In this document: one piece after another, positions 1 to 64,000 of the stretch
Layout: each line of letters starts with the position of its first letter
Position numbering within the stretch: the stretch's first letter is position 1
Origin: Morinoia aosen
Taxonomy: Eukaryota; Arthropoda; Malacostraca; Amphipoda; Talitridae
Assembly (NCBI GenBank): GCA_030386875.1
Contig: CM059570.1
Span: 31,611,422-31,675,421 of the forward strand
Direction: 5' to 3'
Length of the DNA stretch: 64,000 nt
The notes under the pieces: generated by a model
Database searches by the model: none
Told to the model about the DNA's origin: nothing
The model's input: only the letters and a program-made list of their open reading frames with translations
Translations under genes and position numbers: made by a program

Positions 1-363
1 TCAATTTTATTATGTTTGTGGCTAATAAATTTCCAATCTCATTATGTTCGTGAATCATAAATTTCCAATCTCATTATGTTTGTGGGTAATAAATTTCCAA
101 TCTCATTATGTTCGTGAATCATAAATTTCCAATCTCATTATGTTCGTGAATCATAAATTTCCAATCTCATTATGTTCGTGAATCATAAATTTCCAATCTC
201 ATTATGTTCGTGAATCATAATTTCCAATCTCATTATGTTCGTGAATCATAAATTTCCAATCTCATTATGTTCGTGAATCATAATTTCCAATCTCATTATG
301 TTCGTGAATCATAAATTTCCAATCTCATTATGTTCGTGAATCATAAATTTCCAATCTCATTAC
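1..363. repeat. 32-bp minisatellite
   Basis: About 11 units built on aatttccaatctcattatg followed by ttcgtgaatcata; some units lack one base. The array runs off the left edge. Confidence 0.95.
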
Positions 364-2920
364 GCTGGTCTTCCATTTAAGAAAATGTTGGTTTGCGATA
401 TTCACTATCAGGAGCCAGGTTATCATACATCGCAGCGGGACAGCTGGCAGCGTGGGTTCCAGTGGACTTGGCTATGGTACTTATTACAACACGCTAAGTT
501 GCAAAGCCGGTTGTTTGAAAATGATATCTCTGTTCAATATCCATAAAATATACAAATGTGATTTGAAATATACAAAAATCCTACGTTTCGTCTGCCTTCG
601 TTGACAATACATCGAGGGTTAAAAAAATTTGAACATACGTTACTGTCATCTTTTAATTTAGCTTTCAACTACAATAAGTAAACATAGTTGAAAAAATATT
701 GCAAATAACTTTTATGAAAAACAAAATTTTGATAATGAAAATCACTTCCACGAAAATAAATAGTTGAATCATGAACAAATTGAATGAAATAAATGTGAGA
801 AATTTAACTCAGAGTAAAGAATTTGAAGTTTAAAATATATTAAAAATTCACCAGCATGTTTTGCTGAGCTGGGAAACAGAAATTTAACTAATTGAATGCA
901 TTGGATAAGCGATGAATGAGTTAAGCAGTCAAAATTATGAAGGAACTTCAATATTATTGGTTTCAAAAGAGACCCGTAAGGCAGTGCTTCAAAATATCTG
1001 TGAGTTATTATTGGCTCAGCGCGTCTTGACTCATTTCAAAAGAGTCACAGATGCAAAATCAAAGATTGGCCAAAAAAAGCCCTAAGTAGAAGCTTTGTCA
1101 AGATTCTTGGCCCATTCAGTTGAATGATATAGAGTCACATAGCCTTTTGAAGGTAGTATATCGTACATTTGAATAAAACCATCACTCAAACTGCTCGTTA
1201 CTCAAAGCATCGTAGTATTTTAAATAGTATACCTTTATTTCCTTTCGTTAGTTTTCTTTCGTTCTGATTATATCTTGACTCATTAAGTTGAATGGTACAG
1301 AGCCACGTAGCCTTTATTTTGCTGTATATGTTACACACGTCAATAAAATCATCATTCAAACTGCTCGTTTCTCAAAGCATCGTCTGCCTTCTCATAGTAT
1401 CTCTTCATTTACATTCGTTAGTTTTCTCTCGTTTTGATTATGATGGAAAAATCACGCAATTGAATATTTTTTTGTTCTCGTCTAGTAGGAGTGCAATTTA
1501 CTTGTGTGAGATCTGGGTCAATTTGAACAACATCGCATTACTACAATACCAAGGAGCGAATGATTTGCGCATTTGAAAAATAAGCTAACAGATAAAACTC
1601 CACACTAAGAAATATCTTTCGATTTTGTATAACGAAAAACGTTCCCAGTTTTTGTCTCCAATGACAACTCATGGTGTTCGAAGAAACATTTTTGCCGGCC
1701 AATATAAGTATAATCTCTATCGGAGCCAATTTAAAAAGAGTAACTAAAAACTGTGGATGGAACGCAAATGGCTTTGTTCTCCTCCTTCACTAAGTGCTAG
1801 CTGCACTTGCAGGGTGAAAGATGTGCTAAAAAATGTTTTATTTCAGTAAAATTTTAGTATGTTTCATAAAGTATTGCTTTTACATGGGCCATTTAGTTGA
1901 AGCCAAAACACGATGGCGGTAACTTTTGTTTTAACCAGACCTCATCTCTTAATCTTCCTTCTATAATTATATAATTTCTCCCTTCTTTCACAGTATCTCC
2001 ACTTTATCCCATATACCCATGTCCGGATGACGTTGAAGCGAATACCACGAGGATGTAGAACCCGAGATGTTTTTTATTGTTGTTTTTAGACTGTAACTTG
2101 ATTTCAATTTAAATTCTGTAGGAATAAATCGAAACTAGTTCATTTTTACGTTTTCGAAGTTTTTTTTGTGTTTATTTATATTTATTTTCCAAGTTATTTT
2201 CTTCAACTACACTGAGCAATTCAGCTGTCATTTCGATGTAGCAGCATAAAATTGTTCATTATTTTATTATATTTTCATTTATATTATCTGTACGTATATA
2301 CAGGGTGTTTCAGAAATAAGAGGTACAAAATTGCACACAGAGTAGGAAATAACCAAATAAACCCTTTTTTCCATGAAATTTTCCGGAAAAATTGCGTTTT
2401 GAGGTATTAGCTGTTTATTGTTTTAAAGGATGAAACTTGACAATAAATAACTAATAAATAGCTAATATCGCAGAAACATTAAAAAGCCTATATCGCTAAA
2501 CCCGAATTTTTTCGGTAAGCTTCGTGAAATAATAAGTGTTTATTTTGCCATTCTATACTTGGCGTACAATTTCGTTCCTATTGTTCCGAAACACCATATA
2601 CATGTGTGTGTGGATATGTGTGCGCACGCCCGATGCCATTTCACTTGATGCTCTGCGACCAGTTAACAATGAACCATTTTTCAGAAATAACTCGATAGTC
2701 CAGTCAAGAAATTTATTGCACCAGCAAACTGTTTCAAAAAAGATCTATCACTACCCCAGAGGAACAGACATGAAATAATACGTAATTTGAGAAAAGGATT
2801 CGTGAAAAATTATCATTTTGTCCGTACGATGAACAAGCTATGAATTTCATTTTGCACTGATGTTTGTTTACATGTTTTTAGATGGGCGTGTTGCGTGATT
2901 TTTTTATTAATTACTTTTTA
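364..2920. other. AT-rich intergenic DNA with one direct duplication
   Basis: No gene recognised. A direct duplication of about 165 bp lies at 1101-1445 (both halves carry a cgtagcctt-like and an actgctcgtt-like block). A cagggtgtttcagaaataag stretch near 2300 resembles the ends of small arthropod DNA transposons. Confidence 0.6.
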
Positions 2921-5900
2921 CGTAAGTCCTTACAGCACGACCCGCTGCTCACGTAACATGCGTGTGGTTCACCCCGTGTTGCGTAAGTCCTTACAGCACG
3001 ACCCGCTGCTCACGTAACATGCGTGTGATTCACCCCGTGTTGCGTAAGTCCTTACAGCACGACCCGCTGCTCACGTAACATACGTGTGGTTCACCCCGTG
3101 TTGCGTAAGTCCTTACAGCACGACCCGCTGCTCACGTAACATGCGTGTGGTTCACCCCGTGTTGCGTAAGTCCTTACAGCACGACCTGCTGCTCACGTAA
3201 CCTGCGTCTGGTTCACCCCGTGTTGCGTAAGTCCTTACAACACGACCCGCTGCTCATGTAACATGCGTGTGGTTCACCCCGTGTTGCGTAAGTCCTTACA
3301 GCACGACCCGCTGCTCGCGTAACATGCGTGTGGTTCACCCCGTGTAGCGTAAGTCCTTACAGCACGACCCGCTGCTCACGTAACCTGCGTGTGGTTCACC
3401 CCGTGTTGCGTAAGTCCTTACAGCACGACCCGCTGCTCATGTAACATGCGTGTGGTTCACCCCGTGTTGCGTAAGTCCTTACAGCACGACCCGCTGCTCA
3501 TGTAACATGCGTGTGGTTCACCCCGTGTTGCGTAAGTCCTTACAGCACGACCCGCTGCTCGCGTAACATGCGTGTGGTTCACCCCGTGTTGCGTAAGTCC
3601 TTACAGCACGACCCGCTGCTCACGTAACATGCGTGTGGTTCGCCTCGTGTTGCGTAAGTCCTTACAGCACGACCCGCTGCTCACGTAACATGCGTGTGGT
3701 TCACCCCGTGTTGCGTAAGTCCTTACAGCACGACCCGCTGCTCACGTAACATGCGTTTGGTTCACCCCGTGTTGCGTAAGTCCTTACAGCACGACCCGCT
3801 GCTCACGTAACATGCGTGTGGTTCATCCCGTGTTGCGTAAGTCCTTACAGCACGACCCGCTGCTCATGTAACATGCGTTTGGTTCACCCCGTGTTGCGCA
3901 AGTCCTTACAGCACGACCCGCTGCTCACGTAACATGCGTGTGGTTCACCTCGTGTTGCGTAAGTCCTTACAGCACGACCCGCTGCTCACGTAACATGCGT
4001 GTGGTTCACCCCGTGTTGCGTAAGTCTTTACAGCACGACCCGCTGCTCATGTAATATGCGTGTGGTTCACCTCGTGTTGCGTAAGTCCTTACAGCACGAC
4101 CCGCTGCTCACGTAACATGCGTGTGGTTCACCCCGTGTTGCGTAAGTCCTTACAGCACGACCCGCTGCTCACGTAACATGCGTGTGGTTCACCCCGTGTT
4201 GCATAAGTCCTTACAGCACGACCCGCTGCTCACGTAACATGCGTGTGGTTCACCCCGTGTTGCGTAAGTCCTTACAGCACGACCCGCTGCTCACGTAACA
4301 TGCGTGTGGTTCACCTCGTGTTGCGTAAGTCCTTTCAGCACGACCCGCTGCTCACGTAACATGCGTGTGGTTCACCCCGTGTTGCGTAAGTCCTTACAGC
4401 ACGACCCGCTGCTCACGTAACATGCGTGTGGTTCACCCCGTGTTGCGTAAGTCCTTACAGCACGACCCGCTGCTCACGTAACATGCGTGTGGTTCATCCC
4501 GTGTTGCGTAAGTCCTTACAGCACGACCCGCTGCTCATGTAACATGCGTTTGGTTCGCCCCGTGTTGCGCAAGTCCTTACAGCACGACCCGCTGCTCACG
4601 TAACATGCGTGTGGTTCACCTCGTGTTGCGTAAGTCCTTACAGCACGACCCGCTGCTCACGTAACATGCGTGTGGTTCACCCCGTGTTGCGTAAGTCCTT
4701 ACAGCACGACCCGCTGCTCATGTAACATGCGTGTGGTTCACCCCGTGTTGCGTAAGTCCTTGCAGCACGACCCGCTCCTCACGTAACATGCGTGTGGTTC
4801 ACCCCGTGTTGCGTAAGTCCTTACAGCACGACCCGCTGCTCACGTAACATGCGTGTGGTTCACCTCGTGTTGCGTAAGTCCTTACAGCACGACCCGCTGC
4901 TCACGTAACATGCGTGTAGTTCACCCCGTGTTGCGTAAGTCCTTACAACACGAGCCGCTGCTCATGTAGCATGCGTGTGGTTCACCTCGTGTTGCGTAAG
5001 TCCTTACAGCACGACCCGCTCCTCACGTAACATGCGTGTGGTTCACCTCGTGTTGCGTAAGTCTTTACAGCACGACCCGCTGCTCACGTAACATGCGTGT
5101 GGTTCACCCCGTGTTGCGTAAGTCCTTACAGCACGACCCGCTGCTCACGTAACATGCGTGTGGTTCACCCCGTGTTGCGTAAGTCCTTACAGCACGACCC
5201 GCTGCTCATGTAACATGCGTGTGGTTCACCTCGTGTTGCGTAAGTCCTTACAGCACGACCCGCTGCTCACGTAACATGCGTGTGGTTCACCCCGTGTTGC
5301 GTAAGTCCTTACAGCACGACCCGCTGCTCACGTAACATGCGTGTGGTTCACCCCGTGTTGCGTAAGTCCTTACAGCACGACCCGCTGCTCATGTAACATG
5401 CGTGTGGTTCACCTCGTGTTGCGTAAGTCCTTACAGCACGACCCGCTGCTCACGTAACATGCGTGTGGTTCACCCCGTGTTGCGTAAGTCCTTACAGCAC
5501 GACCCGCTGCTCACGTAACATGCGTGTGGTTCACCCCGTGTTGCGTAAGTCCTTACAGCACGACCAGCTGCTCACGTAACATGCGTGTGGTTCACCCCGT
5601 GTTGCGTAAGTCCTTACAGCACGACCCGCTGCTCATGTAACATGCGTGTGGTTCACCTCGTGTTGCGTAAGTCCTTACAGCACGACCCGCTGCTCACGTA
5701 ACATGCGTGTGGTTCACCCCGTGTTGCGTAAGTCCTTACAGCACGACCCGCTGCTCACGTAACATGCGTGTGGTTCACCCCGTGTTGCGTAAGTCCTTAC
5801 AGCACGACCCGCTGCTCACGTAACATGCGTGTGGTTCACCCCGTGTTGCGTAAGTCTTTACAGCACGACCCGCTGCTCACGTAACATGCGTGTGGTTCAC

Positions 5901-8624
5901 CTCGTGTTGCGTAAGTCCTTACAGCACGACCCGCTGCTCACGTAACATGCGTGTGGTTCACCCCGTGTTGCGTAAGTCCTTACAGCACGACCCGCTGTTC
6001 ACGTAACATGCGTGTGGTTCACCCCGTGTTGCGTAAGTCCTTACAGCACGACCCGCTGCTCACGTAACATGCGTGTGGTTCATCCCGTGTTGCGTAAGTC
6101 CTTACAGCACAACCCGCTGCTCATGTAACATGCGTTTGGTTCACCCCGTGTTGCGCAAGTCCTTGCAGCACGACCCGCTGCTCACGTACCATGCGTGTGG
6201 TTCACCTCGTGTTGCGTAAGTCCTTACAGCACGACCCGCTGCTCACGTAACATGCGTGTGGTTCACCCCGTGTTGCGTAAGTCCTTACAGCACGACCCGC
6301 TGCTCATGTAACATGCGTGTGGTTCACCTCGTGTTGCGTAAGTCCTTACAGCACGACCCGCTGCTCACGTAACATGCGTGTGGTTCACCCCGTGTTGCGT
6401 AAGTCCTTACAGCACGACCCGCTGCTCACGTAACATGCGTGTGGTTCACCCCGTGTTGCGTAAGTCCTTACAGCACGACCCGCTGCTCATGTAACATGCG
6501 TGTGGTTCACCTCGTGTTGCGTAAGTCCTTACAGCACGACCCGCTGCTCACGTAACATGCGTGTGGTTCACCCCGTGTTGCGTAAGTCCTTACAGCACGA
6601 CCCGCTGCTCACGTAACATGCGTGTGGTTCACCCCGTGTTGCGTAAGTCCTTACAGCACGACCCGCTGCTCATGTAACATGCGTGTGGTTCACCTCGTGT
6701 TGCGTAAGTCCTTACAGCACGACCCGCTGCTCACGTAACATGCGTGTGGTTCACCCCGTGTTGCGTAAGTCCTTACAGCACGACCCGCTGCTCACGTAAC
6801 ATGCGTGTGGTTCACCCCGTGTTGCGTAAGTCCTTACAGCACGACCAGCTGCTCACGTAACATGCGTGTGGTTCACCCCGTGTTGCGTAAGTCCTTACAG
6901 CACGACCCGCTGCTCATGTAACATGCGTGTGGTTCACCTCGTGTTGCGTAAGTCCTTACAGCACGACCCGCTGCTCACGTAACATGCGTGTGGTTCACCC
7001 CGTGTTGCGTAAGTCCTTACAGCACGACCCGCTGCTCACGTAACATGCGTGTGGTTCACCCCGTGTTGCGTAAGTCCTTACAGCACGACCCGCTGCTCAC
7101 GTAACATGCGTGTGGTTCACCCCGTGTTGCGTAAGTCTTTACAGCACGACCCGCTGCTCACGTAACATGCGTGTGGTTCACCTCGTGTTGCGTAAGTCCT
7201 TACAGCACGACCCGCTGCTCACGTAACATGCGTGTGGTTCACCCCGTGTTGCGTAAGTCCTTACAGCACGACCCGCTGTTCACGTAACATGCGTGTGGTT
7301 CACCCCGTGTTGCGTAAGTCCTTACAGCACGACCCGCTGCTCACGTAACATGCGTGTGGTTCATCCCGTGTTGCGTAAGTCCTTACAGCACAACCCGCTG
7401 CTCATGTAACATGCGTTTGGTTCACCCCGTGTTGCGCAAGTCCTTGCAGCACGACCCGCTGCTCACGTACCATGCGTGTGGTTCACCTCGTGTTGCGTAA
7501 GTCCTTACAGCACGACCCGCTGCTCACGTAACATGCGTGTGGTTCACCCCGTGTTGCGTAAGTCCTTACAGCACGACCCGCTGCTCATGTAACATGCGTG
7601 TGGTTCACCTCGTGTTGCGTAAGTCCTTACAGCACGACCCGCTGCTCACGTAACATGCGTGTGGTTCACCCCGTGTTGCGTAAGTCCTTGCAGCACGACC
7701 CGCTGCTCACGTAACATGCGTGTGGTTCACCCCGTGTTGCGTAAGTCCTTACAGCACGACCCGCTGCTCACGTAACATGCGTGTGGTTCATCCGGTGTTG
7801 CGTAAGTCCTTACAGCACGTCCCGCTGCTCATGTAACATGCGTGTGGTTCACCCCGTGTTGCGTAAGTCCTTACAGCACGACCCGCTGCTCACGTAACAT
7901 GCGTGTGGTTCACCCCGTGTTGCGTAAGTCCTTACAGCACGACCCGCTGCTCACGTAACATGCGTGTGGTTCACCTCGTGTTGCGTAAGTCCTTACAGCA
8001 CGACCCGCTGCTCACGTAACATGCGTGTGATTCACCCCGTGTTGCGTAAGTCCTTACAGCACGACCCGCTGCTCACGTAACATGCGTGTGGTTCACCTCG
8101 TGTTGCGTAAGTCCTTACAGCACGACCCGCTGCTCACGTAACATTTGTGTGGTTCACCCCGTGTTGCGTAAGTCCTTACAGCACGACCCGCTGCTCACGT
8201 AACATGCGTGTGGTTCACCCCGTGTTGCGTAAGTCCTTACAGCACGACCCGCTGCTCACGTAACATGCGTGTGGTTCACCCCGTGTTGCGTAAGTCCTTA
8301 CAGCACGACCCGCTGCTCACGTAACCTGCGTGTGGTTCATCCCGTGTTGCGTAAGTCCTTACAGCACGACCCGCTGCTCATGTAACATGCGTGTGGTTCA
8401 CCCCGTGTTGCGTAAGTCCTTACAGCACGACCCGCTGCTCACGTAACATGCGTGTGGTTCACCCCGTGTTGCGTAAGTCCTTACAGCACGACCCGCTGCT
8501 CATGTAACCTGCGTGTGGTTCATCCCGTGTTGCGTAAGTCCTTACAGCACGACCCGCTGCTCACGTAACATGCGTGTGGTTCACCCCGTGTTGCGTAAGT
8601 CCTTACAGCACGACCCGCTGCTCT
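2921..8624. repeat. 61-bp minisatellite, about 93 units, with higher-order structure
   Basis: Unit contains gcgtaagtccttacagcacg then acccgctgctcacgtaacat. Spacing is a strict 61 bp. Rare variants recur at fixed multiples: cgaccagctg at 5561 and 6842, an aacccgctg variant at 6111 and 7392, and cacgtacc at 6181 and 7462, each 1281 bp (21 units) apart; gcgcaagt at 3896 and 4567, 671 bp (11 units) apart. Confidence 0.98.
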
Positions 8625-10751
8625 CATCACGCATCCGTTGGAGGATTTATTGATAAGGATAATAGGAAATACAATTGTTAAGATCTGTTTCTTTTACCAA
8701 TTTATAATCTGTCAATAATTTACAAAAAGAAACGACAGAATAACTGAAACGATATTGAGTTTGCGCGGCAAGCACTCCGCTATCCCGACAAGTAATTTCA
8801 ATAATTAGTAAATGATTTATTGAAATGAATGACAAAATAACGGAGAATATTTTGATTAGTACCTTATAGGTTAACGAGACTTGCAGTTCGCCATCATCGC
8901 GAAGATAAATTTTCGTACTACGCAAGAGAATGAATTAAAACGAATGAATTAAAACGAGATGGTCACACATAGTGCGGGCACTTCAGTATTACGAAGTACA
9001 GATTCTACGGAGGTTTTTTATTTACATCAGAACTTCTAATTGCATTTTTCACTTTGAGAGATAACCGTTTCTTATAGCACTATAGAAAGGCCCAATAAAA
9101 CTAACGCCTAATTTCGAGCAATAACAAGAACACGTGGTCCATGTACGCTTTGGCTTGAGAGAGTCAGAATTTTCGTCTATTACGCTCATCATTTTCTTGC
9201 ACAACACGAATTTCTTAAAAGAGAAACTTGTACTTTTGCTTTGATGGTGAATACATGGAAAATACCATGCATTCACTTGTAAAGTGCGAGTTTTTAAAAA
9301 GAGAACCTTGCATTTTTGCTTTAATGCTGAACGCAAGCGAATCATCTAAGTCACAGGCACCAACGAAAGAACTCTCTTAATTCATTGTTTGGTTATAGTA
9401 GATGACAACCTGACTGTTGAAGTGCATGTTGAAAATAGTTCATGATAGAATGCACCAACAAATCCCCAATTTTCTTAGAGCACACAAGTACCTGTGTTCA
9501 AATTTATCCATTGTAATAGCTTTGAGAAACAATCTAATTGATACATCAATTGTAGTAAATAAGCTGTTTGAAACTGGTTGTTTGTGCGCAACTCAACTTT
9601 TGGTTGAGCCATTGGGCCATCGCATGGCGCAGTGGAAATATTCTTCAACATGACTTATATTATAGAGTTATATGAACAATAGAATAAGTTATGTGGTGGT
9701 GATGTTACTGTGAGTTAGGAAATCAATTTATGCATTCATTTCTGTTGTAGTAAATTTATACTTTAATGAAAAAGTTTCATTTGAAATTTTAACACTTTAT
9801 TGGGATGAACTAACAACGGTCAGTGACAGAAGTTCAAGGATCAAAAATTATCTTTTTGCTTAAAATGAAACTCAACGAACTAAGATCAATTTTACGAGCA
9901 AACCTTTAGCATGGAAAAAATTCTTCATCCAAATCCTGGTCATTATTTATAAGCGATGAAAAAGTTGTGAAATTTGAGAAACAAATTTTGTGATTCATGT
10001 GTGAACAATAATTGAATTGAGAAATTTAATGCAAAATGCCCAAATGACTAGGCCACGCTGTAAAATTTGAACAAATTGAATTCCTGTCTCGAAAAACCCA
10101 GTCATCATTTCAAAAGTCATTTACATTAAGGTGAACACAGTCGGTCACAAATTAGATACATCAACTCCTTGATTTTGAAAATGCTCTAAATTCTTGACAA
10201 CTAGCTGTACACAACAAACTTTTGTCTAGATTTTTCATGGGATAACACGAGCATTAACGAAGGATAAAAAGAGACGACTGCTGAAGGAGGTAGCTCTACG
10301 GTGTATCTAGAGAAGGTCGAACGTTGAATGTGATATAAACATTCATCATGGATGGCGGTATTGTTCTTACAGAAACGCTATTGAGAGACCTACGTTTTAC
10401 TACAAAGAATGATTTGGACGAGTCACTAGAACAATGTCAACTGCTTTACTGAACAGCGGCAACAAAAACCCGGTCGCAGTGCTGTGGGTAACTGCTCACA
10501 ATCATGCCTATTAACGTATCAGAACCGACATGCTGCTCGTCGAGATGCTTTCCTTGCTTGTTCCGGTTGAATCATAACACAGTTTGGGTACATCACCATC
10601 AAATGTACCCAGTTTGTGTACATCACCATCAAATGTACACAGTTTGTGTACATTTCGCCGTAGTTATGTATATTCCCCGAACGTGTAGTTTTGAGTATCC
10701 TCAAATGATAGGGATTTTATACTCGACCTAAATAGAAATTTCTTGCTTAGA
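8625..10751. other. AT-rich intergenic DNA, no gene seen
   Basis: Only short open frames. Contains a diverged direct duplication around 9200-9335 (aaaagagaaacttg / aaaagagaaccttg blocks) and short gtttgtgtacatcaccatca repeats near 10585-10660. Confidence 0.6.
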
Positions 10752-10830
10752 ACAGGGTGCGGCTGTCAATCCTGCATTTTCGAGCAGCCTGTGGCTGTGG
10801 AAAAATGCAGGATTGACTGTCGCACCCTGT
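10752..10830. repeat. 79-nt near-perfect hairpin
   Basis: Arms of 29 bases (10752-10780 and 10802-10830) pair at 27 positions around a 21-base loop; ends are acagggtgc / gcaccctgt. It has the size of a miRNA precursor, but could equally be a minimal foldback transposon. No clear target duplication. Confidence 0.85.
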
Positions 10831-11067
10831 AGCTAAACGTTCTGATATAATGGTGCTATTGTCGACAAAAAAGGTGTGCGTGGTCATTCTAGGGTCTAAT
10901 ATAGCACAGAAGTCACTAAGTACCTTCATCGAACAGTTTTTTTCCGATGTATACTGTAACTGAAAAATCAAAATTGCAATTCGAAGTTACACGTGAAAAA
11001 TCAGCTTCTTGTTTCTTTTTGTCACCTGAAAATTTTAAAACTGCTCATTCGAAATACTTTTGTCGTG

Positions 11068-11073
11068 TTTATT
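11068..11073 (-). promoter_or_regulatory. possible polyadenylation signal
   Basis: AATAAA on the minus strand about 400 bases after the stop codon; the first canonical hexamer I noticed downstream. Position only; no transcript evidence. Confidence 0.35.
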
Positions 11074-11214
11074 TGACAGTCCAACAATTTCTTGAAAACA
11101 ATAATAAATCCTATAATTCATTTTCTTGTAAATACACGTGCTAGAACATTAAACATTTTGGCCAATAAATTACATACGAAAATAACCACTACTTCCAATT
11201 TTCGAGGCTGAACT

Positions 11215-11520
11215 CGCTTTCCACGTAAGCACTATTATAGATTAATATTTTCATACTCGAGCTAATTTTTTTCAGTTCCTGTGAGCGTAAGTCTTGCGAG
11301 CGGAGACGGGCATAACAATTTCCTTTTGAACACTACTATATATTAACATTTTCATAATCCAGATAATTTTTTCTGTTCCTGCGAGTGTAGGTTTTTCGAG
11401 CAGAGACGTGTACAACAATTTCCACGTGAGCACTTCTACGTATTAACATTTTCATGCTCCAGGTAATATTTTTCAATTCCTGCGAGCGTAGGTCTTGCGA
11501 GCAGAGACGGGCGTGGCAAT
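11215..11520 (-). repeat. ~100-bp tandem triplication of the CEP104 C-terminal end
   Basis: Three units, with the shared ttcct core at 11276, 11376 and 11477 (spacing 100 and 101). The proximal unit is the real exon end. The distal unit still reads PVSARKTYAHRN then TGA; the middle one reads VSARKTYTRRN without a stop. The copies lie in the 3' UTR or downstream flank. Confidence 0.93.
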
Positions 11521-11624
11521 TTTGGTGCGGACGCTGCTGCGGCCGAGTCCGGCCGACCTGCCGTAGTCGTCCAGGTGACTTTCTTGTCCGTCAGCACCGC
11601 TCGATGCTCTGGGCCGCGGGAGAG
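11473..11624 (-). CDS. CEP104: CEP104 exon 19: basic C-terminal tail and stop codon
   Basis: Codes residues 1142-1191 and TGA. Ends RSSVRTKIATPVSARKTYAR, RN, stop, closely like the human C-terminus, where a SKIP motif (EB1-binding SxIP) precedes a similar RTYAKR end. Here the SxIP position reads TKIA (1175-1178), so the Ser and Pro are both changed. Acceptor ttgcgcag|CTCTCC. Two further diverged copies of this tail follow the stop codon. Confidence 0.94.
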
Positions 11625-14600
11625 CTGCGCAAAATTTTCAAGGTTAGAAAATAAGTATAAACAGGAAATGAATAAATCCGTACAAATACTTAAGCGAAGG
11701 GAAATGGGATGTCCGAACGAATACTTAAACAAAGGAAATTAGGATTTCCATACGAATATTTGAACTAAAAAATGGTTAAAGATAGTGATCTCGCCACTTC
11801 ATGGAAATTGTTGGACTATACATGTACAGTTGAATTTTATGGACTTGAATAGTTGGTGGTATTAACCTTATTTCATAAAATATCTTAATTACGCAATACC
11901 TTGTACATTTTCAAGAACTTTCATAGAGAGAGCTAGTAAAAAAGCAGTTTGCTTTAGCAGACAATACTCAACGGTCTTATACCTGAAAAATTGGGATATA
12001 GGCCATTATGGAATAAATGGTTTTATTATTTTTGTTATAGCAAACATATGTAGTTAGAACCAGATAAAAGGGAAGCAATGTTCTGAGTTTCTTCGGGGGG
12101 AAAAGTTACTAATATAAAAAAGGAAAAAATTGATTATGCCTGATTCAATTATATTAAAATAACTTCCTTGGATGCAAAGAAATTTATTGACGAGTTACGA
12201 ACTCGGCGTTGTGCTTAAATGGTGTCAACACCTCGATCATTTCAGTATCAACCCGAGAAATTATGAGAATGAAGTCTAAACTGCTAGATTTTTCTACTAA
12301 TCATTCATTAAAATTGTATAGTTATTCACTACATTTCACTACAATTTTATAAGTATTTACTATATTCCACTAAAATTACATAGTTATTCACTATATTTCA
12401 CTATAATTACATAATTACGAGTCTCTACGAGTATATCACGTTCAACATCGATTCATTATTTTATTCATTAGTAACTCTTGCCACCGAAGAAACTCACACA
12501 GGTAGCCATACTCAAATTTGATCATTGTATTAGACCTAAGTAATAATCTAGTTTTGTATGGCTTGTGGTGAATGAATTGTTCAACTTGTTTACATTTTTT
12601 AAATTATTCACTATATTTCTCGAGTTTGAAGCGAAGGAAACCACTCACTATGAGCACCACCCGAGGCTCCTCTCGCTTCAGTAGCCCTTCTATCCCCCCC
12701 TTGGTCGCCGTGCAAGGGCGCTGTGCCCCCATCCTGATCCGCTGAAGCTGTTCTTCTCAATTCTCCGCTGCGAGCCACGGATTCCAGTGCATGGTATCTG
12801 CCGGAGTTGACTGGAAGTCGGCCAGAGTCGTCAATGAGCCGCTCAAACTCGGCCGTGGCGCGCCCTTGCACCTCCGAATGATCACCGTAATCTATCAACC
12901 TGCGGCCATACAAGTCGCCACTGCTTCTATGGTCACTGCTGTAGTCCACTACTTTACGGCTGTGTCCGTCCATAACTCGACCATGCCCGTCTGTAACTCG
13001 ACCATGCCCGTCTGCAACTCGACCATGCCCGTCTGTAACTCGACCATGACCGTCTGTAACTCGACCATGACAGTCCGTACCTCGGCCATGACTGTCCGTA
13101 ACTCGACCATGACCGTCCGTAACTCGGCCATGACTGTCCGTAACGCGACCATGACTGTCCGTAACTCGACCATGCCCGTCCGTTACTCGACCATTCCCAT
13201 CCGTAACTCGACCGTGGTTGTCTGTAACTCGACTATGCACATCCGATACTCGATGATGGTCGACCTTGTGCGAGACCGGCTGACTTCTGGGGTTGGCGGG
13301 ACAGGAGTTGGGGCCAGGCAACAAATGGGCTCGCCAGCCTTCGTCCCAAGGTTGAACATTTTCGTGGCAGAGAGGACAGTGGTTTGCCAGAGCTGGGGGC
13401 TTAGCAGCTGTTGGAAACGTATTAGTTAATAAAATGTGAAAATTAATTTCAACGAAACATCCTAAAGAATCTAACCACAAGGACCGAGTAGCCCAGAAAA
13501 TATTAGTTAAAAATGTATCTATATTTTGATCGCCTTTTGAAAGCTTTATTCAGCGCCTAAGCTTTTTAGCTCAATTCAGCGACTGATAAAATTATCTTAG
13601 ACTCAGTGGGAATGAACTGAAGTATAGACTTATTGTATACATAAGTATCTCCTCTCTTTCACGTCTTCTCCGTTTTCTAAGATTCCCAGCGGAGCTGCTG
13701 GCCCACAATGAATTTAACGCTTTTGATTTTGAACATCGGACGTTTTGTATGAGAGTAACTCTTTATTCACCCGCCAAGGAGATAAAAAAACAAAAAAGAC
13801 ACAAAAAAGAAACCAGAAGAAGTGGGAGAAGCTATAAGTATCAGCAGAACAACAGCACTTCATTATAATTATTGTTACTATTATGTGCGGCGTTCCACCA
13901 CCAAACAGCAGAACTCGACCGAGAACTACGCTCGAGCTGCCCTGATCAGGAAGCGAGTGATTGTGGACAATAAGACCAAAGAAATGTACATGGATGTTCT
14001 GGTGAAGGCATCTGAAGATTGTTGGAAAGGTTTTCGTTTGCTCACCAGTGGATGTTTTTTGAACAATCGTAGTACTCTTTAATCGAAACAAAGCACTTTG
14101 AGCCAACGTAAAAGCTCCAACCTCTGAAGTAAAATTTGAAACATCAAATAATATTATACTCAGAGCATGTACCCCTCACTTATTCTTTCTCTTTGACAGT
14201 TAAGACCTCAATAGAAATTTGAAACATCAAATAATGTTTTACTCAAAGCATGTAGGTACTCCTCACCTATTCTTTCTCTTTGACTGTTAAGACCTCAATA
14301 GAAAGCTACAGCTGGGATTCTGGAGGTAGCAAACGACATCTTATTAAAACAGAGATTCTTCGATAATTAAATTTAAGAATTTACTGTGAACTATTAGTAG
14401 AATCATACTTAAATTTCCCATTTGATGATGATTAACTTAACTCATCGGACATAATTTTAGAACACTTTTTCTTCCTTTCAAGAAGTTTATTTTTACTCAC
14501 CAAACATTTTTCTGTGAAATCAAATTTCTGAATTAAAGTCAGCAAGCATTTTAAGAAGCGCAGGATGCCTCACGCTCGGAGAATTTCAGGCACATCTCAT

Positions 14601-17600
14601 GGTGGTAGTATTTTCACTTCTATAAGTTTTTGCTCTACAGCATTTACGATTCCATAAAGAAATATACCGAAAAAGAATTTGTTCAGGAACGTCTGAAAGT
14701 GCTAATATCTATGTTCCTAAAATATTTCGCTCAACAACATTAATTTTATAGATTTCTCACGGAAAAAAGTTTGTCCTGATATGCCAGGGAGCTCATGCCT
14801 TCATTTCTAGAATAATTCTCTCTACAGCATTAAAGATGCCTCACGTGAAAAACATGCACATCTCAAAGAGCTCATGCCCTCGTTCCCAGAATATTTCCCT
14901 CAACAGAATAAAAGATTTTTCACGTGAAAAACATGTACGGAAAAGACGTACATCTCTTAAAGCTCATGCCTTCATTCTTAGAATATTTCTCCCTACGGCA
15001 TTAAAGATTCCTCACATTAAAGATGTGTATGGACAAGACATATACATTTCATAGAGCCCATGCGCTCATCCTCAGAATATTTCTCTCTACAACATTAAAT
15101 ATTCATCACGGAAGAGAGTTTGTTCAGGTACGTCTCAGGGAGCTCATGTCTCCATACCTGGAACAATTAGCTCTGCAGCATTAAAGATCCCATGCGGAAA
15201 ACTCTCGAAAAAGAGTTAGATCAAGTATGTTTCCGGGAGCTCATGCCTTCATTTCTAGAAATTTTCGCCCTACAGCATTGAAGATTTCTCACAAAAAAGA
15301 GTTGAAGGGTCGTGCCGTACCTGTACAAGCCAGGCTCGACGTGTGGCTCCTCCACTCCTTCCGGTGGACGGCCTCGGTGCAGCGCTCGCACCGTCGGTAG
15401 TCTCCGCACTCGTCGCAGTCGTCTGAGTTACATTAGAATATAAGTTAGCTTAAAGCGTTGACTGCGAGGGGTTAAACTCAAATTCAATATTACACACTCA
15501 TCGCAGTCGTCTAGATTAGATTACATTAGATTATAAGTTAGTGTATACGCGTAGACTGTGAGGGGTTAAACTCAAATTCAATATTCTAAATTCACCGCAG
15601 TCGTCTGGGTTATATTAAATTATCAGTTAAATAATACTTGTTGACTGCGATGAATTAAACTGAAGATCAATTTTCAATTCAAATTTAAAGTTAATCGTAG
15701 TTAGCAATTTTGAAAATAGGGAATATTAACGGGATCGTTCCTTCATTTAGCTTCCATTAAGTATTTATAAAAATTGAGTTAGTGAATGCAGATTGGTCAG
15801 CAGCATTGTGAAGATCCCCTCAACTTCTGGTAATGAGCCTCCTCGAATTGGAAATCGATATGACGTACTTGGTAGATGTAAGAATGAATGTTCACTGACT
15901 TCTTTCGTAGCTATATTGTCCCTCTATTTATTTCCCGTGACTTCTATTTATGTAAAGTAACTTCTTTCCTGCAGCCCAACTGTTCACATATCGCAGAGTT
16001 AGGGACGAAGATTCGTAGGCTCGGCACAGGATAGAGACTCACCAACAAGATGCTGAGATAACGAAGCAATTTCGACGACCTGCTTGCAGTGGGAGCAGCG
16101 TGTGAGCAGGGGACAACTGCGCCAGTAGTGCAGATCGAGGCCTGCTCCCAGCAGCGAGTCGTCGCTCAAGCCACAGAAGATACAAGTCCTGCCCCCCAAA
16201 AAGTTCAATCTCAGAGAATAGAACGTTGAAAAAAGTTCAATCTCAGAGGATGGAACGTTGAAAAAAGTTCAATCTCAGAGGATGGAACGTTGAAAAAAGT
16301 TCAATCTCAGAAGATAGAACGTTGAAAAAAGTTCAATCTCAGAAGATAGAACGTTGACGTAGTTATAGATTAACATGTTCCCCCCGCGTATTGGGGCATA
16401 TGTCTACTAGTAGGTAAATGACTTATTCACCTACCGATATATTTGAATTACATTTCATTTCTTTCGCTACTTTTTTAAAAATAACTGCTGTCACACGCAG
16501 TGAAATTTTATCGTGCAATTCTCAACTTGATATTTCTTGAAAGTATAAAAATGTCTTCGAGCATTAAGTCGGTTTCCCATATCAACTACTTAGAACCTAA
16601 GAAAACCAGCCTTTAACAACTGCGAAAAAACGATGAGCGTGTTGAAGGGCGGAAATGTAAAAATTGAGGCACATTTAAAAAATTAATTGCCAGGATAAGC
16701 CCACCAGTACTGACAACGTTTATAAAGACTGAATGTAAACATTTACATGAGCTAGATGACAAAGTTGCCCGGTAGAAAGCAAGTCAAGATGTACTAAAAT
16801 AACCACTAAACCGAAGCTGAACAAGCGTAGGATATACAATGTAGCTTAACACGTTACCTGTGACGGGTTAAACTAAAGTTCAGTATTCAACTCCAATTAG
16901 AATTATTTTCAAAGATCTATTTTGAAAACAAACAACATTACGTAGATCGTGCCTTCATTTAGTTTTCGTTAAGTATTTATGAAAATTGAGTTTGTGTCTG
17001 CTGGTTGGTCAGCAGCAATTTGAAAACCCCCACTGTGACCACCGGTGGGTCCCTTCGTAGGAAACGCGTCAAGTGACTCAACACACTAATATTACCCTAT
17101 ATATCGTAAATTAGTGGGAATTATATTACTTCTCTTCTTCCATGTCAAGTGACGCTGGTGTGAGAGGGGAAGCTTGGGATCCTGGTGAGGGGGTGAGGGG
17201 GGAGGGCTGCCCCAGTGTCTGCATCTCGTCTTCGTCTTCTCGCAGATCCTGAGGGTTGGGAAATTTGCTTAGCCTGTGAGATAATAACGCATCTGATTTA
17301 GCCATAGGCCTCTCCCCATACATGACCCATGCTCGAGTTCCAGAATATTCATTTGCCAACAAAATTTAAACAAAATATCGCTAAACGCAGCCGTTACACA
17401 AAGTTTTGTGTCATGATTTTTTATTTTTGTTCATATTATTCGCACTATAAAAAGCCGAATCCACATTTTTTCATTCACGCCATGTTGACGCAATCCAACG
17501 CGGCATTACGAGTGGAATTGTGAATATATCTTAAACAGAAACTTAGTTTCTGATAATGAATACTGAATTACGTATATAGTTTTTCTTTTCAAACCTCCCT

Positions 17601-20600
17601 TGGAATTGAAAGTAACCTTGAACTTTAGACCAGTGGATGGTTGCTAACTCCGTAATGATCAAGACTCTGTTTCGGAACGTTTTCACAGTGCTAGCAGAGA
17701 GAATTTTTTTTGAGAGCTGGGTCCAGCTTCTGACAATTTTAATTGGAATAACTCTCAGGCAAAAGGTGCTTTGAATTTTCTTTCACCAATTTTTGTGCAT
17801 TATTTCAGGTTTGGGCTTATCCCTCAGCTTGGAAAAGCTCTTCTGGGGTGGTATCATTGAGTTTATTGAAATATTTTTAGGTCTTCATAAATTGTCTTCG
17901 CAGCTTTCTTCAGTCAAAAGAATGAGTTTGGCCCTTTAGAAACGTCGTTCAAGGTGGAGGTTGAGGAGCTCTGGAATAATTTTCGTTGCATTTATCTGCA
18001 CAGCCAATTCGAATACGTTCCAGAAAGAATAAATTTTCAATACAGATTAGATTATTGGTTAGTTTAAGCCTCCCTATCCGCAAAAAATGCGATCCAAAGA
18101 GAGGAAAGAAGAAGGCACCATTTGGCATAGAGATAAGGGACCGCGGAATCTATGCAGAAAGGGCATAAAAACAGTAAGCTAAGAAAGAAGTTCATGAAAC
18201 AAGATCAAAGTTGGAGAAGAAAGTAGTAGGTGCTGAAAAACAGGACAGCAGTGAACTGAAAAAAGATGGTCCTTAGCATAACAAAAAAAAATATTTTTTT
18301 CAGCAAAAAGAAGTCTTACCTAACTCTCAGCTCGGGCCCCCGCATTTTACCCGTGGGAGCGCTAATTCTTAATTTTCAATACAAGGCTTCATAAAATTCT
18401 CGAAAGCAACCTGAACCGCTTTAAATTCGGCTCATCCAGCATTGAAAATTGGATCAATTTGGATATGTTTCAGAAAAAGGAAATTCCGAAGAAACACCAC
18501 AATAAAAACAAGTCGCCTGAAGATTCTTAGATTCAGTTCGACCAGCCCCGCACGTACTTGAAAGCGTTCTAAAAAGAGCAAATCGAGAACAGAGAACAAA
18601 GTACAAACAAAAACCGTTGAAAGCACTCTGGATTCGATTCGACCAACACTAGACGCACTTGGAAAAGTTCCAAAAAGCAAATCCCGAAGAGAGAACCCAG
18701 TAAAAACGAAGACCGCTTAAAGCGCTTTAGATTCGGTACGACCAGCAATAGACACTTGGAAACAATGCCAAAAGAGCAAAACCAGAAGACAGAACCCAGT
18801 AAAAACAAAAAGCCGCTGAAAGCACTTAGGATTCAGTACGACCAGCCCTAGACGTACGCGGAAATGATCCCAAAAGAGCAAATACCGAGGAGAGAACACA
18901 ATAAATACAAAGGTCGCACCTTAGAGCTGTTTATGCGGCAAAGGGCCTTGCCCCGAGCGTCTCCTCCGTCAGGTGTGACGGAGATGTGGGGCACCTGCTG
19001 AGCGCCGCCGCTGCTGCTGCTGTTCACGCTGCAGTTGCTGGCGCAGCTGCTGCTGTTGCTGCTGCCGCCGCTGTGGAGCACAAAATTCTGGCATTAGCGT
19101 GAATTTACTTCTTTTCTCATTGTTGCTATTGCACGAGATTCTGGCATTAGCGTAACTGTGATATATAATTGCACAATGTTCTGCCATTTGTGTGAATATG
19201 CTTCTTTTCTCATTGTTGCTATTGCACGAGATTCTGGCACTAGCGTAACTGTGATATATAATTGCACAATGTTCTGCCATTTGTGTGAATATACTTCTTT
19301 TCTCATTGTTGCTATTGCACGAGATTCTGGCACTAGCGTAACTGTGATATATAATTGCACAATGTTCTGCCATTTGTGTGAATTTGCTTCTTTTCTCATT
19401 GTTGCTATTCCACAACATTCTGGCGTTAGCGTGAATTTGCTTATTTTCTCATTGTTGCTATTGCACAACATTCTGGCGTTAGCGTGAATTTGCTTATTTT
19501 GTCATTGTTGCTATTGCACAACATTCTGGCGTTAGCGTGAATTTGCTTATTTTCTCATTGTTGCTATTGCACAACATTCTGGCGTTAGCGTGCATTTGCT
19601 TATTTTCTCATTGTTGCTATTGCACAACATTCTGACACTGGCGTAAATTTGCTTATTTTCTCATTGTTGCTATTGCACAACATTCTGACATTAGCGTGAA
19701 TTTGCTTATTTTCTCATTGTTGCTATTGCACAACATTCTGGCGTTAGCGTGAATTTGCTTATTTTCTCATTGTTGCTATTGCACAACATTCTGACATTAG
19801 CGTGAATTTGCTTATTTTCTCATTGTTGCTATTGCACAACATTCTGACATTAGAGTGAATTTGCTTATTTTCTCATTGTTGCTATTGCACAACATTCTGA
19901 CATTAGAGTGAATTTGCTTATTTTCTCATTGTTGCTATTGCACAACATTCTGGCGTTAGCGTGAATTTGCTTATTTTCTCATTGTTGCTATTGCACAACA
20001 TTCTGACATTAGAGTGAATTTGCTTATTTTCTCATTGTTGCTATTGCACAACATTCTGGCGTTAGCGTGAATTTGCTTATTTTCTCATTGTTGCTATTGC
20101 ACAACATTATGGCGTTAGCGTGAATTTGCTTATTTTCTCATTGTTGCTATTGCACAACATTCTGACATTAGAGTGAATTTGCTTATTTTCTCATTGTTGC
20201 TATTGCACAACATTCTGGCGTTAGCGTGAATTTGCTTATTTTCTCATTGTTGCTATTGCACAACATTCTGGCATTAGCGTGAATTTACTTTGTTTATCAT
20301 TGTTGCTATTGCACAATATTCTGACATTAGCGTGAATATGCTACTCATGATAGTTGCTGTTACTTGTGTTTTTATTGCAATATCTCCAGCCGTAGGGTGC
20401 CCAAGAAGTTGCAGAACTTATTTGGGCTCACACGTGGTGATGTTTCAACTTGTCCGATGTAATAGATCGAAGTAATCGTTCTACTGATGTAATGCTTACA
20501 GTAAGTGAATTATTCAAATAAGTTTCAGATCTGTCATCTACGTCACAGAGAATAGAAAACAATCCACAGATATCAGAAACATTGACGGAAAATAAGTCAG

Positions 20601-22987
20601 ACCTAATTAATTAGTTCTTTTCGTTAGATATTTTTCCAGACTGTCAGAAAATTGCCGAGTAGCTTACATTTTAAAATATGAGCATAAGACTAATGATGAC
20701 ATTTATAAACTATTGTCTATCCAGCAAATCATGAGTAAACATTAAGTTAACTTGTTCTCAAAACGGTGCACTCTTAGTTTGAAAATATTACATTCCTATG
20801 ATAAACAGTATGGCTTCCAATCTAAAAAGTTTATCGATGATGCATTTCATTCTGACTCGTATAAAATATCCTTAACCCATTTTCAACTATGGGAATATTA
20901 CTTTTTATTATTACTTACTTATTACTAAATAATATTAGTACTAATATTACTTTTTATTGGGAAAACAGAATAAATGGGAGCATGAAAAAATCTCAATACT
21001 TTATTTAACCTTTATAAATCGGCTATATATTGCCAAGTTGAATGAAGTCACCGAGCCATTTTGCAATTACCATTAATGAAGTACCTTCTCTATTATCTTT
21101 CAGTGGTGCGAGGGTTAACAATCGGCAGAATGCGCTGCTCTCCTGGTAATTTCATTAGCTAACGCATTAGTCGATTAGAAGATGTCAAAGGGGAACTATT
21201 TTAATCATTTAGATTTTTCTTCAACCCCATCAACCCTTGAATTTAAAAATTAGCGGAAAACTCAACAACAAAATTGTGATAATAGAGAGATCAATAAAGA
21301 CGTTTCCTCACCAGGCGGCGAGCGCGAGTGTGGTGGGCACCCATCTGCCACTGGCTCCGCCCTCCCGCTGTTCACTGAGCCCTCCTGAGACTGTGGCGGT
21401 GCGGCCACGCGGTGTGGTGGCTCTCTGCTCACCACGAGTACACGCAATGAGCAGACCATAGATACGAACACACACGAGGAGCAGACCACAGATACGAACA
21501 CACACGATGAGCAGACCATAGATACGAACACACATGAGGAGCAGACCACTGATACGAACACACACGATGAGCAGACCATAGATACGAACACACACAATGA
21601 GCAGACCACAGATACGAATACATACGATTTGCAGACCACAGATACGAATACAGACGATGAGCAGACCACAGCTACGAATACATACGATGAGCAGACCACA
21701 GATACGAATACAGACGATGAGCAGACTACAGCTACGAATACATACGATGAGCAGACCACAGCTACGAATACATACGATGAGCAGACCACAGATACGAATA
21801 CAGACGATGAGCAAACCACAGATATACTCTCTAAACACTGTTTAGACTGTGAAAAAACTTGTAGAATCCCACACGACACTGTAGATACAGCATGCAATTG
21901 TGAGTGCACCTCAATAATTCATTCACTCTAAAAAAAACGGGGTTTCAATCGACATAACTTGTTTTTAATACATTGAGTACTGAAAATTGTAATTTTTCAA
22001 AAATTAATATCACACAGAGTAATTACAATATGGTTTTCTGGCCTGTTCGAAATAACCAAATCCTGCTAAGCTGCGGCCGGTCTTTCTCTTATCCTGCATT
22101 AAAGGAACAACTGAAACACGAAAAAAAATTTGAATTTACTACACAAAAGTTCAATTGGCTGGAATAGTCCGGAAAGCCACTCAATAAACTTGGTAAGGAG
22201 ACCGGAATCCTCGAAAAACTTACCTCATTCCACCTAAACACTTAAACGCTAACAGTATAATTTTAAGCGAAAGATCGTATCCTTAGAGGAGGAATCCTTA
22301 ATCGATTCGAATCCTTAACGGGGAGCGAAATTCTACGACGGTATCTTCAACACCTATGGCATCATTTTCAGCAAGATAGCGATTCCAATGTCAATAAAAA
22401 CACCTAAGAGCATCAAATATTCTATTCTTATAAACAAATTTCAAAGTCGAATCCCATGATTAAAAACGAAAACCTTGCTGTCACCTTGGCATCAATGAGG
22501 TCGAGTTGCTCGAAGAGGTTCCTAAAGAGAACGTTTTTCCTGGCGGGCTCGTCTTCGTGGGGGAGGACGCGCCTCACGGCGAGGGGGTGGCGGAGGTACA
22601 GCGTGAGCAGCACGCGCTCTCCCGCCTTGCGCACGTCGCTGCCGGGGTGCTGCACTGCCGACAGCCCGAACTCCGCCAGCTGACGCGCGGTGAAGCCTCT
22701 GCACAGACGGGTGTGTGGGTACATTAAGCGGGTACAATAAAAGTGTGTGGGTACTATGTAATTGGGTGGGTACTCTACAAGTGTGTGGGCACAAAACAAA
22801 TGTTAGTGTACTATGCCAGTGTTCGGGTGTAATGAAAGTGTGTGGGTACAATACAAGTGTTTGGGTACAATGAAAGTGTGTTGGTACAGTGCAAGTGTGT
22901 GGGTACAACGCACGTGTTTGGGTGCAACGCAAGTGTGTTGGTACAATACAAGTGCGTGAGTACAACACATCTGTGGCAGTGTGTCCG

Positions 22988-23050
<63 letters not shown>

Positions 23051-26000
23051 GAAGCGTGATCAACGTGAAACAGTGGGAGCGTTTTTAAGGTGTGATGGTT
23101 TAAGGGCGTCTAAGTGAGTCCAACGCTCCTAAGAACAGGTCCAACGAATATGCGTCTATAGTTGTGTGTGAGATCAACTCATAAGCGTGTGTTTGTATTT
23201 GTGTGTAAAGAATGCGTGTAGTCGTGTACATTTGACCCAGTGGGTCCATCCAGCGCATGTTTGTTAAAATTGTTAGACGGTCTCACTAATTTGGCCAAAT
23301 TTGATTCAAACTATAGCCAAATGGGAACATTTTGTCCATAAAACGCCAATCTTGCAACCATGCACAAGTGAAACTAGCCCGTCTATGTGGAAATTGTCAT
23401 CTGGTGGTAACTGCTATCAGGGTGCATTTACCGCCAGGGGATTCTTACCAACACGGGGCATTTGTCATCACAGGACAATTGCCATCAGGGGACTATTGAC
23501 ACCAGGTGGCAATTGATATCATGAGCCAAGTCATCAGAACTCTGTAAGGCCAAGCTTATGGAAGATATATGTCAACGATTTTTGGCAACATATTTAGCAA
23601 TGCGTAAAAATACACGAAAAAGATTTTTATTCTGATCAGGTTGGTCAGAATCATTTTTTGCCTTGGGTTTTAAAATGCTTTATATCAAACGACAGAAGAC
23701 AATGATGGGTTTGTCGTGGTGGAGCTAATACCCATTCAATATCACCCGGGCAGGGAGGGGGATTCGATAACGTTTTTTATTTTGCAAAGGAAAAAGACAC
23801 GTGCTCGCTTCGTAGGGTATCGAGCTCTCTGCGCAAAGAACGAAGTTTTTGAGCCACAAGATCACGGTGACGAGTGAGCTGTGCCCCTGGGTAAATTCTT
23901 ACTACCCAACTACTGTTTATCATTGCTGCTCTTCTTCATCAATATGGATCATTATTTTATGACATGGTCTTGCTTATTTTATTTTATGGAATTTAACCAA
24001 CTAGACATTGAAATCGAGCTCACCCATCCAACTTACCTTAATGTCTTGAGCGTATTGTGTCTGGTTGGGCTGGGATTATCTTATGAACAGACACCCCTTA
24101 TAGCATATCCCTCAAGTTTAACGGATTTCGAACTCACACAAGCGGGCTCTTCTAAAGATTTTACACGCGATGGGACACAGAAACTTTAACTCCGACATTA
24201 CTATAATCGGCAATGACTCAGTAACGTATTAAATTACTTCCAAACACTTTCTATAACAGTAGGCAGAAGTGTATCAATGATACCTCATCTTTTAAAATCA
24301 TTACTACTTGATGTCAAAGTTCTGGATACTGTGGCTTATGCTAAATAACGTGTCTCGCAATGACTGACATATTAATTAAATTACTTTCAAACGCTTGCAA
24401 TTATAGCAAGGAGAACTTTATCAAGGATACATCGCATTTTAATATCACTACAATTATTGATGTCAGAGTTCTGGTTATTGTGGCCCATGCTGCATAACAT
24501 GTCTCGCTATGACTGACGTGTCTCGGTCCTTGGGTAGAGGCGCCGCCCCAATTCTGTTGATTTGCGCCTCTGTGATGTTGGCTCTGCACAGCGCCGAACG
24601 GGGGTGTACCGTGTGGCTGATTGGCTTACTCAGCTCTGCTCCGATGCTGCCGCACCCTCTGCAACATGCACCACACGCGTCATTATCACAGTGGTGACTT
24701 GGTCGTGCGCTTAGTTTGTCATTATCACAGTGACGTCGTACGACGGCTGTGCATCACACGCTCACTATCACAGTGACGCAGTGCTTACGCGTCAAGCTAA
24801 TCGCGCTAATCACCACGACATCACAGCGATGTAGTGGTTGTGAGCTAATCTAGTTACAACCACAGTGACGTCGTGGTCGTGCGCTAAGCTCGTCGTGATC
24901 ACAGTGACTGTTCTCGTGCGTTTTTGTTTTGGGGATGCACTATGCTAACCAAAATCAAGCGGTTACTGATTGTGGCGTCTCGGTCGTCGCTTACCAAAAA
25001 AGATGGTCCGTAATAAAACCAAAATACTATTCTATTTCAACATAAAGAAGACATACCTAACCTTTAACTCAGGACCTTACATACTAGCGTACTTACGCCG
25101 TCAAAAATGGCGGCGTTTTTTACGTATGAGTTACGATAAATTCGCAAAAATTGTTTTAAATGAGCAGAGGAAACGGTTTAAAGTGGCGCCAGACGCAAGG
25201 GTTGGTTCACAGCTTCAACTGTTATATCAGTTGGTTGCTAGGAGAGTGCCAGTTCAAAACACCGTTGATGTGCAACGGAGTCGAGCCTGTGTGGTATTTT
25301 CTTTGTTCAATGAACGAGTCTGGTTTTATATCAAACAAAGAGCTTGTACGGAATGGAGTGCGATGTGTTGTTCTTTCGGGGTAACACTTTGACAGCGAAG
25401 TGACCCACCGGTGATCACTTGCGGGAACTCCATAATGCTGCTGTCCGACCTGCAGCCACAAGCTCAATTTTCATAAACACCTAATGAAAAGTAAATGAAG
25501 GGCTGATCTATTTAATGTTTCTTATTTTCAAAATTGATCGCTGACATTAATTCTAATTTGTACTGAATATTGAACTTCAGTTTAGCCCACCGCAGTTAAC
25601 GCGTTAAAATCACAGCATAGTTACTAAAGACGTAAAGTGGATCCATTTCGAGAAACAAATACGCAAAAGTTATGGGTTGACTCAAGACAGTTATCCACAT
25701 CGACTGCAAAACCAAACCGCTTTGCAAGAAAAACGATTTGGTGAGATCAATAGGATGTGGTGTACCATGAGATTCTGATACCAGAAAAAACAGTTATTAA
25801 TGTTCCCTACCATGAACAACTGTACAATAGACACTAAGTCAAATAGACTTTTAGTACTGCCAGTTGTTATCAGTTCTTACGCATATGTATTCTAGTCAGA
25901 CAAGATCATCCTTCTGCTAGCGAGACGATATTCACGTGCTTCTCACTCAGTGAGGAACAAGGGTAAGTAGCGAGACGGTGATCACTGTGGTTACAGACCT

Positions 26001-29000
26001 CTCATCTAGTCAGGGAACGCTTTTCATTCGGTGAGGATCAAGGGTAACTAGCGAGACGGTAATCAGTGTTGGTAAGGGCAACTCACGTAGTAAGAGAGAG
26101 GGTGAGCATCTCAGTGAGGAACAAGGTTAAGTTAGCGCGACGATTAACTGAGAGTTAAAATAAGTTAACTTATCGAGATGTTAATCACTGTGGTTATAGG
26201 CCTCTTACCTTGTCAGGGAGAAGGTGAGCATCTCAGTGATGGTGGCCACTGCGAGTTGCTGCGTCCTGACGGCGTTATCGGCAGTCTTGGACAGGAGGTC
26301 TGGCAGCACCTGGTCCAGCGCCGTGCCGCACTCCTTCTTTGACACTCTGGGGACGCGTCCGTAATTTTAGTTATTGCTAGGCTTCCTGCGTGTCTTTGAG
26401 TCGCATTGTCCGTGAAACTGATTTTTCACGCTAGTAATTTAGTACTGCTGCGAGTCTGCGACAATAGGAAACATGGTTTTTTATACGAATTGTATAGTAC
26501 TTTTTGTTCGTATGAAATGTGAGAAACGAGAGGAAGTGCTGATTGTTTGTATAAAACATGTGGTACTTTCTAAAGAGACTATGATAAATATTCTTCGTAG
26601 AATAAATATTTAAAATTAATCGGATTTATCATATAAATCGTATTCATAATTTCACGCTACGTTATTTTCAAAAGTAGAACGTGAATGTAACATACATTCC
26701 AGCAGATCAAAAAGATCATCAGCTTTATAGGTACACAAATGGAACATTGCGCTGATATTGGACAAATTCATGCCAGACGGATTGCATTTTCACACAAGTT
26801 TCGCTATCACAGCATGGTTGATCAACTCCACATCAAAAAAGACGGAATTTTTCCGAATTTATGAAGTCCAAATTTCTGGTCAATACTTCGCGAGGAGTTC
26901 AGCTTGTTCTAACCTGTGACATTCGTTCACCATGAAAAATGTGCCATTACCTTGCCGCACTCTGTCGCAAGTTTCACATGTCCAGTAAGCAGGAACACTT
27001 TAAATAAATGACCGGACGAGTGCTATGAAAAAAGATAGAACCATTTACACACCCTGGCTGTATCAGTCAGCCAATTCATGAACTTTTTTGAAAGTTTTCG
27101 TCCTAGGTGAGCATCCTAGGGGAGCATCCTAGGTGAGCATCCTAGGTGAGCATCCTAGGTGAGCCTTTCTCGTGCCAACACGAAATTTCGCTCAGCAATA
27201 AACAAATCATCACAAACTATGTATTTAGCGACATTGAATGAATTACTGCCTGCGAGGCTTCTCTCATCAATAGCATCAGACCACTCTGTTAAATGCATGT
27301 GAGGATTAGTTAGTTAGTTAACCATTAGTTCCTTCAGTTATTTTTTTCGTATTAATAACTGTGAGGTTTCACGCAGTTAACTTACAAAGCTTCTCTTATT
27401 AATAACTATTACGCTTCTCTCCCTAATAAAATATTAATGAAGGGAGTCTCAACTAAATTGCATTAGCAAACTCTAATCAAGTTCCTACGCCACACAAGTT
27501 ACTCAATGGGCACGATGAAAAAGGAACGCTTTATTGTATACGGGTTAGGTCTAAAATCAACTGCCTATTAGGCAAAAGTTATAAACGAACTCAATGGATA
27601 CGATGGAAAAAAAACGTTTTACTGTACAGGTGGTAGGGCCATTATCAACTACGTTCACCACAAAAATTGTCAAACGAACTTTCGTTGACATTAATGCAAA
27701 GGTAACATAATACTACCGATACACAAGAAAATTCTGACCTATTCTTAGCGAAGAAGTGCGACAGGAGGAGACTGAGAGTGGCGCACGCGAGCTGAGCGAC
27801 GCTGAACACCTTGTCCCGTACGCCCTTCTGGATGAGGAACACCGCAGCTCGCGACAACCTGCACACCACGAAACAAATGATGTTTTATTCCAATGAAGCT
27901 TGATACACATTCTGCGTTGGTTTTTCAAATGCCTTATAAATAAAACCAAGATGCAAAGACGGTCACCCCCGGTCAAGCCGGCACCCAGTTCCGACACCTG
28001 GGTAGGGTGGGGAATTGTGGCTGAGTTCTCCCTTTTTCCAACAGGGAAAATCACCGGGTGGCATTGCCGGGATTTGAACTGCCGACCCTTCCCGTGAAGG
28101 ACGTGTGTTCTTAACCACTTGACCACGGTGACCGCGGTGATCACCACAAACACTTAGAATACATTAGTTAGTTTTAGCTCCCTAACCGAAACAATTAAAT
28201 TTGTTGCAAAGAGAACAACGAACAAGAAGGCGGTATGGAGTCAAGGAAACTAGGAACTTATCTCTATGTGCAAATATCTCTACCTGCACGTATTTCTATT
28301 TGCACTCATCTCTACGTACACGCATCTCTAAGTGCACCCATCTCTACGTGCGCGTATCTCAAATTGAACGTATCTTTACGTGCACGTATCTCAACTTGAA
28401 CGTATCTCTACTCGAACGTATCTCTACGTGCACGTATCTCAACTTGAACGTATCTCTACGTGCACGTATCTCAACTTGAACGTATGTCTACTCGAACGTA
28501 TCTCTACGTGCACGTATCTCCACTTGCCTCTCAGGCCTGGTGCTGCCGGCGTCAGGCACGTACTCCTTCAGCGCCTCCTGCAGGAGCAGCAGCCCGGCCT
28601 CCTTGTCTGAGTAGTTCTTGCTGTAGAACCGGTCCACCTGCACACACACACACACAACACACACAATGAAACAGTCCACCTGCCACATACACACAACATA
28701 CACAATGATGTAGTCCACAAGTCCAATAACCACATTTCTGAACTAGTCACGGCGTTTCCTGTAAAACCAATCAGAAGTTTTCGCCCCCGATAGCCTTACT
28801 TTCCAATATTGCCCATAAATTGGCGTTCTGTTCTCACTGCGGTGTGGGAGTCGTCTGTAGCTGCTACGCTTATTGCACTCTGCAGGTGCGGAGCTGAGAA
28901 TGTTGATATGATCCCTCATACGGTACAGTTTGAGTGTAACTTATATTCAGGGTGTCTCTCAAGTACAGTAAAGGAGATAGAGGATCTTTCTCAGAAATCA

Positions 29001-32000
29001 ACTTTTACCGCAATCTGGCTGCTCATGAATTAATTCATCGTCTTTACTGATGAATTATTTCCTTGTCATTACTGCTGAATTAATTCCTTGTCTTTACTGA
29101 TTAATTGATTCCTTATCTTCACTGCTGAAATAATTCCTTGTCTTTACTGACGAATTAATTCCTTATCTTTACTGCTGAAATAATTCCTTGCCTTTACTGA
29201 TGAATTAGTTCCTTGTGTTTACTGACGAATTAATTCCTTGTCTTTACTGAATAATTAATTCCTTATCTTTACTGCTGAAATAATTCCTTGCCTTTACTGA
29301 TGAATTAGTTCCTTGTCTTTACTGACGAATTAATTCCTTGTCTTTACTGATTAATTAATTCCTTATCTTTACTGCTGAAATAATTCCTTGCCTTTACTGA
29401 TGAATTAGTTCCTTGTCTTTACTGACGAATTAATTCCTTGTCTTTACTGATTAATTAATTCCTTATCTTTACTGCTGAAATAATTCCTTGCCTTTACTGA
29501 TGAATTAGTTCCTTGTCTTTACTGACGAATTAATTCCTTGTCTTTACTGATTAATTAATTCCTTATCTTTACCGCTGAAATAATTCCTTGCCTTTACTGA
29601 TGAATTTGTTCCTTGTCTTTACTGACGAATTAATTCCTTGTCTTTACTGATTAATTAATTCCTTATCTTTACTGCTGAAATAATTCCTTGCCTTTACTGA
29701 TGAATTTGTTCCTTGTCTTTACTGACGAATTAATTCCTTGTCTTTACTGATTAATTAATTCCTTATCTTTACTGCTGAAATAATTCCTTGCCTTTCCTGA
29801 TGAATTTGTTCCTTGTCTTAACTGACGAATTAATTCCTTGTCTTTACTAATTAATTAATTCCTTATCTTTACTGCTGAAATAATTCCTTGCCTTTACTGA
29901 TGAATTAGTTCCTTGTCTTTACTGACGAATTAATTCCTTGTCTTTACTGACCTCTAAAGCTCTGTCTCCTTGAGTCTCACTTACTATCATAAGACGTGAA
30001 TCGTGTTATTGAGAGTTGGCTAATTTAAAGCAGCCTGAATTAACCTGTGATTACTTTATGTTGTTAGTTGAGTGATGAGAAAATCTGTGAAGGAGGCCTT
30101 ATTATGTCTCAGATTTTCTTTTCATTAATTATTCAGGTGGAGAAAAGAAAAAACGTGACTTAATTCTAAGTAAAAAACTTTAAGCCACCGTAGTACTCTG
30201 GTGTTCACTCGACACTGCGTAAGTGTCTTGCCGTAATTACGATACTCGTTACCTTTTTTCTATTTTCTATTTTTTCCTGCTCAGCCATTAATATTCAAAT
30301 TTTTAATACTGGTTATAAAGATGAACAAACCAAACATACAAACGTCCAGCTATAAAACTTAGTACTATTATATAAGGTATAAAACAATTAAAGTGTGCTC
30401 ATGAACAACAAATTCTTGAGTGCATAATTTCCCCGTAACGCTAATGAGGACTTAGAAATAAATTGAATTCCATGCAACTTTCGTCTCCGACTTACGCAAT
30501 GTAGGTAATTGGTAACAATTTGATCCAAACAGCTAACTAATCTTCGAATAAAAAATAATCGGAAACTAATTTTTACCATCATTTTAATTTCTCTACAATA
30601 GTTCCCATGACACTCGACGCTCGCTTTTGGATTCAGCCTACGACTATTTTTTTTGGTCAGGTCAAACTACAGCGCTTGCGATTCTTTTTTTGTCAGATCA
30701 AACTACAATTAACGTTTGCGATTCACCATAAACAGATCACAGTGTTCAAAAATTAAAGAAAACGCCTTTCTGGCCTATTTTTTTGCAATTGGATCAACAA
30801 TTTTGGCCTCTCTCTGAAGAAGCTATACCATGGCAACTAAAATCATAGAAGCCCAGCGTGAAGGTAGACTGGCTCTAACAAAGAGGAGACTGGAAATGTA
30901 CAAGTTTTTTTAACACTTTGACTGCAACAAGTAAACCTGAAGTTTAACATTCAATTCAAATTCTAAGTCAATTGTAGTAAACAGCTTTAAAAATACCAAA
31001 CATTAACTGGATCATGTTTTCATCTAGTTTTGATTAAGTATTTTTTAAATTGAGTTTGGGGCTACTGTTTGATCTGCAGCATACTGAAAACTCCCTCAGT
31101 GACCAAATATGGCTCACGCACGTCGCAGTCAAAGTGTTAAATATTCCAAGATGAAGGCCAAAAGATGAGATCAAAGATGAAGATTAAGACTTTTATCTAT
31201 GATCAAAGATCTGGCAAATGAGGGGACCCACCATGGGGGCACCGAACACAAGTATTGGCAGCGCAGCATCCTTCCTCTCTGCCTCGGTCATGGACGGAGT
31301 GCGGTGCACCCAGCTCTCTCGGTCGCGCTGGTCGTCCACCACACGGCTGTGGGGGGACAATTTACGGACAATTTTACGAGCATCAGCGGGTCGACGCTGC
31401 TACAGCTTGAGGTCTACCACACTATAGCATGAGTTTAAAAACGAAGAAAGCACACAGTATTGAAATCATATTTAATAAAGATTTCCCGAACTATAAATTT
31501 CAAACAAGTCAGTTCTATAAATCGATCTACCTCAAGCTAGTACTATAGCGTGAGGTCTACCACAAAATAGCATGAGATCTACCTCTAGCCAGCACTATAG
31601 CGTGAGGTTAGGTTAGGTTACTCATTTCCATACATTTAATTTAGTGCCAACATAATTTGTACACTTCAAACTGCACCTGGGTAGGCGATATATGGCGGTA
31701 GACCTCACGCTGCAGTAGCACAGGCGGGTAATTGCGATTGAGGGATTTTTTGATAGGGACTACTTTACGTGCAGCGGTGGGTCATTGCGATTAAGGAAGT
31801 TGTTGATAAAAATAGTGAATAAATTTCATTACATGATAAATTGGAATGAATTAACCAAATAGGGAGGGCAATTTTATGAGTGCATCGTAAAGTTTTTGAT
31901 AAAAAATTAGTCAATGGAATTTAGAGCATTAATAATTCAAATGAATTAGCTAAGCGGGCGGTAGAGATACAGACGATGCTGCTTGGATCAGTGCTTTATT

Positions 32001-35000
32001 ACAAACAAAGAATAAATTTAGGATACAAAACTCATGAATAAATTTGAAAATATCAAACGAAAATAATTCACCAGGAGGTTTTTATTTCCGTTATTGAGTG
32101 GGATGTGTAATTTCATATCCAATTTAAAAAAACCGTTTAATTATTAAAAGAAACGATTTTTGGCAGGGTGCAATTTTCGAAATTAGTTCAGTTCACATCA
32201 TCGAAAATCTACATCCTTGAACGACAATTTGGATCTAATGGGCTACCCAACTAAAATAAAATAAAATAAAATATCTCCACATGATTATCGCGTCATTTTA
32301 TGACACTAATCGCAACAACAGTTTCAGTAACGACGTTGTAGCAGAGTGCGACTGTTTTTTCTGTTGTGAAATTCACAATCGAGCTAAAACATCCGCGAAG
32401 AAAACTTTCCTTCCCTTCATCTCAGCCCCTCAGGACCGCGTCATATTTAATAAACAAGGAGAAGCATCAGAAAGTCGTAACAAAACCGTAAAATTTCAGT
32501 CTTCTCTGACCCGTCGGTCAAGAAGAAGCGGAGCACATCGAGCAGAAGCTTTTATTAACAACTGCAAACATCCTGTATAAAATCCCTTCTGTTTCAGGTC
32601 ATAAGATTAAAAATCTAACGACTTTCTACCATTTTAATGATAATTAATATTTTTCCGGTACCAAGAAGACAAAACGCAGGAAGGTGTGTTGACAATGGCA
32701 ACATTTTTGTGCTCCGCGGGAATGGCATAATCTCGGATGCCGTTTTTGTCTGGCGAAAATCCTAAAAATTGCGAAGAATTTCATCCAGAAAATAAAAATT
32801 CTCGCAGTCCTAGATGCAAAGTTTGAATCCTTCAGTCATCGCCATGTTAAAAATAGTTCAACAAAGAAACTACAATTTAAATTTAAAAAAGAAATTAGCA
32901 GAGAAATAGAATGTGGAGGAAATACAGTTCTGTTTCCTCAAAGTATTTCAACTCTAGGAACTCTACGAATACTGGCAGAAATTTGGTTCGTTGATCCTGC
33001 ATTCAAAATATAGTATCATTGATAATTCTCTACTGAAATCAAGCTCTACCGAAATAAACTGACTGGTCAAGATTCTGTTTCAGTGTGGAACACAACTTCC
33101 GGCTTGTTAACCTTAAAATGCAGTTTTCACCGCAAATTTAACTCAATTTTGATCGCCCGAATTAGAGTCCGAAGTGTAGACTCCGCTCTGAACGTACTCT
33201 TGCACTTCTTCAATTCAATGATATCAATAACAGGTCAAAACTGTCGATCTTTTGGTTTTGCCCCTATTTACGAACTTCAATTTATAAGGACCAAGTTGGC
33301 CCAGTTCTTCTTTTTTTCCGGCTAGTACCAGATTCATATTAATGAATAACTGACAATTTTTTATGCGTATAAGTTGAGGTTCTCATACGATGATGTCGCA
33401 TAACTTGAGATCAATTGTGACAACTCTCTTGGAGAGCTTAGTATCTTGGAGAGCTTGCCATTGGACGCTCCAAAATGATCAATTTTAGACATTTTGTGAA
33501 AAGAAAGCTGTATTCATTTGGCATCCAGGTTATTATTTCTTCCCAAAAATATGGAGCGCTAACTCACGTGATCCATCCTTGTTGCAGCCTGCAGCACATC
33601 ATCGTCATGCTGCTCGGTATGGAGGGTCGGCTACGCTAACACTTCGATACTTGTGGCACTTCGCTTGCAAAAGTTTTCAGGCATCCCTCAAACCCTAACT
33701 CTCACTGTCTCCATGAGGCACGGAATTGTTATTTCTTTTATCATCCATGGAGTTCAACAGCCAAAGATGCTTCCCATGGACATTTTCAATAACGTGGTAT
33801 ATTGATGAGCAATTGGATTTGACCGCATCATTAGGTTTGCGTATTCAAGCGCACCGAAGTGCGCAATATTTAATGTCTCGCTTAGCTGTGCTGGCAAAAG
33901 AAGGCGTACGCATCTTGATTAGACGATGAGGTGTAATGACTGTATAAGTGATGATCCACAAGGGATCAGTTGTAAGGCATATCAGCCTCTCCCAGAGAAA
34001 GAGAAACATGTAATTGAAAGATGAGCCCAACCGTGCTGCCAATCTAAACACACATTTAGCAGACACGAGCAACATTAGTGAACAAGAGTTTACCTGCGAT
34101 TCAGAATGATGTCAAAACAATGTGATGAAATCGTGCAATGTAATTGCATAATGAAGTGATGCGTGGTCTTTAAAATAATCAATTGCGGTTATTTTAAGCT
34201 AGGGTAGTTTTCCGGCGTTGAATTCGACAATAATTATCTTCTGCGTATTTTTTCAGCCTTGTAGATAGCATGAAAAGTTTTACTTTCTCGCATGACTCTA
34301 GAGTTCTCTTGTGGGATTATGCAAAACAATTTTAGCAAAATTTTAGGATTAATGGTACAGTACTACAATTGAAACAGTTAAATGTGAACGTTAAAGCCTC
34401 AATATTAACATGTGCGCACTTTGTCCAAAAATTTTCAGCAGGTAGAATGAAAGCGGGGAGCGAGCATCCGTAAAGTATAGTGTGTCTAGAAGTACCATCA
34501 AAAAGATTTTCAAAGTTTGTAAAAACACACTTCAAAAGTTCAAAGTCTTACTGAATTCCATGAGGCGTCTTCAGTATTGTGGTCATATTGATATATTAAA
34601 AGGGAGAAATGAGTTAGTGGTGGTACTGTTGAAACAAGCGAGCGAGCTCATGCATGAACGAACGGCTTCCTCAGGACAGTCAATACATTAGTTTACTCGC
34701 ATCAGTTTTACAAGAGGTTCTCGATCAATAACAAAGCTGGAACTAATTTAGTTTGAGTGAGTAGAGCACGTAATGATGTTGTGACAGCTTCAAAAATATG
34801 GAACAAAAAATGAGCTTTTATTAGCATGATGCAGGCATCCGCCTTCTGTGAAAATGTTAGGGTTGTTCTCCCGAGCCTAGCTTTTTCACCGGAGCGTCAA
34901 GGATTTATCCGCACAAGTGTAGTATGGGGCTACCGAAATTAAGGATGCTCCTGCGCAAAAGTAAAACTGAGAAGGGGCGCTCAGAAGACGAGACCGGGAT

Positions 35001-38000
35001 GCATTTTGGATGAGATTTAGCTTTTCTGAAGTTTCCTCAAAAAGTAAACAGAACACGACAGCAGCATAAAAATGCTTGATGTATTATTTTATAGGAATTT
35101 TTGTGAGCACCCTGCTGTCTGGACGCAAGACGAGGCAGAATTTCTGTGGCCAAATTTCCAAACAATTTACGTCACTACAACAGTGCAGCTAGCTACGTCG
35201 GCTTGTCAACGTTAACTTGACTGGGCAGGGTAGCGCTTAACGCAGCGTCACCGAGTCCACTGTAGAACTAAAGAATCGTAGCGTAGGGAAATCAACTTAG
35301 AATTTACGCTCCCAGTTGTACCGCAATTACAACTTAGATTGTTCAAATATATGCCCTTGAAGCATACGCAAAAGTCTGCAGCAAGAGGTTGAACACGACG
35401 GTGGAAGTTCAGTCAAATGGCATCAAATTCTACTCCTACATACGAATGACGTGAATAGGAAAAACGTTAGGTAAAAAATTTCAAATCAATTTGAGGAACC
35501 TGCTCCGATATACTAAAGAACTGATTGTTTTTGCCATTCTTTTAATTTTGGAAATGTTGATGCATTATATCTTGAACATGTACAAGAATGGTTCCATCTT
35601 ATACTGAAGTTAAAAGGTAAGGAACAACACGTGCTGGAAGGTGTTGCTGTGACTCATCCTACACATTCCACATTTGTGTGCTACCACTTGGTAATTTAAA
35701 AGAATAAGGTAGGGTCACAGTAGAGGAAACAGGGTAGGGTCATTTCTATGGGAGAAAATACACCTCCTCTTGTTCGGCTAGCCAATCAAAAATATATTAC
35801 AAAGAAACTTTATGACGTCACCAAAACGCCATGTCGTTAGGCCAATAGTGGAGCCAGATTTGGGGGTAGCAGTGCTACCAGATGCAATATGAGCGCTGCT
35901 ATTGGTTCGTTGCGATAACTTCAGCAAAACCACACGGTCGACGAAAAAAAAGACTGGTTTGAACCTACCTTTTTTCCTCTACCGTGGGTAAGGTCCAGGG
36001 TAGTAGTTCCCCTTAATTTCGTAAAATTCTTAGCACAGTTGATCGTACAAACCGACATCAAAGTTGACTTAATTTAACCAAGCCAATTAACTAAATAAAG
36101 AGTCAATTAACTATGTATAAATAAAAATTTAGGACGTTTAGTTAGGTGCAAAGTAACAGATTTCAAACAGATTTCAAACTGTTTAAAAAACTCAGCTCAA
36201 CAGTGCGCCTTGAAGCTCGTGGTGGAAAACTGTACCTCTTGTGCAAGTTGAAGCAAATACCACGTCCCCATTTTGATTGGTTATGTGCTAACCAATTCAG
36301 GTAATGGATCGTCACCCCATCCCAGAGACACGAGTTTTTAATCGGCTATTTTATCACTCAATACGGAAATAACTGTGTAGATTTAAATATTGAATCAGGC
36401 CAAATATGTTTTTCATTCGAACGTGAGAGATAAGCAAAGTCTGAAATAGAATCGTCAGATTCTTTTTAGTGACTGTAAGTTTGCCACTAGTTTTATAGCT
36501 TTAATGACTGCTGATGTTCACAAAATAATTATTGGATAATCAGAACTAAAGGACGATACACTAAAGGACGATACACGGTACGCAGAACTAAAGGACGGCA
36601 GAATAGGTCACACCTTCTCAACTGGAGCATCTATGATACATCTGAGGAATAATTGTACATGTTTGTAAACCACTAAATGAAAAAAACACTTTGAGAGAAA
36701 ATAGGAAAACAAACCACTCATATTTCGAATGATATGCCACACCATTCCAGGTGGTGTATCTATGATACTTCTTTAGAATGAGCGTCGTTTTCCAACTAAT
36801 ATTTTGTTTCTTCTATGTACATATTTACAAAGGTGATTGGTTTCGCTCTACACACGTTAGCTTGCAAATCAAATTTGAGTAGGAGCTTTGATTGAAATAT
36901 TTCTAAGTTTCCGTCGATCTACTGCTGGTATCTCACATGCAGTGTCGTACTGAGGAATACTTCGACGAATTTGGTAGTCAGGTACCTGAGGTAGTTTCCA
37001 CATTGACCGCAACGTGCGCCACCGGTGGCCACGGGGGGGATTTTTATAATTCTTTTGACCGACCGGCAGTCACAAATTAAATTGTATAAATACATGATTA
37101 ATGCTAAATGAGTACACGACCCAGTTATTGGTGGCAATTTTCAAAACGGTTCACTAAAATTGACTTTGAATTTGAGTTGAATATTGAACTTGTTGTACCC
37201 ATGAGAGAGAAAATGTTAAGTTAAAGATACTTGAAACAGTTTCGGACAGAATTATTACTTCATGTATTCTATATACTGCATCTCCTTTCATAGTCACGCT
37301 ACTTAAAACGAATGTGTTGTGAGGTATTATCACTTTTCGGACAGAAGAATCGTACGTATCAATTCACTTTCTGCACTAAACTGTAGAAAAATAAAATAAA
37401 CTAAGAAAAATTTTCGAATTTGCGGATCTCGCATTAAAGAGTTAACATAATTTCACAATCTTATCAATCGAACCTCGTGTATTATTTGAATTCTACGCGA
37501 TGCTACTCAAGTCCTTCACTGTTGAGGCAGCTGCTATCGGACAATACTACCGATATAACGCTCTTTGTGTTCAAGGAGGATCCAAAGGAAATGTTATTAA
37601 ATATTGGCCTCTAGAGATATAAATACCGTACACATGCATCTTCCGTACCGCCACACCGTGTAGATTTTTTCCAACAATATTATAAAATAAATTAGGATAT
37701 GTTCAGGTGGGTACTTCTCTAACACCAATAAGTTCCTAAGAACACATATTGTTACCGAGTCAACGCTTCTCAATGCAAACACCAAATTGTTACTGCAAGC
37801 AAACCGATGCCCGGGCACTGCAGTGCAAGCCTCGGCGTGCTATTGGCTAGATACTCTCCACCAATAGCAGCCCTCGGAGTACTAAAATTTAAAAATCCTC
37901 ATTTATAACACAAAACTGCACGAAACTGACCTCAAAATAAAATAATGATGTTTAGTCAACAACAGCTAAGGCTACTGCGAAAAGTTGTACTTCAGCTTTA

Positions 38001-41000
38001 AGAACCACAGGATATTTTCTTCAGTTACAAACATGTGCCATGGAGGTTCCGCTCTCATCGATCTGACACACACACGTGTTGGGCATTCTGACCCATGGCA
38101 ACGTTGTGCTTGCAGCTGTGCACTGCCTCACCCTACAGCTGTGCAGCTGCAGATGTGCACTGCCCCACCCTACAGCTGTGCAGCTGCAGATGTGCACTGC
38201 CCCACCCTACAGCTGTGCAGCTGCAGATGTGCACTGCCCCACCCTACAGCTATGCAGCTGCAGATGTGCACTGCCGCACCCTACAGCTGTGCAGCTGCTG
38301 CTTGCAGAGGTACGCTGCTTCACCCGACAACCTGCAGCTGTATAATGTCTAATCCTACAGCAGTTCAGCTGCAGATGTACACTGCCCCACCCTACAGCAG
38401 TTCAGCTGCAGATGCACACTGCCCCACCCTACAGCAGTTCAGCTGCAGATGCACACTGCCCCACCCTACAGCAGTTCAGCTGCAGATGTACACTGCCCCA
38501 CCCTACAGCAGTTCAGCTGCAGATGTACACTGCCCCACCCTACAGCATTTCAGCTGCAGATGCACACTGCGCCACCCTACAGCAGTTCAGCTGCAGATGT
38601 ACACTAACCCAACCTACAGCAGTTCAGCTGCAGATGTACATTGCCCCACCCTACCGCAGTTCAGCTGCAGATGTACACTGCCCCACCCTACAGCAGTTCA
38701 GCTGCAGATGCACACTGCCCCACCCTACAGCAGTTCAGATGCAGATGTACACTGCCCCACCCTACCGCAGTTCAGCTGCAGATGTACACTGCCCCACCCT
38801 ACAGCAGTTCAGCTGCAGATGTACACTGCCCCGCCCTACAGCAGTTCAGCTGCAGATGCACACTGCCCCACCCTACAGCAGTTCAGCTGCAGATGTACAC
38901 TGCCCCACCCTACCGCAGTTCAGCTGCAGATGTACACTGCCCCGCCCTACAGCAGTTCAGCTGCAGATGTACACTGCCCCACCCTACAGCAGTTCAGCTG
39001 CAGATGTACACTGCCCCACCCTACAGCAGTTCGGCTGCAGATGTACACTGCCCCACCCTACAGCAGTTCAGCTGCAGATGTACACTGCCCCACCCTACAG
39101 CAGTTCAGCTGCAGATATACACTGCCCTACCCTACAGCAGTTCAGCTGCAGATGTACACTGCCCCACCCTACAGCAGTTCAGCTGCAGATGTACACTGCC
39201 CCACCCTACCGCAGTTCAGCTGCAGATGTACACTGCCCCACCCTACCGCAGTTCAGCTGCAGATGTACACTGCCCCACCCTACCGCAGTTCAGCTGCAGA
39301 TGTACACTTCCCCGCCCTACAGCAGTTCAGCTGCAGATGTACACTGCCCCACCCTACAGCAGTTCAGCTGCAGATGTACACTGCCCAACCCTACAGCAGT
39401 TCAGCTGCAGATGTACACTGCTCCACCCTACAGCAGTTCAGCTGCAGATGTACACTGCCCCACCCTACCGCAGTTCAGCTGCAGATGTACACTGCCCCGC
39501 CCTACAGCAGTTCAGCTTCAGATGTACACTGCCCCACCCTACAGCAGTTCAGCTGCAGATGTACACTGCCCCGCCCTACAGCAGTTCAGCTTCAGATGTA
39601 CACTGCCCCACCCTACAGCAGTTCAGCTGCAGATGTACACTGCCCCACCCTACCGCAGTTCAGCTGCAGATGTACACTGCCCCACCCTACCGCAGTTCAG
39701 CTGCAGATGTACACTGCCCCACCCTGCAGCTGCAGTGCATCCAAAGCAAAAATATGCGCTCGTTCATTTGTCAGGAATTATTTATATAAGAATGCGTTGT
39801 TTATCAACAAATTATTTTCATGAATTAATTTTACTCATAAAACGCGAGCGATAAAATCTTAAATTTTCATAAAACTGGAGGTTAAAATAGTAATATATTC
39901 CTGCATTACATTCTTACGGCTACATGAGGTTTGTAAAAAAATGACGTAAATTTTCTCTCAGAATAGTTATTACTGAACTGGCAACTCTGCACACGCTTGT
40001 GCACTCCAAAGTGCTCTCTGGTTCTCAATACCCAACATTTCCATAGCTTCATCTAGTGCTCAAGTGATCTGAGGAACTCGTTTACTGCACTGACTCGAGG
40101 AAATGTTAATGATTTTAGCTAATTTTTTTTTCTCTGAAAACTAAGCCTCTTTGAAGAAATATCAATTTTAACTCATTGTCTGCGACCTGAGCCACCTGTG
40201 GTCACTGAGGGAGCTTTCATTAGGCTGCTGACCGACCTGCAGTCACGAACTCAATTTTCATTAACACTTGATCAGAACTAAATGAAGGGACGATCTAATG
40301 AATGTTTGCTATTTTCAACATTTGTTCCTCCAGTTGATTTTAAATTTGAGTTGAATATAAAATGTAAGTTTTACCAACCGCAGTTAAAGTGTTAAAGATA
40401 GGAAAAATGTACCAACGCATATTTTGTTAACCCTTTAACGTCAGCATTTTTGTACTCATATTACCGTTATTACGACCACCGTCATTAACCTGGCGTCAGG
40501 CAGTCACCGATGTCTGGATGAGAAAGGAACTGCCACTCGGCACTATTCTTCAAAGAACACATAAAAGAACAAATTTAACAAATAATACAATAAAATCTTC
40601 TGGGGCGTAAAGTCTGTAAATTCCTCAGGGGCGCTAAAGAATTAGGGAAAAAAGGATTGAGAAGTTTTTACTTCGAAACTCCCAAACGATCCTACACGTG
40701 CTATACAAGGCGTTGTCGTTCAGCAGAATCCAGTTGTTGTTCTTTCACAATTCAGGCCTGTCCTGCTGCACAGTTTCCCTTTAGGGTCTGGAAATTGTTG
40801 TGCAGTTCTGCTAGTTGACAGTCTGACTTCGTGGCACGAATTCACGGGGGACAGTACCACGATCGTTCATTTTTTACTGTTTCTCTAATACGCAGAGCAG
40901 TAAAGTTGACTTCATGTGTTGTAATGCACCGTTTTTTATGCACAATATAACTGAAAAAAATATGGAGCATATACAATCGAATACGTAAATACGTGCCTCT

Positions 41001-44000
41001 TTCCCTGAAGGAAATACGTAGTATAAATTAATAAGCATTTATGTATTTTTTACCATTACGATTCGATTATAAGTTCGAAACTGATTAGACTTCGTCCACT
41101 AAAACGATGCCAAAGAATGCAGCATGGTGCTGTTTTTCCCACATGCTCGATTGACGCGGCGGTTCGCATGCAAGTTTTAAACGTTTGACCTTTTGTAAGA
41201 GACCTTCCAACCTTTCGTGCGCTTAGGCAAGCTTACTATTCGCACACTGAGGGAACACGGCACCTGCACACAAGTTATGTGTCGCTTACGCTCGGTTTCA
41301 CCCCCTGTGAGTGCTAGTTCTGCCAGCACTGTGAGTTTAGATACCCCAAAAAGGTGCAAGAGCACACTTGGCCGAGCGTTTCTGGCAGAATAATTATTAA
41401 AACAATTCAACAAACCTGAAGAAATGAAACAAGACAGGAACAGCAGCGAGAGAAATATCTGATGTCACAAGATATCAACGGTTATTTAAACGCAGTGCGG
41501 ATAACAACTACAAATCCATGCGATAGTACCCGAGATAAATCAGCTCTATTAAATCCTGCTATCACCAGAAAATATCGGAACCGTTCTTCACTAGTTTTCT
41601 CCAAGCATTATGGAAGAAAACCCACCAAAACACCTTTGCTTTCCAGACATTCACGTAGGGTCGGCGTAACACAGACACAGAAAATTATGGACTAGTACCT
41701 TCATTTTCATATCGAGCACCAATCAATATTTGGTACATTTATTATCTTCTATTTTATTTTATTTTTATCTTCTACAGGTAGTGTGGCGTAAGAAGGAAGT
41801 TGAAAGAATTTTTCTACCCTAAATCTATGATTTATTTTGTTGATAAAGTCGAGGTTCGGCAATGATGTTGGCTGAAACATGGCAATATTCTAAGAGCGCT
41901 GTCGCTGCGTCGCACATTGAAAGCAAAAGCAATGATTCAGATTCTTCAAATGGAGTTCATTAAATAATTCAGATATAGCTCTTTTGAGTTCGTCTTTTTC
42001 ACGGTGGACGCCTATACATCGAGGTCATGCCTAGTGCACTTGTAGGAGTACATCAATGAATTAAAACGTGTCTTGACTTCTAAAATTAAAAATTTTCTTC
42101 TTCCAATTTTTTTTCCTCTAAAGAACAGAACTCACTTCCAACTTTAAGTCCATGTTCCAACGGTCGCCAATTTTTGTAGTATTGAATAATTCTTGATTGT
42201 GTGTAAAAAATATTCTAAGTCGTATTGCATCTCCCTAAATCTCATGATCTATCAACTGAACGGAGTTTATTATAATTGAAGAATGTTATTTCAGATAAGT
42301 TTCGCTGATTATAAGGGTTTTTGATCTAATAAGTCTGAAGTCTTGAAGTTGGATGAAAATAGATGAGCTATACTTATCTGTCACACAATACCGCTTAGTG
42401 ATTGCTCCATGGCTAAAATAAAGTTGTAAATGTTTGATCTGTTTCGTAACCTAGGGAGTGGCGAGAGAAATGCAGGCTTAGCGAGTAGAAGATTTCCCCC
42501 TATAAGCTTTGCTACTCTTCTTTTCCATTATCTAAAATCACCAGAGCATCTCTAATTCTGCTACAAAAAGTATATTGCATGAAATCGAATCCAGATCATT
42601 CGTGTTCAAAGTGTAATGCTTTTCCTTTGGCAGCGAAGAAGGCAAGCCTGTGCACACGACGACCAATATAACTCATGAAAACGTTGACTTTTATACATAT
42701 TTCTTCCTCGCAAATTCCTCAACTCTGATTTCTGAAAATCGTCTCAACCCGTATAGTTTTCATAATGGCTTCTTTTTTTCATGTGTTCATTTTCCTTCTA
42801 ACTTTTATTTCAAAGTGAACTTCTACATGTAAGATTGCAATGCACTCTAGGCGTCGAGCAAGATTGATTGCGGTGTAACAGTAAATAATTATCAAAAGAT
42901 ATGAAGGATTTTCAAATGCCTTTCATTACTAAGCACCAGAGACTGCCAGAGCAAACACGCAGCTAAGTTGACCAAGCTGGAAGTCAAAGATCTCCACCGA
43001 AGTCGCATTGCGACGAAATGCTTCAAGCTGCTCCCCGAATTCGCATAAAGAATTCGAAACTTTGGGAGACAAAGTTTGGAACTTTGTCTTTTACGAACTT
43101 TGGGAGACAACGGATCCCTAATCCGAAAAATTGATCAATTTTCAAACGAGAAACACAGCATTCGGTATTATAGTACGATTTCCTAAAAATTACTGTATAA
43201 AAAAGATAACGTTGCTATGTGCTGTATTGAGTTTTATCACTGAAATAAGTTATTGAGTTAAAACACGCACTTATACTCAAATAACAAACCTCGTTGCTCG
43301 AATTGTAAATTAATTCATTTTATATGCGTCATAAGCACGGTAATGACCATCCTTATTCATGATTCTTAGACAAAAAAACTGGGTTGAGCACTGACATTTT
43401 ACAGCTTCAACGACATATTTTATTGCGGCATTCATCCCGAACACAAATTAATCCTGATAACATATTTATGATCAGCTGACTTCAAAAGTTGCCTACCAAA
43501 ATTTTACTCATTGGCTAAGATGAAGAATGAAAGAGCAACAAATTCTACCCAATCAACATGATTCGAAAATCAAATTTCAAGTGATAGAGTTGCTAGCTAG
43601 TTAATCCAAAATTTAACACAAGTCAATCAAAGAAGTTGAAGACTCTTTACATCGAAGTTGAAGTTAGCAAAATAAGGACTCAGTAATTAGTCGCTCCCAT
43701 TTCTTTTGATCAATCATAAATTTTTTTTCAGTATGCTTGATATGAGTGTTTCCAACAGGGCTAGAGGATGATTACCCTAAGCAATGGAAGATCACACTTC
43801 ACGAAGATCATTTATTACCTTAAATTGTTGTTCATTTCTGCATACAATTCTCGCCAACTATCTCAAGCGTTCACCCTCAGTTTCAAGCCCGGAGAAAAGG
43901 CCGAATATCGGAAAAAGGAAATTTCTTTTTTCTGTATCACGAAATTAAACTATTAACTGTTTTCAGAAAACGCGCACTTATACTCAAATTTCATACCATG

Positions 44001-47000
44001 CTTCTCGTATTACGAATTAATTCAACTTTATCTACTTAATTATTGTGCTTGCCTCAGCTGCCATTGCACGCGGTGGAAACTTTGCTTATGCAGCTCAATG
44101 TTCTGTCCACGTTCGAAGGAAGGTAAAGTTTGCTCATCGTGGTCAGAGCGACAACCTTAGGCAACAACCTCTGTAAGCACCAACCTCAATCTGAGGTGAA
44201 GTCCTTTAATTTTTGTACAATTGAAACGACCTGGTCTCAAATTTTTGTTCAGCTGAAGAGCAGCTAAGTCATTTATTTTTTTCTGATAAAAACATACTGG
44301 ACAGCAGTTTTTTTTATTTTCTTCATCGATTATTTTTCCCAGCGGGTGAACGGGAGTTTCAAATTTTCAAAGTTTAACCATGCAGAATAATATTTGTAGT
44401 GTTTCAACTGGTCCTAAACTTATGATAGTTCAAGCAGTAATAACTTACAGACATTTGTTCTACGACTTATACCCTCTACTGCAGGACATGTCAGGAATGT
44501 CGAATATTTCAGGCGAAAGCGTCAGACGAGGTAAAGTATCAACATACTCACCAGGCAGCAGTGCAGTGATGCTTTAGACGGAAGATCTTGGCCCGCAGTA
44601 ATCTTTATTGCTCATTTTTTACAAATTAGAGACCTTCGTTCATCATAAAAACACTACCCTCCTTTTTCACGTTGACATCTCTGCATTTTTTTCATTTTTT
44701 CATTTCTGAAGAAATATATATTTTTTAAATTTCTGCGACACAGATGTTAACAGCCTCAAGCTATCCTTCAGTTCACAAAGGTCATGAAGACAGAAAAAAT
44801 AAAAATAAAGCTGGATGGGCAATGAAACATTGAAGCGTATTCACAAAGCGGTATATTATACATATTGCCGTACACCCATGCACTAAAAAAGCAGCGTATG
44901 AGGAAATTTAACATATACGTATCTATATGGCTGAGCGAGCAACGTTATTAGAATATAAATAGTCGTATAAATAGTAACAGACTATAAATACAGTACACAT
45001 GTTTGCATGCACATGAACGACACAAAGCCAACGTTAAAAGAACTGAGAAACAACATAAATGTTACCATCATTTTATACTCAAAAATATATATTAAAGCTA
45101 GTTGAGCGATTGGTGAAGTCAGCGAGCTAACGTTCTGCTCTGATGTTGGAGACAAAGGCTAACGTTTTGACATGCAGAAGAATCCTGCCATTTCTATGTA
45201 AACTTTCCAGTCTAACTTTATCGCCGGAGCATCAACGATGTCCCCCGCTCGCTACTGAGGTCATTTTAGCCTCAGCTAAAATCACACAGAAGCTCTGGCT
45301 AAAAAGTTAGGCTGGTCCCACGTCGCTTTTGGTGTTTCACGGGCTGAAAAATCTTTGTAACATGAAAACAAGCAGCAGTGTAAATGATTCTTTTGATAAC
45401 ATGACACCCACCAGCAAACAAAGGTATTTTGATTTACATCAGATCAAAACTGATCGTGGCTTCTTGAGTGACTGAGCGTATATCCTAATAATAATCAGTT
45501 AAAAATGACTCTGGCTTCTCTGAAATCGTATTTTGTAAGTGAAATTTAAAATGAAACGGTTACAGAACTACATTTGGAATTTTAAAACTCTACATGAAAA
45601 ATTAAATAGTACAACTATAGGTGAATAAGCCATTCCTGCTGGCACTACAAGCGTGCAACGTACACATACCCTGATTCACGTGCTCCACTCAAGTCATAAC
45701 TAGTACAACTTCAAATTTATTTGTCAAAAGAGTTCGGTAATTGCATATTACTAAACACGGTTCATCTACAAGACAAAGCCTATTCATCTTCTGAGCACTT
45801 CTGATGAACAGTAACTAGTTTTCCTTGCATAACAGTTGTTGCTATAACCTAGTGGGATGGACTGAGTCATTTTTTGCTGGCTAATTAGCATGTTGGGAAT
45901 CAAAGAAGACTTGAAAACAAAGGTGAGGCTTACTCTGACTGCTTGTCTAACTTCAGAGAGCAACTAAGTATCAGTGGTGCTCACGCTGACTTTTGTTATA
46001 GGCTTCGAGAGCACATAAGCATCAGTGGTGCCTAACATGAAAGCTTTCTGGACTCAGAAAGGAACAAAAACATTTCTGGTACCAACTTTTATTTGTGTTA
46101 TGGACTCAAAAGTGGCAAAGACATCAGTGGTGCCTACCTTCAATGCTATTATGGACTCAGAAAGGAACAGAAACATCACTGGTGCTTACTTTTATTTGTA
46201 TTTATGAACTCAAAGGTGACAAAGACATCAGTGGTGACTAGTTTCATTGTTTTTATAGACTCAGAAAGTTACAGAAACATCAGTGGTGCCTACCTTCAAT
46301 GCTTATATGAATTCAGAAAGCAGTACATACTCTGGAAGTGCTGACGAACGTAAAGCATCAAAACCTCTAATTGTTGGAGATAGATGAGCACCTCTAATAT
46401 ATTAAGATATCTCCAATTTAGAAATGCCTTTCCTGAAAAAATATTCTATATCTAAAGGTTTCTGTAGCTTTACATTAAATACATTTTTATTCTAGTTTTT
46501 AACTCCCCTCACTAAAAAGGGTTGCAAACATAAATCGATTTAAAATTAATTCCCTAAATTTTGTGACACACCCGCTTTTTGAATAAAAACATCATCGTAA
46601 AAACACACGCATAATGCTAGATTATATACAGCGGGATGTATAAAAATTGATGTACAAGGCGCTTTCACTCTTAAATTCCTAAAACAACTCTCTAGCCTAC
46701 GGTCTACACAAATTGCAACTCATTACGGATTACTACTTTCGCATGCAAGAAATAAATAATTCTGGATACAGCTACTGAGAGTTTCAGAGAACTGTAGAAG
46801 CATGTAAACCATGATCATTAATTGATGCGACAGGATCTAGTTGAAAACATTGATGACCAACGGTTCAAATTATAAATAAAAAAGCAAAGAGAGCCGCTTT
46901 TAAATACAACATTTTTATTAGGATAGTCAAACACTAGAAGAAGAACGTTTCGACCAGTCATTCTCTAAATAGAATGTCAATAGTTCTCTAAATGACCTTA

Positions 47001-50000
47001 CGGGTCGAAACGTTCTTCTTTTAGTGTTTGACTATTTAATAAGAATGTTGGATTTAAAAGCGACCTTCTTAGCTCTTTTATTTATAATTAGGATTTGCAA
47101 GAAGCAAAGCATTAACATTTATCCAATCATTAAAGGTTTTTTAACTTCATTACGAACAATCTACACAAAATTCCACAACTAGAAAGTAGTTAGCTGAAGG
47201 TAACAAGCTTAACAAGATGCCACATTGAACAATGCAAATAGGTAAGCAGGCATGAGCATGATACAAAAGTATGGTTTGTGGTTAGAGAAGTTCTGTAAAA
47301 GTTTTAAGATACACAGAAATATGTGAAAGGAAAGTAGACATGCCAGCTTATTGTCTGCGGTGCGGTAGGTGTTCAGGAGGTTGGAGGAAATTTATAATCA
47401 ATTAATGAGACAATGTAACAACCAAAATTATAAGATATTCTTCGCGCATCAACACCTTCTAAACATTCAATTGATCAGTTGGTAATGGAATTCGTTTCGT
47501 AGAGTTGGCTTATACATTCAAAAAGTGAGTTTGACTGTGTACTTTTCACATGACTGCGTGGGATCTTTTTGAAACGTATTTTAGTCTTGAAAAACTCAAA
47601 AAATTAACCAAGCAAACCGAATATCCAGTATGTTCGGAGCTGCGAACAAACTTTTCCAAAGAAGGTTGTGATAAAATTGGGGAGAAAGAACTTATCTTGA
47701 CATGCGGTTAATAGAAAAAGAGAACTTGCAATTTCTCACCTGGGTTAAGTAAAGCATATAATCCTTCACCTAAATAAAAAATAAATAAATAAATAAATAA
47801 AAAATAAACAGAAGATACGAGTTTTACCGTTCTCAGCTGCTATTCGTTAACACCAAGGTAAGACGTTCTCAATACGTCCGTAAAAAAAGCTGACGTTCAA
47901 AGTTTTTTCACTGGTGACCGCGACTCACCGTTCAAGTGCAGCAGAAACAATTATCTAAAGAACAACTTGGATGTTGTTGAAAAGGAACCTCGTTTGATTC
48001 ACATTGCGAGCGGAGCCTTGCCGCTTGCCAGTTTTACGCAACAAATAAAAGCACGTCGAATAGTTCCAACCAAGAACCAATAATTCTCGGTTGCAATCCA
48101 ATCAATGGTGCTACTTGATTGTTCTACGATCCAATAAATTTACTTCATTATTTTACGATCCAATCGATGGGGCTACCTCATTGTTTTACGATCCAATCGA
48201 TGGGGCTACCTCATTGTTTTACGATCCAATCAATGGTATTGCTTGATTGTTTCGTGACCCAATCAACGCTAGAGGATAGAACCAAGCATCGAAGACTCAC
48301 TGTTTGAGGGCTGGTAAAGTCCTCTCATCGTAGCTGTTGTGGGAGGAGGGCGAGGGTGCAGACATGACTCGTGGGGCCGCCGAGGCCCCATGACCAGGCC
48401 GAATTGTCGCCTCACCCTCGGGGGCTTCGCGCGAGGAGCGCAAACCGGGCAATGGGGGAGTTTTCTTGGGGACCGGAGGTGGAGGAGAGTAAGGTCTGGG
48501 AGGGGAAGGTGGGGGGTAAACTGGGGAGTGGGCAGGCCTGGCTGGAGGAAGGTTCGTGCCGTAGGCCTTGAATGGCACAGATGAAGTGGAAGGGGGCGAG
48601 GTGAAGCCAGGAGTCGGAGGCAGGGTAGGTAAGTTCGAGAAGTCTTCGCTGTCGTTTGAGTTCAGTCTCTGCGGGAAGGTTGGCTTCGTGAGTTTCGTTA
48701 CTTTTTGCTTTCGATCTTAGCAAGCATTCCCTTTAAAACACTTGTAGTGAGTTACGGCACCTGTTGGGCCGGGAACGAGCGCTCGCAGCAAAACTGGACC
48801 TTTTTAGAACATCGGCATCCCTACACTCAAACGAATAGAACTCGCACCGAAGATTCAAACAACTGTGGGAGTTAAATGCATGGGAAATGGGAAGCATTCG
48901 AGTCTCACCAACAGTAATAGAAATATACCACACACATGTTTCTTAATGCAACATGTTATGTGAATGATCTAGGATGGCTGAAAAACGTAAGTGCTAACGT
49001 ATTTCAAAAAAGAGATAAGATTGAATTAGATGCTAGTTTAAGCCTTCCAAACCACATACAAGCATTCCAAAAAGAAGAAAGAGAAGACACTTTATAGTAA
49101 AGAATTGTGAGAACGCGGAATATGTATATATACAAGGTGCATAGAAACAGTAAGTTGAGAAAGAAGTTTATGAAACAAAATTAAAGTTGATGATGAAAGT
49201 TGCACGTACTGTACTGTAAAACAAGACAGCAATGAACCGAAAAAAGATGTTTCGTAACAATATAAAAAGCCTATTCTATTTTAATGAAAGGAAGGCCAAC
49301 CTAGCCTTTATCTCGGGACCTCACATATTCTCCCTCGCTAATTCCCCCAAACACAAAAGTTTATCCCCCAGAGAGGCATAAGGGGTACGATTTACTAGTG
49401 TGATGCAGTATACAGCGTAACATCAACACATTCGAGAACGTCAGCATATCGGTTTCTGTACGATTATTTTTCATTTATTAACCTTCCACAATATTTTCAA
49501 ATTTCCGTTGCTCGTAGAAATTGAGAGTTTTTATTGTGATGTACACGCTTGCAAAGATTGAGGATACTTTCTGTGATGTATAGGGTGTCCCGAAAACTGT
49601 ACGTACGCTTAGACTACCCAGTTCTCCGGTATTTTGATTTTAAGTATGTGTTTATTGACATTGATACAAGTCATTGAAACAAGTAGAATGTCTATGGATA
49701 TCGATACAAGTCTCGTATCTCATTGGTGCAAGTCAATGATACAAGTCTAATGTCTATTAACATCACCACAGGTCTTGTATCTCATTGATAAGAGTCTAAG
49801 TTAAATCAAAGAAAAAAAGTTATGCAGCAAAATTATAAATATCGTAAAAGAAAATTTAGTTGCACCCGAAGTAAAGACGAGAAACATATGAGCAATTGAA
49901 AGTCTAAGGATGAGTACATTCTTTGGGCGGGCACCTGTATACAGCTGCGCAGAATATAAATGAAATAAAGTAATAGGACTTATATATAATTTGTAATATG

Positions 50001-53000
50001 AAGTAACAGGACATAAATGAGGGGATATATGAGTGTAAGAACACAAGAAGCATCACAAAGTAACATGGCGCAGAACACAAGACACGCCCAGGGAATCCTG
50101 GTAGTTCGGCCATGGAGATACTTTTGGAAATGCTATTCGGATACTATTTGTATATGCTATTGTATCTACTATTACTATATGTATGTTCGGATTCTATTTG
50201 GAGATACTGTTCCGATACTATTTGGAGATACTTTTCGTATACTATTTCTATATACTATTGTATATACTATTACTACATATATATATATGTTCGGATACTA
50301 TTTGGAGATACTATTCCAATACTATTTGTATATACTTTTGGAGATACTATTTGTATTTAGTTTTGAAGATACTGCTCGGATACTATTTGTATATACCATT
50401 GTATACTACTATTTTTTGATGCTTATTCGGATACTATTTGGAGATACCTCTGGAAATACTATTCGGATAGTTCAGTCATGGAGATACTATTTGTACACCG
50501 CAGTGGTGGGGGCTGAACTTTCATTTCTACTAGTCAAATTCACCAAATTAGGTCTTTTTCCAGTAACCTATTAAGCCTAATTGAATGTCTGTTCAAATAC
50601 TGTAACTTTGGCCAGCAAAAAATGAATTTCAAGAACTTGGTAAGTGTGAAAATGGCTGTGTGTCCGTTTCAAAAGAAAGTAGGGGCAAAAAAATTGAAAA
50701 TAATACATGGGTTATGTAGCGTAATTTTTCGGTGAAACAAAGAAGAAGACGGTTGTGTTGTGCGCTGGGTTCACACAAGCAGCCGGAAAATAGGGAGCTA
50801 GGCTCCGTCAAAGCTGCTGCTGATAACCGATCGATATATGAGTGAGTCATGAAGTTTTTGTTCCCTTCGAACGCACCTTCAATTATGTGCCGACTGTAAA
50901 CAGAGTGAACTACACGTTCAAGAGTGACTCGTAAAGTTTTTGTTCTCTTCAAGTGCATCTACAATATTGCGCCTACTGTTAAGAAGACCGAGAAATGATT
51001 ACTTTTAGGGTTAATACGAGTACACCTGCGCATGAGCGTGAATATTGATTACTGTACACTTGTTTGTGGTTTCTCTTGTATTTTTTATTTGGTACCTCCC
51101 AGTCTAACTTTTTCGCCGCCTGCATGCATGGTGTTCGCCGCATAAGTAATTAAATAGCCTGGGCGGCGAAAATCATGCATGCTCCGGCGAAAAAGGTAAA
51201 CTGGGTGATGCGGGATTGGTGTCTAACGACATAGCACTTGGGATGTTACTCGAGAACGAGCCACTTGGATCTTTTCACTTGTTGTATTCTCTTTTATTTT
51301 ATTCAATTCGATGTACTTAAAAAGATTCGACGTACTTAAAAAGATTCGACGTACTTAAAAAGATTCGACGTACTTAAAAAGATTCGACGTACTTAAAAAG
51401 ATTCGACGTACTTAAAAAGATTCGACGTACTTAAAAAGATTCGACGTACTTAAAAAGATTCGACGTACTCAAGAAGATTCGACGTACTTAAAAAGATTTG
51501 ACGTACTTAAAAAGATTCGACGTACTTGAAAAGATTCGACGTACTTAAAAAGATTCGACGTAGTTAAAAAGATTCGACGTACTTAAAAAGACTAAAAAGA
51601 AAAAAAGCCAATTGGGGTGCAAACTCGAATGTCAAACAAGATGTTCTGTATCGAGCAACTACGTCTCGTAATATTACTCAAGCACATGAACACATTAATG
51701 AGTGCAGCGGCATGATTACTCTGCCTACGTTCATTTTTTCAATTTGAGCATCAAAAGCGAAACGAATAAGGTTTACTAACATTGTTGAATACAAAATTTG
51801 GGAAAACTCACCCCTTTCTTTTCAAGGAGGTCATCGAGTGCGAGAGACTTGTACACCTGCTGTCGGTAGTCGATGATAAGCTGACTTTTGCGCTTGGCTT
51901 TATCGAAATCGTTGGTGTCGAGCGCCAGTCGCTTCTCTATTTCAAACTTGCCGAGCCGCTCCCCCGCTGTCTTGAGGAGCTCTGCAGCGCGCTGCAGCCG
52001 TCGGGCGTACTCGAGTCTGTCGTCTGGGTCGTAAAATTGGTTCTTACACTTACATCTCTCACAAAATTTATTCTAACACGGTCTGGCTTCAACAAAGTAA
52101 GTTATTCGTGTAAAACTTGGGCAATTTTTTTTTCGGCTCACGACACAAAATCAACCTAATCAGTTATTGACATAGAACTTATGTTATTTTGTTCGGCTTG
52201 CAACTCAAAATGCATGTTATCACTTTGCAAGTGACGTCTATCAGGTGGAATCGCTATGGAATTCTAAAGAGTTCGATGAACCACACTTCGGCTTTCAGAA
52301 ATGTTTCATTTCCGGTGAACTCTCATGAAATTCTTACAAGGCAATATAGTCAATGTCTCTCCATTAAAATAATTTTTGTTTAACTTGCAACTAAATGTAA
52401 CTTACGGTATTTTGCAAGTGTTTTAGTTCGTTCTCAAAGTCACAATTGATTCTCACCACCAAATGTAACGACAAACGATAACATTAATTGATTCTCATCA
52501 CAATCTAATCCGTTTCTTGCGCCTTAACGGCCATCATTTCCTGATAAAATTATCTACGGCTACCAGTTTATGAATCTGAAAACTCACTTTCATGTCGAAC
52601 AAGACTTCACTTCTTAACCGAATATTCAGTCAAAAAAAGAAATGATGCCTCGGTGCGCAACGAAACAAATAAAAATACGTAGTGGACTACCAAAATATCA
52701 AATTATGAGTTAGTTTATGGCTCTCTAACAGCTGCTAAGGTGTTCACAAAAGAGGATGTAGAAATAATTTAGTTCTGTATTCAGGGAATGGGCAATTTAT
52801 GCACGAGGTGTGTTCCCATACCCTGCATGTAGATACAGCAAGATCGAAAACAGTTTATGCGGCAAGGGAAAAGTTGAAGAAAACAATAAAAGGCGCAGGA
52901 TAAAATAGACAGTAGTGAAGAAAATAGACAATAATAATATACAAAGTATAAATATTATTTTATGTTGTAATATTTTAATTCAGTTATTTGTAATTATAAT

Positions 53001-56000
53001 TACATTAATAGTGTCCAAATGCAGGTATGGCAATATTTACTGGAGATCTGCTAAAATGTTTGACAACAAGTGATACATGTTGGAGCAAAAAAGTGATACA
53101 TGTTGGAGCAAAAACTGCATCAATTGATCGAAAGAAAGTTACAGAAGCAGTATTCTAAGACTTTGGAGTTCCAATTTCATTAGAATTCATATTGAATTTC
53201 TGTTCAAAAGCAGCGCTCGTACGTGGAAGGCTTTTGTATATGTTCGTCTGAGAATCATACGCCTCTTGACCACACCACTTAACTCACCGAGTTTAATTGT
53301 ATTCAGATGCAACACTTGAACGTCAAAAAAAAAACATCTAAATTTATCGATTCATATGTACGGTACTTTTTAACCAAAATTTTCACTTCATTGGCGTGTT
53401 AAACTATTTTTATATATTAATAACGAACAGTAAGATGAGCAAATACCTAAAATCCCGTCACTTGCACTGTCAGCTACCCCTCGAATGCCTTACTTGCACG
53501 CTAATTCAGCTTTCAAAAGCATCAACTGCACGGGGGATTGTCAACCGAAAGCATCACTCGCACAGAAGATTATTAATCAAATAAATCACTTGCGCGGAAA
53601 TTCAGTACTTCGAAAGATCACTTAAGTCATTAAATATTTTTTTTCTACCTCAGCATTAGAGCTGAAGGCTCCAGCAGTCTGCACTTCTAAAAGATGTATT
53701 TTTCAACCCGAGTGAAGAGTTTCCTTACACTGCTTCGTGTCCCTATTTTATCTTTTTATTGGATAAAAATTTCATGAGCAGGTAACAAAAGTTCCTTCCA
53801 GTTCAATTTATGGTAACAACGCGCCACACTCACTGAGGAGGGAATGCTTATAAACTTTCCTAGATATTTGTAGTAGAGGAAAATTATGATCTACTTTCTC
53901 TCGAGCAGCTTGCTTTCCCTATGATGAGCTGCTGGAGCGCAGCGATCAGGTTACGATACAAGGTTACAACCCGGGTAGCTGCCTCACTAAAACACTTCCT
54001 TTCCTAACATTTATGACATTTTCTGGCCAGAAATTTCATAGGAATTGAGATTGGGCAGCATATTTTTTGAGTATTTGAATTTTTTCCCGAACTGGATAGA
54101 CTGAAGAGCGACACAAACACACGGACGCAGCCAAGGGAGGGTGTGGTGCCACTGACTCACTGCGTGTGCCGCTAAGTAGAAAACGGAGCTTACGAAGAAA
54201 ATTGTGCTTTGAATTACAACGATAACTATATCAGATTGAATACGGCAATTCTTTTGAGTCTAGAGACTTGGAGGAGATTTTGAAACGTTAGAGTCGATAC
54301 CGCAGTGTGTTATTTATGACTTTGAGGAAGTAAGTTAAATTCTAGGTCAATCTACCGTAGACTAATTTGACCAGATTGAACTTTTGTATGTAACTTAAAT
54401 TTCAGGAGTCATTACCGTAGATTTGAGTACAATATTGATATGAAATGAATAATTTCCCACTAATAGCAATAAATTATCACGTGAGAATTTTGCAATTGGT
54501 AAATCTACATACAACCTAATAGACTCCTAAGAGTTCAGAGAGCTCTAGAGTATCACATAGAAATGGTATTTTACAGCACCTAATCATATTTAATCTAAGA
54601 TACAAATCAAATACTACACTAGACGTGAAATGGTGGACACAAGTGAGAGACTCGATTATGAGTGAATTACAGTAGAAGAGAAAAGAAAAATGATGGAGTT
54701 TGAATCTTCATCAAAACCTTTGGCACGAATATGACTTGAAATCTCCTCTAAATGTTTTTTATGAGTTTTTATTATGACGCTAGACGACATCGAGTTTCAC
54801 CTTTCACCTGCTGTGAAGTAGAAACCAATCTAAAAGCTATTTATGGAATAGTAAGTGGATTTACCTTGGCTTCTTGTTGGATGCTCGTAACGGACAGTTT
54901 GAGAGGAACATAATTGTTTTATGTCTTCATCATAAACAATGATCAAATTTGTTCCTGGTTGGATGATAGAAAGTGGCAAACTGAGGGAAATCTAATAGTT
55001 GAACATGTTCATCGTATTCATTAATCAAAGTATTCATTATCATATTAATAAATCGCACATGAAACTACGTTGAGAAAATAGATACAAAACTGGAACATTA
55101 GGTATTACCTGATTTTTGAAAATATCAGTGCAATATTTCGATGCATCAGTAAGTACGTCCTTACCCGTGAGTATGGACAATCGTCCATACAATGATTGTC
55201 AGTCGTTGATGCTACTTCTACTACACGAAAAACGTAGGAGTTTTTATGTTGGACTGAAATTTAAGCTGCAACCCCATTATGACGAAAGTATTACCTAATC
55301 TTTGAAAATAGGATACATATCAAGTGATACGTTGTTTCTCTTTAGCGTTTTCTTACTGCACACGTCTTACTTATTCTTTAAAATAGCCTCAAGCCTGCGT
55401 TAGTTTTTCATGGGGCAAAATTCAGACCATAATTATCAAGCTTAGAAATCTTTCAAACCTATTCAAAAGTATCCCAGTAAAATTTTTACACTTCAACTTG
55501 AAAAAACTACGGCGGCGATTAAAGAAAGTTGCAATCTTACATAAATCTTACATAAAACTACGGCGGTGATTCGGGAAAGTTGCAATCTTACATAAATCTT
55601 ACATAAAACTACGGCGGTGATTAAAGAAAGTTGCAATCTCACATAAATCTTACATAAAACTACGGCGGTGATTAGAGAAAGTTGCAATCTTACATAAATC
55701 TTACATAAAACTACGGCGGTGATTAGAGAAAGTTGCAATCTTACATAAATCTTACATAAAACTACGGCGGTGATTGGAGAAAGTTGCAATCTTACATAAA
55801 TCTTTCATAAAACTACGACAGTGATTAGAGAAAGTTGCAATCTTACATAAATCTCACGTAAAACTACGGCGGTGATTAGAGAAAGTTGCAATCTTACATA
55901 AATCTTACATAAAACTACGGCAGTGATTAGAGAAAGTTGCAATCTTACATAAATCTTACATAAAACTACGGCAGTGATTAGAGAAAGTTGCAATCCTACA

Positions 56001-59000
56001 TAAATCTTTCATAAAACTTCGGCAGTGATTAGAGAAAGTTGCAATCTTACATAAATCTTACATAAAACTACGGCAGTGATTAGAGAAAGTTGCAATCTTA
56101 CATAAATCTTACATAAAACTACGGCAGTGATTAGAGAAAGTTGCAATCTTACATAAATCTTACATAAAACTACGGCAGTGATTAGAGAAAGTTGCAATCT
56201 TACATAAATCTTACATAAAACTACGGCAGTGATTAGAGAAAGTTGCAATCTTACATAAATCTTTCATAAAACTACGGCGGTGATTAGAGAAAGTTGCAAT
56301 CCTACATAAATCTTTCATAAAACTACTGCAGTGATTAAAGAAAGGTAATCGAAAGGTTGGGGTAATTTTGGGTGATGAAGAGAAATAAAAATCTTGTGTA
56401 TAATTTAAGGGTTGTGTTACCTTATTTTAGCAGCAATTTTTGGATGAAAGTACCCAGGGAGCAATTGAGAAAAATTAGAAATCTTGTTTACAATTTAGGC
56501 GTTATACTAACTGTTTTGAAAACGATTTTTGAATAAAAAAACTCAAGTAGCGATTTAGGAAAATGAAAATTTTCGGTATGATTCTTGCTTTGCATTACCC
56601 ATTTTTGGAGCCATTTTTTGGATTGAGAAAAAAACTGAACGAACAATTTCTGAAACAAAAGCCTTACGTACAATTTTCGCATGGCATCACCTTTTTTGGC
56701 AGCGATTCTTTTGAGGGAGAGCTGCTGCAGGACGGCGGTGACTTCGGTGTCGACGTACATGGAGAAGGCGAGGTCGTGGTGGGGGGGGAAGTCATGTCCC
56801 CCGTCCCCCTCCCCCTCCACCCGCCGCACGGAGGGCACCCGCCCCCCCGCCCCGTCGGGGGACACGCTGTTGTTGTTGTCTTCCACTTCGTTGCCTAGCA
56901 CGTTGACCGCCACCAGCGCCACCTGCCGTACAGCGTACGTCTCAACACTCACAGACATGACTTGTCTATACATGACATACGGCCGTATGATGCACGTGTT
57001 AACACTCACATACATTGCTTGTCTACACATGACGTACGGCCGAGTCAGCACCACTCTTATACATGACTTGTTTGCGCATAACATAAGGCTACGTTCCGCA
57101 CGTGGTAAGTACTAGCACCATTCCTACGCCACGTGAATTGTCTACACATGACGTAAAGATATATGCTCCGCGTGATACATGTTAACATCTTTCTTACACC
57201 ATATGAGTTGTCTACCCATCACATACGGCACACCAAGCGATTTGTCTGTTTGTAAGATATGCCACACTCGTACGCGTTAATGCCGCTCCTATGCTACGTA
57301 ATTTATGTACACAACACGCGGAAGTAATTTTGTTTTTAACAACAGTCCCGCGCTGTTACATAGCCAGTCAACTTTGACGTCCTTTAATAACCCTGTTTGC
57401 TATTATTTAGCATTAATACCATTAATTATCCTAACTATTAATAAATAGTTAAGAACTAAAATAGCATTAACAATAACATTTAAATGCGTGCTCTAGTGTA
57501 GTTTTAATTCATCTTATTACCACCTTGCTTGGGGGAGCCGATTGTTGACGGAAATTTTGCACTGGCGGTGCAACTTTAGCTTGATACCTGAAATTCAGCT
57601 ATATACAGTTCCAACGAGTTTTGTCAACATTTCCTTCAGCAAGATGGAAACGCCCTAGCAAGGTGGCGACATTGAAGACGCCCAGCAAGCACCTGACTTA
57701 ATGTACCGAAACATAAAATTAGTGTTTTTCATAAGCTTGAATGGGTCTATCACACAACAAAGCACATGCATTTTGTTCCTCTTGAATCAAACTCAGGTCC
57801 TGTAGCTGTAATTTGCGGTGGTCACAGTGGCTAGTTGTAAATTGCACTCGCTTTTCGTGTGAAATGATCGAGGGTTCGTAAACCTGTAGCAAGAGCCTGG
57901 TATTTGAATCGTACGGCGCACAAATCTTGATAACGCCAGATTAGATTATCAGTTTGTTCAAGGCTCCCTAACCGCTTGAAATGTGTTCCTAAGAAAGGAA
58001 AGAAGGAGGCACTGTTAAAGATGAAATGAAGAAAACGGGGAGTCTATACACAAGTGTGTTCACTAACAGGATTCCTTGCGAATAACAGCAAAACTGGAAG
58101 AAGTTATGAATCTACGTGAGAGTTGAAGAAAGAAATGAAAAGGTGCTAAAAAAAGATCAGCAGCGACCGGAAAAAATGGTCCTTAACAAAGCAAAGAAAC
58201 CTATTGTATTTGAACAAAAGGAAGGCCTATCAAACATTTAGCTCGGGAAACGTCCCATAACAAAGACCGCCACGATCTCACCCGTATTGTTCCCTTATGC
58301 TGCGCTTGAAAGCACCAAAATAGAAAGAAAATAGAAAATAAATTGTTCGCTATTCAGTGCGTCCCACGAATATGCGTCCCTCATAGAGCAAAACTTCTCT
58401 GCATGAGAAATGAGAACAAATTACTTAAACAAAGGAATTACATGCACTTTTGAAAAACGCAAACTGATAGATTTATTGTTCATATTATTTTACGAAAAAA
58501 TTTAATCCCATTTTACAAATTGCTATTCGGTAGCTTTAACATAAATTTGAACGAGATGTGTTCGATTGTTTTTGGAACACAATAGAGATGTTAAATTGAA
58601 AATAAACCCTATATCTTCACCTGGCAATCACGTCGTCAAACTAGAGACTGGAGCGAAAAATACGGCATGAACGACGTCAAACTTCAAGCAGGGCAATGAA
58701 AAACACACAAACGACCTCTAACTTGGAAAGGATGTATCGCAACTGAAGTGAAAGTCACTGGATAGATATTTACTGGATATTCACAGTCTGGAATTCTTTA
58801 CTGACTAGATATTTAGGGTCAGTGAATAAAAAGTTGTCCATTTGTTCATAACTTGAACCAAGGATTATATTAGTAGGCTAATTTAGACTGATGTTCAACG
58901 TCATAAAAGGAGATTCGCAGTTGATGATGATGTATAATTCGAATAGCTTCTGCATTATTACACAATTTTCCCATGTATTGACACAATATTTGGTTCAAGG

Positions 59001-62000
59001 CTCTACAGCCACAACGAACGCAACCTCAAATGAGTGAAGAAAAGGGAACTACTTAGTAACGATAGTAGAAAACGGGCACTATTGGCACGAGGTGTATTTC
59101 CTCAAATGAAACTCAGTACGTAGAAGCAGCAAGCTAGGTACGAAGAGGAAGAACATACAAACAAGAGATAGCAAAAAACAAAGAAACTGAAATAAATAAA
59201 GTGAGCACGAAAAACAGAAGTCTCTAAGGCCTATCTATAGCTGAGGATACCTAAAAGTATTCCCCTGGGAGTGCAAGTCCCGAGGCATAGAATAAACAAA
59301 ACTTACTAACCTAAGCCTACTGGCTATCCTGTACTTCCTGAGGGCATACATTTTTCCATATAAAGGCCAACAGCGTCGTAGTGTCGTACAAAAGGATCTC
59401 CTTTCAGCTCTCAAAGCAGTTTCTGAGTGCTTTCTCAATCGACTAAGTTATCTTTGTTGATGAAAAGTTTTAGTCCATCTGACATATTTTCCTGGTATTT
59501 GGCTTATGAAAGAGATTTACGTAAAGTCGGTCTACCAGCACTCGCCTTAAACTAAGACCTTCTTGCCACGATCTCAGCGCAATACCCTTAATTTATTCGT
59601 ACATAGTTTTGTACTTGAGAAAATCGAAGGTAAAGTTACCTGATGAGATCATATTACATCTTGAAATTCTTTTTCGTCGAACCTGGATCGCACATCGTCG
59701 CACATCGAACCCTCTCTATTGTACTCTCATACATTCACACACTCCGTTGTACTCTCATCCATTCACACACTCGAGTGTACCGTCATCCATTCACAAACTC
59801 CATTGCACTCTCATCCATACACATACTCGAGTGTACTGTCATCCATTGGCACACTTCATTGTACTCTCATCCATTCACACACTCGATTTTTTATACTTTC
59901 ATCCATTCACAGAAAATGATGTGGTACGATGTTCATTCTTAAGAGAGTAACGTACCTGATTAAATTTATTGAGTTTGTTGACGTAGTTTCTATAGAGAAG
60001 GATCTTGAGGAAAGTACCCGTACAGTCAACATTGACACTTTTGAGCTCCCTGGCTTTGTGCAGCGTGTGGCTGTTGCTGGAGAGATTGATGTATCCCAGG
60101 GCAGTGAACTGCGCCGTCTGGAGGCTTAGGTCTTCCTCAGGGGGGCAGTCGCCGATCAGCAGTTGAATACGTTCGGCTGTAAGGTCAAAGTATATAGTGA
60201 AAAAATGCTCTCAAATGAATGGATTGTGGTGTTTAATTTGAACATAGAGTAGAAGGCAGCAAGAGATCAAGGCATCGTGTGAAATAGGTACACTGAAATG
60301 AATGGATCGTGGTGCCTTATTTAAGTATAGAGAAAAAGGCAGGAAAAGTCAAAGTATCGCTGGAAATAGAAACGCTCAAATGAATGGATCGTGGTGCCTT
60401 ATTTAAGTATAGAGAAAAAGGCAGGAAAAGTCAAAGTATCGCTGGAAATAGAAACGCTCAAATGAATGGATCGTGGTGCCTTATTTAAGTATAGAGAAAA
60501 AGGCAGGAAAAGTCAAAGTATCGCTGGAAATAGAAACGCTCAAATGAATGGATCGTGGCGCCTTATAGAGAAAAAGTCAAGAAAATTAAAGTATCCTGTA
60601 AAATAGATACGATCAAATGAATTGATTTTGACGCCTAATTTTATTATTGAAGAGAATAAAGTCACCTCGAAATCACGCAAGATTGATGGGAAAAAAGAAA
60701 TCAAATGCTGGGCCTAATTTAACGCTTGAGTAGAAAAGTCACGACGTAAAAAAGACCCACTCAAATGCGTGATTTGCCACGCCTAATATAAAAATAAAGC
60801 CGACAAAGTAAATGGTAAAGCCATATGTCATTTTTCCATCCTAATTTACTTGAAAATGAGCGAAATTTTACGGTATGAATTAACAGAAAACATCATCTAT
60901 AATATACAACAATACAGGAAAAATTCCCCATTCTTACGAATGAAAATTTCAAGATTGAGGCTGCCCACACGAAGCTTGTGTCCTCTCATAATTTTTACCC
61001 GAGAACAAACATTGAGGAGCCAAAAATTCGAGCGAACAGAAACAGAACCTTCTGATGTAGGCATTTAAGACACCACCCAGAAAACACCCACGGATGCAGA
61101 CATCCTCACACCCCTCAAATAATACCCACGGATGCAGGCATCTAAGATACCACCCACACAACACCCACGGATGCAGGCATCTTAGACCCAAACAAAAGAG
61201 GAACCACGGATGTAGGCATGTATGACCCAAACAAAAGAGGACCCACGGATGCAAGCATCTAAGACCCAAACAAAACAGAACCCAAGGATGCAGGCATCCT
61301 CACGCATCCAGAAGCCACCACCCGGACAACAGACACGGATGTAAGCCCTCACGCATCCAACAAACCACCACCCGGACAACAGACACGGATGTAAGCCCTC
61401 ACGCATCCAACAAACCACCACCCGCACAACACACTCGGATGTAAGCCCTCACGCATCCAACAAGCCACCACACGCACATCACACACGGATGTCGGCATCC
61501 TCACGCATCCAACCAGCCACCAGCCGCACAACACACACGGATGTAAGCCCTCACGCATCCAACAAGCCACCACCCGCACATCACACACGGATGTAAGCCC
61601 TCACGCATCCAACCAGCCACCAGCCGCACAACACACACGGATGTAAGCCCTCACGCATCCAACAAGCCCCCACCCGCACATCACACACGGATGTATGCAT
61701 CCTCACGCATCCAACCAGCCACTAGCCGCACAACACACACGGATGTAAGCCCTCACGCATCCAACAAGCCACCACCCGCACATCACACACGGATGTATGC
61801 ATCCTCACGCATCCAACCAGCCACCAGCCGCACAACACACACGGATGTAAGTCCTCACGCATCCAACAAGCCCCCACCCGCACATCACACACGGATGTAT
61901 GCATCCTCACGCATCCAACCAGCCACCAGCCGCACAACACACACGGATGTAAGTCCTCACGCATCCAACAAGCCCCCACCCGCACATCACACACGGATGT

Positions 62001-62760
62001 ATGCATCCTCACGCATCCAACCAGCCACCAGCCGCACAACACACACGGATGTAAGCCCTCACGCATCCAACAAGCCCCCACCCGCACATCACACACGGAT
62101 GTATGCATCCTCACGCATCCAACCAGCCACCAGCCGCACAACACACACGGATGTAAGTCCTCACGCATCCAACAAGCCACCACCCGCACATCACACACGG
62201 ATGTAGGCAGCCTCACGCATCCAACCAGCCACCAGTCGCACAACACACACGGATGTAAGTCCTCACGCATCCAACAAGCCACCACCCGCACATCACACAC
62301 GGATGTAGGCATCCTCACGCATCCAACCAGCCACCAGCCGCACAACACACACGGATGTAAGCCCTCACGCGTCCAACAAGCCACCACCCGCACATCACAC
62401 ACGGATGTCGGCATCCTCACGCATCCAACCAGCCACCAGCCGCCCAACACACACGGATGTATGTCCTCACGCATCCAACAAGCCACCACCCGCACACCAC
62501 CCACAGATGCAGGCATCATCACGCATCCACCAAGCCACCACCCGCACAACACCCACAGATGCAGGCATTTAAGGTACCACCCGCACAACACCCACGGATG
62601 TATGCCTGGTGGGCCAGTATCTGGACCCGAGAGAGGTGGCAGCGCTGGCGGAGTCGCAGCACGAGCTCCTGAGGGTAGATGGAGAACCTGGCCGAGCACC
62701 AGCCCCGCGCGCCCGGCCCCTGCAGCAGCAGCTCCTGCGCCTTGCTGGCCGCGTCCTCAC
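11473..62760 (-). CDS. CEP104: CEP104-like centrosome/cilium-tip protein; 18 joined exons, 5' end incomplete
   Basis: Spliced gene joined from 18 exons: 62760-62596, 60176-59956, 56922-56691, 52023-51812, 48668-48301, 31346-31232, 28637-28528, 27858-27739, 26346-26209, 24658-24518, 22698-22485, 21424-21312, 19070-18920, 17248-17130, 16188-16043, 15422-15321, 13407-12649 and 11624-11473. The frame stays open over 3578 bases: two bases of a split codon, 1191 codons, then TGA. CEP104 family features seen: jelly-roll-type N-terminus, coiled coil, proline-rich linker ending YDERTLPAL, TOG domain, zinc fingers with CIFCG, LTRCSHCKQVVEI and CPLCHEN, and a tail ending ARKTYARRN. Known CEP104 proteins sit at the distal centriole and ciliary tip, bind tubulin through TOG, and contact EB1 and CP110; that role is inferred here by homology. 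Human CEP104 is about 925 residues; the excess lies mainly in linkers and exon 18. The start codon is not in the joined model. Exons 13-14 are the least certain part. Confidence 0.93.
11625..12648 (-). other. CEP104 intron 18, no further feature
   Basis: AT-rich. A short run of ttcactatatttcactaca-like repeats lies at about 12325-12415. Nothing else recognised. Confidence 0.7.
12649..13407 (-). CDS. CEP104: CEP104 exon 18: last zinc finger plus expanded heptad-repeat tail
   Basis: Codes residues 889-1141 plus one base. Begins AAKPPALANHCPLCHEN, the strongly conserved last CEP104 finger; candidate ligands are C899, C902, H916 and C924. Then follows a tail about 200 residues longer than expected, with about 13 copies of a 7-residue GRVTDGH-type repeat (21-bp units) and a Ser/Gly/Arg/Asp-rich end. 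Acceptor tttccaacag|CTGCTA. The open frame runs on to a stop at 12611, but the strong donor CTCATA|gtgagt at 12649 joins in phase to exon 19. Confidence 0.92.
12965..13236 (-). repeat. 21-bp coding minisatellite in exon 18
   Basis: About 13 tandem 21-bp units with substitutions only and no indels, so frame is kept. Each encodes a GRVTDGH-like heptad. The antisense strand is also open, because 21 is a multiple of 3. Confidence 0.95.
13408..14559 (-). other. CEP104 intron 17, 5'-distal half
   Basis: No gene recognised. A direct duplication of about 85 bp is seen at 14134-14303 (gaaacatcaaataat ... ttctttctctttgac ... gacctcaatagaaa in both copies). Confidence 0.65.
14560..15320 (-). repeat. 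degenerate ~120-bp repeats anchored at the exon 17 donor
   Basis: About six diverged units, each with agctcatgccttcat-like and gcattaaagat-like blocks (plus strand). The unit nearest the exon starts at the real donor gtacgg; the next unit has gtacctgaacaaactc at the same place, matching gtacgg...ttcaactc. Confidence 0.8.
15321..15422 (-). CDS. CEP104: CEP104 exon 17: second zinc-finger module
   Basis: Codes residues 855-888 plus one base. CDECGDYRRCERCTEAVHRK and EWRSHTSSLACT match the family C-x5-CxRC-EA...E...H...C pattern. Candidate ligands: C857, C860, C866, C869, H881, C887. Acceptor taactcag|ACGACT, donor TGTACAG|gtacgg, phase 1. Copies of this acceptor are tandemly repeated upstream (15423-15660). 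Confidence 0.95.
15423..15660 (-). repeat. ~90-bp repeats carrying copies of the exon 17 acceptor
   Basis: The exon 17 edge (minus strand ag|ACGACTGCG) recurs twice: ctag|ACGACTGCGATGAG with the copy starting at 15510, and cccag|ACGACTGCGG at about 15604. Spacing 88-94 bp. Each copy holds an AG and 9-15 bases of exon-like sequence. Confidence 0.9.
15640..15850 (+). mobile_element. TTAA-type MITE, copy 1 (diverged)
   Basis: Shares ttgactgcg at its start, then aaattcaa, ccttcatttag, ttaagtatttat, aaaattgagtt and ggtcagcagca in the same order as the copy at 30910. Right end is not well defined. Confidence 0.65.
16043..16188 (-). CDS. CEP104: CEP104 exon 16: first zinc-finger module
   Basis: Codes residues 806-854 plus one base. 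TCIFCG, GLDLHYWRSCPLLTRCSHCK and QVVEIASLSQHL reproduce the CEP104 zinc-finger signature. Candidate zinc ligands are C808, C811, H826, C831, C837, C840 and H852. Acceptor ggggggcag|GACTTG, donor CTTGTTG|gtgagt, phase 1. Confidence 0.97.
16199..16365 (-). repeat. 32-bp minisatellite at the exon 16 acceptor
   Basis: Five units of gttcaatctcagaggatgga plus acgttgaaaaaa. The array begins within about 12 bases of the acceptor, so the pyrimidine-tract region upstream of exon 16 is itself the first unit. Confidence 0.93.
16846..17081 (+). mobile_element. TTAA-type MITE, copy 2
   Basis: Begins ttaacacgttacctgtgacg and ends gtcaagtgactcaa; internal blocks (ccttcatttagtttt, ttaagtatttatgaaaattg, ggtcagcagca, ccccactgtgacca) match the other copies. 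Same orientation as 30910. Confidence 0.8.
17130..17248 (-). CDS. CEP104: CEP104 exon 15: acidic/Ser-Pro linker before zinc fingers
   Basis: Codes residues 767-805 plus two bases: DLREDEDEMQTLGQ, then a Ser/Pro/Thr-rich piece, then SLDMEEEK. Acceptor aaccctcag|GATCTG. The reading frame runs into TAA unless it is spliced at GAGAA|gtaata; the remaining AA plus the first G of exon 16 makes Lys and leads straight into TCIFCG. Confidence 0.85.
17249..18019 (-). other. CEP104 intron 14 sequence, nothing recognised
   Basis: AT-rich, no coding signal, repeat or RNA gene recognised. Confidence 0.6.
18020..18360 (+). repeat. dispersed repeat family B, copy 1
   Basis: Shares with 49020-49345 and 57945-58260 the ordered blocks gcctccc, gaggaaagaagaaggcac, aacagtaagct, aagaaagaagttcatgaaac, acagcagtgaac, aaaaagatggtcctta and ctcagctcggg. 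No ORF, no clear terminal repeats. Class unknown. Partial copies lie near 24995-25090, 52740-52900 and 59040-59220. Confidence 0.8.
18430..18919 (-). repeat. degenerate ~125-bp repeats anchored at the exon 14 donor
   Basis: About four units with shared gagcaaat..cgaagagagaac, cagtaaaaac, aaagcgctt and cgaccagc blocks. The exon-proximal unit starts at the real donor CTAAG|gtgcga; other units have CTAAGtgctttc or CTAAAgcgcttt in that position. Confidence 0.78.
18920..19070 (-). CDS. CEP104: CEP104 exon 14: CAG-rich linker (frame provisional)
   Basis: Codes residues 716-766 as a Ser/Gly/Asn-rich segment ending QVPHISVTPDGG...INSSK in the phase-consistent frame. Acceptor gctccacag|CGGCGG, donor TCTAAG|gtgcga, phase 0. 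In another frame the CAG run reads QQQQQQLRQQLQREQQQQRR, a coiled-coil-like stretch of the kind human CEP104 has here, but that frame meets a TGA before the donor; it would need the internal donor CAG|gtgccc and different neighbours. Confidence 0.6.
19082..20345 (-). repeat. 53-bp minisatellite abutting the exon 14 acceptor
   Basis: Unit ttctggcgttagcgtgaatt / tgcttattttctcattgttg / ctattgcacaaca. About 16 regular 53-bp units, then three longer (~92-bp) composite units next to the exon. The acceptor region reads GCCAGAATTTTGTGCtccacag, against GCCAGAATGTTGTGCaatag in the units, so the acceptor lies in a modified unit. Confidence 0.95.
20346..21311 (-). other. CEP104 intron 13, non-repeat part
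   Basis: AT-rich, no coding signal or RNA gene recognised between the exon 13 donor and the 53-bp array. Confidence 0.65.
21312..21424 (-). CDS. CEP104: CEP104 exon 13: variable linker (frame provisional)
   Basis: Codes residues 679-715 plus two bases in the only frame that both follows exon 12 (phase 0) and avoids a stop when joined to exon 14. Product is low-complexity (ATTPRGRTATVSGG...). Acceptor gtgagcag|AGAGCC, donor GCCTG|gtgagg. A second open frame (PPQSQEGSVNSGRAEP) looks equally natural but would need an extra exon to fit the phases. Confidence 0.6.
21436..21835 (-). repeat. 30-bp minisatellite upstream of exon 13
   Basis: About 13 units of gagcagaccacagatacgaa plus tacagacgat. 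Array starts about 12 bases from the exon 13 acceptor. All frames stay open because 30 is a multiple of 3, creating false ORFs on both strands. Confidence 0.95.
21836..22484 (-). other. CEP104 intron 12, non-repeat part
   Basis: No gene recognised; short ggaatcctt-type repeats at about 22200-22330. Confidence 0.6.
22485..22698 (-). CDS. CEP104: CEP104 exon 12: last TOG HEAT repeat
   Basis: Codes residues 607-678. GFTARQLAEFGLSAVQHPGS and ARKNVLFRNLFEQLDLIDA match the family GFT...FxxxAxxH / RxNxLFxxLFxxFxxIDG pattern closely. Acceptor tctgtgcag|AGGCTT, donor GCCAAG|gtgaca, phase 0. Confidence 0.96.
22702..22985 (-). repeat. ~19-bp minisatellite at the exon 12 acceptor
   Basis: About 14 units like gtgtgtgggtacaatacaa. 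The first unit lies a few bases from the acceptor ctgtgcag. Confidence 0.9.
22992..23047 (+). repeat. (GT)n microsatellite
   Basis: Uninterrupted run of about 28 gt dinucleotides continuing the neighbouring gt-rich minisatellite. Confidence 0.98.
23393..23525. repeat. degenerate ~20-bp repeats
   Basis: Six to seven diverged units of the form attgtcatcaggggac (for example acaattgccatcaggggact). Intronic. Confidence 0.75.
23526..24179 (-). other. CEP104 intron 11, no further feature
   Basis: No coding signal recognised. The open frame on the plus strand at 23881-24189 has no recognisable domain. Confidence 0.55.
24180..24517 (-). repeat. ~165-bp degenerate repeats anchored at the exon 11 donor
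   Basis: Two full and one partial diverged unit sharing attaaattac, caaacgctt, gatgtcaaagttctgg and gtggc.catgct blocks. The real donor context tctcgctatgactgac (plus strand) recurs as tctcgcaatgactgac at about 24352-24367. Confidence 0.82.
24518..24658 (-). CDS. CEP104: CEP104 exon 11: TOG domain, less conserved
   Basis: Codes residues 560-606 plus two bases. GSIGAELSKPISHTVHPRSA aligns by position with the CEP104 segment ahead of the GFT motif, but identity is low. Support comes mainly from phase: acceptor gttgcag|AGGGTG and donor GACAC|gtcagt give a 1+138+2 exon that joins exons 10 and 12 exactly, and length is near that expected. Internal AGs could be alternative acceptors (ccaatcag|CCACAC, gctgtgcag|AGCCAA), also in frame. 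Confidence 0.75.
24670..24920 (-). repeat. degenerate ~60-bp repeats upstream of exon 11
   Basis: Four to five diverged units containing tcattatcacagtgacg and tcgtgcgcttag / tcgtgcgctaag. Array begins next to the exon 11 acceptor. Confidence 0.78.
25380..25607 (-). mobile_element. TTAA-type MITE, copy 3
   Basis: Reverse orientation to 30910. Left end gtaacactttgacagcg, right end cgcagttaacgcgttaa; inner blocks gacctgcagccac, ctcaattttcat and aaatgaaggg shared with 40168. Confidence 0.82.
25915..26208 (-). repeat. degenerate repeats of the exon 10 3' edge
   Basis: Three diverged copies of the exon/intron border. One (26040-26140) keeps gggtgagcatctcagtgagg, against ggtgagcatctcagtgatgg in the real exon, and a gt at the position of the donor (tacgtgagttgcc against aag|gtaagaggcc on the minus strand). 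Confidence 0.82.
26209..26346 (-). CDS. CEP104: CEP104 exon 10: TOG domain
   Basis: Codes residues 514-559 plus two bases. LDQVLPDLLSKTADNAVRTQ then AVATITEMLTF matches a TOG HEAT repeat (xxxIPxLLxRxGDxxxRxR...A). Acceptor cgtccccag|AGTGTC, donor ACAAG|gtaaga, phase 2. Degenerate copies of this exon's 3' edge lie in the following intron. Confidence 0.94.
26347..27104 (-). other. CEP104 intron 9 part, nothing recognised
   Basis: AT-rich sequence with no coding or repeat signal seen. Confidence 0.6.
27105..27170. repeat. 14-bp short tandem repeat
   Basis: Five units of gtgagcatcctagg. Intronic. The gtgagcatc core resembles exon 10's 3' region (ggtgagcatctcag). Confidence 0.9.
27500..27690 (-). 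repeat. ~90-bp direct duplication downstream of exon 9
   Basis: Two diverged units sharing caatgg.acgatg.aaaa, tttattgta / ttttactgta and tatcaact / aaatcaact blocks. Confidence 0.7.
27739..27858 (-). CDS. CEP104: CEP104 exon 9: TOG domain
   Basis: Codes residues 474-513 plus two bases. LSRAAVFLIQKGVRDKVFSV and AQLACATLSLLLSHFF match CEP104's LRASVFLVRRAIKDKV helix pair. Acceptor gtgtgcag|GTTGTC, donor AATAG|gtcaga, phase 2. Confidence 0.95.
27940..28140 (-). mobile_element. tRNA-derived SINE
   Basis: Minus strand begins gcggtcaccgtggtcaagtg; an A-box-like tggtcaagtgg is followed about 50 bases on by a B-box-like cagttcaaatccc, then a non-tRNA body and a short AT-rich 3' part. Length about 200 bp fits a SINE; the head does not fold as a full tRNA gene with a normal end. 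It lies in intron 8. Confidence 0.8.
28260..28527 (-). repeat. minisatellite built from the exon 8 donor
   Basis: Units of 16 or 32 bp: cgtatctctacgtgcacgta and tctcaacttgaa. The intron starts AG|gcaagtggagatacgtgcac, and array units read ttcaagttgagatacgtgca on the minus strand, so the donor segment is the repeating unit. About 15 short units. Confidence 0.92.
28528..28637 (-). CDS. CEP104: CEP104 exon 8: TOG helix, GC donor
   Basis: Codes residues 438-473 plus two bases. VDRFYSKNYSDKEAGLLLLQ matches the CEP104 stretch Y-K-W-Y-R-E-A-L-L at the first TOG HEAT repeat. Acceptor follows a CA/TG-rich tract, gtgtgcag|GTGGAC. The only GT near the end (CAA|gtgg) gives the wrong phase; using AG|gcaagt, the classic GC-AG donor consensus, restores the frame into exon 9. 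Confidence 0.88.
28638..28710 (-). repeat. duplication of the exon 8 acceptor within a CA-rich tract
   Basis: The acceptor gtgtgcag|GTGGACCG recurs about 40 bases upstream as tggcag|GTGGACTG, with the same CA/TG tract and acaatga end. Confidence 0.85.
29035..29955. repeat. 25-bp minisatellite with 100-bp higher-order unit
   Basis: Monomer taattccttgtctttactga plus about 5 bases. Four monomer types (ending tgaat, cgaat, ttaat, ctgaaa) recur in fixed order every 100 bp: taattccttgcctt starts at 29181, 29281, 29381, 29481 and 29581. Lies in intron 7. Confidence 0.96.
29956..30909 (-). other. CEP104 intron 7 part, nothing recognised
   Basis: AT-rich, no coding or RNA signal seen. Confidence 0.6.
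30910..31140 (+). mobile_element. TTAA-type MITE, copy 4 (best-preserved ends)
   Basis: 231 bp with perfect 16-bp inverted ends: ttaacactttgactgc at 30910-30925 and gcagtcaaagtgttaa at 31125-31140. TTAA at both tips suggests a piggyBac-type target site; the class is inference, and no transposase is present. Confidence 0.88.
31232..31346 (-). CDS. CEP104: CEP104 exon 7: entry to TOG domain
   Basis: Codes residues 399-437. Reads MTEAERKDAALPILVFGAPM, equivalent to the LTEKxLREAxxAIxVFG helix opening the CEP104 TOG domain. Acceptor cccccacag|CCGTGT, donor CCCATG|gtgggt, phase 0. Confidence 0.93.
31415..31615. repeat. short degenerate repeats upstream of exon 7
   Basis: Three to four diverged copies of gaggtctaccacactatagc-like sequence, ending in a short ttaggttaggtta run. 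Confidence 0.7.
31616..34870 (-). other. CEP104 intron 6, 3' part: no feature seen
   Basis: AT-rich, with an (aaaat) run at about 32255. Small open frames on both strands lack recognisable domains and splice context. Confidence 0.55.
34871..34975. mobile_element. small foldback element, copy 1
   Basis: Ends gagcctagctttttcaccgg and gcaaaagtaaaactgag, related to the ends at 45207 and 51098. About 105 bp. Confidence 0.65.
35708..35992. mobile_element. ~285-bp inverted-repeat element
   Basis: Imperfect inverted ends of about 30 bp: cacagtagaggaaacagggt on the left and, on the opposite strand, cacggtagaggaaaaaaggt on the right. No coding capacity; probably a non-autonomous DNA element. Confidence 0.65.
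35993..36989 (-). other. CEP104 intron 6, nothing recognised
   Basis: AT-rich; short actaaaggacgatacac repeat near 36545-36600. Otherwise nothing seen. Confidence 0.55.
36990..37222 (-). mobile_element. TTAA-type MITE, copy 5 (diverged)
   Basis: Reverse orientation: attgaccgcaacg, ccaccggtgg, gaccgaccggcagtcac, then ttgaatttgagttgaatatt and tgaacttgttgtaccc, in the same order as 40168. Confidence 0.7.
37223..38104 (-). other. CEP104 intron 6, nothing recognised
   Basis: No gene or repeat recognised before the 37-bp array. Confidence 0.55.
38105..39728. repeat. 37-bp minisatellite, about 43 units
   Basis: Unit ctacagcagttcagctgcag plus atgtacactgccccacc. The first five units are a variant with ctgtgcagctgcagatgtgc. 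The unit has no stop in any plus-strand frame, and 37 is not a multiple of 3, so all three frames stay open for hundreds of codons; these are not genes. Confidence 0.97.
39729..40167 (-). other. CEP104 intron 6, nothing recognised
   Basis: AT-rich spacer between the 37-bp array and the next MITE. Confidence 0.55.
40168..40395 (-). mobile_element. TTAA-type MITE, copy 6
   Basis: Reverse orientation; ttaactcattgtctgcgacc at the left, cgcagttaaagtgttaa at the right, 228 bp. Inner blocks gaccgacctgcagtcac and ttaaatttgagttgaata are shared with other copies. Confidence 0.85.
40396..45206 (-). other. CEP104 intron 6, long AT-rich stretch
   Basis: No supported gene apart from the weak cassette-exon candidate at 44552-44602. 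No RNA gene or array recognised. Confidence 0.5.
44552..44602 (-). CDS. candidate cassette exon inside intron 6
   Basis: A 51-base GC-rich island: acceptor-like aataaag|ATTACTG and a strong donor GCCTG|gtgagt. If inserted between exons 6 and 7 it keeps frame (1+48+2 bases) and reads LLRAKIFRLKHHCTAA. I see no counterpart in CEP104, the pyrimidine tract is weak, and frame fit has a one-in-three chance of being accidental. Confidence 0.22.
45207..45315. mobile_element. small foldback element, copy 2
   Basis: Ends ccagtctaactttatcgccg and ctaaaaagttaggctgg form inverted repeats; 109 bp. Confidence 0.75.
45930..46335. repeat. degenerate ~58-bp repeats
   Basis: Six to seven diverged units sharing atggactcagaaaggaacag and acatcagtggtgcctac blocks. 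Intronic. Confidence 0.85.
46868..47090. mobile_element. 223-bp foldback element
   Basis: Arms of about 88 bp (46868-46955 and 47003-47090) are nearly perfect inverted repeats, from aattataaataaaa at the tips to cgtttcgacc at the loop; the loop is about 47 bp. A foldback or MITE; its transcript would form a long hairpin within the CEP104 pre-mRNA. Confidence 0.9.
47091..48079 (-). other. CEP104 intron 6, 5' part
   Basis: AT-rich; a (aaat) run at 47775-47815. Nothing else recognised. Confidence 0.55.
48080..48275 (-). repeat. ~37-bp repeats just downstream of exon 6
   Basis: Five units like acgatccaatcgatggggct plus acctcattgtttt. Array ends about 25 bases inside intron 6. Confidence 0.88.
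48301..48668 (-). CDS. CEP104: CEP104 exon 6: proline-rich linker
   Basis: Codes residues 277-398 plus two bases. Mostly Pro, Ser and Thr (for example PPPSPPRPYSPPPPVPKKTP), probably disordered. The 3' end reads SYDERTLPALK, equivalent to the family YDERPLPAI motif just before the TOG region, which anchors the assignment. Acceptor cccgcag|AGACTG, donor AAACA|gtgagt, phase 2. A 17-kb intron follows. Confidence 0.92.
49020..49345 (+). repeat. dispersed repeat family B, copy 2
   Basis: Same block order as 18020-18360: gtttaagccttcc, aacagtaagttgagaaagaa, caagacagcaatgaaccgaa, aaggaaggcc, tctcgggacc. No ORF. Confidence 0.8.
49346..50109 (-). other. CEP104 intron 5 sequence
   Basis: Contains diverged short repeats around 49650-49800 (gatacaagtctcgtatctca-like). 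A tagggtgtcccgaaaac stretch near 49578 resembles a DNA-transposon end. No gene seen. Confidence 0.5.
50110..50480. repeat. degenerate short tandem repeats
   Basis: Many copies of cggatactatttggagatac with variable spacing (about 22-45 bp), some as tatatactattgt. Confidence 0.85.
50481..51097 (-). other. CEP104 intron 5 sequence
   Basis: Contains a diverged duplication around 50830-50990 (gagtcatgaagtttttgttc / gagtgactcgtaaagttttt). Nothing coding. Confidence 0.5.
51098..51205. mobile_element. small foldback element, copy 3
   Basis: Inverted ends cccagtctaactttttcgcc and ggcgaaaaaggtaaactggg; 108 bp with an inner second inverted repeat around gcatgcat. Confidence 0.85.
51310..51598. repeat. 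19-bp minisatellite
   Basis: About 15 near-identical units of gattcgacgtacttaaaaa. Its homogeneity suggests recent expansion. About 215 bases inside intron 5 from the exon 5 donor. Confidence 0.97.
51812..52023 (-). CDS. CEP104: CEP104 exon 5: central coiled coil
   Basis: Codes residues 206-276. The sequence is a charged helix, for example LEYARRLQRAAELLKTAGER followed by LGKFEIEKRLAL and DFDKAKRKSQLI, matching CEP104's coiled coil with its paired YDYAKKLK / DYDLAKEKK repeats. Acceptor gacccag|ACGACAG; donor AAAGGG|gtgagt, phase 0. Confidence 0.96.
52024..55498 (-). other. CEP104 intron 4, mostly unrecognised
   Basis: AT-rich, with a partial family B copy at about 52740-52900. No supported gene or RNA. 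Confidence 0.55.
55499..56340 (-). repeat. 51-bp minisatellite in intron 4
   Basis: About 16 units: actacggcggtgattagaga / aagttgcaatcttacataaa / tcttacataaa. Stop-free in one minus-strand frame because 51 is a multiple of 3. Confidence 0.96.
56345..56690 (-). repeat. ~92-bp degenerate copies of the exon 4 donor region
   Basis: The exon end GCTGCCAAAAAAG|gtgatg recurs as GCTGCTAAAATAAG|gtaaca (about 56422), and as GGCTCCAAAAATGG|gtaatg (56598); a weaker copy TTTTCAAAACA|gttagt lies near 56504. Each copy has about 25 bases of exon-like sequence upstream of a gt. Confidence 0.87.
56691..56922 (-). CDS. CEP104: CEP104 exon 4: end of N-terminal domain and acidic/proline loop
   Basis: Codes residues 129-205 plus one base. 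Starts VALVAVNVLGNE, the strand that follows FNQ in CEP104, then a low-complexity loop rich in Asp, Asn, Gly and Pro, then HDLAFSMYVDTEVTAVLQQL, matching the family DLAFDMY-D-EV helix. Acceptor tacggcag|GTGGCG, donor AAAAAAG|gtgatg, phase 1 at the end. Confidence 0.95.
56923..57330 (-). repeat. degenerate repeats at the exon 4 acceptor
   Basis: Five to six diverged units of about 65-75 bp with ttgtctacacatgacgtacg and gttaacactcacatac blocks, beginning right at the acceptor. Confidence 0.78.
57331..57944 (-). other. CEP104 intron 3 part, nothing recognised
   Basis: No coding, RNA or repeat signal recognised. Confidence 0.55.
57945..58260 (+). repeat. dispersed repeat family B, copy 3
   Basis: Blocks caaggctccctaaccgc, ggaaagaaggaggcact, aaaaatggtccttaacaaag, aaaaggaaggcctatc and agctcggga, in the same order as the other copies. 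No ORF. Confidence 0.8.
58261..59714 (-). other. CEP104 intron 3 part
   Basis: AT-rich; a partial family B-like segment near 59040-59220. No gene seen. Confidence 0.55.
59715..59915 (-). repeat. ~28-bp minisatellite near the exon 3 donor
   Basis: Seven units like actctcatccattcacacac plus tcgagtgt, ending about 35 bases from the donor. Confidence 0.93.
59956..60176 (-). CDS. CEP104: CEP104 exon 3: N-terminal domain, ARELKSV motif
   Basis: Codes residues 55-128. Contains FTALGYINLSSN and KARELKSVNVDCTGTFLKI, then YVNKLNKFNQ; the ARELKSV-VD-G-FLK pattern is the most conserved stretch of the CEP104 N-terminal domain. Acceptor ccttacag|CCGAAC, donor AATCAG|gtacgt. The split proline codon (C|CC) joins exon 2 in frame; exon ends in phase 0. 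Confidence 0.95.
60177..60640 (-). repeat. ~85-bp minisatellite abutting the exon 3 acceptor
   Basis: Five units with gaatggatcgtggtgcctta, aagtatagagaaaaaggcag and aaagtcaaagtatcgctgga. The acceptor context (aaggtcaaagtatatagtg on the plus strand) is the first, diverged unit; the middle units are nearly identical. Confidence 0.92.
60641..61074 (-). other. CEP104 intron 2, non-repeat part
   Basis: AT-rich; may hold further decayed units of the 85-bp repeat. Nothing else seen. Confidence 0.55.
61075..62595 (-). repeat. 51-bp (102-bp dimer) minisatellite built from the exon 2 donor
   Basis: About 30 monomers in alternating A/B pairs; ggatgtatgc recurs 102 bp apart (61689, 61791). Type A units hold GCATACATCCgtgtgtgatg on the minus strand, a copy of the real border GCATACATCC|gtgggtgttg, followed by the same tgcggg. 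The array touches the donor. Confidence 0.95.
62596..62760 (-). CDS. CEP104: CEP104 exon 2: start of N-terminal jelly-roll-type domain
   Basis: Codes residues 1-54 plus one base. Typical family run GWCSARFSIYPQELVLRLRQ followed by VQILAHQAYI, as in the N-terminal domain of CEP104. Acceptor is tgtgcag|GTGAGG and donor is CATCC|gtgggtg; ends in phase 1. Very GC-rich compared with the flanking introns. The donor abuts a tandem array whose units repeat the exon end (see 61075-62595). Confidence 0.9.
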
Positions 62761-62804
62761 CTGCACACCGCCGTCATCAGTTGGTGTTAGGTTGTGCTCT
62801 ACTG

Positions 62805-63690
62805 TGATGGACTTTTTTGAAATGTTGGACTTGACAATAAGTTAAAAATGTTGGACTACAATGTTAGATTTGTTGTTGAAAATGTTGGACTGCAATGTAA
62901 GACTTGTAGTTGAAAATGTTGGACTACAATGTTAGATTTGTTGTTGAAAATGTTGGACTGCAATGTAAGACTTGTAGTTGAAAATGTTGGACTACAATAT
63001 TAGATTTTTTGTTGAAAATGTTGGACTGCAATGTAAGACTTGTTGAAAATGTTGGACTACAATGTTAGATTTGTTGTTGAAAATGTTGGACTGCAATGTA
63101 AGACTTGTTGAAAATGTTGGACTGCAATGTTAGACTTGTTGTTAGAAATGTTAGGCGTGACAATAAGTTCAAAATGTTGGACTGCAATGTTAGATTTGTT
63201 GTTGAAAATGTTGGACTGCAATGTAAGACTTGATGTTGAAAATGTTGGACTACAATGTTAGATTTGTTGTTGAAAATGTTGGACTGCAATGTAAGACTTG
63301 ATGTTGAAAATGTTGGACTACAATGTTAGATTTGTTGTTGAAAATGTTGGACTGCAATGTTAGACTTGTTGTTAGAAATGTTTGGCTTGACAATAAGTTC
63401 AAAGTGTTGGACTACAATGTTTGACTTACTGTTGAAAATGTTGGGCTACAATTTTAGACTTACTGTTGAAAATGTTGGACTTAAGTATAAGGTAAAAATG
63501 TTGGACTTAACACTAAGTTAAAAATATTGAACCACAATCTTAAACTTGTTGTTAGAAATGTTGGACTTGACAATAAGTTAAAAATGTTGGAATACAATGT
63601 TAGCTTTACGGTTGAAAATGTTATACTTAACACTTAGTCAAAAATGTCGGACTGCAATATTAGACTTTTAGTTAAAAATGCTGGAACATG
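62805..63690 (-). repeat. 34-bp minisatellite in intron 1
   Basis: About 25 units of gttggactgcaatgtaagac plus ttgtagttgaaaat, decaying towards the right. Many units read ttacattgcag|TCC on the minus strand, an acceptor-like motif. Confidence 0.93.
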
Positions 63691-63943
63691 TTAGACTTAT
63701 TCGTTCCAGCGGGCGTACAATTTAAATATTCGTGCAACTTTTTTTAGAATACAATGTACGAAGTGCCTGCGTGAGACAGGAAAACTGGAGGAGTTTTCCT
63801 CCATTTTTGTTTAAGAGACCTTCGTGGAGGAGTTGTGAACTGAAGAATGAACTACGCGAAAAAAATCAAGAACACGAGTAGCTGTATGTGACTTCGAAGC
63901 CTAAGGAAATGAGAAGAAATGCGAAGTTTGAACATATCTCCCA

Positions 63944-64000
63944 CAGTTCAATTATGACGAGTGCAGTGGACTCGAGGACGTACACGAACGGGCAGCGCAG
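63944..64000 (-). CDS. possible 3' part of CEP104 exon 1 at window edge
   Basis: The minus strand entering the window reads CPFVYVLEST in one frame, which resembles the first strand of CEP104 (a hydrophobic F-V-x-V run followed by Ser residues). Exon 2 needs a preceding exon ending in phase 1 if its acceptor is at 62761. I could not find a good GT donor in that phase: TAC|gtcctc and CTC|gtcata are phase 0. A phase-0 join to the alternative acceptor inside exon 2 (ggtgag|GACGCG) would work. The resemblance may be chance. Confidence 0.25.

Follow-up and report, generated by a model that had tools for sequence, protein, structure and literature searches.

Does tandem duplication start preferentially at exon borders, or are its products found there for other reasons? 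The question is raised by a gene in the window (the whole stretch of 64 kb, from one haplotype, that was analyzed), for which the original prediction held that tandem arrays are repeatedly seeded at splice sites and carry copies of them. Pfam domains, PDB chains and a splice model identify this gene as CEP104, on the minus strand. Built from splice signals and reading phase, the model has 17 exons with phases that agree at every junction and a single open frame of 1134 codons (1159 if the alternative E14 donor is used). It runs from E2 (62760-62596) to E19 (11624-11473), which ends in a stop at 11473, and its ends are exactly those of the span 11473..62760 first assigned to the gene. Pfam matches to CEP104_N (E 5.8e-44) and CEP104_ZnF (E 1.2e-36) cover 120/120 and 112/112 profile positions with no net indel, and the match to CEP104-like_TOG (E 2e-47), a domain spanning E8, E10, and E11, places 214 residues on 208 (net +6). 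Two PDB CEP104 sequences match the TOG region of the model, and N-terminal identity to human CEP104 is approximately 40–44%.

E1 was sought within the 64-kb window and not found. A GC-rich candidate for E13 (21306-21440), with splice-like ends and lying beside a 30-nt x 13 array, had no fitting phase and was omitted; it is possibly exon 13 or an isoform exon. The phase-consistent donor of E8 at 28528 is of the GC type (GAG/GCAAGT). E14 has two phase-compatible donors, with the exon ending at 18995 or 18920, and the donor was shifted from the former to the latter only after a repeat copy had been noticed. The introns are ∼26% repeat, and their CpG o/e is 0.86 with arrays and 0.92 without. The latter ratio and the low identity to human CEP104 are weak hints that the host is not a slow-evolving chordate. 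Searches with Rfam (gathering score), with ARAGORN, and, for eight ORFs outside the exons, with Pfam gave no matches and so no clue to a taxon or a transposon.

The original prediction knew of no named system that produces such repeats, but those that span boundaries correspond to the “mirages” of amphioxus. As described in the available parts of two accounts, mirages are minisatellite-like tandem duplications across exon–intron boundaries, at donors and acceptors, in Adh3, TnC, and the globins BflGb6 and BflGb9, and repeats in PGBD5 are likened to them. Their units measure 10–160 nt, and many, not all, copies keep GT or AG. In the globins the edge units are excluded from homogenization, and the PGBD5 repeats abut the 5′ splice site. 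Lancelet mirages are reported to have no effect on splicing, are also characterized by length polymorphism or somatic instability, and occur in these accounts in cephalochordates only (PMC3087553, PMC3902484).

The coding region and the arrays considered here are listed below, with the means by which each was found where recorded.

11473..62760, minus strand: CEP104 coding region, E2 to E19 (Pfam, PDB, phase-consistent splice model)
61035..62607, minus strand: mirage at the E2 donor, mostly 50-52 nt units, each with ...GCATACATCC/GTG..., 10-12 nt of the exon side copied (probes, by eye, self-comparison)
60210..60650, minus strand: array near the E3 acceptor, 82 nt, 33 nt from the exon, probe not above background (TRF, tract comparison)
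56937..57042, minus strand: degenerate 57-nt tract, 14 nt from the E4 acceptor, absent from the original prediction, probe not above background
56400..56720, minus strand: degenerate copies of the E4 exon end and donor (probes; missed by TRF; limits by eye)
28626..28718, minus strand: mirage at the E8 acceptor, units of about 42 nt with CAG/GTGGAC (probes, by eye)
28254..28527, minus strand: array at the E8 donor, 16/32/48 nt, from intron +1/+2, intron side only (TRF, probes)
25938..26239, minus strand: mirage at the E10 donor, degenerate units of 80-90 nt that include the donor and as much as 31 nt of the exon end, GT kept in one of two copies (by eye)
24667..24908, minus strand: degenerate tract, 8 nt from the E11 acceptor, absent from the original prediction, probe not above background
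24210..24517, minus strand: array at the E11 donor, 147 nt x 2, from intron +1 exactly, copy 2 keeping GTCAGT, zero exon bases (TRF, probes)
22711..23048, minus strand: array beside the E12 acceptor, 19 nt plus adjoining (GT)29, edge 12 nt from the exon (TRF, probes)
19078..20342, minus strand: array beside the E14 acceptor, units of 93 and 53 nt, 7 nt between edge and exon (TRF, probes)
18459..18933, minus strand: array at the E14 donor, 99-nt units, its edge 7 nt away from the donor at 18920 (the downstream one), with 14 nt of the exon aligned (TRF, probes; donor picked after the repeat was seen)
16198..16357, minus strand: array beside the E16 acceptor, five units of 32 nt, 9 nt between edge and exon (TRF, probes)
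15407..15681, minus strand: mirage at the E17 acceptor, units of about 94 nt that include AG and the first 16 nt of the exon, AG kept in both upstream copies (TRF, probes)
12966..13237, minus strand: 21 nt x 13 array within coding exon E18, in frame, a seven-residue repeat that may vary in length (TRF, splice model)
11218..11512, minus strand: E19 end and stop codon, 100 nt units x 2.9 into the 3′ flank, 40 exon nt inside the array (TRF, probes)

For the 33 borders, which comprise 16 donors, 16 acceptors, and the stop end, we compared a 60-nt probe spanning the border with the adjacent 800 nt and with 54–95 segments from other introns. Border similarity exceeded every background segment at 11 of the 32 splice borders (donors of E2, E4, E8, E10, E11, and E14; acceptors of E8, E14, E16, E17 and, narrowly, E12) and at the stop-codon end of E19; the remaining 21 did not rise above background. 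At the E12 acceptor the score was 14 against a background maximum of 13, and the E4 donor scored 22 against 14 (24 against 22 with a shorter probe). Of the 13 borders originally listed, 11 were thus confirmed (85–95 backgrounds each). The two exceptions are the E17 donor (0.6 SD), where a repeat tract begins 18 nt into the intron, and the E3 acceptor (0.3 SD), where a shorter probe gave a 12/13 match that was equalled in one of 41 backgrounds. With shorter probes the E10 acceptor and E12 donor (exon probes) and the E18 acceptor (span probe) also narrowly exceeded all their backgrounds, a result that the 60-nt probes did not reproduce, and these borders were not counted.

What is copied differs between borders, seven of which, together with the stop end, were additionally inspected by eye. 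Exon bases are included at the E2 donor (12 nt), E8 acceptor (12), E10 donor (31), and E17 acceptor (16) and, more weakly, at the E4 and E14 donors. At the E8 and E11 donors the intron side alone is copied, and the arrays at the E12, E14, and E16 acceptors end 7–12 nt before the exon; a nominal 23 aligned exon nt at the E16 acceptor was rejected as an exon copy because the array there stops short of the exon. The earlier claim that splice-site copies are left behind and introns enlarged is supported. The claim of separate events also held: the TRF arrays lying at borders or close to them, 13 in all, are unrelated. With three initial units per array aligned, the best pair scored only 6 points above the highest of 20 shuffles (the E4 donor, E8 acceptor, and E10 donor have no TRF entry and are outside this comparison).

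By structure, the CEP104 arrays are of the mirage type, with the structural features that could be compared present at four borders. Units span the boundary at the E2 and E10 donors and the E8 and E17 acceptors, so that both boundary types are hit, and do so more weakly at the E4 and E14 donors; they measure about 16–147 nt, and many, not all, copies keep GT or AG. In contrast to mirages, there is no boundary-spanning at the E8 and E11 donors or at the three acceptors where the arrays stop short, and neither intron-side-only arrays nor arrays ending just before acceptors belong to mirages as described in the parts of the accounts at hand. There, the globins and PGBD5 have one or two affected borders per gene, whereas in CEP104 about one-third of borders and the stop end are affected. 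The copying of exon edges is thus real and unusual, but of a kind already described in lancelets, and compared with the cases in the available accounts CEP104 is unusually dense in mirage-type borders. Internal tandem repeats in human segmental duplications alter gene structure and, as far as the source available to us goes, resemble CEP104 in that minisatellite expansion changes the gene; that work concerns the divergence of human paralogues and, to the same extent, makes no mention of seeding at exon edges. Open-literature searches for CEP104 with minisatellite, tandem repeat, or intron returned no CEP104 paper among the matches listed, and searches for duplicated splice sites and related phrases found no paper.

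The E2 array holds 28 registers, the authentic donor and 27 copies, with GT in 27/28 (26/27 spares). Against the donor consensus, 25/28, including the real one, score 5/9, and 24/27 spares equal the real donor. Identity between unit i and unit i+2 is 0.62 at the exon, 0.94–1.00 inside, and 0.86–0.88 at the far end, the first unit being shorter (39 nt) than the others (about 50). Interior units of the same parity reach 0.97, and the first three units against the interior 0.77 (mixed parities, short first unit, this array only). As in the globin mirages, the edge units lie outside homogenization. Splicing at the first spare E2 donor would lengthen the exon in frame by 39 nt with no stop, but for each of the next three copies tested the extension contains stops. 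The spare acceptor of E8 would add 42 nt (14 codons), in frame and with no stop, and both E17 spare acceptors retain AG but add stops in every frame. At the E10 donor and the E8 acceptor, one copy keeps the dinucleotide and one has lost it (by eye). The absence of net indels in CEP104_N and ZnF would favor use of the exon-proximal E2 and E17 sites in a model that itself chose exon-proximal sites.

Whether repeats are enriched at exon edges depends on what is counted. By bases there is no enrichment: 14/77 border windows were repeated, as were 1226/4725 intronic and 33/275 exon-interior windows, counting any copy within 260 nt, copies within the exon included. A probe score of 19 was reached at 11/33 borders and by 385/1500 random intronic 60-mers (copy on one side), whereas exon-interior 60-mers had a copy in the adjacent intron in none of 297 probe–flank comparisons (probes ≥ 31 nt from edges, which only exons longer than about 120 nt provide). 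Thus, borders act like intron DNA. The original proposal tied duplication to spliced sites, but the stop end has no splice site and is nevertheless triplicated: the last 40 bases of E19, stop codon included, sit in the 100-nt array of 2.9 copies, with 27/30 exon bases matching. The habit is therefore not splice-specific. A third kind of survivor is the 21-nt array in E18, whose 13 units lie in a single open frame from 13549 to 12614. Such survivors are what would be left by a filter in which a duplication persists if splicing, a stop codon, or an intact reading frame renders it harmless.

Counted by events, enrichment is modest and depends on the null. The first E14 donor (18995) was used for naive placement, the shorter probes, the TRF-collapsed nulls, base coverage, the edge-crossing count, and the E2-unit and intron-birth tests; the second (18920) was used for the 60-nt probes and the stratified self-comparison of 46 tracts (the counts of 12/46 and 15/46, and the KS test). 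A naive TRF placement null gave 10/32 arrays within 36 nt, the stop-end array included, against 0.87 expected, an about tenfold excess that we set aside because this null forbids edge-crossing and ignores array expansion. When TRF arrays were collapsed to one unit and crossing was allowed, 9/31 lay within 36 nt against 2.2 expected (P = 1.8e-4); stratification by intron raised the expectation to 3.65 (P = 0.005). For distances of up to 10 nt, the stratified null predicted 2.6 arrays and 5 were seen (P = 0.11).

In a TRF-independent, stratified self-comparison, 12/46 tracts lay no more than 14 nt from an edge, where 4.3 were expected (P = 3.7e-4, about threefold), and 15/46 within 36 nt against 5.5 (P = 5.9e-5), the latter including a contact at the E18 donor that is a 16-nt match at offset 220 and probably due to chance. 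The distance cut-offs were set after the distances were known; a KS test, which has none, gave P = 3e-4. With the first E14 donor, the counts were 14/46 tracts up to 36 nt from an edge (5.5 expected, P = 2.6e-4) and 9/46 up to 10 nt (4.1 expected, P = 0.013). All these P values are uncorrected for the original choice of this pattern in one gene. An earlier tract analysis, in which windows were merged across short exons, overstated contacts (e.g. at the E14 and E17 donors; 15/42 within 10 nt) and is superseded. Tracts crossing an edge or lying no more than 5 nt from one numbered 6/46 against 3.8 (P = 0.17), indicating that the excess is mostly just inside the intron and not in edge-crossing itself. 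The expectation that array edges lie closer to splice sites than random positions holds in this gene to a modest degree for events and fails for bases.

We consider it probable that the arrays are mirage-type minisatellites whose edge-crossing copies are tolerated as splicing or the stop hides them, with a modest edge bias in addition. In favor of this are the border copies, the absence of exon-interior copies from introns, the near-expected number of edge-crossing tracts, the triplicated stop end, the in-frame array of E18, the divergent first unit of the E2 array, the full-length CEP104_N and ZnF matches, and the undisturbed splicing reported for the lancelet cases. In a minisatellite-rich genome, short tandem duplications with units of about 20–150 nt would arise often, presumably by slippage or break repair, and those in coding sequence would be eliminated unless they kept the frame. 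Duplications crossing an edge would be tolerated where the exon-proximal splice site, or at the gene end the first of the stop codons, remains in use, as mRNA and protein would then be unchanged. Surplus copies, being presumably neutral, would go on to expand and homogenize like ordinary intronic repeats, and the unit touching the exon would be held by function and diverge from the others. The net +6 residues in the TOG domain and the coverage of a single gene count against this explanation. With GT in nearly all spare E2 donors and most scoring like the real one, neutrality to splicing is also not obvious. Nor does the filter alone, from which 4.3 tracts are expected within 14 nt, account for the 12 seen: something favors edges, and beyond the filter a roughly threefold array excess close to them remains.

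That excess would be accounted for by a mutational bias that starts tandem duplication at exon edges (e.g. through R-loops, polymerase pausing, or the change in composition between exon and intron), which is compatible with the tolerance explanation and to which we give somewhat less than an even chance. It is supported by the two- to threefold excess of arrays within 14–50 nt of edges, with arrays collapsed and introns stratified, and by a sharp GC step between exons (61%) and introns (39%). Against it, 31/46 tracts lie > 36 nt from any edge, crossing arrays alone show no significant excess, border base coverage does not exceed that of introns, and the stop-codon end behaves likewise without splicing. 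In a broader view, which we regard as doubtful, tandem duplication in the host (perhaps not a lancelet) would generally start at exon edges, through a mutational process acting at the border of any conserved block, stop codons included; if so, new arrays would continually lengthen introns and leave genes with spare splice sites by the dozen. Selection on the spare sites as buffers or alternative sites would agree with the near-complete retention of GT at E2 and with the open, in-frame extensions from the first E2 and the E8 spares, but retention is also expected from recent homogenization, and given the stops behind the next three E2 copies and both E17 copies, as well as the dinucleotides lost at E10 and E8, a functional role seems unlikely.

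Tandem duplication across a boundary is also a known route of intron gain, described in potato under the Rogers model (PMC4974935) and, in the parts of the literature available, also proposed for mirages. The likeness is that a boundary-crossing duplication supplies spare splice signals. There, however, the new intron is spliced out, and the CEP104 introns show no sign of such an origin, in which the intron would lie between copies of a duplicated exon segment. When each exon end was paired with its own intron end, and each intron start with its own next exon start, mean scores were 10.2 and 9.3, against 9.9 and 9.7 for mismatched pairs, and the TRF border arrays are unrelated even at the two ends of one intron. 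It is thus very improbable that the arrays are remnants of intron birth. Tandem arrays are prone to misassembly, but an assembly or chance artefact is hardly credible where copies have diverged, the TRF border arrays have unrelated units, and the coding frame is intact over 17 exons. Moreover, block-shuffled sequence at half the scan density yielded 0–2 tracts against 38–46 in the real sequence.

As far as the accounts at hand go, mirages have been noted in a handful of lancelet genes, and CEP104 with a fair null turns that anecdote into a countable rate. The gene is also well suited to the question of how exon-proximal sites prevail over dozens of decoys with equal scores, and to that of whether exon edges mutate differently. 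Arrays are not confined to borders in the window. The largest TRF array, a 61-nt unit x 93.5 at 2921-8623 (5.7 kb, 96% matches), lies outside the gene model, and a dense 34-nt array (62841-63685) starts about 80 nt upstream of the E2 acceptor and was not counted because that intron is incomplete in the model. The 17-kb E6–E7 intron (31347-48300) contains six TRF arrays, including one of 37 nt x 44 at 38111-39730, and per base its arrays are sparser than in most short introns.
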